Shown piece by piece: positions 1-64,000 of a stretch of DNA of 64,000 bases. The DNA is from Chryseobacterium scophthalmum (GTDB lineage Bacteria > Bacteroidota > Bacteroidia > Flavobacteriales > Weeksellaceae), in contig NZ_FSRQ01000001.1 in assembly GCF_900143185.1 (NCBI RefSeq), positions 930,001 to 994,000 of the forward strand, given 5' to 3'. Each line of letters opens with the position of its first letter. The first letter of the stretch is position 1. The notes below the pieces were generated by a model that was not told the origin of the DNA, made no database searches, and saw only the letters and a program-made list of their open reading frames with translations. The translations under genes were made by a program, and so were the position numbers.

Positions 1-607
1 CCTGAATTAAAACCAAACAGATAATCAATAAAACTACAGAACCAATATATCCGTAAATATATCCTTTTGCAGACAATGCATCCTGTTTATCCGGAGTAGC
101 GATATCTGGTAAAAATGAGTTATAAAACACCAGACTTCCCCAAAAACCTACACTCGCCGTAATACTGAACAGCAATCCTAAAAAGATGTTTTCCATGCCT
201 GTAAACATAGCTAATCCCATACAAGAAGTTGCTCCTAAGTAACAGAAAAACTGAAGAAATGATTTTTTATTTCCAATCGTATCTGCCAAAGAAGATAAAA
301 ATGGAGACAATAAAACGACTAAAAAGAATGAGATTGCGTAAGAAAAACTTAAAACCGCTTCAGGCTCATAGGCGTCTCCGAAGATCTTGATCATGTTTCT
401 TACAGGAATTTCCTGAACTTCTCCTGCTTCCGGAACAAACTCCTTTTTATTGTAAGCTGTCGTAAGAATCGTATAATAAATCGGAAATATCGCAGAAGTA
501 ATTACCAAAGAATACACGGAATTTGCCCAGTCATAGACCGCCCAAGCTTTCATGATCTTTGGATTATTTTTTATATTTTGAGTAGGTTGAATTTCAGTTT
601 CAGACAT
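1..607 (-). CDS. UMF1-family MFS transporter, 3' end outside window
   Basis: The first 202 codons of a membrane transporter are present and the gene runs off the left edge. Translation starts at 607 with MSETEIQPTQNIKNNPKIMK and soon reaches AWAVYDWANSVYSLVI, a motif I associate with the UMF1 / Atg22-like branch of the major facilitator superfamily. Several hydrophobic helices follow, including a pair separated by the loop SSLADTIGNKKS, which resembles the MFS loop 2-3 signature. The substrate is unknown; members of this family are usually annotated only as MFS permeases. A Bacteroidota -7 box lies about 20 nt upstream. The family call is from recognition of the motif, and the C-terminal half cannot be judged. 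Confidence 0.75.
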   Translation of the reverse strand, partial: MSETEIQPTQNIKNNPKIMKAWAVYDWANSVYSLVITSAIFPIYYTILTTAYNKKEFVPEAGEVQEIPVRNMIKIFGDAYEPEAVLSFSYAISFFLVVLLSPFLSSLADTIGNKKSFLQFFCYLGATSCMGLAMFTGMENIFLGLLFSITASVGFWGSLVFYNSFLPDIATPDKQDALSAKGYIYGYIGSVVLLIICLVLIQ

Positions 608-627
608 TTTCAAACGAATTAGTTGCA

Positions 628-635
628 CAAAAATA
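628..635 (-). promoter_or_regulatory. -7 box for the UMF1 transporter
   Basis: Read on the minus strand the site is TATTTTTG, a match to the Bacteroidota -7 consensus TAnnTTTG. It lies 21 nt from the start codon at 607. No clear -33 TTTG was identified. Confidence 0.45.
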
Positions 636-742
636 GAAAAACCGCTGAACATTCGGCAGTTTTTATTTTTTTTAGTCTAAATTTTATTGATTTGTTAAAA
701 TTAGAAGTGTTTTAAAAATGTTTAAGAACAGATAAGCGTGTC

Positions 743-806
743 GCTCCTACGGAGCTCAAAATACTCTGGGAACTTTATCTACAAAGATTTTGCTCCTCCG
801 GAGCAA
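743..806. repeat. Twin GCTCC...GGAGC hairpin element
   Basis: Two small palindromes lie 35 bases apart: GCTCC-TAC-GGAGC at 743-755 and TTGCTCC-TCC-GGAGCAA at 790-806, the second followed by a T-rich run. They occupy the 274-base gap between the start of the UMF1 gene and the end of the thiolase. Their sequence looks like a dispersed intergenic element rather than a simple terminator. A related fragment (cgccttacggctcc) appears near 9250. Confidence 0.5.
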
Positions 807-831
807 GTTTTTTATTATTTAGGTATAAAAA

Positions 832-857
832 AATCCGAAAACTTTCGCTTCCGGATT
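832..857 (-). terminator. Terminator of the thiolase operon
   Basis: On the minus strand the sequence reads AATCCG...CGGATT followed by seven T residues. The stem of six pairs can be extended past a bulge by AA/TT pairs. It starts 25 bases after the thiolase stop codon. Confidence 0.6.
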
Positions 858-881
858 CCAAGATTTATATAAAAACAATAA

Positions 882-2060
882 TTATATATTTTCAATAACA
901 ATTGCAGAAGCACCACCACCTCCATTACAGATAGCTGCAGCGCCATATTTAGCGTTATTTTGCTTTAAAACATTAATCAATGTAACAATGATTCTTGAAC
1001 CAGAACTTCCAAGTGGATGTCCTAAAGCTACTGCTCCACCGTTTACGTTTACTTTAGCAGCATCTAATCCTAAGATTTTATTGTTTGCCAAACCAACTAC
1101 AGAGAAAGCCTCATTAAATTCGAAGAAATCGATATCTGAAATTTCCAAACCTGCTTTTTTAAGAGCGATTGGTAAAGCTTTTGCCGGAGCTGTTGTAAAG
1201 TTTTCAGGCTCATGAGCTGCATCAGCATAAGAAACAATTTTTGCCAAAGGTTTTAATCCTAATTCTTCCATTTTCTCTTTAGAAACTAGAATTAAAGCAG
1301 ATGCACCGTCATTTAAAGTAGATGCATTAGCTGCAGTAACTGTTCCTTCTTCTTTTTTGAAAACGGTAGGAAGTGTAGGAAGTCTGTCGAAATTTACAGC
1401 TTTATATTCTTCATCTTCAGCGAAAATGATAGGGTCACCTTTTCTTTGTGGAATTGAAACAGGAACAACTTCTTCAGCAAATTTCCCTTCGCTCCAAGCT
1501 TTTGCAGATCTTGTGTAAGATTGTACTGCAAAATTATCCTGATCTTCTCTTGTAATGCTGTAATCTGTTGCACATTTTTCTGCGCAAACTCCCATGTGAA
1601 CTTTGTTGTAAACGTCTGTAAGACCGTCTAAAATCATTCCGTCCTGCATTTTCACATCACCTAATTTTGTAGCATTTCTTGCATTATAGTAATGAGGAAC
1701 CATCGACATGTTTTCCATACCTCCTGCAACAATTACGTCTGCATCACCAGCTTTAATTGCCTGTGCAGCCATTGAAACAGCTTTCATTCCTGAAGCACAA
1801 ACTTTATTTATAGTTGTAGATGGAGTTTCGTTTGACAACCCTGCTCCTAAAGCAACCTGTCTTGCCGGAGCCTGACCTTCGCCTGCCTGAAGAACATTCC
1901 CCATATAGATTTCCTGAACGTTTTTAGGATCCAGATTAATTTTATCTAATGCTCCTTTTACCGCTGCAGCGCCCAATTTTGTAGCAGGAACTGTAGCCAA
2001 GCTACCCATAAAACTTCCTATTGGAGTTCTTACTGCGGAAACGATGAATACTTCTTTCAT
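882..2060 (-). CDS. Acetyl-CoA C-acyltransferase (thiolase)
   Basis: This 392-residue protein is a full-length type II thiolase that condenses two acyl-CoA molecules or cleaves 3-ketoacyl-CoA with CoA. The nucleophile is Cys88 in NKVCASGMKA, and the C-terminal catalytic pair is His348 in GHPLGSSGSR and Cys378 in CNGGGGAS. These numbers match the classical biosynthetic thiolases. The length and motifs fit acetyl-CoA acetyltransferase (atoB/phaA type) better than the longer fadA type, but the chain-length preference cannot be read from sequence. The gene follows a small membrane-protein gene at 24 bases and is probably cotranscribed with it. Together with the ETF genes 5 kb away it points to fatty or branched acyl-CoA metabolism. 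Confidence 0.93.
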   Translation of the reverse strand: MKEVFIVSAVRTPIGSFMGSLATVPATKLGAAAVKGALDKINLDPKNVQEIYMGNVLQAGEGQAPARQVALGAGLSNETPSTTINKVCASGMKAVSMAAQAIKAGDADVIVAGGMENMSMVPHYYNARNATKLGDVKMQDGMILDGLTDVYNKVHMGVCAEKCATDYSITREDQDNFAVQSYTRSAKAWSEGKFAEEVVPVSIPQRKGDPIIFAEDEEYKAVNFDRLPTLPTVFKKEEGTVTAANASTLNDGASALILVSKEKMEELGLKPLAKIVSYADAAHEPENFTTAPAKALPIALKKAGLEISDIDFFEFNEAFSVVGLANNKILGLDAAKVNVNGGAVALGHPLGSSGSRIIVTLINVLKQNNAKYGAAAICNGGGGASAIVIENI

Positions 2061-2084
2061 ATTTTTTCTCTTTTATACTATAGT

Positions 2085-2471
2085 TTAATTTTCTCTTTTA
2101 GATTTCACGAAAAGCATAATTAATGCTCCCAAAAACTCTGCAAACCATCCCCATTGTAGTTTTACTGTTCCGGCCAAAGCTTTCGTCCAAGATTTGAATG
2201 GTAAAAAACTGAAGTAGCTTGAAGCCTGATATTTTATTGCAAATAAGCTGAATACAAATAAAATAAGTAGAAATACAGCAAAAGTATTGACGAGTTTTGC
2301 ACGGTTATTTACAATCCCGAAAAGTGCACATGCACAGAATATCCAGCAAAAAATCGCCAAATAATGATCGAGTTGCCAGTAATTCCAGTTTCCTATGATA
2401 GGAACATGAACAAGTGGTAAAAAACTGCCCACCACGACCAAAAGTAATCCTAAAAGCTGTAAATTTTTCAT
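2085..2471 (-). CDS. Small four-helix membrane protein
   Basis: The 128-residue product has about four hydrophobic segments, roughly at residues 4-20, 37-52, 60-80 and 105-122, with short loops. I do not recognise a family. It lies 24 bases upstream of the thiolase in the same orientation, so the two are likely one transcript, but no functional link is evident. An 11-bp terminator hairpin upstream separates it from the sigma factor unit. The overall hydrophobic pattern and the good ATG with an AT-rich leader support a real gene. Confidence 0.7.
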   Translation of the reverse strand: MKNLQLLGLLLVVVGSFLPLVHVPIIGNWNYWQLDHYLAIFCWIFCACALFGIVNNRAKLVNTFAVFLLILFVFSLFAIKYQASSYFSFLPFKSWTKALAGTVKLQWGWFAEFLGALIMLFVKSKREN

Positions 2472-2521
2472 TACTTTATTTTACAATTTTAAATGAATCT
2501 CAGAATGCCAAAATACAAAAA

Positions 2522-2548
2522 AAAACATACTTTTTGTAAGTATGTTTT
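2522..2548 (-). terminator. Terminator of the ECF sigma operon
   Basis: An 11-bp perfect stem, AAAACATACTT / AAGTATGTTTT, encloses a 5-base loop. On the minus strand it is followed by a T-rich run. It lies about 190 bases after the end of the beta-barrel gene at 2741, in a 269-base AT-rich gap that otherwise shows nothing identifiable. Confidence 0.65.
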
Positions 2549-2740
2549 AAAATCATTTATTTAAGAATGATAATATTATTTAGATAAAAGTATAACGTAA
2601 AATTTATCAATTATTTAACACTAATTTAATTTTGATAGATATTTAATAATTAATATTTACTATTCATAAACCAATTTACAGTCAATATTAACTGTTTACG
2701 AACCATTATCATTAAAAGTATTGTAAAATCTTTCTGAAAA

Positions 2741-3835
2741 TTAAAATGTTATTGCCCAAAGATCTATACCAATCTGCACTCCTCTTTTGTTACCAATCAA
2801 TGCATCATTATTGAAAATAGGGGTAAAATCTTTCATCACAAAAATATTAAACCCAAAATATTCTATCGAAATTTTACCTCCAAATATAAATGGATTCAAT
2901 CCTTTTGATACTCCTTCACGGTTATAAACACGATTTCCAAAATCATTTTTGTATTGAAGATGAATTTTGTCATTTATTTTAGTTCCACCATACAGCCCTA
3001 ATCCTATACGCAATTGTTTTTTGGTATTATCAATATAACGCACTCCTTTGTACTCTTTATATTTTGGATTTAACACGAAAATTGCTTCTACAGGAACATA
3101 GATATAATCGGTTCTTAACCACGCACTCTTAAAATTATTGCCCGCAAAATCTGTTAAATAAAGGTTTTTATCATCTTGTGCAAAAATTCTGTCGTTGGAA
3201 GGAATTATGCTTTCAAGTCTCCATCCTAATCCTACACGATAAAAAACAGGGCTTGTCGTTTTACCTAACTGATTTTCGTAACGGAGAGTAAAATTTCCGG
3301 ACATAGAATTTTTCAGTTCATTTCCTTTAGAGAAATTAAAAAACTTATTATCTGTGAAGTTGATTAGGGAAATTCCTGCAACATACCCAAAACTTTCAAG
3401 ATAATTTTTAGGATCTTCGGGATCATCAAACTCAGGCTGTTCGAATGTAAGATCCAGTAAAGCTCCTCTTGCTGTTCTGAATAGATTATTATTTTTAGTA
3501 ATATTACTTTTGAAAAGCGCTCTCCTTACCGTTTTCCCTGTTATTTCTTCGTATTCATCTTTCTGCCGATCAATCTCATCATTAATAATCGCTTCGTATC
3601 GAATGGCTGCTGTATTTTTCAGTTCATTCATCTCTTTTTCAGAGATTTCACCGGCTTTCATTTTCTTTTCAAGCAAATCAAATTCAGCATTCATTTTGTT
3701 TCGTTCTTCAACAACCACGCTGTCGATTTTGTTGGTGTAATTCTCCATCTGTTTTCTCAAAGTTGTTTTACTTTGGGAAAAGCCGATTAAGAACAGAAAC
3801 ATAAAAGCTCCTGTTAATAGTATTTTTTGTTTCAT
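2741..3835 (-). CDS. Exported coiled-coil plus beta-barrel outer-membrane protein
   Basis: The 364-residue protein begins with a Sec signal peptide (MKQKILLTGAFMFLFLIGFS). Residues 22-100 are strongly charged and heptad-like, predicting a periplasmic coiled coil. From about residue 115 the sequence alternates polar and hydrophobic residues in beta-strand pattern and ends in Phe (DLWAITF), as outer-membrane barrels do. It follows a membrane anti-sigma-like gene by only 10 bases and is the third gene of an ECF sigma operon, so it is probably either the sensor input or a target of that sigma factor. I do not recognise a named family. The coiled coil could reach the anti-sigma domain or peptidoglycan; this is inference. 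Confidence 0.75.
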   Translation of the reverse strand: MKQKILLTGAFMFLFLIGFSQSKTTLRKQMENYTNKIDSVVVEERNKMNAEFDLLEKKMKAGEISEKEMNELKNTAAIRYEAIINDEIDRQKDEYEEITGKTVRRALFKSNITKNNNLFRTARGALLDLTFEQPEFDDPEDPKNYLESFGYVAGISLINFTDNKFFNFSKGNELKNSMSGNFTLRYENQLGKTTSPVFYRVGLGWRLESIIPSNDRIFAQDDKNLYLTDFAGNNFKSAWLRTDYIYVPVEAIFVLNPKYKEYKGVRYIDNTKKQLRIGLGLYGGTKINDKIHLQYKNDFGNRVYNREGVSKGLNPFIFGGKISIEYFGFNIFVMKDFTPIFNNDALIGNKRGVQIGIDLWAITF

Positions 3836-3845
3836 ATCTGATGAA

Positions 3846-4562
3846 TTATTTTTGTTCGCTTGTATTGTTATTGCTACCGTTAAAAATGGTAATAAACTCC
3901 GGACTTACGTTGATTCTATTAATCGTAATAATCCCAAGCCTTTTTCCGTTTTCCTGAGCATTTTCTTTCTTTTCAGTGCTGTATTTTCGTTGAAAAATAA
4001 GATCATTTGCAGTAACATATTTTACTTTGTTAGCTTTCACAACAGGTTGTGCGTTTGCTAATTGAGGAGATTCAGGGATTTGCTGTTCAGGTTTGTTATT
4101 AATCTCAACTTCAGGTTTTAGACTGATTTGAGGTTCTGTATTGACGATTTTCGGAGTTTCTTTTAAGACTTCAGATTGTGTATGAACTAATATTTCCGAT
4201 TGTTTTTTCTGAGCTTTTTCTGATTTAATACTTATTTCAGAAGTATTGTTGAGTTCCTCAATTTTATTATCAGCGACAGATTCAATATTGTCTTTTGGTT
4301 TACTGTTATTTTCTACAGGCTTTTTAACTACAAGTGTTTCTTTAGATTTAAAAAACTGATCAGAATTGTAGTAAAACAAGGTTCCAAATGATAGTGAAAG
4401 AACAATTACTGCAGCATATTTCCACCATTGAAACGAGGGTTTCTGCACAGTTTCAGAATCATTATCTAATCCTAGTTCAATTTGATCCCAAAGGTTCGCA
4501 GAAGGCTTTATTTCGAGGTCTTCGTAGTCAGTTTTTAACTGTTTCCGTATTTTTTTGTCCAT
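3846..4562 (-). CDS. Single-pass membrane protein, probable anti-sigma factor
   Basis: The 238-residue protein has a cytoplasmic N-terminus of about 46 residues (KKIRKQLKTDYEDLEIKPS), one transmembrane helix near 47-65 (KYAAVIVLSLSFGTLFYY) and a long low-complexity periplasmic part rich in Lys, Glu, Pro and Asn. This plan, and the position directly after an ECF sigma gene with a 35-base overlap, is that of Bacteroidota membrane anti-sigma factors. No zinc-binding HxxxCxxC motif of the ZAS class is present, and no FecR domain is seen. The role is therefore inferred from architecture and context, not from homology. The last periplasmic segment (RLGIITINRINVSPEF) is the most ordered-looking part outside the membrane. 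Confidence 0.65.
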   Translation of the reverse strand: MDKKIRKQLKTDYEDLEIKPSANLWDQIELGLDNDSETVQKPSFQWWKYAAVIVLSLSFGTLFYYNSDQFFKSKETLVVKKPVENNSKPKDNIESVADNKIEELNNTSEISIKSEKAQKKQSEILVHTQSEVLKETPKIVNTEPQISLKPEVEINNKPEQQIPESPQLANAQPVVKANKVKYVTANDLIFQRKYSTEKKENAQENGKRLGIITINRINVSPEFITIFNGSNNNTSEQK

Positions 4563-5082
4563 TTTCTTTTGATTTTAAATAATCAGCAATCCATTTTTTG
4601 GCTTTGCTGAGCTGACTTTTACTTGTACCTTCTGAAATATTCAGAATTTCAGCGATTTCCTGATGTTTTTTATCTTCAAAAACGTAGAGATTAAAAATCA
4701 ATCGGTAACCCGTTGGCATTTTAGAAAAAATTTCTTCGATATTGATTTCACTAAAGTTATCAGTCAGCTCTTCTTCAGAAATTTCATCAGCAACTTCAAT
4801 ATCTGTGTACAAAATATTCTTGTTTCTCCTGATAAAGGATATTGAGTCATTTACTACAATTTTTCTCAGCCAAAATGGAAAGCTTTTCCAGTCTTTGCAA
4901 TCGTTGATTTTATTGAAACATTTCAGAAAAGCATTCAGCAAAACATCTTCTGCATCATGAATATTATTAGTATAAGAATTTGCAACCGCCAACATTTTAG
5001 CTGAAAACAAATCGTAAAGTGCTTTCTGAGCTCTCCGATCGTATTTTTTGGCAAGTTTAAAATTCTCTTCTAAATGCTTCAT
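4528..5082 (-). CDS. ECF RNA polymerase sigma factor (sigma-70 family)
   Basis: The 184-residue protein has the two ECF domains. Region 2 covers about residues 10-80, with AEDVLLNAFLKCFNKI matching the region 2.2-2.3 core, and region 4 covers about 120-175, with a helix-turn-helix in QEIAEILNISEGTSKSQLSKA. There is no region 1 or 3, as expected for ECF factors. The stop overlaps the start of the anti-sigma-like gene by 35 bases, which suggests translational coupling and matched stoichiometry. Its targets are unknown. No strong TAnnTTTG box is visible upstream, which would fit autoregulation from a sigma-specific promoter. Confidence 0.9.
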   Translation of the reverse strand: MKHLEENFKLAKKYDRRAQKALYDLFSAKMLAVANSYTNNIHDAEDVLLNAFLKCFNKINDCKDWKSFPFWLRKIVVNDSISFIRRNKNILYTDIEVADEISEEELTDNFSEINIEEIFSKMPTGYRLIFNLYVFEDKKHQEIAEILNISEGTSKSQLSKAKKWIADYLKSKENGQKNTETVKN

Positions 5083-5141
5083 GTAGTAGTTTCTATCTAT
5101 AAGACGGTACAGTTTGAAAATGGTTGCCTAAAAGTAAAAAA

Positions 5142-5171
5142 AAATTGCACTTTTTTTCAAAAGTGCAATTT
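5142..5171 (-). terminator. Terminator of the nucleoside symporter operon
   Basis: A perfect 13-bp stem (AAATTGCACTTTT / AAAAGTGCAATTT) with a 4-base loop lies 27 bases after the symporter stop codon. A-rich sequence on the far side gives the U tract on the minus strand. Confidence 0.8.
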
Positions 5172-5197
5172 ATATTTCTTTAATTATTGAAATAAAT

Positions 5198-6532
5198 TTA
5201 ATGTTTTACTTCTTTTAATTGATTGGGATCGTGTTTATGCTTAAAAATAATAGCAAAGGCAATAGTTACTATTAATGCATAACCTGCAAAAATATACCAT
5301 GAAGTTTGCCATCCTGCAAGCTGTAAAGAAGGATCTGTTTGTGAGAAAACATAGTGATTTACAACTTCCTGAGCTCCCAACATCCCAATTGTTGCCCCAA
5401 AACCGTTAGTCATCATCATGAAAACTCCTTGTGCACTTGAACGAATACTTTTATCTGTCTCTTTATCGACAAATAGTGATCCTGAAACATTGAAAAAATC
5501 GAATGCAATACCGTAAACAATCATTGATAAAACAAACATCCAAACTCCTCCTCCAGGATTTCCTGTTGCAAATAATCCGAATCTTAAAACCCATGCAAAC
5601 ATTGCCATTAACATTACTTTTTTAATTCCATATCGTTTTAAAAAGAAAGGAATTAATAAGATACAAAGTGTTTCTGAAACCTGCGAAAGAGAAATTAAAG
5701 CATTAGCATTATTTGAGCCCCATGTATTTGCAAATTCAGGAATTTCTTTGAAACTTGTTATGAATGGATTTGCATAACCATTGGTAATCTGCAAAGAAAC
5801 ACCCAAGAACATTGAGAATATAAAGAAAATTGCCATTTTTTTCTCTTTAAACAAAGCAAAAGCCTTCAAGCCTAAAGCATCAGATAAAGTTCTTTTTTCA
5901 TCACTTTTATTAACCGGACAGTTCGGTAAGGTAAATGAATAAATAAAAAGAATAATTCCTAAAATACCCGAAACAAAAAATTGGCTGTAACTATTCTGAA
6001 AACTTGGGAAACCCGATTCATTTGAAAAATTAAAACTAAAATTTCCATCTTGAATACCTGCAAAATTCACAAATAGCATTGCACAAATAAAACCTACTGT
6101 TCCCATAGTTCGAATGGGTGGAAATGATTTTATCGTATCAAAATTATTATTTACCAAAACTGTGTACGCAACAGAATTGGAAAGTGCAATGGATGGCATA
6201 TAGAAAGTGACACTTAATCCGTAAAGAAGAAAAAGTTTTGAAAATTCAACATTTTCTCCTGCTGACATTCCATAATAACCAGCCCAAATCAAGAAAACTG
6301 CGGCAAGAAAATGTGAGATTCCAAGAAGTTTCTGAGCCTGGATCCATCGGTCTGCAATAATTCCCATAATCGCAGGCATAAAAATGGAAACAATCCCCTG
6401 CATTGCATAGAAAAGTCCAATTTTGGAACCTAATCCTACAGAGCCCAAATAATTTCCCATGGAAGTAAGATAAGCTCCCCAAACCCCAAACTGTAAAAAG
6501 CTCAGGATGGTCAATCGTAATTTTAAATTCAT
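5198..6532 (-). CDS. Nucleoside:H+ symporter (MFS, NupG-like)
   Basis: The 444-residue protein has about twelve transmembrane helices and starts MNLKLRLTILSFLQFGVWGAYLTSMGNYL, the hallmark of the nucleoside:H+ symporter family (NupG/XapB). The charged cytoplasmic loop between helices 6 and 7 lies near residues 205-225. It probably imports nucleosides across the inner membrane with protons. The gene begins 21 bases after a bifunctional-nuclease-family gene and shares its transcript, a pairing that would suit nucleotide salvage but has no proven meaning. Substrate range (purine or pyrimidine nucleosides) cannot be told from sequence. Confidence 0.85.
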   Translation of the reverse strand: MNLKLRLTILSFLQFGVWGAYLTSMGNYLGSVGLGSKIGLFYAMQGIVSIFMPAIMGIIADRWIQAQKLLGISHFLAAVFLIWAGYYGMSAGENVEFSKLFLLYGLSVTFYMPSIALSNSVAYTVLVNNNFDTIKSFPPIRTMGTVGFICAMLFVNFAGIQDGNFSFNFSNESGFPSFQNSYSQFFVSGILGIILFIYSFTLPNCPVNKSDEKRTLSDALGLKAFALFKEKKMAIFFIFSMFLGVSLQITNGYANPFITSFKEIPEFANTWGSNNANALISLSQVSETLCILLIPFFLKRYGIKKVMLMAMFAWVLRFGLFATGNPGGGVWMFVLSMIVYGIAFDFFNVSGSLFVDKETDKSIRSSAQGVFMMMTNGFGATIGMLGAQEVVNHYVFSQTDPSLQLAGWQTSWYIFAGYALIVTIAFAIIFKHKHDPNQLKEVKH

Positions 6533-6553
6533 TTTTTAATTGTAAATATCTCT

Positions 6554-7153
6554 TTAATCTATTTTCTTTTTTCGCCTTTTGATCTCCTCCTGAATTTCAA
6601 GAGCGGTATCAAAATCTTCTTCTTTTACGGCTTCATCCAGCAATTTCTGCAATTCTTCCATTGAGACAGACGTCAAGCTGTCTTCTGGTTGTACTGTTTC
6701 AGAAAAAGTTTCTTCTTCTTTAGCTACTTCTTCTAATTCCAATAAAATTCCGGCTTCGTTTAAAACCTGCTGTGTTGTGTAAATTGGCGCATCAAATCTT
6801 ACTGCCATTGCAACAGCATCTGAAGTTCTTGCATCAAGAATCAGCTCTTCCTCGGTTTCGGAATTTTTAAAATTAATATTTGAAAAGAAAACGCCGTCTA
6901 CAATCTGATAAATGATTACCGAAACCAATTTATAATTCGTAGAAATAATAAATTTTGTAAATAAATCGTGTGTAAGCGGGCGTGGCGGATGAATGTCTTT
7001 TTCTAAGCCTAAAGAAATGGATTGCGCTTCAAAATTACCGATAACAACGGGCAATTTAATGTTTGTTTCTTCATGTTCCAATAGCAATGCGTAAGCGCCC
7101 GATTGGGTCTGGCTGTACGATATTCCGCGTATGATTAGCTGTTTATAATCCAT
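6554..7153 (-). CDS. Bifunctional nuclease family protein (DUF151) with UVR motif
   Basis: Residues 1-130 form the BFN/DUF151 domain, with LPVVIGNFEAQSISLGLE as its conserved core and DARTSDAVAMAVRFDAPIYT near residues 106-125. The C-terminal 35 residues (MEELQKLLDEAVKEEDFDTA and after) form a UVR helical hairpin like that of UvrB/UvrC and McsA. The fusion is common in Bacteroidota. Related plant and mycobacterial proteins have been reported to have nuclease activity, but the bacterial role is not settled. The length of 199 residues is normal. It heads a two-gene transcript with the nucleoside symporter and may be translated from a leaderless mRNA. Confidence 0.85.
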   Translation of the reverse strand: MDYKQLIIRGISYSQTQSGAYALLLEHEETNIKLPVVIGNFEAQSISLGLEKDIHPPRPLTHDLFTKFIISTNYKLVSVIIYQIVDGVFFSNINFKNSETEEELILDARTSDAVAMAVRFDAPIYTTQQVLNEAGILLELEEVAKEEETFSETVQPEDSLTSVSMEELQKLLDEAVKEEDFDTALEIQEEIKRRKKKID

Positions 7154-7158
7154 GACTA

Positions 7159-7166
7159 CAAATATA
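7159..7166 (-). promoter_or_regulatory. -7 box, possibly giving a leaderless transcript
   Basis: On the minus strand this is TATATTTG, a full TAnnTTTG match. Its 3' end is only 5 bases from the ATG at 7153, so transcription would begin at or next to the start codon. Confidence 0.45.
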
Positions 7167-7208
7167 AATTAATTTTTTATTGTAGGTTTTACTTTTTAGA
7201 CAAAAATA

Positions 7209-7231
7209 AAAGCCCGGAAGCCGAGCTTTTA
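7209..7231 (-). terminator. Terminator of etfBA
   Basis: On the minus strand AAAAGCTCGG pairs with CCGGGCTTTT through nine Watson-Crick pairs and one G-U wobble. The stem is intact only in the minus-strand RNA, which matches the direction of etfA. Confidence 0.7.
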
Positions 7232-7246
7232 TTGTAATTATTTAAA

Positions 7247-7320
7247 TTGTGAATGGTCAAATGTCAATTAACTTCGTTGTCAATTTTAAAATTCACTATT
7301 GACTTGCGAAGCAAAATTCC
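7247..7320. repeat. Degenerate 7-nt repeat array downstream of etfA
   Basis: The sequence can be read in 7-base steps such as ATTGTGA, ATGGTCA, AATGTCA. The second half (TTGTCAA ... ATTCACT, ATTGACT) contains the complementary words, so the two halves could partly pair. It is noncoding and lies between etfA and its terminator. Confidence 0.5.
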
Positions 7321-7332
7321 CCATTAACCTTT

Positions 7333-8280
7333 CTATCCTTTAAGTGCTTTAATTTTCTCTGTTAATGCAGGGATAATCTGGAAAGCATCTCCTACAACAC
7401 CGTAATCAGCTGATTTGAAGAACGGAGCTTCAGCATCACTGTTGATTACAACGATTGTTTTAGAAGAGTTTACTCCAGCTAAATGCTGAATCGCTCCAGA
7501 AATACCAATTGCAATATAAAGATTAGGTGCAATTGCTTTACCTGTTTGACCTACGTGTTCTGTGTGAGGTCTCCATCCGATGTCTGAAACCGGCTTTGAA
7601 CAAGCTGTTGCAGCACCCAAAACATTTGCTAAATCTTCTACCATTCCCCAGTTTTCAGGACCTTTCATTCCTCTACCTGCAGAAACTACTACTTCAGCTT
7701 CTTTCAAGTCTAATTTCCCTGAACTCTGCTCGTGAGAGATTACTTTAGTATCTTCATTAGCAACAGAAAGATTTTTCACCTCTTCTGAACCAGAAACTGC
7801 ATTTTCTTTAACACCGAAAGCATTTTGAGAAACAGTAAGAATTACTCCTGTTCCTTCAGCTTTTGCATGCATGAAACCTTTTCCTGAGAACGCTTTTCTT
7901 TTCACCTGAAACGGAGACTGGCTTTCCGGAGCTTCCAAAACATTAGTAATTAAAGAATAATTTTTCATTACAGCCAACATTGGCGCTACAGAAGAAGCAT
8001 CTGTTGTGTGAGGAAAAACAAGGATATTTCCGTCTGCAACTTCACTTACAGCTTGTGCATAAGCTTTTGCTGAGAAATTTTCAAGACCTTCGTCTTTGAT
8101 ATTGATTACGTTTGTTGCTCCATATTTATACAATAAATCTGAAGAATCTGTTGGGTTTACGGAGATTGCCGTAACGGTATCACCCGCCTGATCTGCCACT
8201 GCTTTAGCATAAGAAACTGCTTCAAAAGCTGCTTTCTTGTAAACACCGTTTATATTTTCTGCGTATACGAATACTGCCAT
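7333..8280 (-). CDS. etfA: Electron transfer flavoprotein alpha subunit
   Basis: The 315-residue protein carries the FAD-binding C-terminal domain of EtfA: VSAGRGMKGPENWGMV near residues 199-214, then CSKPVSDIGWRPHTEHVGQT, GISGAIQHLAG and the final INSDAEAPFFKSADYGVVGD. The N-terminal domain is the alpha/beta fold shared with EtfB. With EtfB it forms a soluble heterodimer that takes electrons from acyl-CoA dehydrogenases and passes them to ETF:quinone oxidoreductase. It follows etfB after 111 bases filled by a heptamer repeat array, an unusually large gap for this pair. Confidence 0.95.
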   Translation of the reverse strand: MAVFVYAENINGVYKKAAFEAVSYAKAVADQAGDTVTAISVNPTDSSDLLYKYGATNVINIKDEGLENFSAKAYAQAVSEVADGNILVFPHTTDASSVAPMLAVMKNYSLITNVLEAPESQSPFQVKRKAFSGKGFMHAKAEGTGVILTVSQNAFGVKENAVSGSEEVKNLSVANEDTKVISHEQSSGKLDLKEAEVVVSAGRGMKGPENWGMVEDLANVLGAATACSKPVSDIGWRPHTEHVGQTGKAIAPNLYIAIGISGAIQHLAGVNSSKTIVVINSDAEAPFFKSADYGVVGDAFQIIPALTEKIKALKG

Positions 8281-8289
8281 TTTAATTTT

Positions 8290-8345
8290 GTTTAAAGTTT
8301 AAGGTTTAATGTTCAAGATTTGAGATTTGACGTTTGAAATTTAAA
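8290..8345. repeat. Eight-unit heptanucleotide array between etfB and etfA
   Basis: Eight consecutive 7-base units are visible without any phase change: GTTTAAA, GTTTAAG, GTTTAAT, GTTCAAG, ATTTGAG, ATTTGAC, GTTTGAA, ATTTAAA. The consensus is RTTTRAN. The adjoining 8346-8390 continues less regularly with words of the opposite strand (AATCAAA, TTGAATC), so a hairpin is possible. The array lies inside the etfBA transcript. Confidence 0.85.
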
Positions 8346-8391
8346 CTCCGAATCAAACCACTTGAATCTTTTACTTTTTACTTGGTTCTTA

Positions 8392-9138
8392 TTAAATCAC
8401 TTTAGCTTCCTCGTGAAGAAGTCTTACCAACTCATCTAAATTATCCGGAGAAACGATCTTCACAGCTGCTCTTGGTGGAACAGAATCATAAGAAACTCCC
8501 TGAACTTTCACCTCAGATGAAGTAGGCTCTACAACCTGCAAAGGTTTTGTTCTTGCAGACATAATTCCTCTCATGTTTGGAATAATCAAATCTTTTTCGT
8601 CAACTAATCCTTTCTGACCAGCAATTACAGCAGGTAATTTCACAGAAATAGTTTCTTTACCACCTTCAATTTCTCTTACAGCAGTCGCCTCAGCTCCGTT
8701 CACATCCAAACCAACAGAAGCGTTTACAAAAGGTTGATTCAACAACTGAGCAACCATTCCAGGAACAGAACCTCCGTTGTAATCAATCGATTCTTTACCA
8801 CAAAGAATTAAGTCGTATCCTCCATTCTGAGCTACAGAAGCAATTTCTTTCGCTGTAGAATAGCTGTCTTTCGGGTCAAGATTTACTCTTACTCCGTCAT
8901 TTGCACCAATTGCCAAAGCTTTTCTGATTACCGGCTCAGTTCCAGCATCTCCTACGTTTAAAACTGTAACAGTTGCTCCCTGAGATTCTTGTAATTTGAT
9001 TGCTTTCGTTAATGCGAATTCGTCTAACGGATTGATTACCCACTGAATTCCGTTTTTGTCGAATGCAGATTTATCTGCTGTAAAATTGATTTTTGAAGTA
9101 GTATCCGGAACACTACTGATGCAAACTAATATTTTCAT
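8392..9138 (-). CDS. etfB: Electron transfer flavoprotein beta subunit
   Basis: The 248-residue protein begins MKILVCISSVPDT and contains NPLDEFALTKAIKLQE near residue 36, DLILCGKESIDYNGGSVPGM near residue 105, and the C-terminal arm, all typical of EtfB. It binds AMP and part of FAD and docks to acyl-CoA dehydrogenases. The gene is first in the etfBA transcript. The 278-base region upstream holds an 18-bp perfect palindrome at 9365-9382 and a larger stem-loop at 9165-9223, both candidate control sites. Confidence 0.95.
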   Translation of the reverse strand: MKILVCISSVPDTTSKINFTADKSAFDKNGIQWVINPLDEFALTKAIKLQESQGATVTVLNVGDAGTEPVIRKALAIGANDGVRVNLDPKDSYSTAKEIASVAQNGGYDLILCGKESIDYNGGSVPGMVAQLLNQPFVNASVGLDVNGAEATAVREIEGGKETISVKLPAVIAGQKGLVDEKDLIIPNMRGIMSARTKPLQVVEPTSSEVKVQGVSYDSVPPRAAVKIVSPDNLDELVRLLHEEAKVI

Positions 9139-9164
9139 ATGTAGATTTTATTGTTTTTAATTGC

Positions 9165-9223
9165 CATATGTTATCGCTTGTTTCATTGGTAAAAGCGTTT
9201 CCAAATCATGGCGATTTCATATG
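9165..9223. repeat. Stem-loop in the etfB leader
   Basis: CATATGTTATCGC at 9165-9177 is nearly complementary to GCGATTTCATATG at 9211-9223, with a short inner CGCTT/AAGCG pair. It lies between etfB and its probable promoter, so it would be in the 5' untranslated RNA or be part of a dispersed element. The downstream bases to 9270 include a cgccttacggctcc fragment like that near 743. Confidence 0.4.
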
Positions 9224-9364
9224 TTGTTTTAATTATTTTCATTTACCAAATGTCGCCTTACGGCTCCATGTGCGTTATAAATTTTTATTATCAGCCTGTT
9301 AAAATCCTGAGATTTTCGGAAGCTATTTTTGTTTGTTAAGTTTTGTAAATATAAATAAAAAATA

Positions 9365-9382
9365 TATTATGCATGCATAATA
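9365..9382. promoter_or_regulatory. 18-bp perfect palindrome upstream of etfBA
   Basis: TATTATGCATGCATAATA is a perfect 18-bp palindrome with no T tract on either side, so it looks like a dimeric repressor or activator site rather than a terminator. It lies 227 bases before etfB and 35 bases after the end of the short-chain dehydrogenase gene. No regulator gene is adjacent. Confidence 0.4.
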
Positions 9383-9416
9383 CTTATTTAATTATTATTC
9401 AGCGCATTATAAGTTT

Positions 9417-10124
9417 CTAAGACTTTGGTTTTGTTGCTCTAAACTCAATCTTGCTTGGTAAAACTCTTGGATTCATCTTCAAAATATCCAATACCAAATT
9501 CCCCATATCATCCGGCTGAATTTTCCAGGCATCTTTTTCTGAAGGAATATTTCCGTTAAAATTTGTCGCAACTGAGCCCGGCATTATTACAGTAGATTTA
9601 ATATTATACTTTCTTAAATCGATCATAGCAGCCTGAGTAAAGCCTACTACACCAAACTTGGAAGCGTTGTAACCTGTTCCGTTTTCGAAGAAATTGGCTC
9701 CTGCCAAACTTGAAATTGTAATATAATATCCTTCTGTTTTTTTCAATTCTTCCACTGAAGCTTTTAAAGTATGAAAAACTCCAGTTAAGTTGGTATCAAT
9801 CATCTCATTCCATTCTTCGGAACTTAGTTCATCAACAGGTTTGAAAATTCCCAATCCTGCATTTGCAATTACAAAATCTAATCTTCCGAATTTGTCTATG
9901 ATGCTTTTGACTGCATTAGACTCATTATCCATATTTTTAACATCTGAAATCAAACCTAAAACATTAGCTGAATATTGTTTTAATTCATTCTCTACTTTCT
10001 CAACCTCTTCTTTTTTTCTTCCCGAAAATGCAACTGAAACATTATTTTGAAGTAATACTTTTGCAATTCCGTATCCTACTCCTTTTGTTCCTCCCGTAAT
10101 ATATGCTACTTTATTTTCTATCAT
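9417..10124 (-). CDS. Short-chain dehydrogenase/reductase
   Basis: This 235-residue classical SDR has the cofactor loop TGGTKGVG at residues 10-17, the NAG motif at 88-90, a catalytic Ser near 138 and the YxxxK pair Tyr152/Lys156 in YNASKFG. The reaction is an NAD(P)-dependent oxidation or reduction of a carbonyl or alcohol; the substrate is unknown. The acidic or basic choice at the end of beta-2 (FSGRKKEEV) favours NADPH because of the Arg-Lys pair. It seems monocistronic, with no partner close enough to suggest a pathway. Confidence 0.9.
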   Translation of the reverse strand: MIENKVAYITGGTKGVGYGIAKVLLQNNVSVAFSGRKKEEVEKVENELKQYSANVLGLISDVKNMDNESNAVKSIIDKFGRLDFVIANAGLGIFKPVDELSSEEWNEMIDTNLTGVFHTLKASVEELKKTEGYYITISSLAGANFFENGTGYNASKFGVVGFTQAAMIDLRKYNIKSTVIMPGSVATNFNGNIPSEKDAWKIQPDDMGNLVLDILKMNPRVLPSKIEFRATKPKS

Positions 10125-10154
10125 TGATTAATCTTTTTAAAACTCTAAAATAAC

Positions 10155-10180
10155 AAAAACGCCCCAATTGGAGCGTTTTT
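10155..10180 (-). terminator. Terminator of the T9SS cargo gene
   Basis: On the minus strand AAAAACGCTCC pairs with GGGGCGTTTTT across an AATT loop, with one G-U wobble that only works in the minus-strand RNA. It lies 25 bases after the stop codon at 10205. Confidence 0.8.
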
Positions 10181-10204
10181 AATATACTGAGATTGATCAG
10201 TAAT

Positions 10205-11128
10205 TTATTTTTTGATGAATTTTTCTGTAGAAACACCATCTTTTGTTTCAACATTGATTAAATAAGTTCCTGCTGGAAGACTTCTAACATCTACTTTGTC
10301 GCCATCTAATTTTACATTTATATTTTTACCAGAAATATCAAAAACAGAAACACTGCCTATTTTATTTTCCGTTTTAATCGCCAAGAAATCTGTAGTTGGA
10401 TTAGGATATACTGATAGTAATTGTTTTTTAGCAATTGCATCGTTTACACCTAAATTAACGCGATCAACTGAAAAAGTATCAATACCTATAATATCCGAAT
10501 TAGCACCTGTAGTTCCACCATTTGTTACAAAATATCTGAAACCGAATTTTATAGGAACAGGCGTACTACCAACTCCAGTGATAGTAAAACTATATTGAGT
10601 CCAAGTTTTTGGATACACAAAGCCGGCTGCAAGTGCAGAATTTATCGTAACTCCAAGAGTAGTAAAAGAACCGAGATCCGTAGGACCTGTTGAAGGCACT
10701 ACGGTTGTGGCTGCAGTACTATAGCGCAATTCCAAACGGTCTGGATAATCCATTGTTCCGTCAGTTCCTTTTCTGCTGTAAAAGCTAACTACATCACCAT
10801 CTTTAACATTAACAACAGGACTAATCAACCAATTACTTATAGTTCCTGACCCTGTTGTAGATGAATAATTTACTAATGCAAAAGAATTAGCTCCACCAGC
10901 TTGCCCTACTGGAACTCCGCCAATCCCGCTACTAAAAATGGAATTAGTAGATGTAGAGGATGATGTGTAGGTTGCCTTACTCCATATTGTAGTTGCATTA
11001 GCAGAGGTACTTTGATTCGTCATTGCCCAACTTGCAGAAAAAACGGTATCAAAACCATAGCTATAAACATTTTGAGCATTCAATAATCTTAACCCAACTA
11101 GGGCACTTAATAGTAAAATTTTCTTCAT
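10205..11128 (-). CDS. Secreted protein with T9SS type A sorting domain
   Basis: The 307-residue protein has a signal peptide (MKKILLLSALVGLRLLNAQN), a central choice-of-anchor-J-like beta domain (SNWLISPVVNVKDGDVVSFY near residues 98-118), and a C-terminal sorting domain from about residue 237 (LSVYPNPTTDFLAIKT ... LPAGTYLINVETKDG) ending KFIKK. It should cross the inner membrane by Sec and the outer membrane by the type IX system, with loss of the C-terminal domain. No catalytic site is visible, so it may be an adhesin or a glycan-binding protein. It is flanked by its own terminator and seems to be a single-gene unit. Confidence 0.85.
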   Translation of the reverse strand: MKKILLLSALVGLRLLNAQNVYSYGFDTVFSASWAMTNQSTSANATTIWSKATYTSSSTSTNSIFSSGIGGVPVGQAGGANSFALVNYSSTTGSGTISNWLISPVVNVKDGDVVSFYSRKGTDGTMDYPDRLELRYSTAATTVVPSTGPTDLGSFTTLGVTINSALAAGFVYPKTWTQYSFTITGVGSTPVPIKFGFRYFVTNGGTTGANSDIIGIDTFSVDRVNLGVNDAIAKKQLLSVYPNPTTDFLAIKTENKIGSVSVFDISGKNINVKLDGDKVDVRSLPAGTYLINVETKDGVSTEKFIKK

Positions 11129-11202
11129 GATATATTAATTTAAGTTATATGCTAAAATTAAAGAAAATAATTCAATCCAACAAAAAATATCAATATTAAA
11201 TA

Positions 11203-11236
11203 AATAATCCTCAAGAAAAATTTCTTAAGGATTATT
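11203..11236 (-). terminator. Terminator of the M20 dipeptidase
   Basis: A 16-bp stem (AATAATCCTTAAGAAA on the minus strand) has one U-G wobble in the minus-strand RNA and almost no loop, so the inner pairs probably open. It lies 22 bases after the dipeptidase stop codon. Confidence 0.7.
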
Positions 11237-11258
11237 ATTTAATAAATTAATTCACTTT

Positions 11259-12641
11259 TTAAGACTTAGAATAATTCTCAAAAAACATTGGGATACTCTC
11301 AATTCCTTTATAGAAATTAAACAAACCGTAATGTTCATTTGGTGAATGAATTGCATCAGAATCTAAACCAAATCCCATCAAGACAGATTTAGCTCCTAAA
11401 ACCTGCTCAAACATCGATGTAATAGGAATACTTCCTCCTCCTCTGTATGGAAGAACTTCCTTCCCGAAAGCAGTTTGCATTGCATTTTTAGCCGCCAAAT
11501 ATTCTTTGGTATCGGTTGGTAAAACATAAGGCATTCCACCGTGATGTGGAGTAACTTTTACTCTTACATTTGCAGGAGCAATTTTCTCAAAATATTTTGT
11601 AAACTTTTCTGTAATTTCTTCAGGTGTCTGATAAGGAACCAAACGCATCGAAATTTTAGCTGAAGCTTTAGACGGAATTACCGTTTTTGCGCCTTCACCT
11701 GTATAACCACCCCAAATTCCGTTGCAATCTAGTGTAGGACGGATTGAAGTTCTCTCTAAAGTTGTATATCCTTTTTCACCTTCCACATCATTTAAACCAA
11801 TAGATTTTTTAAATTCTGCAGGATTATCTTTCAGCTTATTCATTTCAGCTCTTTCTTCATCAGAAACAGTTTCTACGTTGTCATAGAAACCATCAATCGT
11901 GATTTGTCCGTCCTCATCAATTAATTTGGTAATCATTCTTGAAAGCACGTGAATAGGATTCGGAACTGCACCTCCATAAAGTCCTGAATGCAAGTCTCTG
12001 TTTGGTCCTTCAACTTCAACCTCTACATAGCTTAAACCTCTTAAACCAGTTGTAACTGTTGGTTGTTCATTGCTGTAAATATGAGTATCTGAAATCAATA
12101 TGCAATCACAAGACAGCTTTTCTTTATTCTCATTTACCCAATCTCCTAGGCTTATAGAACCTACTTCTTCTTCACCTTCTAAGATAAATTTCACATTACA
12201 AGGCAGAGAATTAGTTTGCATCATTGCTTCAAAAGCTTTCACCTGCATAAAAAATTGTCCTTTATCATCTGCTGAACCTCTTGCAAAAATCGCTCCTTCA
12301 GGATGAAGATCAGTTTTTTCAATATAAGGCTCAAAAGGTGGTTTTTTCCATAGTTCTAAAGGATCTGCAGGCTGCACATCGTAGTGACCGTACACCAAAA
12401 CTGTTGGAAGGTTTTCGTCAATTAATTTTTCACCGAAAACGATAGGATATCCTTTTGTTTTGCATATTTCAACATTATCTGCTCCTGCATTTTTAAGGTG
12501 TTCTGCACAAACTTCAGCACATTTTAAAACGTCATTGCTGTAAGCCGGATCGGCAGAAATAGAAGGAATTCTAAGTAACTCAAACAATTCATCTACGAAA
12601 CGCTGTTTGTTTTCGTTGATGTAATTTAATGTTTCTTGCAT
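11259..12641 (-). CDS. M20 family metallodipeptidase
   Basis: The 460-residue protein is a full-length M20 peptidase of the carnosinase / PepV-like group, which cleaves dipeptides with two zinc ions in the cytoplasm. Metal and catalytic residues are visible: His86 and Asp88 in VYGHYDVQP, the bridging Asp125 in GSADDKG, the Glu pair near 157-158 in LEGEEEVGS, and a late His in SDAIHSPNEHYG. The lid or dimerisation domain lies in the middle (about 205-330, VEGPNRDLHSGLYGGAVPNP). No signal peptide is present. It appears to be a single gene with its own terminator. Confidence 0.9.
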   Translation of the reverse strand: MQETLNYINENKQRFVDELFELLRIPSISADPAYSNDVLKCAEVCAEHLKNAGADNVEICKTKGYPIVFGEKLIDENLPTVLVYGHYDVQPADPLELWKKPPFEPYIEKTDLHPEGAIFARGSADDKGQFFMQVKAFEAMMQTNSLPCNVKFILEGEEEVGSISLGDWVNENKEKLSCDCILISDTHIYSNEQPTVTTGLRGLSYVEVEVEGPNRDLHSGLYGGAVPNPIHVLSRMITKLIDEDGQITIDGFYDNVETVSDEERAEMNKLKDNPAEFKKSIGLNDVEGEKGYTTLERTSIRPTLDCNGIWGGYTGEGAKTVIPSKASAKISMRLVPYQTPEEITEKFTKYFEKIAPANVRVKVTPHHGGMPYVLPTDTKEYLAAKNAMQTAFGKEVLPYRGGGSIPITSMFEQVLGAKSVLMGFGLDSDAIHSPNEHYGLFNFYKGIESIPMFFENYSKS

Positions 12642-12741
12642 TGTAAATTAAATTTTGTTAAAATTAAAAAAATTGTATCGCCACAGCAAACAAATTAGCT
12701 TTAATTTCTTTTGAAAAAATTTAATCTTGTTTCAACAAAAA

Positions 12742-12763
12742 AATCCTGCAAAAAAGCAGGATT
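12742..12763 (-). terminator. Terminator of the small lipoprotein gene
   Basis: AATCCTGC / GCAGGATT forms an 8-bp stem over a 6-base loop, and the minus strand continues with seven T residues. It lies 23 bases after the stop codon at 12786. Confidence 0.8.
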
Positions 12764-12785
12764 CATATATTTTATTTTCAGAAAA

Positions 12786-13058
12786 TTAGTGCTCTGCTTT
12801 TGCAGGCTCTTGTTTCTTTGCAGCAGTAGAATCAGTTTTTGGAGCTTCAGTTCCGTGAGCATCTTTAGCTGGTTCTGCATGTGCAGGAGCCGCCGCTTCG
12901 TGAGCTGTACCATGAGCTTCTGAACCACCTTGATGATCATCAGAATATCTTTCTGTACCTTCTTCCAGTTTGATGATATTTTTATTCCCTCCAGCCTGGA
13001 TTTTTTTACAGCTTACCGCTACCGTTGCAAGAGCTAAACATATAACTAATTTTTTCAT
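12786..13058 (-). CDS. Small lipoprotein, Ala/Glu/His rich
   Basis: The 90-residue product starts MKKLVICLALATVAVSCKK, a lipoprotein signal with the lipobox AVSC and Cys17 as the lipidated residue. The mature part is short and low in complexity, rich in Ala, Glu, His, Lys and Pro, so it is probably disordered and tethered to a membrane. No family is recognised. It has its own terminator and a plausible -7 box about 100 bases upstream. The periodic HGTEAP / AHGTAHEAAAPAHAEPA words could bind metal, but that is a guess. Confidence 0.75.
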   Translation of the reverse strand: MKKLVICLALATVAVSCKKIQAGGNKNIIKLEEGTERYSDDHQGGSEAHGTAHEAAAPAHAEPAKDAHGTEAPKTDSTAAKKQEPAKAEH

Positions 13059-13156
13059 ATGCAGATATTTATTTTTAAATCTAATGAAATCACTTTATCG
13101 ATCGATGTTTGTTGCTCAAACAATCTTTGCGATTTCTTCTATAATTTTTTATTGCC

Positions 13157-13164
13157 CAAAAGTA
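13157..13164 (-). promoter_or_regulatory. -7 box upstream of the small lipoprotein gene
   Basis: On the minus strand the bases read TACTTTTG, a TAnnTTTG match about 100 bases from the start codon at 13058. Confidence 0.35.
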
Positions 13165-13192
13165 AGAAATATTGCATTTTTCGGCAACATTT

Positions 13193-14344
13193 TTAGACTG
13201 ATTTTAATATTATTTTACCTTTTTTGGATTGTGTAAAAATAAGATATTGATTTCCGCCATCTTTCAACTGATATTTCTTCTTGATTTCTTCAGGTTTTAA
13301 AGGATAATTTTTTGAAATCAAATTAAACTGTTCTTTCTTTTTAATCTGTTTTGAATCAATCACTTCCATTTCTAAAATTCTTCCAGGAAAATCTTCAATT
13401 TTAATTTCAGAAGTATACAAATGGGTATTCGGATGTAGTTTTTTAAGTTTAAACTGTTCTGAAATCAGATTGAAAATCCCTGCTTTGAGAATGGTATTAT
13501 TCGGAATATAAATAAATTTTTGAGGTTCTGAATATTCAGCTTCTGAATGTTTTTCAGCATTTATTTCAAAACTAAAATCTTTTTCATCGCTTTCAAGATT
13601 AATACATTTACAAATAATTTCTCCTGAATAATTTTTAGAAAGAAAAACCACAATCTCTTTTACATCATTTTTAACGGCAATAATTTCAATTTTAGAAATG
13701 TTTTTTAAAACCGAAATCAGATATTTTAAATCAATTAAAGGCGAAAGTTTTATAATGACTTCTTCCGAAATAGAAAGCAATTGATCCTGAATTTCCAGAA
13801 TATTTGGCGAAAGATCTTCAAGCAGAAAAACTTTATTTTTATTTTGATCTCTTCGAGCCGGATCAAGATAAATTACATCAAAATTTTCTTCGTTTTCAAT
13901 AAGAAAATCTTCCAGTTTTAAGTCAATAAAGCTTGCTTTCTTGCCCAAAACAATCCAATTATGTTGTACAATATCTAAAAGTTCTTTATTTTGTTCAACT
14001 AAAGTAATCTCATGAAAATTTTTAGATAAATAATAAGCATCAATCCCAAAACCACTCGTTAAATCGATGAATTTCTGTCCTTTTAAAATTTCTGATTTGT
14101 AAAAAGCTGTTTTTTCTGAAGAAGACTGTTCGAGATTGAGTTGTGGCGGAAAAATAATTCCGTCTTGTAAAAGAAATGGAAACTTTTTCTGAGCAACCTG
14201 TTTTCCTTTAATCTGCTGAACAATTTCCTGCATAGAAACTTCAGGAAACGGAGATTTTTTTAATAATAAAGAATGCAGATCTGCGGTGAGATTTGCATTG
14301 ATGTAGTTTTGAATGTCTTTATTTAAAATTATTTTATTTAACAC
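13193..14344 (-). CDS. Class I SAM-dependent methyltransferase with THUMP-like domain
   Basis: The 383-residue protein has a Rossmann methyltransferase core at about residues 90-240: motif I is DLTSGFGIDAYYLSK, the acidic end of beta-2 is LVEQNKELLD, and motif IV is VIYLDPARRDQ. The C-terminal third matches the THUMP-like module that follows such domains in Bacteroidota. The family is usually annotated as a class I methyltransferase; an RNA substrate is a reasonable guess but is not shown. The gene is followed at its 5' side by a dispersed inverted repeat (14369-14451) and then by the methylmalonyl-CoA mutase gene. Confidence 0.8.
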   Translation of the reverse strand: MLNKIILNKDIQNYINANLTADLHSLLLKKSPFPEVSMQEIVQQIKGKQVAQKKFPFLLQDGIIFPPQLNLEQSSSEKTAFYKSEILKGQKFIDLTSGFGIDAYYLSKNFHEITLVEQNKELLDIVQHNWIVLGKKASFIDLKLEDFLIENEENFDVIYLDPARRDQNKNKVFLLEDLSPNILEIQDQLLSISEEVIIKLSPLIDLKYLISVLKNISKIEIIAVKNDVKEIVVFLSKNYSGEIICKCINLESDEKDFSFEINAEKHSEAEYSEPQKFIYIPNNTILKAGIFNLISEQFKLKKLHPNTHLYTSEIKIEDFPGRILEMEVIDSKQIKKKEQFNLISKNYPLKPEEIKKKYQLKDGGNQYLIFTQSKKGKIILKSV

Positions 14345-14368
14345 AGATTTGTAGATTCTTTGAAAGAG

Positions 14369-14451
14369 ATGCTTCGACTTCGCTCAGCATGACAACGTAA
14401 TAAAATGACGTAGTAATATTAGAAATGTCATGCTGAGCGGAGTCGAAGCAT
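14369..14451. repeat. Dispersed inverted repeat element with 26-nt arms
   Basis: Arms at 14369-14394 and 14426-14451 are complementary at 25 of 26 positions, enclosing a 31-base spacer. The arm sequence runs from ATGCTTCGACT through CGCTCAGCATGACA. It is too long and lacks the T tract of a simple terminator, and it has the look of a MITE-like or REP-like intergenic element; similar TGTCATnCTGAGC ends are common between genes of flavobacteria. It sits between mutA and the methyltransferase gene. Confidence 0.8.
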
Positions 14452-14565
14452 TTTTTATTTTAATAATCGCTTATTAATAAAACTATTTATTTTTTCCCAA
14501 TCCTTCAAATTTTCTGAAATAACAAATGATAAGTATATTCAAATACACAATTTATTGCCTTTTCA

Positions 14566-15729
14566 TTATTCAAACATTTCAGCCCAACGAACGGCTTTTA
14601 ATTCATTTTGATGATATAATTCCTCAATAGATTTTTTTAGCTCTAATTTGGGGTATAAATTAACGCCAATCAGTTTTATTTTACCTTCTTCCACCCATTT
14701 TTGTTCTTCAACAGCGTGATCGTAGATGTTTTTCTGGATAATTCCTTGTTTTAAAAGTTCCAGATAACCTCCTTTTTCTTCGATTTCAACAAAGAATTCC
14801 CAAGATTTATCAGCGATTTGATTGGTAATATCTTCTATGTAATAACTTCCGTTGGATGCGTCTTCAAAGACATTGATGATACTTTCGTAAGCCAAGACAA
14901 TCTGTTGTTTAAAAGAAATTTCTTCTGAATTTTCTGTGCTTTTTTCAACCAGATAATTCGTACTGTAAACCGCATCTGCTCCACCAATCATGGCAGAAGC
15001 CAATTCTAAAGTCGAGCGAATAAGATTATTTTCATTATCTGAAATTGATTTATTTCTAAGTGAGGTTTCAGCAAAAATATATGGAATCTCGTTTAAATCA
15101 TATTCTTTAGATAACTGATTAAAAACCAATTTAAAAGCACGGATTTTAGCCATTTCAAAGAAATAGTTTCCTCCGACAGCAATCCTAAAAATCAGCTTAT
15201 TGATGATTTCTGCTCCGTAAATTTCAATCAATTCTTTAGTTTTTGCCAAAGCAATCCCCAATTGCTGATAAATTGCAGCTCCGGCATTTTGATGAAGCGA
15301 AATATCTACACAAATATTTCTTTTAAAATCTTTTGCCAAAAGCTCTTTTACCAGCTGATCATTAATTTCTGCATTTTGTTCATTAAAAACATCAATCAAA
15401 GAGAAATATTGATCTTCATCTTGCGGACTGATGTGCTCTGCCAAATCCTTATTGTTAACAAAAACAGTTTTTCCTACAAGATTTTCTACATTTTCATTCA
15501 ATAAAAATGCAAAAACATCATCTTCAAGACTTTCGTGGTATGTTGCTACCAAATGGGTGCTTTCTTCTACTTTCGGAAGGTTTACCATTGGTTTTTCCAC
15601 AGAATTATAAAAAGGTTTTACATCAATTCCTTCTAAATTTTCTTTTTTCAGGATCGTGTAAATATCTTCCGTTTTAAGTTGTTTTTTAACAAGATTTTTC
15701 CAGCTTGAGAAAGTTTCTGAATTTGACAT
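14566..15729 (-). CDS. mutA: Methylmalonyl-CoA mutase small (beta) subunit
   Basis: The 387-residue protein matches the small subunit of the two-subunit B12 enzyme that interconverts methylmalonyl-CoA and succinyl-CoA. It has the TIM-barrel-like segment ending around VDISLHQNAGAAIYQQLGIA and RSTLELASAMIGGADAVYST, but no C-terminal cobalamin-binding domain with DxHxxG, as expected for the noncatalytic subunit. The usual small subunit is longer (about 600 residues in actinobacteria); Bacteroidota versions are shorter. The large catalytic subunit is not next to it and is not in the window. It follows uridine kinase and a DivIC-like gene on the same strand. Confidence 0.85.
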   Translation of the reverse strand: MSNSETFSSWKNLVKKQLKTEDIYTILKKENLEGIDVKPFYNSVEKPMVNLPKVEESTHLVATYHESLEDDVFAFLLNENVENLVGKTVFVNNKDLAEHISPQDEDQYFSLIDVFNEQNAEINDQLVKELLAKDFKRNICVDISLHQNAGAAIYQQLGIALAKTKELIEIYGAEIINKLIFRIAVGGNYFFEMAKIRAFKLVFNQLSKEYDLNEIPYIFAETSLRNKSISDNENNLIRSTLELASAMIGGADAVYSTNYLVEKSTENSEEISFKQQIVLAYESIINVFEDASNGSYYIEDITNQIADKSWEFFVEIEEKGGYLELLKQGIIQKNIYDHAVEEQKWVEEGKIKLIGVNLYPKLELKKSIEELYHQNELKAVRWAEMFE

Positions 15730-15731
15730 AA

Positions 15732-15825
15732 ATGATGGGTAATATGTAATGGGTAATGAACAATTTTGATCCGCTTATTTATTTTAAATTGACAGCGACT
15801 CTAATTGACATTCACAGTTCACGTT
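15732..15825. repeat. Heptamer repeat patches in the mutA leader
   Basis: Five 7-base units run from 15732: ATGATGG, GTAATAT, GTAATGG, GTAATGA, ACAATTT. After a break, 15786-15825 continues with TTGACAG, CGACTCT, AATTGAC, ATTCACA, GTTCACG. The first patch resembles the one after the E2 gene at 35606. The region is the 101-base spacer between mutA and the DivIC-like gene. Confidence 0.6.
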
Positions 15826-15830
15826 AAAGT

Positions 15831-16187
15831 TTATTTTTTAGCAATATTTGCGCTGTCTACAACGAGGATGAAGATCTCTTCGTTAGGCTTTTTCATAAAA
15901 TAATTTTCTCTGGCGTATTTTTCTTTTTCAGACTTATTATTCATCAGTTTTTTGTAGAATTTATCATTCTTTTCGTATTCCGATTTGTAATAATCGAGCT
16001 GTTCTTCGTACTTATTAATTTCGCCATTGAGCTCATGGATTACCAAAAAAGAAGTTTGATCAAAGAAAATCATCCACACCAAAAACAAGAAAATCGTCAG
16101 AATATATTTGTTTAAAACATAACTCTGAAAAAATTTAAAAATTTCAGATTTTGGTTTGATATCTTTAATAAGTTCTTTTTCTGCCAT
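15831..16187 (-). CDS. FtsB/DivIC-like septum formation protein
   Basis: The 118-residue protein has a short cytoplasmic N-terminus, one transmembrane helix near residues 27-45 (NKYILTIFLFLVWMIFF) and a periplasmic coiled coil near 50-90 (NGEINKYEEQLDYYKSEYEK). It ends with the YARENYFMKKPNEEIFIL segment typical of FtsB/DivIC proteins, which join FtsL and FtsQ/DivIB in the division complex. The start is 4 bases after the uridine kinase stop, so the genes are cotranscribed, an arrangement I believe is conserved in flavobacteria. Confidence 0.85.
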   Translation of the reverse strand: MAEKELIKDIKPKSEIFKFFQSYVLNKYILTIFLFLVWMIFFDQTSFLVIHELNGEINKYEEQLDYYKSEYEKNDKFYKKLMNNKSEKEKYARENYFMKKPNEEIFILVVDSANIAKK

Positions 16188-16191
16188 TTTT

Positions 16192-16806
16192 TTAGTGTTT
16201 TCTTAATGAATTTTTAATAACGGTCGTTAAAAAATCAATTGCGACAGAATTCTGTCTCATATTTGGAATAATTAAATCGGCTTCGTTTTTTGAAGGCTCA
16301 ATAAATTCCTGATGCATTGGCTTCAAGGTAGTCTGATAACGGTGTAAAACCTCGTTCAGATCTCTTCCTCTTTCCTGTGTATCTCTTTTGATCCTCCTGA
16401 TCAGTCTCTCATCTGAATCTGCGTGAACGAATACTTTTAAATCAAATTCTTTAAGCAATTCCTTATTGGTTAAAACCAGAATTCCTTCAACTACCAAAAC
16501 ATTTTTCGGCTCAACGGTTATATGATCCCCTGTTCTTCCGTGCGTTACAAAGCTATAAAGAGGTTGCTCGATTGTTTCGTTATTTTTCAAAGCTTTTACA
16601 TGTTTAATCAATAAATCAAAATCGATGGATTTCGGATGATCATAGTTTAAAGCTTCTCTTTCTGTAAGTGTAAGATTGTGATTATCATTATAATAATTAT
16701 CTTGAGAAAGAATATTCATTCCCTCAATATCAAGCTGTTGAATAATCTTATCAACAACGGTAGTTTTGCCCGATCCTGTACCTCCGGCAATTCCTATTAC
16801 AAGCAT
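16192..16806 (-). CDS. udk: Uridine kinase
   Basis: The 204-residue enzyme phosphorylates uridine and cytidine to UMP and CMP with ATP or GTP in pyrimidine salvage. The P-loop is GGTGSGKT at residues 8-15, followed by LSQDNYYND near residue 34 and NYDHPKSIDFDLL near residue 54, both typical of Udk. The length is normal. It heads a unit with the DivIC-like gene and mutA, and has a full TAnnTTTG box 26 bases upstream. Nucleosides from the NupG-like symporter elsewhere in the window could feed it. Confidence 0.95.
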   Translation of the reverse strand: MLVIGIAGGTGSGKTTVVDKIIQQLDIEGMNILSQDNYYNDNHNLTLTEREALNYDHPKSIDFDLLIKHVKALKNNETIEQPLYSFVTHGRTGDHITVEPKNVLVVEGILVLTNKELLKEFDLKVFVHADSDERLIRRIKRDTQERGRDLNEVLHRYQTTLKPMHQEFIEPSKNEADLIIPNMRQNSVAIDFLTTVIKNSLRKH

Positions 16807-16831
16807 TCTATTTATTTCTTTAGAGTTTTTA

Positions 16832-16839
16832 CAAAGATA
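16832..16839 (-). promoter_or_regulatory. -7 box of the udk operon
   Basis: On the minus strand the site reads TATCTTTG, a perfect TAnnTTTG match, with its 3' end 26 bases from the udk start codon. Confidence 0.6.
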
Positions 16840-16843
16840 GTAT

Positions 16844-16878
16844 TTATGATGGAAGTTTGAAGTCTGAAGCCGGATGTT
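16844..16878. repeat. Five-unit heptamer array upstream of udk
   Basis: The units are TTATGAT, GGAAGTT, TGAAGTC, TGAAGCC, GGATGTT. The words closely resemble the arrays at 46083 and 58977 (TGATGGAAG, GGATG). It overlaps the expected -33 region of the udk promoter. Confidence 0.65.
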
Positions 16879-16936
16879 TTTTTAGCTTGAAAAAAGATTG
16901 TATTCTTTGATAAATTAAATTTAAATTAAACAAAAA

Positions 16937-16958
16937 ACTCCGACATAAATGTCGGAGT
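16937..16958 (-). terminator. Terminator of clpS
   Basis: ACTCCGACAT / ATGTCGGAGT forms a perfect stem followed on the minus strand by six T residues. It starts 6 bases after the clpS stop codon. Confidence 0.9.
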
Positions 16959-16963
16959 CTGTA

Positions 16964-17269
16964 TTATACGATTTCGCTTGTTAAGCTTCTTGCAATTAAT
17001 TTTTCGTGCATCGGCTTCAAAATATCCATTGAGCCTGTTTTTACGGTGCATTTGCCTTTAAAATGAACCAACATGGTGCATTGCTCTGCCTGTATCGGAT
17101 CGTGTTTACAAATCTGAATCAATGCTTCAATTACATCGTCAAAAGTATGAATATCGTCGTTATGCAGAATCAGTTTGTACACTTCATCTGTATCATCCAA
17201 AACCAGAACTTCCTCTTCGTACTGTCGTTTTGGATCTTCATAATCTTTTATGCTGTTATAAAAAATCAT
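16964..17269 (-). CDS. clpS: ATP-dependent Clp protease adaptor ClpS
   Basis: The 101-residue protein delivers N-degron substrates to ClpAP-type proteases. The core LILHNDDIHTFDDVIEALIQ near residues 32-51 carries the conserved N-D-D and Thr of the N-degron pocket, followed by EQCTMLVHFKGKCTVKTG. The length is normal. It is 12 bases downstream of the CNNM-type gene and ends at a strong terminator, so the two form an operon. Confidence 0.93.
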   Translation of the reverse strand: MIFYNSIKDYEDPKRQYEEEVLVLDDTDEVYKLILHNDDIHTFDDVIEALIQICKHDPIQAEQCTMLVHFKGKCTVKTGSMDILKPMHEKLIARSLTSEIV

Positions 17270-17281
17270 TATTTATGTATT

Positions 17282-18637
17282 TTAAACGTCTAATTTATCT
17301 AAAATATCGTCTACTATATTCGGTTCAATATATACCAATTCAACCATTTCGACGCTCTTATTGTTCATTTTCAAGATTTTGAAATGATAATTTTCCAAAT
17401 CAAATTCCTGATTTTCTTCCGGAATATCTTCCAAAGCATGCAAAATAAATCCGGCTAATGTATTGTACTCGCTTTCTTCAGAAACAGTCAATTTTTTAGG
17501 CAAAGATTCGTTGATTTCATCCAATGGCTGAGTTGCTTTTACCCAATAGGTATTTTCAGCAATTTTATCAACCAATTTTTCTTCATCATCCTCTTCATCC
17601 TGAATTTCACCCACCAATTCTTCCAAAATATCTTCTAAGGTAATAATTCCTTCAGTTCCACCAAATTCATCAATTACAATAGCTAAATGTCGTTTTTTCT
17701 GTTGAAAAAGTTTTAATAAATCTGAAATTTTCTTACTTCCAACGACAAAGAAAGCTTCTCCCATAAGACTTTTTAAATCGTCATGATTAAGGTTTCCTTT
17801 TCTTTTAACGAATTCTCTGATAATTTCTTTTGTATAAAATACCCCAATAATATTGTCGATAGAGTTTTCATACACCGGAATTCTGGAATATCCGCTTTCG
17901 ATAATCTTATCAATAATTACATTCAGATCATCTGAAAAGTCAATAGAAAGGATATTTTGTCTCGGAACCATGATTTGTTTTGCAGAATGATCGGTAAAAT
18001 CAAATGCATTTTTTATGATCTCGTAGTTTTCTTCCTCAATTTCTCCGCTATCGGCAGATTGCTTTACCAAAAGCTGAAGTTCTTCAGTTGAGTGAATTTC
18101 CTGTTCTGAAGCGGGATGAATTTTGATTAATCTTAAAACCCCGTTAGACATTAAGTTCATCAACCAGATAAATGGTTTGAAAACTGTGTAAAAAACTCTC
18201 AAAGGAACCGCAGTTGCCATTGTAGTAGCTTCTGCTTTTCTGATCGCAATCGATTTTGGAATTAATTCACCAAAAACAATGTGCATTACTGTAATAATCA
18301 GAAAGCTTAAAACCAAAGAAACTGTTGTAACAGTAGATTCAGCAAGATTTATATTTAAAGAATGAAATACATTATCAATAACGTGGTGCATCGCACTTTC
18401 GCCCACCCAACCTAAAGCAAGAGATGCTAAAGTAATACCAAGCTGTGTTGCAGAAAGATACTCATCAAGATGTTTGATAATATGCTCTGCCTGTTTTGCC
18501 ATAGAATCGCCATCGGCAGCTTTAAGCTGAATTTGAGAGTAACGAACTTTAACAATTGAAAATTCTGCGGCTACGAAAAAGCCATTAAGCAATACAAGAA
18601 ACAAGGCTAGCAAAAGCCTGACTATGTCAGAATCCAT
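17282..18637 (-). CDS. CNNM/CorC-type membrane protein with CBS pair
   Basis: The 451-residue protein has the DUF21/CNNM transmembrane domain (about residues 1-190, three to four helices, with FFVAAEFSIVKVR in the first), two CBS domains (about 205-330, starting MVPRQNILSIDFSDDLN) and a C-terminal CorC/HlyC domain (about 360-445). Proteins of this plan are often called hemolysins but are now linked to magnesium or cobalt efflux. GldE, a gliding protein of flavobacteria, has a similar plan, but I have no evidence for that identity here. It leads an operon with clpS and has a good promoter. Confidence 0.85.
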   Translation of the reverse strand: MDSDIVRLLLALFLVLLNGFFVAAEFSIVKVRYSQIQLKAADGDSMAKQAEHIIKHLDEYLSATQLGITLASLALGWVGESAMHHVIDNVFHSLNINLAESTVTTVSLVLSFLIITVMHIVFGELIPKSIAIRKAEATTMATAVPLRVFYTVFKPFIWLMNLMSNGVLRLIKIHPASEQEIHSTEELQLLVKQSADSGEIEEENYEIIKNAFDFTDHSAKQIMVPRQNILSIDFSDDLNVIIDKIIESGYSRIPVYENSIDNIIGVFYTKEIIREFVKRKGNLNHDDLKSLMGEAFFVVGSKKISDLLKLFQQKKRHLAIVIDEFGGTEGIITLEDILEELVGEIQDEEDDEEKLVDKIAENTYWVKATQPLDEINESLPKKLTVSEESEYNTLAGFILHALEDIPEENQEFDLENYHFKILKMNNKSVEMVELVYIEPNIVDDILDKLDV

Positions 18638-18659
18638 TTAGAAATTATAATTATTTATG

Positions 18660-18667
18660 CAAAGATA
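18660..18667 (-). promoter_or_regulatory. -7 box of the CNNM-clpS operon
   Basis: The minus strand reads TATCTTTG, a perfect TAnnTTTG match, 23 bases before the start codon at 18637. Confidence 0.6.
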
Positions 18668-18690
18668 TACAAAATAATAATAACAAAAAA

Positions 18691-18711
18691 AGCACCGAAG
18701 GTATCGGTGCT
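18691..18711 (-). terminator. Terminator of the atp operon
   Basis: AGCACCGA / TCGGTGCT is a perfect 8-bp stem with a 5-base loop, followed on the minus strand by seven T residues. It lies 23 bases after the atpG stop codon. Confidence 0.9.
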
Positions 18712-18733
18712 TTCATATTTTTTGAATATTTTA

Positions 18734-19603
18734 TTACGAGTTTTTCAAAGCTTCTGCTCCTGAAACAATTTCTAGGATCTCGTTGGTAATTGCAGCCTGT
18801 CTTGCTTTGTTATAGAAAATCTTAAGATCATTTCTAAGGGCTTCAGCATTATCTGTTGCTTTGTGCATTGCCGTCATTCTCGCACCGTGTTCTGAAGCTA
18901 CAGAATCTAAAACAGCTTTGAAAACCTGAGTTTTAATAGATTTAGGAATCAAATTATCCAAAATCTCATTTCTATTAGGTTCAAAGATATAATCAGTTTC
19001 TGTTTGTCCTTCTTCTTTCTCAGTTTCAACCATTGAGATCGGAAGAACTTGCTCTGTGATCACTTCCTGAGTTGCAGCGTTGATAAATTTATTGTAAACA
19101 ACATAAACTTCATCAAATTTACCTTCAATAAAACTTGTCATTACACTTTCAGTAATGTTTGCTACTTTATCGAAAGTAAGATTATCAAAAATTGCACTTT
19201 CATTTGAAAACACCGAACGGTTTTTTCTTACAGCATCATAAACTTTTTTACCAATAGTAAGAATTTCAATTTCGTACTGAGCGTTGTTCTGAAACTGGTG
19301 GTTTAATTCTTTTACAACAGATGAGTTGAAAGCACCTGCCAAACCTCTGTTTGAAGTTACAGCAATAAATAGTACTTTTTTTACTTCTCTTTTCTGAGCG
19401 TAAACAGAAACCTGATCAGGATCTGAACTAGAATTTACATTCTGAATGATCTCCTGAAGTTTTTCAGAATAAGGTCTCAACATTACGATGGCATCTTGTG
19501 CTTTTTTTAGTTTCGCTGCCGAAACCATTTTCATAGCACGTGTAATTTGCATCGTAGATGAAATTGAAGTGATCCTTCCTCGTATTTCTTTTAAGTTTGC
19601 CAT
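18734..19603 (-). CDS. atpG: ATP synthase gamma subunit
   Basis: The 289-residue protein is the central stalk of F1. It starts MANLKEIRGRITSISSTMQI and ends MHKATDNAEALRNDLKIFYN...ITNEILEIVSGAEAL, the paired N- and C-terminal coiled-coil helices that rotate inside the alpha3beta3 ring. It is the last gene of the operon and is separated from atpA by 84 bases that are almost entirely a heptamer-repeat hairpin, in contrast with the tight spacing of the upstream genes. Confidence 0.97.
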   Translation of the reverse strand: MANLKEIRGRITSISSTMQITRAMKMVSAAKLKKAQDAIVMLRPYSEKLQEIIQNVNSSSDPDQVSVYAQKREVKKVLFIAVTSNRGLAGAFNSSVVKELNHQFQNNAQYEIEILTIGKKVYDAVRKNRSVFSNESAIFDNLTFDKVANITESVMTSFIEGKFDEVYVVYNKFINAATQEVITEQVLPISMVETEKEEGQTETDYIFEPNRNEILDNLIPKSIKTQVFKAVLDSVASEHGARMTAMHKATDNAEALRNDLKIFYNKARQAAITNEILEIVSGAEALKNS

Positions 19604-19609
19604 ATTGGG

Positions 19610-19685
19610 TTAGTTGTTGGTTGTCGGTTGTTGGTTGCTAGTTTTAGAAAATTCTGTCAACTATCAACCAAAAACCATCAACTAA
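19610..19685. repeat. Heptamer-repeat hairpin between atpA and atpG
   Basis: The left arm is TTAGTTG, TTGGTTG, TCGGTTG, TTGGTTG, CTAGTTT (19610-19644). The right arm is CAACTAT, CAACCAA, AAACCAT, CAACTAA (19658-19685), the complement of the left with one unit fewer. The arms would form a hairpin of about 26 bp in RNA or single-stranded DNA. It fills the spacer inside the ATP synthase operon. Confidence 0.85.
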
Positions 19686-19687
19686 TT

Positions 19688-21265
19688 TTAGTTATATTTT
19701 GAAGCTAAATCTGTAGCAACTTGCTTAAGAACACCTGTAATATCGTTATCGATTTTTCCAGCTTTAAGGGCAGCCATAGTTTCAGGGTGCTTAGATCTTA
19801 AAAACTCGATGTATTCGATTTGGAATTCTTTTACTTTCTTGATAGGAACGTTTCTCATTAAGTTCTCTGTACCTGCATAGATCATAGCAACTTGGCTATC
19901 TACAGGAAGTGGAGAGTTAACCGGCTGCTTCAACAACTCTACGTTTCTTTCTCCTTTAGAGATAACTGCTAAAGTAGAAGCATCAAGATCAGAACCGAAT
20001 TTAGCAAACGCTTCCAATTCTTTATATTGAGCCTGGTCTAATTTAAGAGTTCCAGAAACTTTTTTCATTGATTTAATCTGAGCATTACCTCCAACACGAG
20101 ATACAGAAATACCTACGTTGATTGCTGGACGAACCCCTGAGTTGAACAAGTCAGACTCCAAGAAAATCTGTCCGTCAGTAATAGAGATTACGTTCGTTGG
20201 AATATACGCAGAAACGTCACCCGCCTGAGTTTCGATAATTGGAAGTGCAGTTAATGAACCACCACCTTTTACTAAAGGTCTTAGAGATTCAGGTAAATCA
20301 TTCATTTGGCTTGCAATAGTATCATCAGCGATTACTTTTGCCGCTCTTTCCAATAATCTTGAGTGAAGATAGAAAACGTCTCCAGGATAAGCCTCACGTC
20401 CCGGTGGTCTTCTCAATAGTAGAGAAAGCTCACGGTAAGCTACCGCTTGTTTAGATAAATCATCATAAATGATCAAAGCCGGTCTACCAGTATCTCTGAA
20501 GAATTCACCGATAGATGCACCTGCCATTGCAGAGTAAACCTGCATTGGAACCGGATCTGAAGCATTAGCTGCAACAATTACTGTATAAGCTAAAGCACCT
20601 TTATCTGATAAAGTTTTTACAATCTGAGCTACTGTAGAAGCTTTTTGTCCGATTGCAACATATATACAATATACAGGATTTCCTGCATCAAAAAATTCTT
20701 TTTGGTTGATGATTGTATCAATAGCAACAGTAGTTTTACCTGTCTGTCTGTCACCAATGATAAGCTCTCTCTGACCTCTTCCTACAGGGATCATAGAGTC
20801 GATCGCAACAATACCTGTTTGTAAAGGCTCAGTTACAGGCTGTCTGTAGATAACACCCGGAGCTTTTCTTTCTAATGGCATTTCGTATAGATCTCCTGTG
20901 ATAGGACCTTTACCATCGATTGGGTTACCTAAAGTATCAACTACTCTACCTAACATTCCTTCTCCTACTTTGATAGAAGAAATTCTGTTTGTTCTTTTTA
21001 CTGTGTCTCCTTCTCTTACCAATTTACTTTCCCCTAAAAGAGCAACACCTACGTTGTCTTCTTCAAGGTTTAGTACGATACCTTCTACATCGCTAGCAAA
21101 TTTCACCAACTCACCGTATTGTACATTTTCTAACCCGTAAACACGAGCAATACCATCACCGATGGTAAGAACTGTACCTACTTCCTCAACATTAGATTGA
21201 GTATCGAAGTTGGCCAATTGCTGTTTTAAGATCGCAGATACTTCTGCTGGATTTATTTCTGCCAT
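19688..21265 (-). CDS. atpA: ATP synthase alpha subunit
   Basis: The 525-residue F1 alpha subunit has the P-loop GDRQTGKT at residues 171-178, the [20 protein letters not shown] stretch near residue 290 and the arginine-finger region [16 protein letters not shown] near 388-403. It binds noncatalytic nucleotide and contributes to the catalytic site of beta. Its gene starts 18 bases after atpH. The beta and epsilon genes are not in this operon, which is the usual Bacteroidota arrangement. Confidence 0.98.
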
Positions 21266-21283
21266 TGTATGGTTGTTTTTTTC

Positions 21284-21823
21284 TTAATTTAACTGAAAGT
21301 CTTTTTTAATCTTATTCAATTTTGATTTCACAGAAGCATCAACTTGCTGATCTCCTACTCTTAAAATGTAACCTCCTAAGATTTCTGGTTTTACATTTAC
21401 CTCAACATCTGCATTATTACTTGCATTTACCAAAGAAGTAGATTTTAAAATCTGATCGATATTTTCCTGAGAAAGTGGTGTTGCGGTAGTAATCGTAACT
21501 CTTTGAACTCCTTTAATATCTTCAACTTTATTGATATACTGCTGTGCAATATTTTTAATTTGGTTTTCTCTTCCGTTTTTGATGATAAGTTTAATTAAAT
21601 TCTGAGCTACAGGCGAAAAGCTTTTAAAAATTTCGTTGGCAATCTCAGTTTTCTTATTAGCATCAATGTAAGGTGTAAGGAAAAATTTGTTCAAATCTTT
21701 AGATTCAGACATCAGCTTCACTACATCTTTCATTTCAGAAAAAACCGCTTCAGTTTGCCCAGATTCGTTTGTGAATTCCAGTAAACCTTGTGCGTATCTT
21801 TTAGCTACTTTAGATGTAAGCAT
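21284..21823 (-). CDS. atpH: ATP synthase delta subunit
   Basis: The 179-residue protein begins TSKVAKRYAQGLLEFTNESG, the conserved start of delta/OSCP, and ends GGYILRVGDQQVDASVKSKL, the conserved C-terminal segment. Delta joins the peripheral stalk to the top of F1. It starts 2 bases after the atpF stop codon, so translation is probably coupled. Confidence 0.95.
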   Translation of the reverse strand: MLTSKVAKRYAQGLLEFTNESGQTEAVFSEMKDVVKLMSESKDLNKFFLTPYIDANKKTEIANEIFKSFSPVAQNLIKLIIKNGRENQIKNIAQQYINKVEDIKGVQRVTITTATPLSQENIDQILKSTSLVNASNNADVEVNVKPEILGGYILRVGDQQVDASVKSKLNKIKKDFQLN

Positions 21824-21825
21824 TC

Positions 21826-22320
21826 TTAGTTAAGATTTGATTTGTTTAAATAATTCTGAACCAACTCATTTTGAGCTTCGCTGTTTTCAAGCTTTTGCTT
21901 TAAGATAGATTCTGCGATATTTACAGACAAAATACCGATTTGAGATTTGATGTCTGCCATTGCAGCATTTTTCTCTTCGTTGATTGTTTGTCTTGCAGCT
22001 TCGATCAATTTATCTCCTTCAGACTTAGCTGCATCTTTAGCTTCAGCTACAATTCTGTCTTTAATTTCTCTAGCTTCTTTCAACATAGCATCTCTTTCGA
22101 TTTTAGCCTCACGCATAATTCTTTCGTTATCCGCTTTAAGAGTTTCCATCTCTTTTTTAGCCAATTTAGCCTGGTTAAGAGCATCCTGAATATTGTCTTC
22201 TCTTTCTTTCACAGCACTAAGAATAGGCTTCCAAGCAAAAGCTTTAAGAAGAACTACCAATAATAAAAATACTACTGCTGTCCAGAATATGTTACCAATT
22301 GAAGGAGTTAATAAATCCAT
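21826..22320 (-). CDS. atpF: ATP synthase b subunit
   Basis: The 164-residue protein has one N-terminal transmembrane helix (NIFWTAVVFLLLVVLLKAF, about residues 9-27) followed by a long charged coiled coil, the peripheral stalk. Only one b-type gene is present, so the stalk is probably a b homodimer. It lies 93 bases after atpE. Confidence 0.96.
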   Translation of the reverse strand: MDLLTPSIGNIFWTAVVFLLLVVLLKAFAWKPILSAVKEREDNIQDALNQAKLAKKEMETLKADNERIMREAKIERDAMLKEAREIKDRIVAEAKDAAKSEGDKLIEAARQTINEEKNAAMADIKSQIGILSVNIAESILKQKLENSEAQNELVQNYLNKSNLN

Positions 22321-22413
22321 TTTATATCAATTATTATTTTTAATTTGTTTTTTAACTTTTTTAAAAGGATTCCACAAACCAACCGTTTGTAGAATCCTGT
22401 TTGTTTACTATTC

Positions 22414-22638
<225 letters not shown>

Positions 22639-22658
22639 TTATTTTTTTTTAATTCTAA

Positions 22659-23735
22659 TTAGTGATCGTGGTGAGGCTCTTCTACAGCCGACCCGATAAA
22701 TAATGCTGTCAACATTGTAAAGATATAAGCCTGTAAAGCCGCTACCAATACTTCCAATACATAGATAAATAATGCTAAACCTAATGATACCGGAGTAATG
22801 AAGTAAGTTTTCATGATAAAAATCAAAGAAATCAAACTCATGATAATGATGTGTCCTGCAGTCATGTTCGCAAAAAGACGAATCATCAATGCAAAAGGTT
22901 TAGTAATAATTCCTAATAATTCTACAGGAATAAGGATAATATAGATTAAAATTTTCCCTCCGAATGGCATATTTTTTCCTAAAGGATCTAACATGTGCAT
23001 CCAATATGTTTTTCTACCGCTTAAGTTTACAATTAATAAAGTAAATACTGAAAGAACCATTGTAAATGCAATGTTACCCGTTGTATTTGCAGCTCCCGGA
23101 AGCAAACCTAAAATATTAAGAAGCCAGATGAACAAAAATAAAGTAACCAAATAAGGCACATATTTTCTATATCTTACAGATCCGATGTTTTGTAAAGCAA
23201 TATCATCTCTTACAAAAACTACAAGAGGCTCGATGAATTTTGCAATTCCTGAAGGAACCTGAGATTTTTTATAACTTGCTGCCGAAGCAAAACCGATGAT
23301 TAATAAAATAATAGCAGCCAACATCATTTGAGCAACTACTTTAGTGATAGAAAAATCTAAAGGCTCATTGTTTGTTGGATGCCCGTCGTGCATATTCAAA
23401 GTTCCGTTAGCATCTGTCGAATAAATTTTGTTGTGGTGTACTTTGTAGAAATTACCATCTACTTCAGCAACTTTTTCTTCTTCATGTCCGAATTTTTCAG
23501 AGCTGAAAACTTTCAAACCATTATCCCAAAGAATTACAGGTAAAGAAATTCCTACAGAATTATGGCCTTCACCCCAAAGATGCCAATTGTGTGCATCCGC
23601 AATATGGTGCATAATAAATGGAACCGGATTGTATACTTCATCCTTTGCAGCTTCCGCAGTACCTTCATGTGTTTCTGCAAAAGAGAAGCAGAAGACAAAA
23701 AGATAAAGGGCGATTAACAGTTTTTTAAAACTCAT
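22659..23735 (-). CDS. atpB: ATP synthase a subunit with long N-terminal extension
   Basis: The 358-residue protein is about 100 residues longer than the E. coli a subunit. The extra N-terminus has a signal peptide (KLLIALYLFVFCFSFA) and a His-rich periplasmic stretch (HHIADAHNWHLWGEGHNS, then KVHHNKIYSTDANGT), a form found in Bacteroidota. The core has several membrane helices, with the proton-channel Arg in FALMIRLFANMTAGHII near residue 285. The C-terminus is also His-rich (EEPHHDH). It is the first gene of the operon and has a TAnnTTTG box 28 bases upstream. Confidence 0.95.
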   Translation of the reverse strand: MSFKKLLIALYLFVFCFSFAETHEGTAEAAKDEVYNPVPFIMHHIADAHNWHLWGEGHNSVGISLPVILWDNGLKVFSSEKFGHEEEKVAEVDGNFYKVHHNKIYSTDANGTLNMHDGHPTNNEPLDFSITKVVAQMMLAAIILLIIGFASAASYKKSQVPSGIAKFIEPLVVFVRDDIALQNIGSVRYRKYVPYLVTLFLFIWLLNILGLLPGAANTTGNIAFTMVLSVFTLLIVNLSGRKTYWMHMLDPLGKNMPFGGKILIYIILIPVELLGIITKPFALMIRLFANMTAGHIIIMSLISLIFIMKTYFITPVSLGLALFIYVLEVLVAALQAYIFTMLTALFIGSAVEEPHHDH

Positions 23736-23763
23736 GACTAGACTTTTATTTCTAAAATTTTTG

Positions 23764-23771
23764 CAAAAATA
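23764..23771 (-). promoter_or_regulatory. -7 box of the atp operon
   Basis: The minus strand reads TATTTTTG, a TAnnTTTG match, 29 bases before the atpB start codon. Confidence 0.55.
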
Positions 23772-23821
23772 TAAATTTTTATTCGATTTTTAGCAATTCT
23801 TCAATTTTATATTACATGATA

Positions 23822-24190
23822 TTAGTCTTGTTTTTTAACTAATTTTAAAACAAAAACTACTTCTATCAGTAGGTAAATCCAGTAAATAACGAAGTAAGGT
23901 ATAATATTCAGCTCAAAATCTTTCTGAAACACAGCAATATAGCCGATTGCGAAAATTTTAAAAACCACAAACCCAAGAAAAATAAAGCCTATGATATTCT
24001 TTTTTTCTAAGGCAAAAACCACTAAAATCGTTACTAAACTAATTAACGTAATAAAAAATATAAGAATATGGATTTTATAATTGAGCACCACTACATTATT
24101 TTCTGCCAATTGCCACTGTGCAATAAATAATAATGCCGACAAGAGTAAAAAAAATCCTAATCCTTTTAAGACAACTAAAAACTTTTCCAT
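23822..24190 (-). CDS. Four-helix membrane protein upstream of atpB
   Basis: The 122-residue product has four hydrophobic helices and ends VFVLKLVKKQD. Its place immediately before atpB is that of AtpI or a functionally similar small membrane protein of flavobacterial ATP synthase loci, but I see no AtpI sequence motif, so the link is positional. An in-frame ATG six codons further upstream (24208) exists, but a TAnnTTTG box lies between the two, which favours the start at 24190. The gap to atpB is 86 bases and contains a second promoter. Confidence 0.7.
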   Translation of the reverse strand: MEKFLVVLKGLGFFLLLSALLFIAQWQLAENNVVVLNYKIHILIFFITLISLVTILVVFALEKKNIIGFIFLGFVVFKIFAIGYIAVFQKDFELNIIPYFVIYWIYLLIEVVFVLKLVKKQD

Positions 24191-24196
24191 TGGTTG

Positions 24197-24204
24197 CAAA
24201 ACTA
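24197..24204 (-). promoter_or_regulatory. -7 box, possibly giving a leaderless transcript
   Basis: The minus strand reads TAGTTTTG. Its 3' end is 6 bases from the ATG at 24190, so the mRNA would start next to the initiation codon. If used, it rules out the longer reading frame. Confidence 0.4.
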
Positions 24205-24398
24205 CCAAAATTTATCAATATCATTTAAACAATATAAAATGACATTTCGCAGATTGTTGATCGCTGAATTTTATTTTAAAATAACTAAAACAATAAGTCA
24301 TAAAAATTCATTATTAACTACGCGTTTTAATCATTTCTCTTGATAATTATAAAAAACTCATCAATAAATTAAAATTTAAAATTGACTGAGATTTGCTT

Positions 24399-24406
24399 TA
24401 TCTTTG
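24399..24406 (+). promoter_or_regulatory. -7 box of the exported 609-residue protein gene
   Basis: TATCTTTG is a perfect TAnnTTTG match 22 bases before the start codon at 24429. Confidence 0.55.
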
Positions 24407-24428
24407 AGAGAGAACCCCCTATTCTATC

Positions 24429-26258
24429 GTGATGAAAATATTTTTACAGTTAGCTTTATTTTTAGTAAGTACTACAATGTGCTCTCAACAAAATATTCCC
24501 AGTAAGCAAATCAATGAAAACCTCGACATCGGAGCATTTTCAGAACCTTCTGAAGATAGAAATGTATTAAAAGGAAATGTATTTTCTGTAAAAAGCTACA
24601 CATCCGACAGCAACCAAAAAAAATCAAAAGACGACAAAGTATTTGAAGGAAAAACTTTACACTTAACAAATCATACTATTTATAGAAAAGATGGCAGAAG
24701 AAGTTTTCGAAAAGAAATTTCAGGAAGCGGTGTCTCAACTTCAAAATATTTTTATAATGAATCTTCTGGGAATTTAGTCTTAAAAGAAAGCCAATACGAT
24801 AGAGAATACGGAAAATCACAATATTCAAGTTGGTATTTTTATGATAAAAATCAAATCATTTCTGAAGAAATCAATTTAGAAAAAAATGACACAAAAATAT
24901 CTTTAAGCAATTACACAAAATATAAAGTAGAAGATTCTGCGAGCCAGAAAAAAATAACGGTTTCTCAAATTGGTTCAGATAGTATTTCAGATCCTGATAA
25001 AACCTATATTTTCAATCAGAAAAATTTAATCAAAATCAGTCCGCTTTATCAGTCTAAAGTTCAGAAATTATCTTTATTGAATGGTATTTATAAGCTTGAT
25101 GAAATTGAAGATTACGTTGTAGAAGGCAGAAAAGTTTATTTTAAATATGATAAAAAAGGACACCTCATCTCAGAAATTTGGTACAATCAAAAAGGATTAG
25201 AAAACAAAACAGAATTCACTTATAATAATGATTATACAGAAACTATAGAATCTCGTTATCATCTTTTAGGAACGGAAATCGCATCAAAAAATTACAAAAA
25301 ATATGATCAATATGGTAATATTACTTTTGACCAGACCAAATATTACGATGGCTCGATTGGCAGTATCGAAGAATTTGAATATCAATACGATAAAGAAGGA
25401 AACTGGATTGTTAAAAAAAGATTGTACAGCGAAGCAAATAATGGAATTATTGGAAAGAAAAAACTGACTTCGATTGAAACTCGAGAAATTGAATATTACA
25501 CAAAAGACAGTCAACAAAAGGACGATGTACTTCCTAAAGTACCAGAAATCATTAATGAAATAAGAAAAAACATCCCAAAAATTGCCAAAGAAAATGACTT
25601 TTATTTGAATGAAAAAAAACGTGCTATTGAAGCTAATTCTTATGATGCAGAAATCACGGTAAAAGAATCTGATGATATTAAAAATTTCACTCCAAAATAT
25701 TGGGAACTAAAAGAAATTGCCTACGGAAATTTAGATGAAGATGAAAACGAAGAAGCTGTTGCAGTTTACGAAATGCCAAACACAGATCGTGAAGATGCTG
25801 AACAAATACTTGCTATTTATAAAAAACAAAATGAAAAGTGGAAAATCATTCATCAAACTTCTTCTCCTCTACTTTCTTCACAAAGTGGAGGAATGATGGG
25901 AAATCCTTTTAACGGAATTTCTATTGCCAAGAAAAGCATTGTCATCGATCATTTTGGAGGAAGCAGAGATAAATGGGAATATACACATCGCTATCGTTTT
26001 CAGAATGGTGATTGGTATCTCATTGGTGCATCGGCAAGTTTTGGGGCGCCGTGTGATTATTGGGTGAAATTCGATTACAACATCAGTACAGGCGATGCTA
26101 CTTATCAGAAAACTGTTGAAAATTGCGAAAATGGAGAAAAGAAAGTTTTACAATCACAAAAATTAAATAAAAAAATAGCACCTCCGAAAATGGATGCAGT
26201 AGTTCCCGGCAATTCTACTTTTAAATTCCCGAATGTGAAAAATGAAATTTATTATTAA
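24429..26258 (+). CDS. Exported protein of unknown function with Tyr-rich repeats and FG-GAP-like end
   Basis: The 609-residue product has a signal peptide (MMKIFLQLALFLVSTTMCSQ). From about residue 75 to 350 it is built of irregular strand-turn units rich in Tyr and Lys (for example WYFYDKNQIISEEI, YFKYDKKGHLISEIWYNQKG), similar to RHS/YwqK-type beta repeats. From about residue 420 the words AYGNLDEDENEEAVAVYEM and IIHQTSSPLL resemble an FG-GAP/VCBS-like segment. No T9SS domain is present, so it probably stays in the periplasm or outer membrane. It has its own promoter between the atp operon and ffh. I cannot assign a role. Confidence 0.75.
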   Translation: MMKIFLQLALFLVSTTMCSQQNIPSKQINENLDIGAFSEPSEDRNVLKGNVFSVKSYTSDSNQKKSKDDKVFEGKTLHLTNHTIYRKDGRRSFRKEISGSGVSTSKYFYNESSGNLVLKESQYDREYGKSQYSSWYFYDKNQIISEEINLEKNDTKISLSNYTKYKVEDSASQKKITVSQIGSDSISDPDKTYIFNQKNLIKISPLYQSKVQKLSLLNGIYKLDEIEDYVVEGRKVYFKYDKKGHLISEIWYNQKGLENKTEFTYNNDYTETIESRYHLLGTEIASKNYKKYDQYGNITFDQTKYYDGSIGSIEEFEYQYDKEGNWIVKKRLYSEANNGIIGKKKLTSIETREIEYYTKDSQQKDDVLPKVPEIINEIRKNIPKIAKENDFYLNEKKRAIEANSYDAEITVKESDDIKNFTPKYWELKEIAYGNLDEDENEEAVAVYEMPNTDREDAEQILAIYKKQNEKWKIIHQTSSPLLSSQSGGMMGNPFNGISIAKKSIVIDHFGGSRDKWEYTHRYRFQNGDWYLIGASASFGAPCDYWVKFDYNISTGDATYQKTVENCENGEKKVLQSQKLNKKIAPPKMDAVVPGNSTFKFPNVKNEIYY

Positions 26259-26271
26259 TTTCTTCAGTATC

Positions 26272-26298
26272 CTTGTTAAAGTTTTGAATCTTGACAAG
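26272..26298. repeat. Imperfect palindrome downstream of the 609-residue protein gene
   Basis: CTTGTTAAAG at the left and CTTGACAAG at the right of this 27-base segment can pair with one or two wobbles. It may end the upstream transcript, although no T tract follows, and it also resembles the heptamer-word repeats. Confidence 0.35.
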
Positions 26299-26371
26299 AG
26301 CTATTTCCCCATTCTTTCCTTCACTATTTTTTAAATATCAATCATATCAAGGTTTTTAGATATAAAATTGT

Positions 26372-26379
26372 TATTTTTG
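26372..26379 (+). promoter_or_regulatory. -7 box of ffh
   Basis: TATTTTTG matches TAnnTTTG and lies 23 bases before the ffh start codon. Confidence 0.5.
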
Positions 26380-26402
26380 CAAACCATTTAATTAATTAAA
26401 GT

Positions 26403-27764
26403 ATGTTTAATAGTTTACAGGATAAATTAGACAAAGCCCTTCATAATATTTCCGGACGTGGAAAAATCACCGAGATTAACGTTGCGGAGACCGTAAAAGA
26501 AATTCGTAGAGCGTTGGTAGATGCCGATGTTAACTATAAAGTTGCTAAAGATCTTACCAAAAGAGTTCAGGATAAAGCTTTAGGACAAAACGTTTTGACT
26601 TCGCTTACTCCGGGACAATTAATGACGAAAATTGTTCACGACGAGTTGGTAGACTTGATGGGAGGTTCTCAGGAAGGAATCAATCTTTCAGGGAAACCAT
26701 CTGTAATTTTAATTGCAGGTCTTCAAGGTTCGGGTAAAACTACTTTTTCCGGGAAGCTTGCTAATTATTTAAAAACTAAAAGAACCAAAAAGCCTTTATT
26801 GGTTGCGTGTGACGTTTACCGTCCTGCTGCAATTGATCAGTTGAAAGTTCTTGGTGGACAGATTGGTGTTCCTGTTTTCACAGAAGAAGGTTCTGTAGAT
26901 CCTGCAAGTATTGCTCAGAATGCGATTATTTTTGCTAAATCTAACGGTCATGATGTTGTAATCGTCGATACAGCAGGTCGTCTTGCAATTGATGAGCAGA
27001 TGATGAAGGAAATCAAAACTGTTCATTCTACGATTCAACCCAACGAAACACTTTTCGTAGTAGATTCAATGACAGGTCAGGATGCCGTGAATACTGCAAA
27101 AGCCTTCAACGATACTTTAAATTTTGACGGAGTTGTTTTAACGAAGTTAGACGGTGATACTCGTGGTGGAGCTGCTTTAACGATTCGTTCGGTAGTTGAA
27201 AAGCCAATCAAATTTATCTCTACAGGTGAGAAAATGGAAGCTTTAGATCTTTTCTACCCAGAAAGGATGGCCGACAGAATCTTAGGAATGGGAGACGTTG
27301 TTTCCTTAGTAGAAAGAGCTCAGGAGCAATTTGATGAAGAGGAAGCAAAAAAACTTCACAAAAAAATCGCCAAAAACGAATTTGGTTTTGATGATTTCCT
27401 AAAGCAAATCAATCAGATCAAAAAAATGGGTAATATGAAAGACTTGATGGGAATGATTCCGGGAGTTGGAAAAGCCATTAAAGACGTTGAAATCAGTGAT
27501 GATGCATTCAAACATATCGAAGCAATTATTCATTCTATGACTCCGGATGAAAGAAGAAGACCTTCTATTATCAATACTCAGAGAAAAAACAGAATTGCGA
27601 AAGGTGCAGGAAGAAAAATTGAAGACGTAAATGCTTTGATGAAACAGTTTGACCAAATGGGAAAAATGATGAAAATGATGCAGGGTCCACAAGGAAAACA
27701 AATGATGCAGATGATGAGCAAGATGCCAAATATGCCGGGAATGGGCGGAATGTTTGGAAAATAA
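26403..27764 (+). CDS. ffh: Signal recognition particle protein Ffh
   Basis: The 453-residue GTPase binds signal sequences and 4.5S RNA for cotranslational targeting. The N domain is residues 1-90, the G domain has GLQGSGKTT at 106-114 and DTAGR near 193, and the Met-rich M domain starts near 300 and ends in a low-complexity tail rich in Met, Gly and Pro (MMQMMSKMPNMPGMGGMFGK). The full length is normal. It is a single-gene unit closed by a strong terminator. No 4.5S RNA gene was found nearby. Confidence 0.97.
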   Translation: MFNSLQDKLDKALHNISGRGKITEINVAETVKEIRRALVDADVNYKVAKDLTKRVQDKALGQNVLTSLTPGQLMTKIVHDELVDLMGGSQEGINLSGKPSVILIAGLQGSGKTTFSGKLANYLKTKRTKKPLLVACDVYRPAAIDQLKVLGGQIGVPVFTEEGSVDPASIAQNAIIFAKSNGHDVVIVDTAGRLAIDEQMMKEIKTVHSTIQPNETLFVVDSMTGQDAVNTAKAFNDTLNFDGVVLTKLDGDTRGGAALTIRSVVEKPIKFISTGEKMEALDLFYPERMADRILGMGDVVSLVERAQEQFDEEEAKKLHKKIAKNEFGFDDFLKQINQIKKMGNMKDLMGMIPGVGKAIKDVEISDDAFKHIEAIIHSMTPDERRRPSIINTQRKNRIAKGAGRKIEDVNALMKQFDQMGKMMKMMQGPQGKQMMQMMSKMPNMPGMGGMFGK

Positions 27765-27789
27765 TCGACAGATCTTTTTAAAATATACA

Positions 27790-27815
27790 AACTCTCAGGA
27801 TTTTTTCTGAGAGTT
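27790..27815 (+). terminator. Terminator of ffh
   Basis: AACTCTCAG / CTGAGAGTT forms a 9-bp perfect stem over an 8-base loop, followed by a run of T residues. It lies 26 bases after the ffh stop codon. Confidence 0.9.
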
Positions 27816-27839
27816 TTTTTGTACCTGTTTTTATAAAAA

Positions 27840-27867
27840 AATCCGACTCAAATTTTTGAATCGGATT
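27840..27867 (-). terminator. Terminator of the first beta-barrel gene
   Basis: On the minus strand AATCCGATTCAAA pairs with TTTGAGTCGGATT with one U-G wobble that works only in that strand. It lies 25 bases after the stop codon at 27892, back to back with the ffh terminator. Confidence 0.8.
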
Positions 27868-27891
27868 ATATTAAATCAAATTGATAAATGA

Positions 27892-28527
27892 TTATTTATC
27901 AGATTTTTGAGGTTTAGATTTGATGAAATAAGAGAAACCGATGTTTGCTCCAAAAGTTTTAACATTAGTTTTAACTTCTGTACCAAAATAAGTTTCCTTG
28001 TTTGAAAACTGATCGTAAGAAACTCCTAAGTTAATACCTAAAGACTGAGTTGCCATATAAGTAATACCTCCTTTTACTTTCCATGCTAAACCATCAGTAG
28101 TCATTTCGTCTGAAGTTGTTACTCCCATAATGTCTACAGAAGCTTTGTTTTTTACTGACGCATAACCTACTCCTGCTCCCAAGAAAGGAACAAATTTAGA
28201 ATCGTTTGCAAAATAATACGTTGCGGTTGGCATTACAGCAAAATTTGTAGTAGTAGACTTTTCACCGTCATATTTTGTAGTCATCGTTGTGAAACCAAGA
28301 TCAATTCCTACAGCTAATTTATCGATAACAAAATAACCTACTGATGGTGTTATAGAAAACGTACTTACTTTAGGACCGTCTTCAGACTCTCCTTCAGCTT
28401 TGAAAGTAGTATTCACATTATTAAAACCCATCCCGGTATTTCCGCTGATCACCCAGTCACCTTTAGTCATTTGAGCATTAGATAACCCACAAAGTGCTAT
28501 TGCACCAACTAATAATAATTTTTTCAT
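27892..28527 (-). CDS. Outer-membrane beta-barrel protein
   Basis: The 211-residue protein has a signal peptide (MKKLLLVGAIALCGLSNAQ) and then alternating strands typical of an eight-stranded barrel (PSVGYFVIDKLAVGIDLGFT, FVPFLGAGVGYASVKN, SLGINLGVSYDQFSNK). The C-terminal part is NIGFSYFIKSKPQKSDK, with extra charged residues after the last strand. It is the most distant relative of the three tandem paralogues that follow upstream, but the same general fold and signal peptide family. Function is unknown; such barrels are porins, adhesins or structural proteins. Confidence 0.8.
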   Translation of the reverse strand: MKKLLLVGAIALCGLSNAQMTKGDWVISGNTGMGFNNVNTTFKAEGESEDGPKVSTFSITPSVGYFVIDKLAVGIDLGFTTMTTKYDGEKSTTTNFAVMPTATYYFANDSKFVPFLGAGVGYASVKNKASVDIMGVTTSDEMTTDGLAWKVKGGITYMATQSLGINLGVSYDQFSNKETYFGTEVKTNVKTFGANIGFSYFIKSKPQKSDK

Positions 28528-28609
28528 AGTTTATTGATATTTGAATCGGCGAAAATACTAAAAAAACCTTGAGAAAACATCAGTGTTTTTACTATTTTTT
28601 TACAGATAA

Positions 28610-29272
28610 TTACTTCGCAAAAACATACTTAATACCGATTCCTACAGAAGCCAGATTTACTCCGAAATTGTAAATATCTTTTGAATAATCTGTGTCATTT
28701 ACTTTATAATTACTGTATCCAAATTCGCCTAAAGTAGCTTCAATAGACCAGTTTTTATTTAGAAAATAATCTAATCCCGGTTTTATATTAACTCCAACAG
28801 TAGTAAATTTTGTTTTACCATTGCTGTTATTAACAGAATAATCACCAAAATCACCCACGAAACTAGAATGTGCTTCATACTCTTCTCTCCCAAATTCAAC
28901 AGGAATTTCAAGTTGTCCGAAGAAAAATAATTTTTCAGATAAAGTCCAGTATTTTCTTGCGAAAGGAGCAATTCTTAATGCAGACTGCTCATTGATATTG
29001 TTAAATCTAAAAACTCCAGCCATTCCATTGATGGTTTGATCTTTTGTAAACTTGGTATTTACATAGCCTATTCCGGCTCCGATTGCTAAATTGGGAGCAA
29101 CAAAAAATCCTGCAGTTGGCATGATAGTAACATTGGTCTTTTTACTATTTACATTATTATCTTTTTCGTGAGCATAAGAAACCTGACCTGAAAGATAAGC
29201 TGTTCCTTTAGCTATTTGTGCATTTGAAAATCCGAAAATAGCAATTGTAACTGCAAAAAATTTTTTTTTCAT
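28610..29272 (-). CDS. Outer-membrane beta-barrel protein, tandem paralogue 1
   Basis: The 220-residue product has a signal peptide ending SNAQ and the family landmarks MPTAGFFVAPNLAIGAGIGY, FARKYWTLSEKLFFFGQLEI, GLDYFLNKNWSIEATLGEFG and the terminal strand VGIGIKYVFAK. These recur at the same places in the next two genes. The gene starts 26 bases after the stop of paralogue 2, so the two share a transcript. The barrel probably sits in the outer membrane with variable surface loops, since the segments between landmarks differ most. No function is recognised. Confidence 0.8.
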   Translation of the reverse strand: MKKKFFAVTIAIFGFSNAQIAKGTAYLSGQVSYAHEKDNNVNSKKTNVTIMPTAGFFVAPNLAIGAGIGYVNTKFTKDQTINGMAGVFRFNNINEQSALRIAPFARKYWTLSEKLFFFGQLEIPVEFGREEYEAHSSFVGDFGDYSVNNSNGKTKFTTVGVNIKPGLDYFLNKNWSIEATLGEFGYSNYKVNDTDYSKDIYNFGVNLASVGIGIKYVFAK

Positions 29273-29298
29273 TTTATTCTTTTAAATTTTATTAATAA

Positions 29299-29973
29299 TT
29301 ATTTAGCGAAAACATACTTTACTCCTAATGTTACAGAAGAAAGTTTAGCTCCTAAATCAGTTTTATTAATGTTTTGGGCACCTTCCAGATCAAGCTTATA
29401 AGAATTAAATCCAAATTCACCGATGGTAGCTTCTACTGTCCAATTTTTTGTAATAAAATAATCCAAACCAGGTTTTATGTTAACTCCTACCGAAGTATAA
29501 TTGGCATTGTAAGTATTTGTATTTCCTACATAGTAATTTCCTATGATAGGATTGAAAGGTTGTGACTGATATTCGTACAATTCAGTTTTACCAAATTCTA
29601 AAGGAACTTCCAGCTGTCCAAAAAAGTAAAGCTTATCGCTTAAAGCCCAGTATTTTCTGGCAAAAGGACTAACTGCAAAAGCAGATTCTTTGGTATATTT
29701 CGAATAAATATATGAAGTACCTCCTTCAAAAAGTATATAGTTTTGAGAAGTCTTATTCTTTGTATATCCAATGCCTAATCCTACAGCAAAATTTTGAGAA
29801 ACAAAAAATCCTGCGGTTGGCAATATTTTCAGGTTTTCTACATAATTGTTTGAGCTTTCTTTTCCTTCTTTATAATAGCCCGCTTGCCCGGAAAGATAAA
29901 CTGTTCCTTTAGCTATTTGTGCAGAAGCTAATCCGCCTACCAATACTGCAATAGTAAGTAATATTTTATTCAT
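29299..29973 (-). CDS. Outer-membrane beta-barrel protein, tandem paralogue 2
   Basis: The 224-residue product shares the landmark strands of its neighbours: LPTAGFFVSQNFAVGLGIGY, FARKYWALSDKLYFFGQLEV, GLDYFITKNWTVEATIGEFG and VTLGVKYVFAK. The loops, rich in Tyr, Asn and Ser, differ. It is cotranscribed with paralogue 1 downstream and separated from paralogue 3 by a terminator at 30008-30034. It arose from the neighbours by tandem duplication, judged from the shared order of motifs. Confidence 0.8.
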   Translation of the reverse strand: MNKILLTIAVLVGGLASAQIAKGTVYLSGQAGYYKEGKESSNNYVENLKILPTAGFFVSQNFAVGLGIGYTKNKTSQNYILFEGGTSYIYSKYTKESAFAVSPFARKYWALSDKLYFFGQLEVPLEFGKTELYEYQSQPFNPIIGNYYVGNTNTYNANYTSVGVNIKPGLDYFITKNWTVEATIGEFGFNSYKLDLEGAQNINKTDLGAKLSSVTLGVKYVFAK

Positions 29974-30007
29974 TATTGTTTGATATATTTAGTTTTGAAA
30001 TGTAAAA

Positions 30008-30034
30008 AAATCCTGAGAAAAAATCTCAGGATTT
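30008..30034 (-). terminator. Terminator of paralogue 3
   Basis: AAATCCTGAGA / TCTCAGGATTT forms a perfect 11-bp stem with a 5-base loop. It lies 22 bases after the stop codon at 30056. Confidence 0.85.
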
Positions 30035-30055
30035 ATATTAATTAATGTTTACTAA

Positions 30056-30712
30056 TTATTTAGCAAATACATATTTAACACCGATACCTACATTAGCAAG
30101 GTTTAAACCGAAGCTGTAGTTGTTTACTGCATCACCATTTTTTGGTTTGAAGTTATTGTAACCGAATTCACCGATTGTAGCTTCAATAGTCCAGTTTTTG
30201 TTTAAGAAATAATCTAAACCTGGCTTAACTGTAACACCTACTTGAGTGTATTTAGCTTCTGTTGAAACAGATGAAGAAGATGTAGTATTTCCAACTGTAG
30301 TTACAGAAGAATCTACAGTTTCAGTTTTTCCAAACTGCATTGGCACTGCTAATTGACCGAAGAAATATAATTTGTCAGACAAAGTCCAATATTTTCTAGC
30401 GAAAGGAGCAATTACAAAAGCAGGATTCTTAACTTCTGCAGTGTTTACTGTTGTAGACACAGGTGTTGTTGTAGTAGAGATTACAGTGCTTTTTTGAGTT
30501 TGGTAACCAACTCCTACACCTACTGCAAAGTTTGGTGCAACAAAATATCCTACAGTAGGAAGAACGTTGAAGTTTTCTACTTTAGAGTTTCCGTTGTTAG
30601 ATTCTTCTTGAGAATAACCAACAGATCCAGATAAATAAACAGTTCCTTTAGCAATCTGAGCGTTTGATAACCCGAAAAGTGCAACAGCACTTGCAATTAA
30701 TAATTTTTTCAT
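30056..30712 (-). CDS. Outer-membrane beta-barrel protein, tandem paralogue 3
   Basis: The 218-residue product has a signal peptide (LLIASAVALFGLSNAQ) and the shared landmarks LPTVGYFVAPNFAVGVGVGY, FARKYWTLSDKLYFFGQLAV, GLDYFLNKNWTIEATIGEFG and VGIGVKYVFAK. Its loops are rich in Thr, Ser and Val (STTTTPVSTTVNTAEV). It has its own TAnnTTTG promoter and a terminator, so it is expressed apart from paralogues 1 and 2. Confidence 0.82.
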   Translation of the reverse strand: MKKLLIASAVALFGLSNAQIAKGTVYLSGSVGYSQEESNNGNSKVENFNVLPTVGYFVAPNFAVGVGVGYQTQKSTVISTTTTPVSTTVNTAEVKNPAFVIAPFARKYWTLSDKLYFFGQLAVPMQFGKTETVDSSVTTVGNTTSSSSVSTEAKYTQVGVTVKPGLDYFLNKNWTIEATIGEFGYNNFKPKNGDAVNNYSFGLNLANVGIGVKYVFAK

Positions 30713-30740
30713 TTTGAATAATTTTATACTTTCTTGACTG

Positions 30741-30748
30741 CAAATTTA
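30741..30748 (-). promoter_or_regulatory. -7 box of paralogue 3
   Basis: The minus strand reads TAAATTTG, a perfect TAnnTTTG match, 29 bases before the start codon at 30712. Confidence 0.55.
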
Positions 30749-30875
30749 TACCGACCTCAGTAAATATTAAAATTTGTTAATGTGATTAATATCACGCATA
30801 AATATTAGGTTTTATCATGTAGAAATTACATCTAAGAGATAGAAATGTTTTTATTTTCAAAAATTAACATAAAAA

Positions 30876-30899
30876 AACTCTGATTTTTCAATCAGAGTT
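30876..30899 (-). terminator. Terminator of the 169-residue barrel gene
   Basis: AACTCTGATT / AATCAGAGTT forms a perfect 10-bp stem over a 4-base loop, with a seven-A run that gives the U tract on the minus strand. It lies 20 bases after the stop codon at 30920. Confidence 0.88.
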
Positions 30900-30919
30900 C
30901 AATATCATTGCTTAAGAAT

Positions 30920-31429
30920 TTATTTCAAAAAGAAATTAACTCCTAAATTGATTGCACCAAAATTAGAATCAATTCTTCTGTCTCTATCTCTGTCCCAATC
31001 TCCTCTTTCGCTTCCAATGTTTTGATATCCTAAATACAGTTCTGCTTTAGGTAATTGAAATCCTACTTTCGGATATACATACAAACCACTATCAATACCA
31101 TCTTTAGTAGAAATTGCACCTCCTAAGTCAAGACCTACAAAAAGAGGCAGCCCATTAAATTTATATTTTCCTGAAGCTGCTAAAGGAATAAATCCGAAAT
31201 CTTCCCAACGATCTTTACCAAAGAAATGTGAATATCCTGTCGCAATCCCGACATCTAAACCTTTTGTAACGTTCCACATATATGCAGCATCAACGCCTAA
31301 TGTAACTGAAGCAAAATCTGCTGCATCACCAACAGGTGCACCAACATGAGCTCCCAGTTTAAAACCCTCCTGAGCTTGTAAAGCCCCTCCAAACAATGCA
31401 AATGCACCTAGTAATAGTAATTTTTTCAT
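30920..31429 (-). CDS. Small outer-membrane beta-barrel protein
   Basis: The 169-residue product starts with a signal peptide (MKKLLLLGAFALFGGALQAQ) followed by strands such as LDVGIATGYSHFFGKD and LPLFVGLDLGGAIST. A loop rich in Asp and Arg (SERGDWDRDRDRRIDS near 145-160) is unusual. The terminal strand is AINLGVNFFLK. It belongs to a different barrel subfamily from its three downstream neighbours. It has its own promoter and terminator. Function unknown. Confidence 0.78.
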   Translation of the reverse strand: MKKLLLLGAFALFGGALQAQEGFKLGAHVGAPVGDAADFASVTLGVDAAYMWNVTKGLDVGIATGYSHFFGKDRWEDFGFIPLAASGKYKFNGLPLFVGLDLGGAISTKDGIDSGLYVYPKVGFQLPKAELYLGYQNIGSERGDWDRDRDRRIDSNFGAINLGVNFFLK

Positions 31430-31471
31430 TTTAAAAATTTAAATGTTTATTAACTCAATGATGCTTTACAG

Positions 31472-31479
31472 CAAACATA
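31472..31479 (-). promoter_or_regulatory. -7 box of the 169-residue barrel gene
   Basis: The minus strand reads TATGTTTG, a TAnnTTTG match, 43 bases before the start codon at 31429. Confidence 0.5.
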
Positions 31480-31505
31480 ATGCCGCAGGATTTTATTTAA
31501 ATAAA

Positions 31506-31533
31506 AAAGCAAGACAAATAATTGCCTTGCTTT
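31506..31533 (-). terminator. Terminator of the 221-residue barrel gene
   Basis: On the minus strand AAAGCAAGGCAA pairs with TTGTCTTGCTTT with one G-U wobble, followed by T residues. It lies 24 bases after the stop codon at 31557. Confidence 0.85.
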
Positions 31534-31556
31534 ATAATAGATTCGTAAGTATTTTT

Positions 31557-32222
31557 TTAGTTTCCTCCGAATTTGAAGCCTACCCCGATTTGTGCGAAAC
31601 TATTGGTAACTTTCCCTCCACTTCCGTCATTAGAAAGATTAGATACTCCTAAACTGTATCTTGCATCAAAGAAAAGTCCGTTTTCCAACATGTATTCAAC
31701 ACCTACAAACGGAGCAATATTGAGTGTTTTGAGGTCTTTTTTAATATCCATTTCACCTGAACCCTCTTCTTGTACGTCTATACTAATAAAATCAGAACCA
31801 ATTACCGTTTTTTGCTTCGCTGTAAGGATAACTCCAAAGTTAGCGCCTGCAGCAACTGAAAAGCTTTCTGTAATAAAATATTTCGCTGAAACTGGTACCA
31901 AAAGAGTTCCCAAATTAACCTTAGTTTGTTCACCCACAAAAACAACTCCTGCATTTATTCCGTCAATTTTCTCTTTCCCTCCAAGTGGTGAGTATAAAAC
32001 TTCCGCCTGGAAACCAAAATTATCATTGATTTTGTATTCTGCCATACCTCCTATATAGAAAGTATATTTAGGATCCATATTTCTTTTACCAAGATCGTCT
32101 TGTTTTTCATCAATTTTAAGCGTTGACATTGCGAAACCTGCTTTAGGCCCAAATCGAAATTCTTGTGCTTTAACAGTAATTCCCATTACAGCAACAGAAG
32201 CAATAAGTAATAATTTTTTCAT
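31557..32222 (-). CDS. PorT-like outer-membrane beta-barrel protein
   Basis: The 221-residue product has a signal peptide (KLLLIASVAVMGITVKAQ) followed by EFRFGPKAGFAMSTLKI, the pattern of the outer-membrane protein beta-barrel family that includes PorT. It then has YFITESFSVAAGANFGVILT and ends QIGVGFKFGGN. It is a generic barrel of this group; a specific T9SS role cannot be claimed. It has a promoter at 32254 and its own terminator, and is the first of six barrel genes in a row. Confidence 0.8.
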   Translation of the reverse strand: MKKLLLIASVAVMGITVKAQEFRFGPKAGFAMSTLKIDEKQDDLGKRNMDPKYTFYIGGMAEYKINDNFGFQAEVLYSPLGGKEKIDGINAGVVFVGEQTKVNLGTLLVPVSAKYFITESFSVAAGANFGVILTAKQKTVIGSDFISIDVQEEGSGEMDIKKDLKTLNIAPFVGVEYMLENGLFFDARYSLGVSNLSNDGSGGKVTNSFAQIGVGFKFGGN

Positions 32223-32253
32223 AGTTTGAATTTTTTAACAAATTTTAAGATTC

Positions 32254-32261
32254 CAAATATA
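32254..32261 (-). promoter_or_regulatory. -7 box of the 221-residue barrel gene
   Basis: The minus strand reads TATATTTG, a perfect TAnnTTTG match, 32 bases before the start codon at 32222. Confidence 0.55.
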
Positions 32262-32321
32262 TCACTTTTACTGGAATCACAAAATACTTTTAAACATTTC
32301 TGAAAAAATATAAAAACTAGG

Positions 32322-33278
32322 CTATTCCCGTGTTCTCTTATCTTCTTCGTTATAAGCCAATATGATTTTTTTCACCACAGGATGGCGTACTACATCTTCT
32401 TCTGTTAAATACACAAAACCAATTTCTTTCACATCTTTCAAAATTCGCATCGCTTCTTTCAAACCAGAATGCTGTTTAGGTGGTAAATCGATTTGAGTAG
32501 GATCTCCGGTAATAATAAATTTAGCATTCATCCCCATTCTCGTTAAAAACATTTTCATTTGGGCATGCGTTGTATTTTGAGCTTCATCCAAAATTACGAA
32601 AGCATCATCTAAAGTTCGTCCTCTCATAAAAGCCAAAGGTGCTACTTCTATTACTTTTTTCTCCATAAAACCTTCCAGTTTTTCATGAGGAATCATGTCG
32701 CGAAGTGCATCATACAAAGGTTGTAAGTAAGGATCAAGCTTTTCCTTCAAATCTCCTGGCAAGAAACCAAGGCTTTCTCCAGCTTCTACAGCAGGTCTTG
32801 TCAAGACAATTCTTTTAACCTCTTTATCTCTTAAAGCTCGCGCCGCCAAAGCAACGCTGGTATAAGTTTTCCCTGTTCCAGCCGGACCAATTGCAAAAAC
32901 CATGTCTTTTTTCTCGGTTTCTTTTACGAGTTTTTTAAGATTGGTTGTCTTAGCTTTAATAATTTTCCCGTTGACACCTTTTACAATTATGTCCTGGTCA
33001 AAAACCAAATGTTTCTCATTCTCATCCTTAAGATTGAGGAAGTTTTCGATATCTTTTAATCCGATAGAATTATTTTTGGAAATAAACGACACAATGTCGT
33101 CGAGCTTTTGTTTAAATATATCTAAAGCTTCCTGATTTCCCATCGCAAAGATAAAATGATCACGACCCGTGATTTTAAGTGTCGGAAAGCTTGATTTTAT
33201 TAAATTGAAATATTGGTTATTAACTCCATAGAAGTTTTTTGAATCAATACCTTCTAAATCATACGTTAATTCAAACAT
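32322..33278 (-). CDS. PhoH family ATPase
   Basis: The 318-residue protein has the P-loop GPAGTGKT at residues 131-138 and a Walker B motif in VILDEAQNTTHAQMKMFLTR near 228-247. The N-terminal KH-like part covers about residues 1-110. Members of the family are ATP-binding proteins with proposed RNA-related roles (the PhoH-like, YbeZ group, often next to ybeY). No ybeY is adjacent here. The gene is divergent from the SAM hydroxide adenosyltransferase gene with a 126-base shared upstream region. Confidence 0.92.
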   Translation of the reverse strand: MFELTYDLEGIDSKNFYGVNNQYFNLIKSSFPTLKITGRDHFIFAMGNQEALDIFKQKLDDIVSFISKNNSIGLKDIENFLNLKDENEKHLVFDQDIIVKGVNGKIIKAKTTNLKKLVKETEKKDMVFAIGPAGTGKTYTSVALAARALRDKEVKRIVLTRPAVEAGESLGFLPGDLKEKLDPYLQPLYDALRDMIPHEKLEGFMEKKVIEVAPLAFMRGRTLDDAFVILDEAQNTTHAQMKMFLTRMGMNAKFIITGDPTQIDLPPKQHSGLKEAMRILKDVKEIGFVYLTEEDVVRHPVVKKIILAYNEEDKRTRE

Positions 33279-33376
33279 GCAAATATTTTTAGATTAGAAT
33301 TTAAATTTAAATGTTTTTTTTCAATTTTAAATTAAATTCTTATCCACAATAGCCGTTTCTTTCTTTTTATTTTAGA

Positions 33377-33384
33377 TAAATTTG
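33377..33384 (+). promoter_or_regulatory. -7 box of the SAM hydroxide adenosyltransferase gene
   Basis: TAAATTTG is a perfect TAnnTTTG match 20 bases before the start codon at 33405. Confidence 0.55.
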
Positions 33385-33404
33385 CAATTCTATCCCTTTT
33401 ATTC

Positions 33405-34232
33405 ATGTCAATTATTACCCTTACATCAGATTTCGGACGTTTAGATTACAGAGTTTCGGCTATGAAAGGAAAAATTCTGTCTTTAAATCCTGAGGTAAAT
33501 ACTATTGATATCACCCATGATATTCAGGCATATAACTTAATTCAAACGTCTTATATTGTAAGAAACGCCTATAAATATTTTCCGAGCGGAACCATCCACA
33601 TTCTTTCTGTTGATAGTTTTTTTCATAAATCAAGAAAAAATATTTTGTATAAAGCAGGAGGACACTATTTTTTAGCAGCAGATAATGGGCTCTTAAGTTT
33701 GATTTTTTTTGACATTAAACCTGAAGCTATTTACGAAATTACCCTCAATAACAGGTTTGATGATATAATTAGCTTCACTTCTACCGATGTTTTTGTACCC
33801 GTTGCGGTACATTTAGCCAATGGCGGACTGCCTGAAGTGATTGGTAGGAAGATAGAATCTGCAAAACAGCTTTTGTTCCCAAAACCGGTTTATAATGAAC
33901 CTGAAAAAATGATTATTGGTGAAGTAACCTATATTGATAATTTCGGAAATATAATCTCAAATATTAATAAAGATTTTTTTGAAACTTTAGCTAAAGGTTT
34001 TGAAAGTTTCACCATCAAATTCAGGAACTTAAGTCTTTCAAAAATATATTCAAGCCATACAGAACTGGTGGTAGACTGGGAAAGAGAAACCGAGTATCAC
34101 GGGCAATCTGCAGCCATCTTTAATGACAGCGATCAACTTGAATTAACCATCTATAAAGGCAGCAAAAAAAATGGTGCAAAAACACTTTTTGGACTGAATG
34201 TGGGAGAAAATATTTACATTGAATTTTTCTAA
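33405..34232 (+). CDS. SAM hydroxide adenosyltransferase (DUF62)
   Basis: The 275-residue protein begins IITLTSDFGRLDYRVSAMKG, the signature of the fluorinase / DUF62 family. The expected activity is hydrolysis of S-adenosylmethionine to adenosine and methionine with hydroxide as nucleophile. Asp in SDFG and the later ADNGLLS segment near residue 91 are conserved positions. The C-terminal domain is the beta-barrel of the family. There is no fluorinase-specific loop visible, so the hydrolase role is preferred. Confidence 0.88.
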   Translation: MSIITLTSDFGRLDYRVSAMKGKILSLNPEVNTIDITHDIQAYNLIQTSYIVRNAYKYFPSGTIHILSVDSFFHKSRKNILYKAGGHYFLAADNGLLSLIFFDIKPEAIYEITLNNRFDDIISFTSTDVFVPVAVHLANGGLPEVIGRKIESAKQLLFPKPVYNEPEKMIIGEVTYIDNFGNIISNINKDFFETLAKGFESFTIKFRNLSLSKIYSSHTELVVDWERETEYHGQSAAIFNDSDQLELTIYKGSKKNGAKTLFGLNVGENIYIEFF

Positions 34233-34267
34233 AATTATCTATTTCATAAAAAAACCGATTTTTTTTA

Positions 34268-34275
34268 TATATTTG
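34268..34275 (+). promoter_or_regulatory. -7 box of the E2 acyltransferase gene
   Basis: TATATTTG is a perfect TAnnTTTG match 20 bases before the start codon at 34296. Confidence 0.55.
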
Positions 34276-34295
34276 TCAAAATCTAAAATTTAAAA

Positions 34296-35606
34296 ATGGC
34301 AGAATACAAATTATTGCTTCCTTCTATGGGTGAAGGCGTGATGGAAGCTACAGTTATCACTTGGTTATTCAATGAAGGCGACCAGGTAAAGGAGGATGAT
34401 TCAGTAGTGGAAATTGCAACAGATAAGGTAGATTCAGACGTTCCGACACCAGTTTCGGGGAAAATTGTAAAAATCCTTAAACAGAAAGACGAAGTTGCAA
34501 AAGTAGGTGAAGCCATCGCTATTTTAGAAATCGAAGGAGAAGGCGGAAATACAGCTTCTGAAGAAGTGAAAGCTGAAGCTTCGGCTCCGGATGCAGCAAC
34601 AATTCAAGCAATTGAAGAGCCTTTAAATGCGACAGCTACTTCTCATGTAGAGTTTTCGGGAGATTTATACCTTTCTCCGCTTGTAAAATCTATCGCTCAA
34701 CAAGAAAATATTTCTGAATCTGAACTGAAAACTATCAAAGGAAGCGGTTTGGAAGGAAGAATTACCAAAGAAGATATTTTGGCACACGTTGCCAACAGAG
34801 GAAACCAGCCAGCTCCACAAGCTGCGGCAGTGCAGGCAACTTCTGCTCCAGCAGTAAAAGCGGCGTCAACTCCGGCAACAACTATTTCTACTTCTGCAGG
34901 TGACGAAATCATTCCGATGGATAGAATGAGAAAAATCATCGCTGAAAACATGGTGAAAGCAAAACAAATTGCTCCTCACGTAACCTCTTTCATCGAAACA
35001 GACGTAACCAACGTTGTAAAATGGAGAGCAAAAAACAAAGATATGTTCGAAAAACGTGAAGGTGAAAAGCTTACGTTCATGCCAATTTTCGTAAAAGCGA
35101 TTGTAAAAGCTATTCAGGATTTCCCAATGATCAATGTTTCTATCAATGGTGACAATATCATCAAGAAGAAAAATATCAACATCGGTATGGCAACAGCTTT
35201 ACCAGACGGAAACCTTATTGTTCCTGTAATTAAAAATGCTGATCAGTTATCACTTTCAGGTTTAGCAAAAGCAATTAACGACTTAGCTTACAGAGCAAGA
35301 AACAAAAAATTAAGACCAGAAGATACTCAAGGTGCTACTTACACGATTTCTAACGTAGGAAGCTTTGGAAACCTAATGGGAACACCTATTATTCCTCAAC
35401 CTCAAGTTGCTATTATGGCAATCGGAGCTATCGTTAAAAAACCTGCTGTTCTTGAAACTAAAGATGGTGATGTAATCGCAATCCGTCAGTTAATGTTCAT
35501 GTCTCACTCTTACGATCACAGAGTAGTAGATGGTTCTTTAGGTGGAATGATGTTGAAACATGTTCACGATTATCTTGAAAACTGGGATCTTAACACAGAA
35601 ATATAA
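34296..35606 (+). CDS. Dihydrolipoamide acyltransferase (E2) of a 2-oxoacid dehydrogenase
   Basis: The 436-residue protein has a lipoyl domain at residues 2-78 with the lipoyl Lys44 in EIATDKVDSD, a peripheral-subunit-binding domain near 127-165 (YLSPLVKSIAQQENISESEL), and a catalytic domain ending with His408 and Asp412 in SYDHRVVDGS. It transfers acyl groups to CoA. The sequence fits the branched-chain or pyruvate/acetoin type better than the 2-oxoglutarate type, which is a separate gene in this window at 53587. No E1 gene is adjacent, so the partner enzyme is encoded elsewhere. Confidence 0.92.
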   Translation: MAEYKLLLPSMGEGVMEATVITWLFNEGDQVKEDDSVVEIATDKVDSDVPTPVSGKIVKILKQKDEVAKVGEAIAILEIEGEGGNTASEEVKAEASAPDAATIQAIEEPLNATATSHVEFSGDLYLSPLVKSIAQQENISESELKTIKGSGLEGRITKEDILAHVANRGNQPAPQAAAVQATSAPAVKAASTPATTISTSAGDEIIPMDRMRKIIAENMVKAKQIAPHVTSFIETDVTNVVKWRAKNKDMFEKREGEKLTFMPIFVKAIVKAIQDFPMINVSINGDNIIKKKNINIGMATALPDGNLIVPVIKNADQLSLSGLAKAINDLAYRARNKKLRPEDTQGATYTISNVGSFGNLMGTPIIPQPQVAIMAIGAIVKKPAVLETKDGDVIAIRQLMFMSHSYDHRVVDGSLGGMMLKHVHDYLENWDLNTEI

Positions 35607-35633
35607 GTAATGAGTAATTGGCAATGAGCGATT
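35606..35633. repeat. Four-unit heptamer array after the E2 gene
   Basis: The units AGTAATG, AGTAATT, GGCAATG, AGCGATT start within the stop codon and precede the terminator. The words resemble those of the mutA leader array at 15732. Confidence 0.55.
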
Positions 35634-35656
35634 TGTTTACTGTCGATTTTAAATAT

Positions 35657-35683
35657 AAACCTTCGAATTTTTTTCGGAGGTTT
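35657..35683 (+). terminator. Terminator of the E2 acyltransferase gene
   Basis: AAACCTTCGAA pairs with TTCGGAGGTTT with one U-G wobble in the plus-strand RNA, followed by seven T residues. Confidence 0.85.
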
Positions 35684-35816
35684 TTTTGTTTGTTTAATAC
35701 TCAAATTAAATTCAAAAGTTTGCTTAAAATCAAAACTATTATGAATTTCAGAATTTAGTTATCAAAATTAGACTTAAAATTTTCATATCCTTAAAAATTA
35801 GTTTAGATTTGAGGTT

Positions 35817-37166
35817 ATGCGTAGAATATTGGTCTACATCCGAAAAGGGTTAAAAAAATCTTTTGACAACATCCGAAACGAACAACTGAAACATAATTTG
35901 CTTCAGGCAATTCCTTTTTGGATAGGTTCGGTGATTACGGGTTTTTTCGCCGTCATGTATGCTAAGATATTTGCCTGGGGCGAAAATCTGCTTCACTTCA
36001 TTTTAGACTGGCACGACTGGATGATTTTTATTATAGCACCAATAGGATTTGTATTATCATGGTGGTTGGTAAAAGAATTTGCCCCAAACGCAAAAGGAAG
36101 TGGGATTCCGCAGGTTATGGCGGCTGTAGAATTGGCAAATCCTAAAGAACACAGAAAAATAAGAAGTCTTTTAAGTATCAAAATTATTGTATTTAAAATT
36201 ATTTCATCCGTAGTTTTAGTTATCGGGGGTGGTGCAGTTGGACGAGAAGGTCCTACCATTCAGATCGCAGGTTCAATTTTTCGAAAAGTTAACGAATATC
36301 TTCCTGAATGGTGGCCAAAAATATCCAAGAAAAACATGATTATGACCGGAGCTGCTGCCGGACTTGCAGCCGCTTTTAACACTCCTCTTGGCGGAATTGT
36401 ATTTGCCGTTGAAGAACTTTCAAAAACACATATTAATTACTTTAAAACAGCACTTTTTACCGCTGTTATTATTGCCGGTTTAACGGCTCAAACTTTGGCT
36501 GGTTCTTATTTATATTTAGGCTATCCCAAAACGAATGATGTTTCATTAATGGTGATGTTCCCCATAATTTTAGTTGGAGGAATTGCAGGAATTTTAGCTA
36601 GTCAACTTTCAGTAACTATGCTTAAGATAAGTGATTGGAAAAAAAGAAAATTAAAAACCGATAGATCCAATGTATTATTTCTTGTAGTATGCGCCTTAGT
36701 GATTGCTTTCATTTCATTTTTTATAAGCCGCGAAGTTTTAGGTTCTGGAAAAGAAATTATGGAACGGGTTCTTTTCACTCCAGATAAACATGAAGATTGG
36801 TATGTTCCGATATTAAGAATGCTTGGTCCTGCCCTATCTTTTACTTCCGGTGGCGCAGGTGGAATTTTTGCCCCGGCTTTAACAGCGGGCGCAAGTATTG
36901 GTTCTGTAATCTCAGGTATTATTCATTTAACTCCAAACGAAACCAACGTTGTCATTCTCGCAGGAATGGTCGCTTTTCTTACGGGAATAACGAGAGCTCC
37001 ATTTACATCAGCAATTATTGTTTTAGAAATGACAGACCGACATTCTTTGATTTTTCATTTGATGTTGGCAGGAATGGTTTCTTCATTATTTTCAATTTTA
37101 GTAAGCAGACATTCTTTGTATGATGTACTGAAAATGAATTTCTTAACAGAAATTAGGAAAGATTAA
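35817..37166 (+). CDS. ClC family chloride/proton antiporter
   Basis: The 449-residue membrane protein has the three ion-coordinating motifs of ClC proteins: GSGIP at 94-98, GREGP at 142-146, and GGIFAPALTAGASIG near 345-360. Glu144 in GREGP is the gating glutamate that in ClC antiporters carries protons, so coupled exchange of Cl- (or fluoride or nitrate) for H+ is more likely than channel activity. There are no CBS domains after the membrane part. It appears to be monocistronic and lies between two unrelated genes. Confidence 0.9.
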   Translation: MRRILVYIRKGLKKSFDNIRNEQLKHNLLQAIPFWIGSVITGFFAVMYAKIFAWGENLLHFILDWHDWMIFIIAPIGFVLSWWLVKEFAPNAKGSGIPQVMAAVELANPKEHRKIRSLLSIKIIVFKIISSVVLVIGGGAVGREGPTIQIAGSIFRKVNEYLPEWWPKISKKNMIMTGAAAGLAAAFNTPLGGIVFAVEELSKTHINYFKTALFTAVIIAGLTAQTLAGSYLYLGYPKTNDVSLMVMFPIILVGGIAGILASQLSVTMLKISDWKKRKLKTDRSNVLFLVVCALVIAFISFFISREVLGSGKEIMERVLFTPDKHEDWYVPILRMLGPALSFTSGGAGGIFAPALTAGASIGSVISGIIHLTPNETNVVILAGMVAFLTGITRAPFTSAIIVLEMTDRHSLIFHLMLAGMVSSLFSILVSRHSLYDVLKMNFLTEIRKD

Positions 37167-37261
37167 AATTTAATTAAAAACACATCTTAAATATCACTTA
37201 CATTTGAAATGTAATTATTTTTTTGTTTAACTTGGGAAAGAATACAAAAAAACTAAATACT

Positions 37262-38590
37262 ATGAAAAGACATTTACTCAGTGTACTACTTTTAGGACTT
37301 CCTGTATTTGGTTTCAGCCAGATATTTCAGGAGAATTTCGATGGAAACGGTCAGGGAATCACAGCTTGGACTATAATAGATGTTGACGGATTAACACCCG
37401 CTTCGGCTGTAAATTTCATAACCAATGGCTGGAATCGTATCGACAGACAAGGAGCTAACGGAAGTTTTGGAGGACCGGCTGGAAACTATGCAGCAATGAG
37501 TACATCTTGGTATACTCCCGCAGGAACATCAAATGATTGGCTAATTTCCCCCACAATTCCTGTTTCTGGAGCTTCACCCACTTTATATTGGGACGCCAAA
37601 GCACAAGACGGAGATTATCCTGATGGCTACAAAGTAATGCTTGCTCCAAACGGAGGAAATACAGTTAATGATTTTACTGTAGAGCTTTACAATACCTCAG
37701 GCGAAAACAAATACTGGACGAGCAGAGCTGTAAGTCTAACTCCATACATTGGTCAAAATGTAAGATTTGCCTTCGTTAATAACAGTAATGACAAATTTAT
37801 GTTGATGGTAGATAACATTAAAGTAGATTTTACTTATGTTGCACCACCACCTTCTTATTGTGGACCACTTGTATTTTCAGATTTTTTCGGGGACGATGCT
37901 GACGAACCAATTACTTTAGTAAATTTTGCAGGAATCAATAATACAAGTAGTGCAACTGCATACGTTGGAAACAGTCATGAATATTTCCTTACACAAACAG
38001 CCAACGTAGCCAGAGGACAGTCTTATGATATTACTTTAAAAGGTAATACTGGTGGAAATTACACAAACAATTTTGCAGTATTCATTGACTGGAATCAAAA
38101 CGGAAGCCTAAGTGATGCCGGGGAAGTATATACTGTAACACAAACGATTACAAATTCTACAGGAACTGATGCTGCTCAGGCGGTACATTCTATCGCCGTT
38201 CCCGCAACTGCTCTTCTTGGAAATACCAGAATGAGAATTAAAAAGCTAGACGGAACAACGGACCTTACCCTCCCTTGTGAAGATGGTAGTTATGGACAAG
38301 CGGAAGACTACACCGTAAATGTGGCTACTTCTTTATCTGTAAATGACTTGACTAAAAAAGATTCAAACCTAAAAATATACCCTAATCCTGTTTCTGATAT
38401 TTTAAATATTGATTCAGTATCAAAAATAAAATCAGTAAAAATATATGACTTAAGTGGTAAGAATGTACTAACTGAAATGATTGATTCAAACAAACCTGCA
38501 ATTAATGTTTCAAGTCTAAGTTCTGGAACTTATGTAATAACTGCAGAAACAGAAACCGGTTTACAGTCTGCGAAAATAATCAAGAAATAA
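37262..38590 (+). CDS. Secreted GEVED-domain protein with T9SS type A sorting domain
   Basis: The 442-residue protein starts at the ATG at 37262 with MKRHLLSVLLLGLPVFGFSQ, a signal peptide; a longer TTG-initiated frame would place 13 residues before it and is unlikely. It has a choice-of-anchor-J-like domain (SNDWLISPTIPVSGASPTLY near 84-103), a GEVED domain (VFIDWNQNGSLSDAGEVYTV near 275-295, ending GSYGQAEDYTVNV), and a T9SS sorting domain from about 374 (LKIYPNPVSDILNIDS) to the C-terminal KIIKK. It is likely a cell-surface or released protein of adhesin or binding type. It has its own terminator. Confidence 0.87.
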   Translation: MKRHLLSVLLLGLPVFGFSQIFQENFDGNGQGITAWTIIDVDGLTPASAVNFITNGWNRIDRQGANGSFGGPAGNYAAMSTSWYTPAGTSNDWLISPTIPVSGASPTLYWDAKAQDGDYPDGYKVMLAPNGGNTVNDFTVELYNTSGENKYWTSRAVSLTPYIGQNVRFAFVNNSNDKFMLMVDNIKVDFTYVAPPPSYCGPLVFSDFFGDDADEPITLVNFAGINNTSSATAYVGNSHEYFLTQTANVARGQSYDITLKGNTGGNYTNNFAVFIDWNQNGSLSDAGEVYTVTQTITNSTGTDAAQAVHSIAVPATALLGNTRMRIKKLDGTTDLTLPCEDGSYGQAEDYTVNVATSLSVNDLTKKDSNLKIYPNPVSDILNIDSVSKIKSVKIYDLSGKNVLTEMIDSNKPAINVSSLSSGTYVITAETETGLQSAKIIKK

Positions 38591-38612
38591 TCAATTTATT
38601 CTAAAATGAATT

Positions 38613-38636
38613 AAAGACCCGTTTTTGCGGGTCTTT
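38613..38636 (+). terminator. Terminator of the GEVED T9SS protein gene
   Basis: AAAGACCCG / CGGGTCTTT forms a perfect 9-bp stem with a 6-base loop and seven following T residues. Confidence 0.92.
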
Positions 38637-38688
38637 TTTTATTCCAATAAAAAACCTGCTTCATATTGTATATTACAAATAGATTTCA

Positions 38689-38696
38689 TAATTTTG
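38689..38696 (+). promoter_or_regulatory. -7 box of the rpsF operon
   Basis: TAATTTTG is a perfect TAnnTTTG match, with a -33-like ATTG about 20 bases before it. It lies 34 bases before the rpsF start codon. Confidence 0.55.
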
Positions 38697-38730
38697 CACC
38701 TCGAAATAATTAACAAATTCATTTAACATT

Positions 38731-39072
38731 ATGAACAATTACGAAACTGTTTTCATTTTAACTCCCGTTCTATCTGAAGCTCAGGTGGAGGAAGCAGTGA
38801 ACAAGTATGTAGATCTTTTGAAAGAAAAGAACTGTGAGATTGTCACTAGAGAAAATTGGGGATTAAAAAAATTAGCTTATCCAATTCAATTAAAAAAGAA
38901 TGGATTCTACACTTTAATCGAGTTTAAAGGTGAAGGTAATGTAGTTGCTGATTTAGAATTAGCATTCAAACGTGACGAAAGAGTAATTCGTTACCTTACT
39001 ACAAAACTAGACAAGCACGCTGTAGAGTACGCTGTAACTAGAAGAACTAAACTTAAAGCTTCAAGAGCTTAA
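38731..39072 (+). CDS. rpsF: Ribosomal protein bS6
   Basis: The 113-residue small-subunit protein starts [20 protein letters not shown] and has the ferredoxin-like fold with [20 protein letters not shown]. It binds bS18 on the platform of the 30S subunit. It is the first gene of rpsF-rpsR-rplI, the usual order. Short leader, with no obvious ribosomal autoregulatory structure seen. Confidence 0.97.
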
Positions 39073-39107
39073 TTATTTATTAACCCAAAATTTAAAAAAG
39101 ACAAGAC

Positions 39108-39410
39108 ATGGCAATAGATGATATGGCTAAACAAGCCTCAGCTGGAGGAGAATCTGAAGTAAAATTCCTTACACCACTTGATATCAACACTAAAACTGAT
39201 AAAAAGTACTGTAGATTCAAAAAATTCGGAATTAAGCACGTTGATTACAAAGATGCTGATTTCTTATTACAATTCGTAAACGAGCAAGGTAAAATTTTAC
39301 CTAGAAGATACACTGGAACTTCTTTGAAATACCAAAGAAAAGTTTCTTCTGCTATCAAAAGAGCTAGACACTTAGCTTTGATGCCTTACGTAGCTGACTT
39401 ATTGAAATAA
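39108..39410 (+). CDS. rpsR: Ribosomal protein bS18
   Basis: The 100-residue protein has the core [20 protein letters not shown] near residues 32-51 and [20 protein letters not shown] near 65-84. The single Cys near residue 33 is of the C+ type, but no zinc-binding CxxC set is visible. The N-terminal 20 residues ([17 protein letters not shown]) are an acidic extension that is typical of flavobacteria. It lies 35 bases after rpsF. Confidence 0.96.
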
Positions 39411-39425
39411 GCTAAAAAAATAAAT

Positions 39426-39451
39426 AAAAGAAGAGAGCAATCTCTTCTTTT
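39426..39451 (+). terminator. Hairpin between rpsR and rplI
   Basis: AAAAGAAGAGA / TCTCTTCTTTT forms a perfect 11-bp stem with a GCAA tetraloop. Only a short T run follows (TTTTG), so it may be a partial terminator or an mRNA processing or stabilising hairpin that sets the ratio of bS18 to bL9. Confidence 0.6.
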
Positions 39452-39483
39452 GTTGCTGAATAAATATTAATTCTAACGATTTA

Positions 39484-39551
39484 GATAAGAGATAAAAGAT
39501 AAGAGATAAAAGATTTTTAAAGTCTTGATTCTTGATTCTTGGTTCTTGGCT
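39484..39551. repeat. Two heptamer arrays in the rplI leader
   Basis: The first array is GATAAGA, GATAAAA, GATAAGA, GATAAAA, GATTTTT (39484-39518). After five bases the second is CTTGATT, CTTGATT, CTTGGTT, CTTGGCT (39524-39551). The two use different words, so this is not one inverted repeat. It lies between the rpsR hairpin and the rplI start. Confidence 0.85.
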
Positions 39552-39575
39552 CTAAAACTAAAACGGACAACAACA

Positions 39576-40094
39576 ATGAACATTATTCTAAAAAAAGACG
39601 TAGAAAACTTAGGTCTTGAATTCGACACAGTAAGCGTAAAACCAGGTTATGCAAGAAACTTCTTGTTACCTCAAGGTTATGCACTTTTAGCTACTCCTAA
39701 AAACATTGCAGCTCTTGAAGCTACTTTGGAAGCTAGAAAAGAAGAAGAAGCTAAATTAATTGCTGCTGCAACTGCTGTAGTAGATCAATTAAAGAAAACT
39801 TCTATTACTATCCCTGCAAAAGTAGGTTCTGGTGATAAATTATTCGGATCTATCAACAATGCAGATCTTTCTGCTGCTCTTGCTAAAGCTGGAGTTTCTG
39901 TTGATAAGAAGTATATCAAAATCCCAGGAAACACTATTAAGAGAACTGGTAAAGTAACTGCAAACGTAAGATTACACAGAAATGTAGAATACAACTTCGA
40001 ATTCGACATCGTATCTGACGCACCGGTAGAAGCTCCAAAACCAGCTGCTCCTAAAGTTAAAGTTGAAGAAACTCCTTCTACTGAAGAAGCATAA
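39576..40094 (+). CDS. rplI: Ribosomal protein bL9
   Basis: The 172-residue protein starts at the ATG at 39576 with MNIILKKDVENLGLEFDTVS; a longer frame from an upstream TTG lies inside repeats and is rejected. The N-terminal RNA-binding domain contains PGYARNFLLPQGYALLAT, followed by the long connecting helix and a C-terminal domain. The tail (APVEAPKPAAPKVKVEE) is an added Ala/Pro/Lys-rich extension. It ends at a strong terminator. Confidence 0.95.
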   Translation: MNIILKKDVENLGLEFDTVSVKPGYARNFLLPQGYALLATPKNIAALEATLEARKEEEAKLIAAATAVVDQLKKTSITIPAKVGSGDKLFGSINNADLSAALAKAGVSVDKKYIKIPGNTIKRTGKVTANVRLHRNVEYNFEFDIVSDAPVEAPKPAAPKVKVEETPSTEEA

Positions 40095-40122
40095 GATTTA
40101 AAGAGATTTTCTCAAAAATATG

Positions 40123-40144
40123 AACCACTTCATTTGAAGTGGTT
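40123..40144 (+). terminator. Terminator of the rpsF-rpsR-rplI operon
   Basis: AACCACTTCA / TGAAGTGGTT forms a 10-bp stem with a minimal loop, followed by T residues, 28 bases after the rplI stop codon. Confidence 0.88.
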
Positions 40145-40183
40145 TTTTGTTTTTAGTATGTTTTTTAGAAGCTATTTCCCGCT

Positions 40184-40246
40184 AACCACTCATACTCCTC
40201 ACTCTAAACCCATTCCCACACCAAAACCCTCAAACTTTCCCACTCC
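40184..40246. repeat. Nine-unit heptamer array
   Basis: The units read AACCACT, CATACTC, CTCACTC, TAAACCC, ATTCCCA, CACCAAA, ACCCTCA, AACTTTC, CCACTCC. The strand is strongly C/A rich. Its words resemble the 40653 array and the reverse complement of the 44032 array (ACTCTAAAAC). Confidence 0.65.
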
Positions 40247-40482
40247 TTGTTGCGGGGTAACCGTTTTTATCGGGGCTAGGAAATCTGTCTTTCATTCCAT
40301 TTCTGTCATTGCGAGAAGTTTAGTGAAGAAGCAATTTTTAGCCTCATAAACCACCCCGTCAAAAATTCTTTCGAATTTTCGCCACCCCTCCAAAGGAAGG
40401 GAATTCGTGCGTTAGAAGTTTTTTCATTGCGAGAAGCGTAGCGACAAAGTAATCTCGATATAAAATTAAAATCTACGTCCAC

Positions 40483-40566
40483 TTTGTCATTCCTTAGGAA
40501 TCTAAACTCTTTTTGTAGAGACTGATTTGTAAAAACCATTGCCTAGATCCTGTCAGGATGACAAAC
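40483..40566. repeat. Inverted-repeat element, copy A
   Basis: The left arm starts TTTGTCATTCCTTAGGAATC and continues TAAAC. The right arm (40541-40566) is GCCTAGATCC-TGTCAGGATG-ACAAAC, partly complementary. Copy B with the same ends lies at 44242-44317. The spacing of the arms (about 33 bases) is similar in both. Confidence 0.7.
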
Positions 40567-40652
40567 TTTATGAAGATCTTTATTAATGATTCTTTTAAAG
40601 AGATTGCTTCATCACATCATTTCTCGCAACGACACAAAAAACTTCGCAGTAA

Positions 40653-40706
40653 AAACTCACTAGCTCTAAAACCATCCAACTCTCAAACACATCACTCTCC
40701 ACCTAA
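40653..40706. repeat. Heptamer array at the 3' end of the AraC gene
   Basis: The units read AAACTCA, CTAGCTC, TAAAACC, ATCCAAC, TCTCAAA, CACATCA, CTCTCCA, CCTAATC. The words match the reverse complement of the array after the HlyD gene at 44032, so the two flank the efflux genes in opposite orientation. Confidence 0.65.
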
Positions 40707-41506
40707 TCATTCCCTCTCAGCTTTTGCTGATACTCCGTCGGAGGAATTCCGATTACTTTTTTAAAAATATTACTGAAAGACGAAAGACTGTTGTACCCCA
40801 CCATCATAGCAATTTCATACATATTGTATTTTTCTTCGATCATTAATTCCAGAGAACGGGTAATTCGCAAAGCACGTAGAAAACGAACGTAATTCATCCC
40901 CAAAATTTCTTTAAACTTTCTCGAAAGCGTTCTTGTGCTCATTCCAAATTCTTTTGCGGTAGATTCGATGGTTAAGGGCTTTTCAAGATTGGCGTGAATG
41001 TATTGCGCAACCTTCAATAATGTTTCATCATTGGGAAAAGGATGCTGGATCGGAAATGCCAGTTTTTTATCTCGTTTTTCAGGTAAAATACCTTTTAAAG
41101 CTTTAAGGAAATAATAATTAGCACCATCATTTTTTGTGATTTTCCCATCCCAGTCTTTTGTATATAAAATCATCTCTCTAAGCAAATGACTGACTGAATA
41201 GATATTAATTTCATCAAAAAAGCCATTTTCATTTTCTTCTTTTTTAAAATAAAAGTTATAAAGGTCAACTTTCGGGCTTGTAGAAAAAATATAATGCGGA
41301 GTTCCAGCAGGAATCCACATAAAACATCTTGCTGGTAAATACCAATGTTTCAAATCGGTAAAAATATGTACAATACCGCCTTCTGCATACACTAACTGAG
41401 CAGAACTGTGATGATGTATTTCTGTTTTTACATTATCTGCAAGAACATGATAGATATAAAATTCGGCATCCAATTCTTCAACGGCTCCAAAATGACTGTC
41501 GTTCAT
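40703..41506 (-). CDS. AraC family transcriptional regulator
   Basis: The 267-residue protein has an N-terminal cupin-like sensor domain (HHHSSAQLVYAEGGIVHIF near 32-50, WIPAGTPHYIF near 66-76) and a C-terminal double helix-turn-helix (TIESTAKEFGMSTRTLSRKF near 178-197, and IAMMVGYNSLSSFSNIFKKV near 233-252). It is divergent from the TolC/HlyD/MFS efflux genes with a 135-base gap and probably controls them in response to a small ligand. The C-terminus runs into repeat sequence but the domain is complete. Confidence 0.92.
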   Translation of the reverse strand: MNDSHFGAVEELDAEFYIYHVLADNVKTEIHHHSSAQLVYAEGGIVHIFTDLKHWYLPARCFMWIPAGTPHYIFSTSPKVDLYNFYFKKEENENGFFDEINIYSVSHLLREMILYTKDWDGKITKNDGANYYFLKALKGILPEKRDKKLAFPIQHPFPNDETLLKVAQYIHANLEKPLTIESTAKEFGMSTRTLSRKFKEILGMNYVRFLRALRITRSLELMIEEKYNMYEIAMMVGYNSLSSFSNIFKKVIGIPPTEYQQKLRGND

Positions 41507-41530
41507 CGAATAAAGGTAATAAAAAAATCA

Positions 41531-41543
41531 ATTTGGCGCAAAT
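41531..41543. promoter_or_regulatory. Candidate operator between AraC and efflux genes
   Basis: ATTTG-GCG-CAAAT is a 13-base inverted repeat just upstream of the araC-type gene. Its first ten bases, ATTTGGCGCA, recur at 41653-41662 inside the start of the TolC-type gene, on either side of the efflux promoter. Confidence 0.35.
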
Positions 41544-41592
41544 GGACAAATATTTTTCTGTTTTCACAAATCATGTCTCAAGCTTCACCCCG

Positions 41593-41600
41593 TAAATTTG
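41593..41600 (+). promoter_or_regulatory. -7 box of the efflux operon
   Basis: TAAATTTG is a perfect TAnnTTTG match 41 bases before the start codon at 41642. Confidence 0.55.
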
Positions 41601-41641
41601 CAGAATCAAAATCAATTTAGCAAAAAACTTTTATTTAAATT

Positions 41642-42979
41642 ATGAAAATGATATTTGGCGCACACAGATATCACTGTATGGCGTTGTGCTTATTATTGAT
41701 AAGCAGTTTTCTACATTCACAGATGATCGATTATCAACATCTCAGTTTGCAACAAGCTGTTGAGATTGGATTAAAAAACAATAAAAAAATTCAGATCAGT
41801 CATTTAAAAAATGAAATGTCCGAGACCAAAGAGAAAGATCTCAAAATGGAAAAGCTTCCGGATATTGAATTTCACACAAGTTATAATCAGGTTTCAAATC
41901 TTTTTCAACATGAAAATGGCGTATTTGGAAAAGCAACAAAGTATGATATCATCAATGGAATGTATGATTTTACGCTTTCGGCTTCAATCCCAGTTTACAT
42001 AGGTGGAAAAATTAAAAATATTGAAAAAAAAGCAGCAATTGACACTGAAATTTCTTCACTAAAAACACATTTAGATAAAAGACAATTAACGATGGAGATC
42101 ATCACTGCTTTTCTTCAGATCCATCATTTAAAAGAACAGCAAGGTTTAATCAATGATAAAATGCATGAAGATTCTGTCAATATTAAACAGGTAAAAGCTT
42201 TAAAAGCAAACGGTGTTGTAACGGTAAATGAAGTCTTGAGAACTTCCTTACAGCTTTCCAATCACAAAATGAGCTGGACAGAACTGGATAATGATGTACA
42301 AATTGCAGAACATAAATTAAAAACCATTCTGTCACTTCCCGAAAATCAAGAAATGCATGTTGATACGGAAGATCTGATCTCAGAAAATGCAAAAATTCCT
42401 TACGTGGATGAATTAACGGAAACTGCTTTGCATAAAAACGAAACTGTTGAAATGGCAACCAAAAATCTTTCGTTGAAGGAATTAGATAAAAAAATTACAA
42501 AAGCTAATTATTTACCCAAAATTACAGCAGGTGGAGAATATTTTATGAAATATCCGAATATGATGTTTTTTCCGCCCGAACCTTATGCCTATCGTTTAGG
42601 AATGATTGGTGTCAATCTTACTTATCCTATCGAAAGTCTGTATAAAAATAAATACAAAATGCAGGAAGCAAAGGAAAATATTAGCCTTGCCAAATTGCAG
42701 ATCGAAGAAAATGAAGAAAATATCAGACATAATGTTTATGAAGCTTACAAAAAGTTTGAAGAAACCGATCAGAAAGTGAGCATCGCACAAGAAGCAATTG
42801 ATCAGGCTAAGGAAAACTACAGAATTGTAAGAAAGAAATACACCAACAAATTAAGCCTTATCACCGAATTAATCGATGCAGACAACGCTTATTTGGAAGC
42901 TCAATCTAATTTAATTTCAGTAAAAATAAATCGTCAACTAAAATATTACCAACTCCAATACACTATTGGAAACCTATAA
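41642..42979 (+). CDS. TolC family outer-membrane efflux protein
   Basis: The 445-residue protein has a signal peptide (CMALCLLLISSFLHSQ) and two long alpha-helical repeats with the TolC/OEP pattern: LQQAVEIGLKNNKKIQISHL near 37-56, and a second repeat beginning near 245. The C-terminal segment LSLITELIDADNAYLEAQSN fits the last coiled coil of the channel. It forms the outer-membrane exit for the pump encoded by the next two genes. Length is normal for the family. Confidence 0.92.
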   Translation: MKMIFGAHRYHCMALCLLLISSFLHSQMIDYQHLSLQQAVEIGLKNNKKIQISHLKNEMSETKEKDLKMEKLPDIEFHTSYNQVSNLFQHENGVFGKATKYDIINGMYDFTLSASIPVYIGGKIKNIEKKAAIDTEISSLKTHLDKRQLTMEIITAFLQIHHLKEQQGLINDKMHEDSVNIKQVKALKANGVVTVNEVLRTSLQLSNHKMSWTELDNDVQIAEHKLKTILSLPENQEMHVDTEDLISENAKIPYVDELTETALHKNETVEMATKNLSLKELDKKITKANYLPKITAGGEYFMKYPNMMFFPPEPYAYRLGMIGVNLTYPIESLYKNKYKMQEAKENISLAKLQIEENEENIRHNVYEAYKKFEETDQKVSIAQEAIDQAKENYRIVRKKYTNKLSLITELIDADNAYLEAQSNLISVKINRQLKYYQLQYTIGNL

Positions 42980-42984
42980 AAACT

Positions 42985-44031
42985 ATGGCACAAAAGCAAT
43001 TAACACGAAAGGAAAAAAGAATCAACAAAACGATTACTTTATTAGCCTGGATCCTCATCATCACCGGAATTACCGGAATGCTAAGCTTTTATCTTTTTTC
43101 AAGAAAAAACGTGACGACCAACGATGCGCAAATCGAACAATATATTACGCCAGTTTCAAGCAAAGTTTCGGGGTTTATTCAAACTATTAAGTTTAACGAA
43201 AATCAATTCGTTCACAAAGGAGATACTTTAATTATTATCGACAATCGCGAATTTGTCAATCAGGTAAAAATGGCTGAAGCCAGCCTTAATGCAAACTCTG
43301 AGAACATTAACACCATCGAAAGCGGAGTAAATACAAAAGCCAGCGACACTAAAATTATTGATGCAAAAATAGCTTCCGCTAAAATAGACATCTGGAGAAC
43401 CGAACAGGATTTTAAAAGATATAAAAACTTGGTTTCTGAAGATGCCGCCACTGAACAGCAATTTGAAAATGCAAAAGCTTCTTATGAACAGGCAAAAGCA
43501 AACCTTTTAGCTTTAGAGCAACAGAAAAATGCAGTGAGAGCCAGTGTAAATGAACAGGAAACAAAAGTTGCTCCGGTAAAAAGCCAGATTCAGCAAAGCT
43601 CTGCAAATCTTAATAATGCCAAACTTTTCCTTTCTTACACGGTGGTTACAGCACCTTACGACGGTTGGGTCGGTAAGAAAACCATTCAGGAAGGTCAGTT
43701 GATTAAAGAAGGTCAGGCTTTGGTACAAATTGTAAGCAAAGAAAAATGGATCATTGCCAATTATAAAGAAACACAGTTAGGAGAAATTGATCAGAATAAA
43801 GAAGTTATCATCACTGCAGATGCTTATCCAAATGCTGAATTCAAAGGAAAAATAGTTTCTGTTTCCCCAGCTTCAGGTTCACAGTTTTCTTTGGTAAAAC
43901 CGGATAATGCAACAGGAAATTTCGTAAAAATAGAACAAAGATTTCCGGTGAAAATCATTCTTGAGAACAATCAGAATAACGAAAAGCTACTTTCCGGAAT
44001 GAATGTTCTGGTGAGCGCGAAAAAGATATAG
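42985..44031 (+). CDS. HlyD/EmrA family membrane fusion protein
   Basis: The 348-residue protein has a cytoplasmic N-terminus, one transmembrane helix near 18-38 (TLLAWILIITGITGMLSFYL), two half lipoyl domains (VSGFIQTIKFNENQFVHKGD near 54-73 and TAPYDGWVGKKTIQEGQLIK near 219-238) and a coiled coil between them. It bridges the inner-membrane pump to the TolC-type channel. It starts 5 bases after the TolC stop codon. The EmrA type is chosen because of the MFS partner downstream. Confidence 0.92.
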   Translation: MAQKQLTRKEKRINKTITLLAWILIITGITGMLSFYLFSRKNVTTNDAQIEQYITPVSSKVSGFIQTIKFNENQFVHKGDTLIIIDNREFVNQVKMAEASLNANSENINTIESGVNTKASDTKIIDAKIASAKIDIWRTEQDFKRYKNLVSEDAATEQQFENAKASYEQAKANLLALEQQKNAVRASVNEQETKVAPVKSQIQQSSANLNNAKLFLSYTVVTAPYDGWVGKKTIQEGQLIKEGQALVQIVSKEKWIIANYKETQLGEIDQNKEVIITADAYPNAEFKGKIVSVSPASGSQFSLVKPDNATGNFVKIEQRFPVKIILENNQNNEKLLSGMNVLVSAKKI

Positions 44032-44124
44032 AGTTTGAGTGTCGGAGTGTTTTAGAGTTTTAGAGTAAAAACATTCTGCTCGAAATTTTCAAATTATCTC
44101 ATTGTCAAATTTTCAAATTAAAAT
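44032..44124. repeat. Two heptamer arrays after the HlyD gene
   Basis: The first array starts right after the stop codon: AGTTTGA, GTGTCGG, AGTGTTT, TAGAGTT, TTAGAGT (44032-44066). The second is AAATTTT, CAAATTA, TCTCATT, GTCAAAT, TTTCAAA (44083-44117). They lie in the gap between the fusion-protein gene and the pump gene. Confidence 0.7.
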
Positions 44125-44241
44125 ATTTTAGCGGAAAGACAGAATCGCAATTTTGCCATCTTACCTTTACTTTTATCCCTTGCTTTTTTGTCTTTTCGCA
44201 TTTTTTCACTAATAATAATTTTATTTAAACTCTTTAAGCAA

Positions 44242-44317
44242 GTTTGTCATTCCGTAGCGATCTAAACATAGTATTCTATAGGAAAGATTGGAGCCTAGAT
44301 CCCTGCGGAATTACAAG
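44242..44317. repeat. Inverted-repeat element, copy B
   Basis: The ends match copy A at 40483: GTTTGTCATTCC on the left and CCTAGATCC with an ACAA end on the right. The central spacers differ. Both copies lie near the efflux genes, about 3.7 kb apart. Confidence 0.7.
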
Positions 44318-44355
44318 CTCTGTATAATGATAAACGTTGAAGGAATGACTCAACT

Positions 44356-44433
44356 CTAGCCCCGATCGCAACGGCATCCTTTTGTGTAGCGAAGCGAAAC
44401 AAAAGATATAGTGAAAAGCGGGATCAAGCTCCT
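44356..44433. repeat. CTAGCCCCGAT element with internal hairpin
   Basis: It starts CTAGCCCCGATCGCAACGGC, has a CTTTTGT / ACAAAAG stem around GTAGCGAAGCGA-like bases, and ends AAGCGGGATCAAGCTCCT. A truncated reverse-strand copy (ATCGGGGCTAG preceded by TAACCGTTTTT) lies at about 40248-40280. I recall such an element being frequent in flavobacterial intergenic regions; this is memory, not a search result. Confidence 0.65.
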
Positions 44434-44508
44434 AAAAAATTAAACAAAATAATATAAAACACAATCGGTAATTGGCTAATAAGCTGATTCGCTTTTTAAA
44501 GAAAAATC

Positions 44509-46071
44509 ATGCATCACAATACAGTTTATCATAAATGGGTGCCTCAATGGCTGAAATTACCCCTTTTGATCTTAGCTCTTTTTCCTCACCTGATGTTGTT
44601 GTCGCTTTTGCATTCCAACAGTGCTTTTACCTCTTCATTTATGGATGCGGATTCGGATGACATTCAATATTTGATGATCTTAATGTACGGAACATTTGTG
44701 GTTACTCTTTTAGTGATACAGCGGTTTATGGCGTATTTCAGCGTGAAATACTACACGTTGCTGATGTCTTCCGTTTCCATTCTTATTCTTTATGCTCTTT
44801 CCATTACCAATGACTATCATATTATTCTGGTCATTCGTGTCTTGGAAGGAATTTTTGGAGTTTTGGAAGGCGCTATATTCTTACCGTTAATCATTGCGGA
44901 ACTGAAAACAAAACACGCCAAAGAGATTGCCTATCTTTTCATGTATACCATAATTCTCACCGGCGGAACGATTACCACTTCCCTTTTGAAGTCGAGTATT
45001 GAAGATTACGATTTTCAGCACATGATTTTAATGATGGTTTATTTTCATGTTTTTGTTTTAATTATTGCGGTGGCTATTTTCAATAAAAACAGGTTTTTTG
45101 CGAAGAAACCATTGTACCAATTGGATATTGCGAGCTGGTTTTTGCTTTGGTTATGTTTGCAATCTGGAGCATATGCAATTATTTATGGAAAGAGATTAAT
45201 GTGGTTTGAATCAAATATTATCGTCATCTGTCTTTTTATCTGCATGATTTCCGGAGGTTTATTTATGCTAAAACAAAGAAATTCGGCAAGACCTTTTTTT
45301 CATTTTGAAGTATTCAGTTCTAAAAATGTGATCGTTGGTGTCATACTTTTCTTCATCTTTTATATTTTAAGAGCAAGCATCAATAACGTTTACAATATTA
45401 TGGCAACCGTTTGGAAATGGCCGTGGGATTATATTGTAGAAATTCAGTACTGGAATGTTGCAGGAACACTCTTAGGCGTTTTTCTGTCTGCACTTTGTAT
45501 TACAAAAGGAGCTTCATCAAGATTGGTTTTCTTCACTGGTTTTCTCATTTTAGCAATAGATTGTGCCTGGTTTACTTATACTTTTTATCCAGATACAACG
45601 CTTCAAACGATTTGTCCCCCATTATTTCTTCAGGGAGTCGGGCAAGGATTGCTTTTCACGCCTTTGGTATTTTTTCTCATTGCAGGAATGCCCGAACAAT
45701 ATGTTTCTAATGCAACGGCAGTCGGAACTTCCACAAGATTCTGGACAACCGCAATAGGATATGCATTAATGCAAAATTTGATATTATTTTTAACTTTAAA
45801 ACATTCAGACACTTTGAGTTCCGAATTTACCGATACCAATCCTGTTTTCTACTCACAATGGAGTCAGATCTTTGGAGCAAACATATCAAAACTTCCGGTA
45901 AACGAGTCGATATCTATGACAGCAGGAGCTTTTAAAACTAAAATTAATGCACAAGCCATTCTTCTTTCCAATATGGAAATTTTCACAGGATTGTTTTGGT
46001 TAGCATTAATTACAGCATTTGTCGTTTTACTGTATCATCCGGTAAAAATTGCAGTAAGAAATATTCTGTAA
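44509..46071 (+). CDS. 14-TM MFS transporter (EmrB/DHA2-like)
   Basis: The 520-residue membrane protein has about fourteen hydrophobic segments, the layout of DHA2-type drug:H+ antiporters that work with an EmrA-type fusion protein and a TolC channel. Motifs are weak compared with E. coli EmrB; for instance the loop RVLEGIFGVLEGAIFLPLII near 108-127 stands where the DHA2 motif GxGxGxxxP is expected. It is likely a drug or organic-compound exporter. The 477-base gap from the HlyD gene is unusual for such a set and is full of repeats, so it may have separate expression. Confidence 0.82.
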   Translation: MHHNTVYHKWVPQWLKLPLLILALFPHLMLLSLLHSNSAFTSSFMDADSDDIQYLMILMYGTFVVTLLVIQRFMAYFSVKYYTLLMSSVSILILYALSITNDYHIILVIRVLEGIFGVLEGAIFLPLIIAELKTKHAKEIAYLFMYTIILTGGTITTSLLKSSIEDYDFQHMILMMVYFHVFVLIIAVAIFNKNRFFAKKPLYQLDIASWFLLWLCLQSGAYAIIYGKRLMWFESNIIVICLFICMISGGLFMLKQRNSARPFFHFEVFSSKNVIVGVILFFIFYILRASINNVYNIMATVWKWPWDYIVEIQYWNVAGTLLGVFLSALCITKGASSRLVFFTGFLILAIDCAWFTYTFYPDTTLQTICPPLFLQGVGQGLLFTPLVFFLIAGMPEQYVSNATAVGTSTRFWTTAIGYALMQNLILFLTLKHSDTLSSEFTDTNPVFYSQWSQIFGANISKLPVNESISMTAGAFKTKINAQAILLSNMEIFTGLFWLALITAFVVLLYHPVKIAVRNIL

Positions 46072-46082
46072 GCTTTTGTTAA

Positions 46083-46162
46083 GGTTGGAAGCTTGATGAT
46101 GGAAGTCGGAAGTAAGTATAGTGCTTATTAAACTTCCAGCTTCCCTCTTCAGACTTCCAGCC
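46083..46162. repeat. Convergent heptamer hairpin after the MFS gene
   Basis: Left arm (46083-46113) units GGTTGGA, AGCTTGA, TGATGGA, AGTCGGA; right arm (46132-46162) units ACTTCCA, GCTTCCC, TCTTCAG, ACTTCCA. The arms are complementary at 24 of 31 positions and several differences are T/C, which still pair as G-U in one strand. It lies between convergent genes and may serve as a bidirectional terminator-like hairpin. Confidence 0.75.
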
Positions 46163-46168
46163 TAAATT

Positions 46169-46678
46169 TCATTCGCCCCAAAATGTCCATACCGAACCAT
46201 TGAAAACTGCGAGTTGCTTTTTGACGGTATCATAAACCATCATTCCTGCGTCCGGAGAGATAATATTGAGATGCGGACTTGCCACTTTAGGTAAAATCAT
46301 GGCTTTGTTATTATCTTCCAAAACTAAAATTCCTGCAGTTGTTGTGGGTGTTCCTATAGAAGTTTTTGCTGAAGAATTATCATTAAGATTATCCTGTAAG
46401 CTTGAGTCGGCAATTCCTGATGTGTTGATAGAAAGATCTACCCAGGTATTATTCTGAAAAGATTTCACTTTTTTATCAGAAAGATCAAAAACCAGCGTTC
46501 CGTTGACAGTGTTTTGTAAATCTGAAGCATTCGTCACCCAAGGAAGCATCATTCCTCGGTTTTCATTTCCAAATTCCAATGATGATGACGCAGATTCCAA
46601 AATAGTTTTCCCAATTGCAACTTGTGAATACGCTGTAACAGAAGCTATTAAACCTATCAGTATAATTGTTTTTTTCAT
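46169..46678 (-). CDS. Exported protein with GMMVYD C-terminal module
   Basis: The 169-residue product has a signal peptide (KKTIILIGLIASVTAYSQ). It contains the pattern MMLPWVTNASDLQNTVNGTL near 43-62 with LVFDLSDKKVKSFQNNTW, and again ILPKVASPHLNIISPDAGMM near 129-148 with VYDTVKKQLAVFNGSVW at the end, so it appears to be two copies of one module. The same style of module ends the next gene upstream. No T9SS domain is present. Function unknown. Confidence 0.75.
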   Translation of the reverse strand: MKKTIILIGLIASVTAYSQVAIGKTILESASSSLEFGNENRGMMLPWVTNASDLQNTVNGTLVFDLSDKKVKSFQNNTWVDLSINTSGIADSSLQDNLNDNSSAKTSIGTPTTTAGILVLEDNNKAMILPKVASPHLNIISPDAGMMVYDTVKKQLAVFNGSVWTFWGE

Positions 46679-46696
46679 TTTGATTTAATTTTAAAA

Positions 46697-48376
46697 TTAA
46701 TCCGGACAAGTTTGATTATTAAAACATTTCCAACCTGTAGAAGTTCCATTAATATTGATTTGAAGGCAGTTTTGAGTGAGATTGTAAACCATCATCCCTT
46801 CTTTTAGATCTGCTACAGGAATTAAAGAAACTTCTGCATCCGTTAATCGATTCAAAACAAAACCTTTGGTCTTAGATTCTAAAACCATCCAAGCTCCTTT
46901 TCTTACTGCAGGCCAATTTGCATCTCCCGATTCTGCTCTTCCCAACGCGGTAATTCCAACTTTTGAAGGAAGTACTGTTCCTGTATTTGCAGCAGGTTTG
47001 TAACAAGTAGAAGTTCCGGGAACAGTTATCGTAACAATGGCTGTATCACAATTGGACGGATTGGCTTGCTGGCAGATCTGATATTCTAAAGTATAAGTTC
47101 CTGAAGGAGTTCCTGCATTAACTTCCACTTGCCCATTCGCAGTATTTAAATTAATTCCGGAATTGGAAGTTGAAACCTGAGAGATGATAACATTCGTTAC
47201 AGTTGCTTGCGCTCCACCGAATGTTTCAAAATCATTATCTAAAACAATCCCAGTGGAATTATTACCTGCCGCAATAGTATACGCATCATCTACTGCCATT
47301 GGAGGTAAATCACCATTAATTGTCGGACAAAATCCAGGCATAAATATAAGAGGTGCGCTACAACTATTTGTTGAAGCACAGTCATACGTAACATTGGCAA
47401 GAAAAGAAGGATTGCTGTTTATAAAAACTGTACCGGGATCAGAAACTCCTGTAGTTCGTTTAAAATCTAGATTAGGCCCGATCACCGAATTATTTACCTG
47501 TATTGCATTTCCAACTTCTATATATCCTTTTTTTGATGAAGAAGAAGGACCATGAAATGCGGCATTTCCTCCTTGATACTGATTTATAGAAAGTTTTCCT
47601 TCGTTATAAATAATAGCATCTGCGGGAGCATTATTCATATTTCCGGTAGAAGTAAAAAGTCCGTAATTATGAATTTCGCTGGAATTTCCCGACATATTAA
47701 TATCACCTCCGACTGTAAAAAAACCGGTATTATAAACAGCTCCTCCATTAATATTGAATCCATTATTAGAAACAATCGTTCCGCAATTGATGTAAACACT
47801 GTTTTCATTATTACTATAATTTCCGGTCAGCTGAATGAGCCCTCCACCTTCATTTCTAAATTTAGTCACCGAAGAATTACTCATATTAACATTGCCGTTG
47901 ATATTTAAATTCCCATAATTATCGATGTTATTATTAGTATTGTCTCCAAATTGTAAAACACCCAGTTCTATAAGTCCTTCGTTTAAAATAATATTCTGTT
48001 GCCCGTTTAACGTAAGATTTCCATTTCCGGAACCTACAGATATATTTCCACTATTAAAAACATGTATATTAAGATCGGCAACTGTGGTAACTGTTTGATC
48101 TAAAAGAAGTGTTCCATGCACGTCAAAATAAATCATCACATTATTCACTCCTGCAATATTGTTCACGAATTCAACCGTAACTCCGGGCGCAATACATACC
48201 TTTACATTGGAACCAAAAGTGGGATTATTAAACGTTGTATTAGTAGTAAAACAAACAATTTCATTATCCGGAAAATGAAAATTGGGGTTGGTAGGATTTG
48301 TAATTGTACATCCTGTACATTGGGATTTTAAAATATAACTTATTAAAAGAAAAGTTAGTAGTAGAATTTTTCTCAT
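46697..48376 (-). CDS. Secreted beta-helix-like protein with GMMVYN C-terminal module
   Basis: The 559-residue protein starts at 48376 with MRKILLLTFLLISYILKSQ; a longer frame adds 14 residues before a proper signal peptide and is not preferred. Residues 40-320 are Asn- and Gly-rich repeating strands (for example NLNINGNVNMSNSSVTKFRN), as in beta-helix or passenger domains. An Ig-like domain follows near 355-455 (AVDDAYTIAAGNNSTGIVLD). The last 70 residues (GMMVYNLTQNCLQININGTS) match the tail of the downstream gene. No T9SS motif is seen. It is likely an adhesin-like or fibre-like surface protein, transcribed with its small neighbour 18 bases away. Confidence 0.75.
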   Translation of the reverse strand: MRKILLLTFLLISYILKSQCTGCTITNPTNPNFHFPDNEIVCFTTNTTFNNPTFGSNVKVCIAPGVTVEFVNNIAGVNNVMIYFDVHGTLLLDQTVTTVADLNIHVFNSGNISVGSGNGNLTLNGQQNIILNEGLIELGVLQFGDNTNNNIDNYGNLNINGNVNMSNSSVTKFRNEGGGLIQLTGNYSNNENSVYINCGTIVSNNGFNINGGAVYNTGFFTVGGDINMSGNSSEIHNYGLFTSTGNMNNAPADAIIYNEGKLSINQYQGGNAAFHGPSSSSKKGYIEVGNAIQVNNSVIGPNLDFKRTTGVSDPGTVFINSNPSFLANVTYDCASTNSCSAPLIFMPGFCPTINGDLPPMAVDDAYTIAAGNNSTGIVLDNDFETFGGAQATVTNVIISQVSTSNSGINLNTANGQVEVNAGTPSGTYTLEYQICQQANPSNCDTAIVTITVPGTSTCYKPAANTGTVLPSKVGITALGRAESGDANWPAVRKGAWMVLESKTKGFVLNRLTDAEVSLIPVADLKEGMMVYNLTQNCLQININGTSTGWKCFNNQTCPD

Positions 48377-48551
48377 CTTAATAATTTGGTGAAATAAAAT
48401 TAATAACTTTTTTATCACAAAACAATGATAAAATATAAATTTTCATTAATAAAGTGTCTTTTTTAATTATGAATAAAATATTGGTAAGCTTATTGTAAAT
48501 ATTTTTCATTCAACAAAACAGATAAGTACATTAAAATTTTCAATTTAACTT

Positions 48552-49913
48552 ATGGAAATTCAGGAAATTGTATCACAGCAGAAAGCGTTTTTCAAAACAC
48601 AGCAAACGAAAAATTTAAGATTCAGAAAAATGTATCTTGAAAAACTTCGGGATTTGATTTTAGAAAACGAAAACCTTTTATATGAAGCGATTTATAAAGA
48701 TTTCGGAAAATCAAAATTTGATACATTTACCACAGAAATTTCATTTGTTTTAAATGATATTAAATATTATCTAAAGAATTTAAAATCACTTTCAAAACCC
48801 AAAAAAGTACGAACAAATCTTGCTAATCAATTCGGAAAAAGCAGAATTCACAACGAACCTTTAGGAAATATTTTGGTTATTGGAGCCTGGAATTATCCTT
48901 ATCAGCTTTCGTTATCTCCAATTGTTGCAGCTTTAGCAGCCGGAAACTGCTGTATCTTAAAACCCAGCGAAATTGCCGAAAATACAATGAAAGTGATGGC
49001 AAAAATCATCAATGAAAATTTTCCACCGGAATATTTATACGTTTATGAAGGCGGAATTGACGAGACCACAGAACTTTTAAAGCTCAAATTCGATAAAATA
49101 TTCTTTACTGGAAGCACAAAAATCGGGAATATCGTTTACAAAGCTGCAGCAGAAAATTTAACTCCGGTTGTTCTGGAATTGGGAGGAAAATCACCTGCAA
49201 TCATTACTAAAGACGCTAATCTTGAAGTCGCTGCTAAAAGAATTGTTTGGGGAAAATTTTTAAATGCCGGACAAACCTGTGTTGCTCCGGATTACTTATT
49301 GGTTGAAGAATCTATACAGGAACAGTTTTTAGAAATGCTGAGAAAAAACATTCAGCAATTTAAATATGAACCTCAATCTGAACATTATACAAAAATCATT
49401 AATCAAAAAAATCTTCAGCGATTAATAAAGCTTATTGAGCAGGATAAAACTTATTTTGGAGGAAATTATGATGAAGAAAAACGATATATAGAACCCACAA
49501 TCTTAACAAATATTAATTGGAAAGATGAAGTGATGCAGGAAGAAATTTTCGGTCCTATTTTACCCGTCATTTCTTTTACCAATTTTAATTTGATTTTAAA
49601 TGAAATTATAGAACTCGAAAAACCTTTGGCCGCTTATTTATTCACCAATAATTCTGAAGAAAAAGAAAATTTTAAAAATAAAATCTCTTTTGGCGGAGGT
49701 TGTATTAACGACGTGATCATGCATTTAGGAAATGAAAACCTTCCGTTTGGTGGCGTTGGAAATTCCGGGATCGGAAATTATCACGGAAAATTTGGTTTTG
49801 AAACCTTTTCACATCAAAAAGCCATTTTAGAAAGAGCAACCTGGGGCGAACCGAATATAAAATATCCGCCTTATTCTGAGAAAAAGCTAAGCTGGATCAA
49901 AAGATTTCTTTAA
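48552..49913 (+). CDS. Aldehyde dehydrogenase (class 3-like)
   Basis: The 453-residue NAD(P)+-dependent enzyme oxidises aldehydes to acids. Catalytic Cys243 is in GQTCVAPDYLL and the general base Glu209 in LELGGKSPAI; the nucleotide-binding FTGSTKIG is near 185-192. The length and the C-terminus without a membrane anchor fit soluble class 3 enzymes for medium- or long-chain or aromatic aldehydes. It is monocistronic, with its own terminator shared with the convergent thioredoxin-like gene. Confidence 0.93.
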   Translation: MEIQEIVSQQKAFFKTQQTKNLRFRKMYLEKLRDLILENENLLYEAIYKDFGKSKFDTFTTEISFVLNDIKYYLKNLKSLSKPKKVRTNLANQFGKSRIHNEPLGNILVIGAWNYPYQLSLSPIVAALAAGNCCILKPSEIAENTMKVMAKIINENFPPEYLYVYEGGIDETTELLKLKFDKIFFTGSTKIGNIVYKAAAENLTPVVLELGGKSPAIITKDANLEVAAKRIVWGKFLNAGQTCVAPDYLLVEESIQEQFLEMLRKNIQQFKYEPQSEHYTKIINQKNLQRLIKLIEQDKTYFGGNYDEEKRYIEPTILTNINWKDEVMQEEIFGPILPVISFTNFNLILNEIIELEKPLAAYLFTNNSEEKENFKNKISFGGGCINDVIMHLGNENLPFGGVGNSGIGNYHGKFGFETFSHQKAILERATWGEPNIKYPPYSEKKLSWIKRFL

Positions 49914-49918
49914 ATAAA

Positions 49919-49943
49919 AAAACCGAGAAAATTTCTCGGTTTT
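49919..49943. terminator. Bidirectional terminator between convergent genes
   Basis: AAAACCGAGAAA / TTTCTCGGTTTT is a perfect palindromic stem with A and T runs on both sides, so it can end both the aldehyde dehydrogenase transcript and the thioredoxin-like transcript. Confidence 0.85.
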
Positions 49944-49949
49944 ACTTTT

Positions 49950-50525
49950 TTATGATTTCGGAGCCCATTGGTTGAAAAATGCTTTCGTTTTTTCCAAACT
50001 GTAGCCTTTTCCTTCTTCCAGAACGTCACTTTGTTGTACATGAATCATTTTGCCCGTTTTATCTAAAACAATAAAAACAGGATACCCGAATTTCTCTCCA
50101 GGATTTCCGTATTGACTAAAAACTTTTTCATTTTTATTATCCGGAGAATAATTTAAATGATAATAAAGATAATTTTTATCTACAATTTTCTTCAATTCCG
50201 GAGTTGTCTGTACATATTGGTTGAATCTCAAACACCAGATACACCAGTTTCCTCCCGCCTGAATCATAATATTTTTTCCTTCTTTCTTAGCCTGAGCTAC
50301 AAGTTTATTGATATCAGCCTGCGCATCTGCTTTAGAATCATAAGGCTTGGGCAGCTTTGCTTTTTCTTCTGCCGCAGCTTTTTTCTTCGCTTCCAGTTCT
50401 GCTGCATCACTTTTCACCAACAAAGCTTTATCGTTTGAATTTTTAACTTTTGTTGGTTGATGTATCTTCTGTGCAAAAGCTAATGTGCTTAAGGCAAGAA
50501 GAGCTACTAACGACATTTTTTTCAT
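49950..50525 (-). CDS. Exported thioredoxin-fold protein
   Basis: The 191-residue protein has a signal peptide (MKKMSLVALLALSTLAFAQ), a charged linker rich in Lys, Ala and Glu (about 33-60), and a thioredoxin-fold domain from about 66. The redox motif is CIWC at Cys95 and Cys98 in GGNWCIWCLRF, with cis-Pro near FGYPVFIVLD. It probably acts as a periplasmic thiol-disulfide reductase or a DsbD-type partner. Other possibilities are cytochrome maturation or a thiol peroxidase system. Confidence 0.85.
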   Translation of the reverse strand: MKKMSLVALLALSTLAFAQKIHQPTKVKNSNDKALLVKSDAAELEAKKKAAAEEKAKLPKPYDSKADAQADINKLVAQAKKEGKNIMIQAGGNWCIWCLRFNQYVQTTPELKKIVDKNYLYYHLNYSPDNKNEKVFSQYGNPGEKFGYPVFIVLDKTGKMIHVQQSDVLEEGKGYSLEKTKAFFNQWAPKS

Positions 50526-50602
50526 ACTTTAAAAATAAAAATAATAGTTATTACCAGCAAAAATGAAACCATATTTTTTTTATCACTAAATTTGCATACT
50601 TT

Positions 50603-51481
50603 ATGAATCTTCTGATAAAAATACTTTTCCTGATTTCTAAGATGCCGCTAAAAATATTATATATTTTTTCGGATATTATCTTCTTTTTAAATTTCTATTT
50701 TGTAGGCTACAGAAAGAAAATTATTACCCAAAATCTAAAAAATTCTTTCCCTGAAAAAACAGATCAGGAAATTAAAGAAATAAGGAAGAAATTCTATTTA
50801 AATTTCTCAGATTATTTAGCAGAAACAGTAAAATCATTTAGTATTTCTGAGACCGAAACGCGTGTAAGAATGCAGCATATTAATCAGCATTTATTTCACG
50901 AGGCTAAAGCTGAAGGTAAAAATATCATTCTGATGGCGGGACATGTTTTCAATTGGGAATGGATGAATGCTTTGGCAACATTAACTCCGCAAAAAAATTC
51001 ACATCCGGTTTACAGAAAAGTAAACAGCAGCTTTTGGGAAGATCAGATGAAGAAAGTCCGTAATAAATTCGGAAATGAAGCTCTTGAAGCCAATGAAGTG
51101 ATTTTAAATATTTTCAGGAACCAAAACGACGGGGAATCTATTTATATGTTTGTGGCAGATCAAACTCCGCATGTTGCTCACGTCAATTATGGTTTAAAAT
51201 TTTTAAATCAGCGAACTCCTGCTTTTATCGGTTATGATAAACTGGCAACAAGAATGGAGCTGATTTTTATTTACTGTGAAATGAAGAAGGTAAAAAGAGG
51301 TTTTTATCAGGTTAATTATCACAGAATTTATCCAGATGGAGAAAAGTTTGTAAAGAATGAAGTGGTAAGAAAATTTCATCAGCTGCTTGAAAATACCATC
51401 AGAAAAAACCCGGACAACTATCTTTGGTCACACAGAAAATGGAAATATCAGGATTCTATAAAAACTTATGACGGCGAATAA
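50603..51481 (+). CDS. Lysophospholipid / lipid A acyltransferase (LpxL-like)
   Basis: The 292-residue protein has an N-terminal membrane anchor (LLIKILFLISKMPLKILYIF) and the LPLAT / Lauroyl-type acyltransferase core: AGHVFNWEWMNALATL near 112-127 carries the H-x4-D/E-like motif with His114, followed by ADQTPHVAHVNYGLKFLNQR. This is the family of LpxL/HtrB acyltransferases that add secondary acyl chains to lipid A. Substrate cannot be told. Its stop codon abuts the ATG of a glycosyltransferase, so the two are coupled. Confidence 0.85.
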   Translation: MNLLIKILFLISKMPLKILYIFSDIIFFLNFYFVGYRKKIITQNLKNSFPEKTDQEIKEIRKKFYLNFSDYLAETVKSFSISETETRVRMQHINQHLFHEAKAEGKNIILMAGHVFNWEWMNALATLTPQKNSHPVYRKVNSSFWEDQMKKVRNKFGNEALEANEVILNIFRNQNDGESIYMFVADQTPHVAHVNYGLKFLNQRTPAFIGYDKLATRMELIFIYCEMKKVKRGFYQVNYHRIYPDGEKFVKNEVVRKFHQLLENTIRKNPDNYLWSHRKWKYQDSIKTYDGE

Positions 51482-52471
51482 ATGATAGAAAATTCTAAAA
51501 ATATTGCCGTAGCAATCTTAAACTGGAACGGTAAAAACTGGTTACAAAAATTTCTTCCGAGCGTTATTCGTTTTTCTGAAGAAGCTGAAATATACGTTAT
51601 CGATAATCATTCGACAGATGATTCTGTTGATTTTTTAAAACAAAACTTTCCTACTGTAAAAATTGTAATTAATGATAAAAATTATGGTTTTGCAGGCGGT
51701 TATAATGAAGGTTTAAAAAAAATAAATGCGGAATATTACTGTCTTCTGAATTCTGATGTAGAAGTGACAGAAAACTGGATTAACCCTGTTTTAAATTTAT
51801 TTGAAAAAGATCCTTCAATTGCTGCGATTCAGCCTAAAATTTTATCTTTTAATAATAAAAATTATTTTGAATTTGCCGGAGCTGCAGGTGGTTTGATCGA
51901 TAATTTAGGTTATCCTTACTGCAGAGGAAGAGTTTTTGACGATGTGGAAGAAGATAAAGGGCAATACGATGACGAAACTGAAATTTTCTGGGCTTCAGGA
52001 TGTTGTTTTTTTATCAGATCAAAAGATTTTTGGGAACAGAATGGTTTTGATCAAAGATTCTTTGCGCATCAGGAAGAAATTGATCTTTGCTGGAGGTTAA
52101 TCAATTCCGGGAAGAAGATATTTTATACCGGAAAATCTGAAGTTTATCATGTTGGTGGCGGAACTTTAAATAAGCAAAGCGCACAAAAAACATATTTAAA
52201 CATCAGAAATAATCTTTCAATGATGCTTAAAAATTTGCCTTTTCCAAAATTGATTGGGTTGATTTTTTTCAGGTTGTGTTTAGACGGAATTGCATCTTTA
52301 TACTTTGCTTACAAAAACGGATTTTCACATCTTTGGGCAGTTGCAAGAGGACATTTTGGCTTTTATGCTCAACTTCCTGAAACAATTAAGCGCCGTCAAA
52401 AGCATCAAAAATCAGAATATTACCAAACAAAGTGGCTTATTTTTAAGCACTTTTTAGGAGGTAAAAAATAA
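51482..52471 (+). CDS. Family 2 glycosyltransferase
   Basis: The 329-residue protein has a GT-A core: AVAILNWNGKNWLQKFLPSV near 10-29, the DNHSTDDS nucleotide-binding segment near 42-49, and LLNSDVEVTENWINPV near 87-102 with the DxD-like Ser-Asp. The acidic catalytic region is near QEEIDLCWRL. It adds a sugar to a membrane-bound acceptor, in this neighbourhood possibly lipid A or a polysaccharide. No membrane helix precedes it; a hydrophobic stretch near 253-275 could associate with the membrane. Fused in expression to the acyltransferase upstream. Confidence 0.88.
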   Translation: MIENSKNIAVAILNWNGKNWLQKFLPSVIRFSEEAEIYVIDNHSTDDSVDFLKQNFPTVKIVINDKNYGFAGGYNEGLKKINAEYYCLLNSDVEVTENWINPVLNLFEKDPSIAAIQPKILSFNNKNYFEFAGAAGGLIDNLGYPYCRGRVFDDVEEDKGQYDDETEIFWASGCCFFIRSKDFWEQNGFDQRFFAHQEEIDLCWRLINSGKKIFYTGKSEVYHVGGGTLNKQSAQKTYLNIRNNLSMMLKNLPFPKLIGLIFFRLCLDGIASLYFAYKNGFSHLWAVARGHFGFYAQLPETIKRRQKHQKSEYYQTKWLIFKHFLGGKK

Positions 52472-52500
52472 TATCAATCATCACTTATTATTAATAATTT

Positions 52501-53055
52501 ATGGACTTCTGCGCATTAGATTTTGAAACCGCCACTCACGAGAAGCATTCTGCCTGTGAATTGGGAATCTGTATTGTTCAGGATTCTAAAATCGTGGAGA
52601 CCAAAACATGGCTGATAAAACCGCCAAGTTACCCTTATTTTCATCAGAGAAACATTGATGTACACGGCATTTTACCGAGTGATGTAAAAGACGCACCAAG
52701 GTTTGATGAAATCTGGTATGAAGTACAGGATATGATGTACGGAACTTTGATGATTGCTCACAATGCAAGTTTCGATGCAGGAGTTTTAAAGGGATGTCTT
52801 GATTATTACGGAATGTTTACCCCAAAATTGAATTATCTCTGCAGTATTCAGTTAGCCAAAAAATCTTGGAATTATCTTCCGAAATATGGCTTAAAACATC
52901 TTGCGGAGTATCACGATATTCAGTTTAAACATCACAGAGCCGGAGATGATGCAGAAGCTTGCGCAAGAATTTCGCTTTTAGCTTTTGAAAAACTGTTTCT
53001 TACCAGCAATGATGAGGTTTCAGAGTTCATGAAGCAGAAAATTAAAATGCTTTAA
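52501..53055 (+). CDS. DnaQ-like 3'-5' exonuclease (DEDDh)
   Basis: The 184-residue protein has the three exonuclease motifs: ExoI FCALDFETAT near 3-12 (Asp7, Glu9), ExoII NASFDAGVLKGCL near 86-98, and ExoIII HHRAGDDAEACARI near 141-154, with the His before Asp characteristic of the DEDDh type. It lacks a polymerase or BRCT domain. It is 29 bases after the glycosyltransferase, probably in the same transcript but unlikely to be functionally linked. A role in DNA repair or proofreading as an accessory is possible. Confidence 0.9.
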   Translation: MDFCALDFETATHEKHSACELGICIVQDSKIVETKTWLIKPPSYPYFHQRNIDVHGILPSDVKDAPRFDEIWYEVQDMMYGTLMIAHNASFDAGVLKGCLDYYGMFTPKLNYLCSIQLAKKSWNYLPKYGLKHLAEYHDIQFKHHRAGDDAEACARISLLAFEKLFLTSNDEVSEFMKQKIKML

Positions 53056-53117
53056 TCTTTGAATTTCCACTCAAAAAATTCTCTTATTTAGATATTTTAA
53101 AATAATTTAGGTTTAAT

Positions 53118-53513
53118 TTAATTGCTTAAAACCTCAGACACCAAATTAAATTTAGGAATATCTATTTCAAACTGCTCTTTGGTATATAAGTTTTCAACCA
53201 AATATTTTCCGCTCATATTTCCTACGCCTGAACGCAGCATCACATTCGAAAAATAAGCAAAGTTATTTCCGATTTCTACATCGGGAGTCAGTCCAATCAC
53301 ACCATCACCTACAACTTCTGTAAACCCAAACCCTACATCGAAAATAAGCCATTTTCTTTTAAGGACTTTAATCGGGAAATCACCATCGTTTTCAATCACA
53401 ATGTTATACTTAAAAACGTAACGGTTTTCTGAAGGATAAGAGTTCATACTATCATATTCAGGGTCTACCGAAACTTTGATATTAGAAGTAATTTTAGAAA
53501 ACATTTCATTCAA
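53118..53513 (-). CDS. apaG: ApaG family protein
   Basis: The 131-residue protein is a single ApaG domain, an immunoglobulin-like fold also called DUF525. The core is YNIVIENDGDFPIKVLKRKW near 35-54 and GDGVIGLTPDVEIGNNFAYF near 70-89, ending in MSGKYLVENLYTKEQFEIDI. The biochemical role is uncertain; ApaG has been tied to Co2+/Mg2+ resistance in enterics. ATG at codon 4 is an alternative start. It is convergent with the exonuclease. Confidence 0.9.
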   Translation of the reverse strand: MNEMFSKITSNIKVSVDPEYDSMNSYPSENRYVFKYNIVIENDGDFPIKVLKRKWLIFDVGFGFTEVVGDGVIGLTPDVEIGNNFAYFSNVMLRSGVGNMSGKYLVENLYTKEQFEIDIPKFNLVSEVLSN

Positions 53514-53533
53514 TTTAAAACATTAAATACAAA

Positions 53534-53559
53534 AATCTCGCCTTTTTCAAGGCGAGATT
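53534..53559 (-). terminator. Terminator of sucA-odhB
   Basis: AATCTCGCCTT / AAGGCGAGATT forms a perfect 11-bp stem with a 4-base loop. It lies 28 bases after the odhB stop codon. Confidence 0.88.
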
Positions 53560-53586
53560 GTAGATATATATCTATTTAAAAAAATA

Positions 53587-54831
53587 TTATAATCCTAAGC
53601 CTTTTCTTTCGTCTCCACCCAATAGAATTTCTACCGGATTATCGATCCCTTCTTTTACCGCAACAAGGAATCCTACAGATTCTTTACCGTCGATAATTCT
53701 GTGATCGTAAGACATTGCAACATACATCATTGGTCTGATTACAACCTGTCCGTCAACCGCAACCGGTCTTTGGATGATGTTGTGCATTCCTAAAATTGCA
53801 GATTGTGGCGGGTTAATAATTGGCGTAGACAACATGGATCCGAAAGTACCACCATTTGTAATAGTGAAAGTACCACCAGTCATTTCGTCAACCGTAATTT
53901 TACCGTCTCTTACTTTGATAGCCAAATCTTTGATGTTTCCTTCAACGTTTGCGAAAGACATGTTTTCAGCATTTCTCAATACAGGAACCATCAATCCTTT
54001 AGGACCTGAAACTGCAATTGAAATATCGCAGAAATCATAATTAATTTTGAAATCTCCGTCGATAGATGCATTTACATCAGGATACATTTGTAATGCTCTT
54101 GTAACCGCTTTTGTAAAGAAAGACATGAAACCAAGTCCTACTCCGTGTTTTTGAGCAAATTCTTCTTTATATTGCTTTCTTAATCTGAAAATCTCAGACA
54201 TATCAACTTCGTTGAAAGTTGTCAACATTGCAGTTTCGTTCTTTACAGAAACTAATCTCTGAGCGATTTTTCTTCTAAGAACTGAAAGTTTAGTTGTTGT
54301 AGTAGATCTTGCACCTGTAGCTGTTAAAGAGCTTCCTCCCATTGCAGGAACAGCAGCTAATTCAGCATCAGATTTAGAGATTCTTCCGTCTCTTCCAGAA
54401 CCTGAAACCTGAGCAGCATCAATTCCTTTTTCGTCAAGAATTTTCTTGGCAGCCGGAGAAGGAGTTCCTGTAGCGTAAGACTGAGGAGCAGCCGGAGCTG
54501 GTTTTGGAGCTTCTACTTTTGCAGGTTCAGCAGCTTTAGCTTCTTCCTGTTTTGGAGCTTCAGCAGCAGGAGCAGCACCTTCCGGTTTAGCTGCAGCCAT
54601 ATCAATTAAACAAACAACCTGACCTACTTGTACCACATCACCTTCTTCAGCTTTTAAAGTGATAATACCACTTTCTTCTGCAGGTAATTCTAAAGTTGCC
54701 TTGTCTGAATCTACTTCAGCGATTGGTTGATCTTTTTGTACATAATCACCATCTTTTACAAGCCAAGTTGCAATTTCAACTTCTGTAATTGATTCTCCCG
54801 GTGAAGGAACTTTCATTTCTAAAATTGACAT
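53587..54831 (-). CDS. odhB: 2-Oxoglutarate dehydrogenase E2 (dihydrolipoamide succinyltransferase)
   Basis: The 414-residue protein has a lipoyl domain with Lys44 in [13 protein letters not shown], an Ala/Pro linker (about 82-120), a peripheral-subunit-binding domain near 124-160 ([20 protein letters not shown]), and the catalytic domain with His377 and Asp381 in [12 protein letters not shown]. The ending ([15 protein letters not shown]) is that of the 2-oxoglutarate type. It follows sucA after 105 bases that are mostly heptamer repeats. Confidence 0.96.
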
Positions 54832-54878
54832 ATCGTATTTTTTATTTTTTTAATTGATATTTATTAAGACTTTGAGAA

Positions 54879-54934
54879 AATAGATAAAAGATGAAAGACT
54901 AATTTCTAACCTCTAATTTCTAGTTTCTATTTTT
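54879..54934. repeat. Eight-unit heptamer array between sucA and odhB
   Basis: Units in order: AATAGAT, AAAAGAT, GAAAGAC, TAATTTC, TAACCTC, TAATTTC, TAGTTTC, TATTTTT. On the coding strand the second part reads TAGAAA- and TTAGAGG-type words. It fills the spacer inside the sucA-odhB transcript. Confidence 0.82.
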
Positions 54935-54936
54935 TA

Positions 54937-57750
54937 TTAAGCTGTTACTGGTCTTTTAGCCGGAGCATCGTCTCTGTCGAATACTCTGTTGATTACAGCA
55001 TTTTGATTTTTTTCAAACATTTTGTGACTTCCCGGAGCCGGTGCACCACTTGGTACCGGAGAAACAACCTGAATTCCTGTATCTCTGAAATTTCTTAAGA
55101 TATAAGACCAAGCTCCCATGTTTTCTGGTTCTTCCTGAGCCCAAATGATTGATTTTCTGTTATCATATTTAGCAAAAATAGCTTCGATAGCATCAGTTTG
55201 AAGCGGATATAACTGCTCGAATCTTACCAATGCAACATTTTCACAATTTAATTCTTCTTTTTTAGCTAATAATTCGAAGTATAATTTACCTGAACAAAGA
55301 ACTAATTTTTCAACTTTTGCAGGATCTGCAGTAGGATCATCTAAAATCGGCTGGAATCCTTTGTTTGAGAAATCTTCAAGCGGCGAAACCACTTTCGGAT
55401 GTCTTAATAAAGATTTTGGACTCATCACGATCAATGGCTTTCTGAATGCCCATTTCAACTGTCTTCTCAATAAGTGGAAATAGTTTGCCGGAGAAGTAAT
55501 ATTCGCAACAACCATATTCTCATTAGCACAAAGCGTAAGGAATCTCTCCAATCTTGCTGAAGAGTGTTCTGCACCCTGTCCTTCTGAACCGTGAGGTAAC
55601 AACATTACCAAACCGTCCTGAATCTTCCATTTTTCTTCTGCTGCAGCCAAATACTGGTCAACAATAATCTGAGCTCCGTTGACGAAATCTCCGAACTGAG
55701 CTTCCCAAATCGTTAAAGTATTCGGAGATGCCATTGCATACCCGTAATCAAATCCTAAAACTCCGTATTCTGAAAGGTGAGAGTTGAAAACATCAAATCT
55801 GCTTTCTGAAACTTCTTTTAAAGGAACATATTCTTCTTCTGTATCCTCAGTTTTTACAACAGCGTGTCTGTGAGAGAAAGTACCTCTTTCTACATCTTCA
55901 CCAGAAATTCTTACGTTGTGACCTTCCACAAGAAGTGTAGCATAAGCCAACCACTCTCCAAGAGCCCAATCTAAAGAGTTTGCCTCAATAGCTTTGATTC
56001 TGTTATCGAAAAGTCTTGTAATCTTATTGATGAATTTTTTATCAGCAGGAAGTGTTGACATTTTAATTGCCAATTCTTTCAGCTTAGCTAAGTCATATTT
56101 TGTGTCAACAGCATCTTGTACAGCTCCTCTTTTTGCAATCGGGAAATTCGTCCAGTCATCTGCCATGAAAATATCCATCACATTCTTTTCGATTTCCTTA
56201 GAAGCATCAAAGTCTTTATCTAAAAGCGCTTTGAATTCTGTTTCCATTTTTGCAATTACATCATTTGACGTAACGTTGTCTTTCAACAGTTTATCTTTAT
56301 AGATCTCTCTTGGGTTCTGATGTTTTGAGATTAATTTATACAAATTAGGCTGTGTAAATCTTGGCTCATCCCCTTCGTTATGACCATATTTTCTGTATCC
56401 TAATAAATCGATATAAACATCTTTACCAAATTTAGCTCTGAAATCAGCAGCAAAATGCATCGCATGAACTACCGCTTCTGCATCATCTGCATTTACGTGC
56501 ATTACAGGAGATTCTGTTACTTTCGCAACATCTGTACAATACGTAGAAGATCTTGCATCCATATAATTGGTTGTAAATGAAACCTGGTTATTTACAACAA
56601 TATGAACTGTACCTCCCGTTTTGTACCCGTCCAAAGTCATCATCTGAGCAACTTCGTAAGCAATACCCTGACCTGCCAATGCACCATCACCATGAATGAT
56701 GATTGGTAAAACTTTAGAGTAATCTTTATACTTATCGTCTACTTTTGCACGACAAATACCTTCTACCAAAGCAGCAACAGTCTCTAAGTGAGACGGGTTT
56801 GGTGTCAAATTAATTGCAACCTCTTCTCCTGAAGCTGTTTTTATTTTTTTAGATGAACCTAAGTGATATTTTACGTCACCAGAGAATACATCTTCTTCAA
56901 ATTCTTTTCCTTCAAATTCTGAGAAAATCTGCTTGTAAGATTTCCCGAAAATATTGGTTAAAACATTTAATCTTCCTCTGTGAGCCATCCCCAGAACAAC
57001 CTCATCAACTCCTAACTGAGAAGATCTTGAGATCAACTGATCCAAAGCAGGAATTAAAGTTTCGCCACCTTCCAGTGAGAATCTTTTTTGCCCAACAAAT
57101 TTTGTATGAAGATAATTTTCAAACGCAACCGCCTGATTTAATTTTAATAAAATTTCAGTTTTTTCGTTCGCCGAAAGAATTGGGTGGTTTTCGTTTACCT
57201 GAAGCCACTGCTTGATAAAGTCTTTCTCCTGAACGTTGTTGATGTGCATGTATTCCACACCAATAGAATCGCAGTAGATGCTTTGCAAGTGTGTAATCAA
57301 ATCCTGTAAAGTTGCAGGACCTTTCATACCTGTTTCAACAGCGCAGTTGAATTTTGTATTTAAATCAGACTTGTCAAGTCCAAAATTTTCAATATCCAAA
57401 GTTGGCGTATAATGCCTTCTTTCACGCACCGGATTGGTTTTTGTAAACAAGTGACCTCTCGTTCTGTAAGCTTCAATAAGGTTTACCACCTTAAATTCCT
57501 TCTTGATGTGCTCCGGAACTTCACCGTTTGAAGCCGCCTGAGAAATCTGCTGCACTGCAGGTGAAGATTTCACCGAATTTTGCACGTACTGGATGCTTTC
57601 GTCATCACTGTAGTTCTCAATGGCAAAATCAAAGCCTTGAAAAAAGGCTTTCCATGATGGTTCTAAAGAGTCAGGAAATTTTAAGTATTGTTGGTATAAA
57701 TCCTCAATTAACTGAGAATGAGCTGCGTTTAGGAATGAAAATCTGTCCAT
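54937..57750 (-). CDS. sucA: 2-Oxoglutarate dehydrogenase E1
   Basis: The 937-residue thiamine-diphosphate enzyme decarboxylates 2-oxoglutarate for the TCA cycle. The start is typical of OdhA/SucA (FSFLNAAHSQLIEDLYQQYL), followed by the E1 core with LGMAHRGRLNVLTNIFGKSY, the ThDP-binding GDGALAGQGIAYE near residues 354-366, and the C-terminal transketolase-like half (LLPHGSEGQGAEHSSARLER). The length is normal. It leads a transcript with odhB and has a TAnnTTTG box. No E3 gene is adjacent. Confidence 0.97.
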   Translation of the reverse strand: MDRFSFLNAAHSQLIEDLYQQYLKFPDSLEPSWKAFFQGFDFAIENYSDDESIQYVQNSVKSSPAVQQISQAASNGEVPEHIKKEFKVVNLIEAYRTRGHLFTKTNPVRERRHYTPTLDIENFGLDKSDLNTKFNCAVETGMKGPATLQDLITHLQSIYCDSIGVEYMHINNVQEKDFIKQWLQVNENHPILSANEKTEILLKLNQAVAFENYLHTKFVGQKRFSLEGGETLIPALDQLISRSSQLGVDEVVLGMAHRGRLNVLTNIFGKSYKQIFSEFEGKEFEEDVFSGDVKYHLGSSKKIKTASGEEVAINLTPNPSHLETVAALVEGICRAKVDDKYKDYSKVLPIIIHGDGALAGQGIAYEVAQMMTLDGYKTGGTVHIVVNNQVSFTTNYMDARSSTYCTDVAKVTESPVMHVNADDAEAVVHAMHFAADFRAKFGKDVYIDLLGYRKYGHNEGDEPRFTQPNLYKLISKHQNPREIYKDKLLKDNVTSNDVIAKMETEFKALLDKDFDASKEIEKNVMDIFMADDWTNFPIAKRGAVQDAVDTKYDLAKLKELAIKMSTLPADKKFINKITRLFDNRIKAIEANSLDWALGEWLAYATLLVEGHNVRISGEDVERGTFSHRHAVVKTEDTEEEYVPLKEVSESRFDVFNSHLSEYGVLGFDYGYAMASPNTLTIWEAQFGDFVNGAQIIVDQYLAAAEEKWKIQDGLVMLLPHGSEGQGAEHSSARLERFLTLCANENMVVANITSPANYFHLLRRQLKWAFRKPLIVMSPKSLLRHPKVVSPLEDFSNKGFQPILDDPTADPAKVEKLVLCSGKLYFELLAKKEELNCENVALVRFEQLYPLQTDAIEAIFAKYDNRKSIIWAQEEPENMGAWSYILRNFRDTGIQVVSPVPSGAPAPGSHKMFEKNQNAVINRVFDRDDAPAKRPVTA

Positions 57751-57796
57751 TATTACAGTTTATCTATTATTAAATTTTGTTTAACGTATTAATCTT

Positions 57797-57804
57797 CAAA
57801 TTTA
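57797..57804 (-). promoter_or_regulatory. -7 box of the sucA-odhB operon
   Basis: The minus strand reads TAAATTTG, a perfect TAnnTTTG match 47 bases before the start codon. Confidence 0.5.
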
Positions 57805-57873
57805 ATAAAAAAAACCGAGTTGGGATAACCTCAAAACCTTAAAAAAAATATAAAAAAGAGAATTGGGAAAAAA

Positions 57874-58914
57874 TCATCTGTAAACAGAGAGAGAAAGTTT
57901 CATATTAACATCCTGACCTTCCACAGGCGGTTCTATAAAAGTCTGATAAACATCACCATAGCGCATTTCATCTTTCTTTGCTTTTTGTATAAGTTGCTGA
58001 ATTGCTTTTATTCTTGCCGGATAAGATCCTTTGAAATACATTACATAATTTTCTGTTGGGCTCACAGATCTGAAACTGAAATTATTATCTGAAATTCCAA
58101 TTTTTTTTGATAATGGAATTCCGAAAAAATAAGATACCTCATTGTCTTTAAAATTATCGGCATCGGTAATAAGAACGGGATACCCCACTTCATCACTTTT
58201 TTTACCTAGATCCATCGTCACGAAATTATTTATTTTGTTATAATTCATGACAATATTTCTGTACAAAGCATCTTTTTTATTAGAAGTACTTACATTTACT
58301 CCCAAAATCATTTTCTCCTCTTCCTTTTCCACCATAAGACTGTCATATTTTATGGCAGCCAGCTGGTTATCTTTTTCTACTTTATTTCCTAAAACATTTT
58401 TAAGATTAAGCATGCTTTTCTCGATGTTATCAGCAAATTTATCTTCCGTCCAAAAATTCTGAGCTCTTGATAAAACTGATAACTTCGGAGTATGAACATA
58501 CCAAGTGATCTTTGTTTTTTCAGCAGAAACTGCGGTAAATTTCACATCAATTAAAGTAGGATTTTCATCTTCATCTTCGAAAAGCTGATACCTCAACGTT
58601 TTGTTTGGGTTTTCGTAACGGATAAACATTTCGCCACCATCGTCGCTTTTAGGATCATTATAGCTGATTGCACTTCCTTTTCCTTCGTAAGGTGTGTAAT
58701 AATCAATCGTAATGGTTTTTGAGCTGGAGAAAAAATTATTCCAACGGGTGAAATTCTGTAAATTATTAAACTGATTGAAGACCTTTTCTAAAGGATAATC
58801 TACTTCCTTCTCTATCGTAAATTCTTTACTTTCATCTACAAAATAATACATGGAAGCCGCATAAGCTCCCACTAACAAAACTATAATAACCGCTATGATT
58901 TTGAAAAAACGCAT
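57874..58914 (-). CDS. SRPBCC-domain membrane-anchored protein
   Basis: The 346-residue protein starts at 58914 with MRFFKIIAVIIVLLVGAYAA, an N-terminal membrane anchor or signal. A longer frame adds MYYFCT, but a -7 box lies inside that stretch, so the shorter start is chosen. Residues 35-185 form an SRPBCC / polyketide-cyclase-like domain (DYPLEKVFNQFNNLQNFTRW). The second half, with a Gly-Val-Asn-rich segment and the ending GQDVNMKLSLSVYR, resembles a GyrI-like or AraC effector-binding domain. The ligand and role are unknown. Confidence 0.75.
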   Translation of the reverse strand: MRFFKIIAVIIVLLVGAYAASMYYFVDESKEFTIEKEVDYPLEKVFNQFNNLQNFTRWNNFFSSSKTITIDYYTPYEGKGSAISYNDPKSDDGGEMFIRYENPNKTLRYQLFEDEDENPTLIDVKFTAVSAEKTKITWYVHTPKLSVLSRAQNFWTEDKFADNIEKSMLNLKNVLGNKVEKDNQLAAIKYDSLMVEKEEEKMILGVNVSTSNKKDALYRNIVMNYNKINNFVTMDLGKKSDEVGYPVLITDADNFKDNEVSYFFGIPLSKKIGISDNNFSFRSVSPTENYVMYFKGSYPARIKAIQQLIQKAKKDEMRYGDVYQTFIEPPVEGQDVNMKLSLSVYR

Positions 58915-58918
58915 CGTA

Positions 58919-58926
58919 CAAAAGTA
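58919..58926 (-). promoter_or_regulatory. -7 box, possibly giving a leaderless transcript
   Basis: The minus strand reads TACTTTTG and ends 4 bases from the ATG at 58914. This would give a transcript with no leader, like those proposed at 7159 and 24197. Confidence 0.4.
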
Positions 58927-58940
58927 ATACAAATAAAAAA

Positions 58941-58962
58941 AGTGACCAATATCTTGATCACT
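58941..58962 (-). terminator. Terminator of the glgBAC operon
   Basis: AGTGATCAA / TTGGTCACT on the minus strand forms a 9-bp stem with one wobble, followed by seven T residues. It lies about 145 bases after the glgC stop codon, beyond the 58977 repeat. Confidence 0.7.
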
Positions 58963-58976
58963 CTTGTTTTTTATTT

Positions 58977-59103
58977 TTGATGGATGATGGAAGCTTGATG
59001 GCGGATGTTAATATGCAAATATTTAAGTTTTGATTAATAACAACCAAACTTCAAAGTTATAATCTCTCAAAACATCCATCTTCCAGCATCAAACTTCTAA
59101 CCT
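58977..59103. repeat. Heptamer arms downstream of glgC
   Basis: Left arm: TTGATGG, ATGATGG, AAGCTTG, ATGGCGG, ATGTTAA (58977-59011). Right arm: CCATCTT, CCAGCAT, CAAACTT, CTAACCT and neighbouring words (about 59075-59103) complementary to the left except for one extra unit. It lies between the glgC stop and its terminator. Confidence 0.7.
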
Positions 59104-59106
59104 CTC

Positions 59107-60375
59107 TTATCCAATGTGAGTTCCAGGAGGAAGTATCGCACCTTTTTTCACGACAACAATTCCATCCTGTACCGAATGTGTTCCGTAATCACCGTCCTGA
59201 AGATGTTTTCCGCCAATAATTCTTACATTATCACCGATGAAGCAGTTTTTATCTAAAATTGCTTTTTCAATGTAGCAGTATTTCCCGATTCCCATATTAG
59301 GTAAACCTTTTCTGTCATTATTTACAATTTCTGTAGTATTTTGATAAAAATCAGCTCCCATAATATAAGAATTTACAATCGTACTGCCTTTATCAACTCT
59401 TGTACGGTTTCCAATCACAGAATTTTCAATTTTATCTGCCATAATAATACATCCGTCTCCGAAAACAGCCTTGCTTACATACGAACCGTTCACTTTTGAT
59501 GGCGGAAGCATTCTTGCACGCGTAAAAATTGGTGCTGATGAAAAAAGATTGAACTGTGGAAAATCGTGACACAAATCTAAGTTGGCTTCGTAGAAAGATT
59601 CAATGGTTCCAATATCCGTCCAGTAACCTTCATATTGATAACTTAACGTAGTGTATTTCCCTATAGAATTTGGGATAATATCTTTTCCGAAATCATCTCC
59701 CGCTCCATCTTCAAACATTTTTTTAAGAATGCTTTTAGAGAAAATATAAATTCCCATTGAAGCTAAAAACTCTTTTCCCTTCATTTTATTCTCGTCTGAA
59801 ACTTCAGACTGTAAGCCTTCAAGTTCATCAAATCCTGGCTTTTCTACGAATGAAGTAATGTTTCCATCATCATCAGATTTTAAGATTCCAAAACCTGTTG
59901 CATCTTTTGCGTTGACAGGAATGGTTGCAATCGTAACATCACCTCCATTATCGATATGGAAATCGAGCATTTCATTAAAATCCATCTGATACAACTGATC
60001 TCCTGAAAGAATAAGAATATACTCATAATCGTATTTTTCAAGATGTTTCATCGATTGGCGAACCGCATCTGCAGTTCCCTGAAACCAGCTGTCACTGTCA
60101 ACATTCTGCTCTGCAGCCAAAATATCTACAAAACCTTGACTGAAAATATCAAAGTGGTAAGAATTTTTAATATGCGAGTTAAGAGAAGCCGAATTAAACT
60201 GAGTCAAAACTAGGATCTTATTTAATCCTGAATTCAAACAATTCGAGATCGGAATATCTACCAATCTGTATTTTCCTGCAATCGGAACAGCGGGTTTAGA
60301 CCTTGTATAAGTCAATGGAAAAAGCCTTGTTCCTCTACCTCCTCCCAACACAATAGAAATAACGTTGTGTTTCAT
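59107..60375 (-). CDS. glgC: Glucose-1-phosphate adenylyltransferase
   Basis: The 422-residue enzyme makes ADP-glucose from ATP and glucose 1-phosphate. The nucleotide-binding loop GGGRGTRL is at residues 11-18, followed by KPAVPIAGKYRLVDIPISNC, and the sugar-phosphate region is near FVEKP (about 177) and YWTDIGTIESFYEANLDL (about 255). The C-terminal left-handed beta-helix (INSYIMG-type hexapeptides) ends the protein. Third gene of the glycogen operon. Confidence 0.95.
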   Translation of the reverse strand: MKHNVISIVLGGGRGTRLFPLTYTRSKPAVPIAGKYRLVDIPISNCLNSGLNKILVLTQFNSASLNSHIKNSYHFDIFSQGFVDILAAEQNVDSDSWFQGTADAVRQSMKHLEKYDYEYILILSGDQLYQMDFNEMLDFHIDNGGDVTIATIPVNAKDATGFGILKSDDDGNITSFVEKPGFDELEGLQSEVSDENKMKGKEFLASMGIYIFSKSILKKMFEDGAGDDFGKDIIPNSIGKYTTLSYQYEGYWTDIGTIESFYEANLDLCHDFPQFNLFSSAPIFTRARMLPPSKVNGSYVSKAVFGDGCIIMADKIENSVIGNRTRVDKGSTIVNSYIMGADFYQNTTEIVNNDRKGLPNMGIGKYCYIEKAILDKNCFIGDNVRIIGGKHLQDGDYGTHSVQDGIVVVKKGAILPPGTHIG

Positions 60376-60391
60376 AAATATCTGCGTTTTT

Positions 60392-61798
60392 TTAATTTTT
60401 ATATAATGTTAAATATTTTTCAGCTGATTTTTCCCAGGCAAAGTCAAATTTCATATTAGACAAAACCAATTCATCCATTTGTGCTTTGTTTTTGTAAATA
60501 TTCACACCACGACTCATCGCGTGAATAATATCGTCAACTCCGGGATAGGTAAAATTCAAGCCGGAACCTCCTGTTGTAATATCTTTTACAGTATCTCTCA
60601 ATCCACCTGTATAACTCACGACAGGAACAGTCCCATAACGCATTGCATACATCTGATTGAGGCCGCAAGGTTCAACTCTTGAAGGCATCAACAAAAAATC
60701 TGCCGAAGCGTAAATTTTATGAGAAAGATGCTCTTTATATCCAATATCTGTCGCAAAATTTGAATAAACTGAATCTAATTCTTTCAACTGTTGTTCTATG
60801 TAAGCATTTCCTGAACCGAGAACGATAATATTCAAACCTCCAAAACTCTGCTTAATGCTTCGCCAAATTAAATCAGGAAGCAAATCTGCACCTTTTTCAG
60901 TAGCAAATCTTCCGATAAAAGCAAACAAAGGAAGTTCAGGATTTAAACCATATTCTTTACAAAGCTTAGCCTTGTTTTTCTTCTTTATTTTAAGCGCATT
61001 CTTACTATTAAAATTAAAATCGATCATCGGATCGGTTTGTGGATTCCAAACATCGGTATCAATCCCGTTGATAATTCCATAAGCTTTAGAAAATTCTTCT
61101 CTTACCAAACTTTCAAGGCCTCTGAAACTTACAAACAGTTCTTCAAGATACCCTTCGGAAACCGTTGTAAAAGCACTACAACACTTGATCATACTCGCCA
61201 AAGGATTAATAAATCCATTCCAGTCGAGAAGTCCCCATTTGTGATGATCAAAAGGAAGCATATAATTGACCATATCCCAACTCATCATTCCCTGATATTC
61301 TCCGTTGTGAATCGTTCCTATGGTTTTTACACCTTTTAAAAATTCAAACTCTTCACAATTTTCTATCATAAAAGGAACCAAACCGGTGTGGTAATCATGA
61401 CAATGCAACACATCAGGACGAATTTTCATCGCCGTTAACCAATGTAAAACTCCTTGCTGAAAAGCTAAAAACTGAAAACTTTCATCTTCATAGCCGTATG
61501 GATTTTCACGATCGAGCAAACCGGGAATTTTCACCATAAACAATTCAAATCCCAAAACATCTGTAGTTTCTTTCATTACCTGAACCTGAAGCATATTGGG
61601 ACCTTGATGAATAAACCCATCAAAAACCACTTCAAAATCATAATCGTACACAAAATGTTTATTGTACCAAGGCATTACTACTTTTGCGTTGACCTCTTTT
61701 ATTTTGTTCTGATATTTTGGCAAAGCACCGACCACATCTGCAAGTCCGCCAACTTTTGCTACGGGATAACATTCTGTACTGAGGTGAAATATTGTCAT
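60392..61798 (-). CDS. glgA: Glycogen synthase
   Basis: The 468-residue GT5 enzyme polymerises glucose from ADP-glucose. The KxGGL motif is KVGGL at residues 15-19, followed by HCHDYHTGLVPFMI near 133-146. The C-terminal catalytic motif region includes RVEPCGLNQMYAMRYGTVPV near 375-394, containing the family E-x7-E pair. Its ATG overlaps the glgB stop by 4 bases, indicating translational coupling. Confidence 0.95.
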   Translation of the reverse strand: MTIFHLSTECYPVAKVGGLADVVGALPKYQNKIKEVNAKVVMPWYNKHFVYDYDFEVVFDGFIHQGPNMLQVQVMKETTDVLGFELFMVKIPGLLDRENPYGYEDESFQFLAFQQGVLHWLTAMKIRPDVLHCHDYHTGLVPFMIENCEEFEFLKGVKTIGTIHNGEYQGMMSWDMVNYMLPFDHHKWGLLDWNGFINPLASMIKCCSAFTTVSEGYLEELFVSFRGLESLVREEFSKAYGIINGIDTDVWNPQTDPMIDFNFNSKNALKIKKKNKAKLCKEYGLNPELPLFAFIGRFATEKGADLLPDLIWRSIKQSFGGLNIIVLGSGNAYIEQQLKELDSVYSNFATDIGYKEHLSHKIYASADFLLMPSRVEPCGLNQMYAMRYGTVPVVSYTGGLRDTVKDITTGGSGLNFTYPGVDDIIHAMSRGVNIYKNKAQMDELVLSNMKFDFAWEKSAEKYLTLYKN

Positions 61799-63747
61799 TT
61801 TTTGTGTTGTTTAATCCTATTTAATTTATACTTTTTATCTTTTCTCTGTCTTAAAACAATTCCGGAAAGCGCAGGAAGATTCAGGCTTATTGATCTTGGG
61901 CGATTCATCCATTCATCATGATCTTCTCTGAAAATATTCGCCTCAACTCCGCTTCCACTGTATTTTTCATCATCAGAATTCAAAACTACTTCCCAGTGTG
62001 TTCCTAAATTTACGCCAACTTTATAATCTAAAACATTTGGGGTAAGATTTAAAATGACCATAAAAACATCATCCCGTCTTTTTCCTTTCCTTAAATAAAT
62101 ATATACAGAATTTTCTTTATCATTAGCTTCAACCCATTCAAAACCATTTTGATCAAATTGATTTTCAAAAAGTGCTGTTTCGTTCTTATACAGATGATTC
62201 AGATCCTTCACTAGAGTCTGCAAGCCTTTATGAACCGGATATTCCAATAAATGCCAATCTAAGCTCTGTTTAAAATTCCATTCATTGGTTTGCCCGAATT
62301 CATCTCCCATAAACAATAATTTTGCTCCTGGATGCGTAAACATATAAACGTATAAAGCTCTGAGATTAGCAAATTTCTGCCATTCATCGCCTTTCATTTT
62401 ATAGATCAGACTGGCTTTTCCGTGTACCACTTCATCGTGCGAAAGCGGAATCATATAATTTTCATTATACATATACATCGAAGAAAAAGTCAGTTTGTTA
62501 TGATGATGTTTTCTATTGATTGGATCTTCTTTAAAATAAAACAAAGTATCATGCATCCAACCCATCATCCACTTCATACCAAATCCTACTCCGCCTTCGT
62601 GGACAGGTTTTGTCAGCTTTGGAAAGTCTGAACTTTCCTCGGCAATGGTCATGATATTATTTCCAAATTCTTTATAAACTGCTGTATTAAATTCCTGAAG
62701 AAAAGCTTTTGCTTCAAGATTTACATTTTCTCCATAAATATTCGGTTCCCATTCACCTTCATTTCTTGAATAATCCAAATGAAGCATCGAAGTTACTGCA
62801 TCAACCCGAAGTCCGTCTGCGTGATAACGATCGAGCCAGAAGACAGCATTTGAAATTAAAAAAGATTTCACTTCATTTCGTCCGTAATTAAAAATATAAG
62901 ATTTCCAATCGGGATGAAACCCCTTTCTGGGATCTTCATGTTCATATAAATAAGAACCGTCAAAACGATGCAATCCATTTGCATCACCCGGAAAATGCGA
63001 AGGAACCCAGTCTAAAATAACGCCAATATCATTTTTATGAAGTTCATTAATTAAGAACATTAAATCTTGCGGAGAACCAAAACGAGACGTTGCCGCAAAA
63101 AAACCGGTAATCTGATACCCCCAACTCGGATCATAAGGATATTCCATCACAGGCATAAACTCTACATGAGTGAAACCCATTTCATTAATATAAGGAACCA
63201 GTTTCGAGGCGATATCTCTGTAATTAAGAAATTTTTCAGGATTGTTTTCGTTTCGTAGCCACGAACCTAAATGTAATTCGTAAACGGAAATCGGAGCATC
63301 TAAACTATTTTTTTGCCAGCGTTTTTCTTGCCATTCCTGATCTCCCCATTCATACCAATTGGTAGAAACCATTGATGCAGCCTGGAGATTTTGTTCCCAA
63401 CTTAAAGCATATGGATCACTTTTTTCTAAAATTTTCCCCTGTACAGTTTCTATTGCATACTTGTAAAGTGTACCCAAGGAAAGTGCAGGAATAAAGCCTT
63501 CCCAAATCCCGGATTGATCCCATCTCGGAAAAAGGATGTGTTCGCGGTGATTCCAGTTATTAAAATTCCCGATAACGGAAACTTTTTTAGCATTCGGAGC
63601 CCAAACCGAAAAATAAACCCCTTTTATTCCGTCTTTCTCAACAGAATGAGCACCAAACTTTTCGTAGAGTCTGTAATGTTTACCTTCTTTAAAAAGATAG
63701 ACATCATGATCCGTAAAAAGGGTGTAGGTTTTTACAAAATTCATCAT
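61795..63747 (-). CDS. glgB: 1,4-alpha-glucan branching enzyme
   Basis: The 650-residue GH13 enzyme introduces alpha-1,6 branches. An N-terminal CBM48-like domain (FGAHSVEKDGIKGVYFSVWA near 31-50) is followed by the GH13 barrel with the nucleophile Asp in DGLRVDAVTSML, the acid Glu in IAEESSDFPK, and LSHDEVVHGKASL. The length is in the usual range, with a C-terminal amylase domain ending before residue 640. The ATG at 63747 or the one 3 bases later could be the start. First gene of glgBAC, with a TAnnTTTG box 59 bases upstream. Confidence 0.95.
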   Translation of the reverse strand: MMNFVKTYTLFTDHDVYLFKEGKHYRLYEKFGAHSVEKDGIKGVYFSVWAPNAKKVSVIGNFNNWNHREHILFPRWDQSGIWEGFIPALSLGTLYKYAIETVQGKILEKSDPYALSWEQNLQAASMVSTNWYEWGDQEWQEKRWQKNSLDAPISVYELHLGSWLRNENNPEKFLNYRDIASKLVPYINEMGFTHVEFMPVMEYPYDPSWGYQITGFFAATSRFGSPQDLMFLINELHKNDIGVILDWVPSHFPGDANGLHRFDGSYLYEHEDPRKGFHPDWKSYIFNYGRNEVKSFLISNAVFWLDRYHADGLRVDAVTSMLHLDYSRNEGEWEPNIYGENVNLEAKAFLQEFNTAVYKEFGNNIMTIAEESSDFPKLTKPVHEGGVGFGMKWMMGWMHDTLFYFKEDPINRKHHHNKLTFSSMYMYNENYMIPLSHDEVVHGKASLIYKMKGDEWQKFANLRALYVYMFTHPGAKLLFMGDEFGQTNEWNFKQSLDWHLLEYPVHKGLQTLVKDLNHLYKNETALFENQFDQNGFEWVEANDKENSVYIYLRKGKRRDDVFMVILNLTPNVLDYKVGVNLGTHWEVVLNSDDEKYSGSGVEANIFREDHDEWMNRPRSISLNLPALSGIVLRQRKDKKYKLNRIKQHKK

Positions 63748-63805
63748 AATCGGTTTTGGTCTACATCATCATAAACATATATCTTTTACAGAATTACGAT
63801 GACTA

Positions 63806-63813
63806 CCAAATAT
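63806..63813 (-). promoter_or_regulatory. -7 box of the glgBAC operon
   Basis: The minus strand reads TATATTTG, a perfect TAnnTTTG match 59 bases before the start codon at 63747. Confidence 0.5.
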
Positions 63814-63917
63814 ATAAAATTTTCCCTTGGCAAAAGCTATTTTTAATCAATATTAAAAAGAATTCATAAAAATATTTTTTATAAATTTAAAAGTTTTAAA
63901 ACCGTTAAAAACACATA

Positions 63918-64000
63918 ATGAAATTTACGCTCAATACGGCAGAAAAAGACAACAGACCTATTTTCATCACCGGAAATTTTAATAAATGGAATCCGAAAGA
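63918..64000 (+). CDS. Start of a divergent gene with carbohydrate-binding-like N-terminus
   Basis: Only 27 codons are present. The frame opens MKFTLNTAEKDNRPIFITGN and then FNKWNPK; the FxxGxFNxWNP form is typical of CBM20/CBM48-type beta domains that precede amylases, pullulanases or alpha/beta-hydrolases. It is divergent from glgBAC, which suits a role in alpha-glucan metabolism. The rest of the gene is outside the window, so the product cannot be named. Confidence 0.55.
   Translation, partial: MKFTLNTAEKDNRPIFITGNFNKWNPK

Follow-up and report, generated by a model that had tools for sequence, protein, structure and literature searches.

The window, a 64,000-nt stretch of the Chryseobacterium scophthalmum genome, contains several gene pairs, placed in operons from gene order, whose spacers carry tandem repeats of 7-nt units (heptads). 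On the minus strand, atpA (19688..21265; PF00006, PF00306, PF02874), which according to gene order and full-length matches probably encodes the alpha rather than the beta subunit of ATP synthase, precedes atpG (gamma subunit; 18734..19603, minus strand, PF00231). The gap between them is occupied by a two-armed heptad palindrome of GGTTGAT and AACCAAC words (19608..19687, minus strand), which lies 0 nt from the atpA stop and 4 nt from the atpG start, has a predicted fold of -25.2 kcal/mol (z -6.5) and matches our family model R1, of which it is a training sequence, with 86.1 bits. On the plus strand, the spacer between rpsR (ribosomal protein S18; 39108..39410, PF01084) and rplI (ribosomal protein L9; 39576..40094, PF03948 and PF01281) comprises in its upstream part a plain stem-loop read from the sequence (39426..39451, plus strand), in whose place locus L054 has TTAGCTT-like heptads, and then a stem-loop cassette of form B (39478..39564, plus strand; lag-7 score 32), with five AGA(N4) units in the left arm, five TCT(N4) units in the right arm and a predicted ladder fold of -19.5 kcal/mol (z -2.7). 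A two-armed array (54875..54936, minus strand; score 25) is located in the sucA-sucB spacer, directly 3' of the sucA stop and 43 nt before the sucB start.

The remaining features are listed without strand. Eight units of GTTTAAA/GTTTAAG/ATTTGAG (8290..8345; lag-7 score 25, p 0.002) lie between etfB and etfA, both ETF genes by Pfam, and stop 9 nt before the etfA start; no etfB-etfA relatives were found within the short stretches searched. A two-armed GGAAG/CTTCC element occupies a convergent spacer (46082..46168; lag 7 p 0.004, predicted fold -40.5 kcal/mol), and a GATGG array (58964..59007; lag-7 score 13, p 0.002) has complementary words near 59070-59106 (inverted-repeat score 12 versus a shuffled maximum of 10). 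There are also a short GTAATGG array (15735..15758; TRF period 7, 3.4 copies, p 0.010) immediately upstream of the start of the gene at 14566-15729, a short GGAAGTT array (16852..16874; lag 7 p 0.010), at which lag 5 scores higher (12 versus 10), and arrays of GTTTTAGA and AAATTTTC (44049..44119), which according to the TRF rows have period 8 and not period 7 (lag-8 score 15, lag-7 score 3). No Rfam model reached its gathering score at an array, the sole match in the window being Flavo-1 at 44354-44429.

A first-pass annotation had assigned a 7-nt period in strict register to at least thirteen spacers. We scored each of the 13 sites listed there at lags 4-12 and compared the lag-7 score with 500 dinucleotide shuffles of its own spacer, which yields a single-site p, uncorrected for 13 tests. 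Eight of the 13 retain the period (p <= 0.01), five of them strongly, each with p 0.002 (8290, score 25; 19610, 18; 39484, 32; 54879, 25; 58977, 13), and three more weakly (46083, score 8, p 0.004; 15732, score 9, and 16844, score 10, both p 0.010). At four sites lag 7 is at chance level (7247, p 0.094; 35606, p 0.25; 40184, p 0.58; 40653, p 0.93) and 44032 has period 8, so that with five failures the thirteen do not form a single class. The uninterrupted register holds at the best sites only, and the reported recurrence of word sets at unlinked loci is real, except that the GAGTTTTAGAGT set is not of period 7. A sequence search of near relatives found counterparts for 4 of 10 sites.

The excess at lag 7 that the annotation expected against shuffles and other lags is nevertheless genuine. 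Across the window, identity at lag 7 is 0.345 versus 0.311 in shuffled sequence (z 6.5), the second-best lag being 14 (z 3.8). In 572 spacers (110,890 nt) from the window and a further 800 kb of the same genome, 864 kb altogether, 24 period-7 arrays score at least 14 versus 1.0–1.6 after shuffling, and 15 score at least 18 versus 0.1, while the counts at score at least 14 for other periods are 4 versus 1.8 (period 6), 8 versus 1.6 (period 8) and 1 versus 2.0 (period 9). The shuffles and the neighbouring periods rule out chance or composition as the source. Open reading frames of the same DNA contain only 2 such arrays in 752,630 nt, and thus the arrays do avoid coding regions, as had been claimed; as tandem 7-nt units above chance and confined to non-coding DNA, they belong to the intergenic heptamer repeats in the broad, STRR-like sense. 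The signal recurs patchily in parts of the class Bacteroidia and was not seen in small samples of E. coli and of bacteria outside Bacteroidia.

Words are mostly AT-rich among the 34 arrays listed for the source genome, and one-armed arrays are numerous (e.g. CCTAAAA x10, CTATCAA x7). Perfect one-armed arrays of such varied words would be expected if some Bacteroidia often made 7-nt (some 8-nt) tandem duplications by slippage, functionless in non-coding DNA, with arms and folds as by-products; tolerance alone would then give the near absence from coding DNA. The available text of two reports (PMC4679880, PMC4692102) cites Mrazek 2007 for ranking heptamers first in abundance among long repeat classes and for a proposed link between slippage and polymerase contact length. 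We consider purely neutral slippage rather unlikely as the whole explanation, in view of the second arm, the junctions and the orthologous gaps described below.

Many arrays form one half of an imperfect palindrome, 70–95 nt long, whose two arms both carry heptads. The annotation had noted hairpins at some sites, and inverted repeats are indeed above chance in the array spacers (score at least 12 in 14/33 versus 3.5 expected; at least 10 in 25/33 versus 11.6), which speaks against neutral slippage alone. Across 23 hand-delimited elements the two arms share a vocabulary, but their units do not stand in matching order (Fisher p 0.20), and fold-back copying between arms is therefore unsupported. 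Model R1 detects 17 loci in the source genome and one weaker one. At 13 of 14 same-direction loci, or 5 of 6 when the eight training loci are left aside, its members occupy the entire gap between the stop codon and the next start codon; such junction filling again speaks against slippage alone. Of the 68,584 nt of intergenic DNA between same-direction genes, spacers of up to 25 nt make up only 1,245, and spacers of 60–110 nt separate 99 of 562 same-direction pairs. The predicted fold has z <= -3.4 at 11 of the 14 and is no better than shuffled at three (L276, L270, L305), none of which served for training. A strong fold is not a general mark of heptad spacers: among same-direction spacers of 60–130 nt in the 864 kb, a heptad score of at least 9 occurs in only 5/42 strong folders versus 14/83 weaker ones. 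The atpA-atpG element has 27 further matches at 25 distinct places in the source genome and the GGAAG element 10 further places, mostly without junction filling (both at E <= 0.01); single E-values are optimistic, because 160 shuffled queries also gave 124 hits in the genome set, versus 194 non-orthologous hits from 32 real queries, some of which are sucA-sucB orthologues. The two-armed form is no mere detail: it is as a two-armed unit that the element is dispersed, occupies gene junctions and is exchanged between species.

Each of the 30 Chryseobacterium atpA-atpG loci read, out of 39 genomes with a match, has such a cassette in the gap. The cassettes fall into two unrelated vocabularies, 8 of type I and 22 of type II (the type II motif caught 21 of the latter; L333 departs in motif), and the predicted fold has z -3.9 to -7.6 in the 29 script-placed loci, the 30th (L330) having been located by motif. 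The type I cassette of the window is 44% identical to eight of type II, versus 87% for the atpG starts. Outside the genus, 22 loci were considered (L203, L204, L337-L356), 12 script-placed and 10 unplaced, with the placements of L346, L349 and L353 resting on 25–49% identity; G018 has one of the two vocabularies, G002, G175 and, weakly, G048 have other words, and in four well-placed other Bacteroidia the gap is 7–24 nt and lacks the element.

At rpsR-rplI, 59 of 61 loci were resolved, and all 59 have a predicted stem-loop, which measures 29–34 nt in 30 of them, 51 nt in 2 and 75–96 nt in 27. The fold z is about -2 or lower in 51 of the 59 cassettes, and eight, above -2, fold no better than shuffled sequence (e.g. 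L055 -0.3, L014 -0.7, L004 -1.1). With forms assigned by ad hoc motifs, the cassette form changes 18 times on a 58-species tree, and near-identical sister species hold unrelated cassettes: among L021, L049, L057 and L048 the flanks are 96–99% identical and the cassettes 50–69% between forms. The reverse is found as well, since L048 and L036 share a cassette at 96.5% identity versus 78% in the right flank, and the window and G096, from another genus, share one at 96.6% with flanks at 81–82%. Both the cassettes that are more alike across genera than their coding flanks and the predicted folds in 59/59 rpsR-rplI and 30/30 atpA-atpG loci despite unrelated letters speak against neutral slippage alone. 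The TCT cores of the right arm are kept in 7-column phase (p 0.016 and 0.0004), and phase conservation in the left arm is insignificant (p 0.56 and 0.14); these phase and pairing tests used eight sequences of form B (seven of the tree and L113) and nine of form A (8 of 12 of the tree and L102, leaving out L022, L025, L051, L056 and four more A-like loci). Changes on both sides of the stem are no more frequent than in shuffles, and covariation thus provides no proof of structure.

The sucA-sucB array behaves differently, being present in 7 and absent in 23 of 30 genomes. Folding beyond shuffled sequence is not seen in the window (z -0.4) or, more generally, in 6 of the 7 filled spacers (z -0.5 to +2.2), and this, like presence and absence of this kind, favours neutral slippage. 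Alignment of orthologous spacers, proposed in the annotation as a way to see units gained or lost, revealed a gain of 14 nt in one arm (L134), which also favours slippage. Filled and empty sites would also suit a non-autonomous, MITE- or REPIN-like mobile element, mobilised by an unknown transposase and having heptad arrays as its arms only by chance; the dispersed copies, with lineage-specific numbers of R1 strand-hits per genome (33 in the source genome, 27 in G119, 10 in G127, 0 in G031, G122 and G130), point the same way. G057, which has an N-run, is not part of the family count. We nonetheless consider such an element quite improbable: no target-site duplication was recognised by eye in the AT-rich DNA at sucA-sucB, and the rpsR-rplI swaps replace a cassette in place, adding none. 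Moreover, the RAYT-like (Y1_Tnp) genes of the source genome adjoin, at 4/4 loci, other palindromes without heptads (lag-7 score <= 7), which led us to reject RAYT as the mover and differs from the REPIN/RAYT arrangement. At L299 one heptad spacer lies a gene further from a Y1 transposase gene than the adjacent spacers.

The comparison of orthologues points to an intercistronic RNA stem-loop. Because related species carry unrelated versions at the two gaps compared in depth, atpA-atpG and rpsR-rplI, it is probably the fold rather than the letters that is kept there. Our preferred reading, to which we give a probability of roughly 0.4, is that the two-armed heptad arrays of 70–95 nt between same-direction genes form predicted mRNA stem-loops that would adjust how well the downstream gene is translated or how stable its mRNA is. 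It is weakened, and neutral slippage strengthened, because 3/14 R1 loci, 8/59 rpsR-rplI cassettes and 6/7 filled sucA-sucB spacers fold no better than shuffled.

We propose that replication slippage by 7 nt (sometimes 8 nt) at a time is the likely origin of the heptads, as the perfect one-armed arrays and the 14-nt gain suggest. Where an inverted partner is present, the pair would be retained for its fold, and repetition of the unit could let the stem re-pair in another register once one unit decays; cassettes may travel by short-tract recombination, aided by common words and conserved flanks. In the atpA-atpG gap, the element would keep the atpG start region next to a stem, as expected if gamma is made in smaller amounts than alpha, ATP synthase containing 3 alpha per gamma. 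For F. johnsoniae, the available text of PMC6847099 describes tuning of initiation by the structure around the start codon.

The stem-loops could instead act on the upstream side, shielding the 3' end of the preceding mRNA segment or serving as leaky terminators, and thereby make operon halves unequal in the manner of REP/BIME. Several elements lie directly 3' of stop codons, and array density, in agreement with the claim that arrays occur between same-direction genes and elsewhere, is 0.373 per kb in same-direction versus 0.154 in convergent and 0.233 in divergent spacers, although these densities rest on 25, 2 and 5 arrays. Intrinsic terminators are not recognisable, since TTTT within 12 nt past the stem occurs at 0/14 same-direction R1 loci and no U-run is visible by eye 3' of the stems at atpA-atpG and rpsR-rplI, and the elements extend to the start codon, which makes initiation the more direct target. 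A role at mRNA ends or in transcription therefore seems improbable to us.

Extending the stem-loop reading, one may suppose, with more doubt, that Bacteroidia use letter-independent, exchangeable RNA stem-loops with 7-nt (sometimes 8-nt) rungs between stop and start codons, which would fix the second gene's output and be traded as short cassettes among loci, species and genera, the fold being kept while words are replaced wholesale, e.g. at atpA-atpG. If so, ordinary motif or alignment searches would miss such parts, and differing outputs along one operon in bacteria without Shine-Dalgarno signals might be partly explained. Even functionless arrays would, by a 7-nt step confined to some lineages, indicate some particular trait of replication or repair. 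With the natural alternative cassettes that the atpA-atpG and rpsR-rplI gaps offer in nearly identical backgrounds, the reason why heptamer repeats are so abundant in some bacteria can be tested directly.

Like the arrays described here, the STRR of heterocystous cyanobacteria, likened by their general description and from a different phylum, are heptamer tandem repeats outside genes, and REP/BIME and REPIN with their RAYT transposases are known as dispersed intergenic palindromes, often inside operons, but without a 7-nt period. Heptamer repeats as such are already known in Bacteroidota, contrary to the annotation, which knew of no counterpart there: TAACTGA arrays from five Bacteroidetes and, for Elizabethkingia anophelis, "larger assemblages of heptamer repeats" are described in the available text of MacGregor 2015 (PMC4679880). 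For junction-filling, swappable heptad stem-loops we found no description in the literature searched, with subscription papers mostly outside it. The TAACTGA repeats (Beggiatoaceae, Cyanobacteria and the five Bacteroidetes) resemble the present arrays in that their 7-nt units are often arrayed shortly before a start codon, accompanied by further heptamers in Gramella forsetii, A. sublithincola and Elizabethkingia anophelis, and in that relatives have shorter, repeat-free gaps; they differ in using one fixed word, and the same text describes no stem-loop cassettes or site-conserved folds (PMC4679880). Tandem TAACTGA (TAACTGATAACTGA) is absent from the window and from all 356 loci searched. The heptamers of Xanthomonas (GGGAATC) and Nostoc (GGGGA(C/T)T) are likewise 7-nt and intergenic, some lying within an operon (pecE-pecF), with one inverted pair noted and, between two related Xanthomonas, mostly the same gaps with variable sequence; the available text of that report gives them one G-rich word type and a proposed G-quadruplex role (PMC4692102). 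The 34 source-genome arrays listed include no GGG-repeat of this kind, with runs of 3–4 G per unit, and unlike the Xanthomonas and Nostoc heptamers the present arrays combine many AT-rich words and degenerate units with junction-filling two-armed palindromes and the swapping of cassettes.

Among lags 2–30, lag 7 gave the highest z in the spacers of the 64-kb window, which belongs to a 4.47-Mb Chryseobacterium genome: identity at this lag was 0.345 against 0.311 after dinucleotide shuffling (z 6.5), with the harmonic 14 next. In a further 800 kb of the same genome lag 7 again ranked first (z 8.3), with a smaller lead over the other lags (lags 2, 3 and 6 at 6.4–6.9). Counting local arrays separates period 7 more sharply. 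The 572 spacers of the window and the additional 800 kb contain 24 period-7 arrays of score ≥14 (1.6 in shuffles) and 15 of score ≥18 (0.1 in shuffles), and 33 of them carry an array of score ≥12. In the comparison with 6, 8 and 9 that the first-pass annotation had proposed, 7 stands far above shuffled sequence and 9 is at chance, as are 4, 5, 10 and 11, while 6 and 8 are somewhat raised. The annotation was right that the arrays avoid coding regions, since the ORFs of this DNA (752,630 nt) contain only two of score ≥14, against 24 in its spacers. Its list of 13 period-7 sites was too long: site-by-site shuffles support eight (p ≤ 0.01), four fail, and one has period 8.

Analysis of the taxonomic range (period-7 arrays of score ≥14, observed/shuffled) gave 73/2.9 in 60 Chryseobacterium loci, 7/0.2 in G080, G096 and G110, which represent another genus within the family, 5/0.4 in another family of the order (f3), 1/0.2 in further families of the order and 8/0.2 in families elsewhere in the class. 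The distribution is uneven, with only 3 of 11 genomes supplying the arrays of f3 and 2 of 8 (G175, G201) those of the other class families. Small samples from outside the class (14 kb of spacers) and from E. coli K-12 (25 kb of spacers) both gave 0/0.0. Period 8 is also raised (45/2.1 in the 60 Chryseobacterium loci, 4/0.1 in the class sample), and many of the high scores among the 60 loci belong to orthologues of a single gap (44032–44508 in the window; L001–L060), where several Chryseobacterium species have period-8 arrays scoring up to 94 (L018). In the window these adjoin a Flavo-1 RNA (44354–44429, Rfam RF01705).

Many arrays are accompanied by a nearby second arm made of complementary words: in 14 of the 33 array spacers, the array plus up to 70 nt on either side contains an inverted repeat of score ≥12, against 3.5 expected by shuffling. 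Arrays are of two kinds. Some are one-armed and often perfect; others are degenerate palindromes with two arms, and the helices predicted for these consist of rungs of 3–7 bp interrupted every ~7 nt. The two arms share a vocabulary, and in 23 hand-delimited elements their unit order is no better matched than that of shuffled units (Fisher p 0.20); hence neither arm resembles a fresh inverted copy of the other. At three loci of the same genome (L287, L288, L296), one-armed (CTATCAA)n or (CCATCAA)n arrays with the vocabulary of the two-armed family lie directly behind strong terminator-like hairpins.

The two-armed element between atpA and atpG (19608–19687, minus strand) has 27 other matches in its own genome, at 25 distinct places and several of them approximately full length with both arms, with E ≤ 0.01, although E-values are too optimistic for this DNA (124 hits from 160 shuffled queries against 194 non-orthologous hits from 32 real ones). 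A covariance model built from eight copies of this type identified 17 loci in the same genome, ~14 in genome G119, few if any in most of 13 other Chryseobacterium genomes searched, and some in other families (strand-hits: 33, 27 and 0–10, respectively, and 13 in G001, 10 in G002 and 2 in G003). Same-direction gene pairs flank 14 of 18 family loci (the 17 and the weaker match L276), and in 13 of these 14 the palindrome is the entire stop-to-start gap, lying −17 to +5 nt from the stop codon, where positions are certain, and −2 to +31 nt from the start codon, where distances may be underestimated because starts were taken as the first ATG. Junction filling persists in 5 of 6 loci once the eight training loci are excluded. 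Random landing fails to explain it, because gaps of ≤25 nt make up only 1.8% of same-direction intergenic DNA. The predicted fold reaches z ≤ −3.4 in 11 of the 14 loci (not in L276, L270 and L305). Another dispersed family, typified by the GGAAG element of a convergent spacer (46082–46168; 10 further matches in the genome at E ≤ 0.01), mostly lacks this placement.

The atpA-atpG gap illustrates how one junction can hold different words. A cassette lies between TAA and ATG in every one of the 30 Chryseobacterium loci read, which are the 30 best from 39 genomes that gave a match: type I (GGTTGAT/AACCAAC, as in the window) in 8 and type II (GTTTAAGG/CCTTAAAC) in 22. The window cassette shares on average 44% identity with eight type II cassettes, against 87% for the atpG starts, and the 29 cassettes placed by script have predicted folds of z −3.9 to −7.6. 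In four type II cassettes (L327, L334–L336) the outer CCTTAAAC copy is mutated and the predicted fold uses the inner one; in L332 both copies are intact, yet the inner one is again predicted to pair. Beyond the genus, a type I cassette occurs in G018, a member of another family (76% identity; flanks 64–67%). G002, of the same genus as G018, has octamers instead, G048 has a weaker word set, and G175, from a further family of the class, has a TAGATAA ladder. No period was found in the 58-nt gap of G030 or in an 87-nt gap of one weakly placed locus outside the genus; six more loci outside the genus have gaps of 0–24 nt (two of these weakly placed), and ten could not be placed. From these sequences, the element is recurrent rather than universal. 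For atpG, the expected need is for less gamma than alpha.

Between rpsR and rplI (window cassette 39478–39564, plus strand, form B), a stem-loop is predicted just 5' of rplI in all 59 readable loci of 61 (the contig ends before the gap in L001 and L053). Its size is 29–34 nt in 30 loci, 51 nt in 2 and 75–96 nt in 27, with a median fold z of −5.1 below 60 nt and −2.5 for longer cassettes; z is above −2 in 8 of 59. In the long forms, the invariant columns of the right arm keep a 7-column phase (form B, p 0.016, 8 sequences; form A, p 0.0004, 9 sequences) and show none at periods 5, 6, 8 or 9; in the left arms the period-7 phase is not significant (p 0.56 and 0.14). Of the cells of the named rungs, 89.6% and 86.9% are paired; with the rungs slid, the figures reach no more than 62% and 52%. 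Covariation in the rungs does not exceed that of shuffles, so the case for the structure is built on prediction and recurrence, not on compensatory change.

On a tree of seven proteins from 58 species, the six forms that we sorted change 18 times, against a shuffled mean of 26.8 and minimum of 23. Four sisters with flanks 96–99% identical (L021, L049, L057, L048) carry three forms that are 50–69% identical. Identity between the cassettes of L048 and L036 is 96.5%, against 78% for their right flanks, and between those of the window and of G096, from another genus, it is 96.6%, against 81–82% for the flanks. Because non-coding cassettes are more alike than the adjoining genes, recent short-tract exchange appears to be the best explanation. 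In L054, TTAGCTT-like heptads replace the plain stem-loop upstream in the same gap, so that this second stem-loop has also been rebuilt from heptads. Two other species carry, more than 400 nt away from this gap, stretches resembling the right arm of the window cassette: 31 nt at L030:8953–8983 (97% identical) and its counterpart at L039:8993–9023 (90%), both reverse-complemented. Arms may be shared between gaps. The sucA-sucB array (54875–54936, minus strand) is present in 7 and absent from 23 of the best 30 of 60 genomes searched, with ~66 nt gained or lost directly 3' of the stop codon; 6 of the 7 filled spacers fold no better than shuffled sequence.

We infer the birth step, the in-cell fold and the effect of these stem-loops as follows. 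Heptads would be generated by slippage in 7-nt steps; an inverted array, once arisen, would probably be retained as a paired mRNA stem-loop between cistrons; and such cassettes would then be traded between loci and species. In Bacteroidota that lack Shine-Dalgarno signals, initiation is reported to be tuned by structure near the start codon (PMC6847099), so that the stem-loops would act most directly on how the downstream gene is translated.

In the 608-nt spacer after rplI (40095–40702), TCATTGCGAGAAG-type repeats run in both directions between C-rich stretches at 40184 and 40653, neither of them periodic; the spacer looks like a separate repeat element. Four Y1 transposase genes of the genome (L299–L302), RAYT-like, are flanked by palindromes, e.g. 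GCTCCGTAGGAGC and ATTCCTACGGAAT, apparently a separate REP system.

The first-pass annotation knew of no counterpart in Bacteroidota; two papers do describe intergenic heptamer repeats from cyanobacteria, Xanthomonas, Beggiatoaceae and some Bacteroidetes (PMC4679880, PMC4692102; Bacteroidetes in PMC4679880). The literature searched gave no account of degenerate two-armed heptad palindromes filling stop-start junctions, of different families carrying them at the same junction in different words, or of their exchange as cassettes. Thus, intergenic heptamer repeats as such are already known, and it is their two-armed, junction-filling, word-varying and swapped form that, against that literature, appears to be new.
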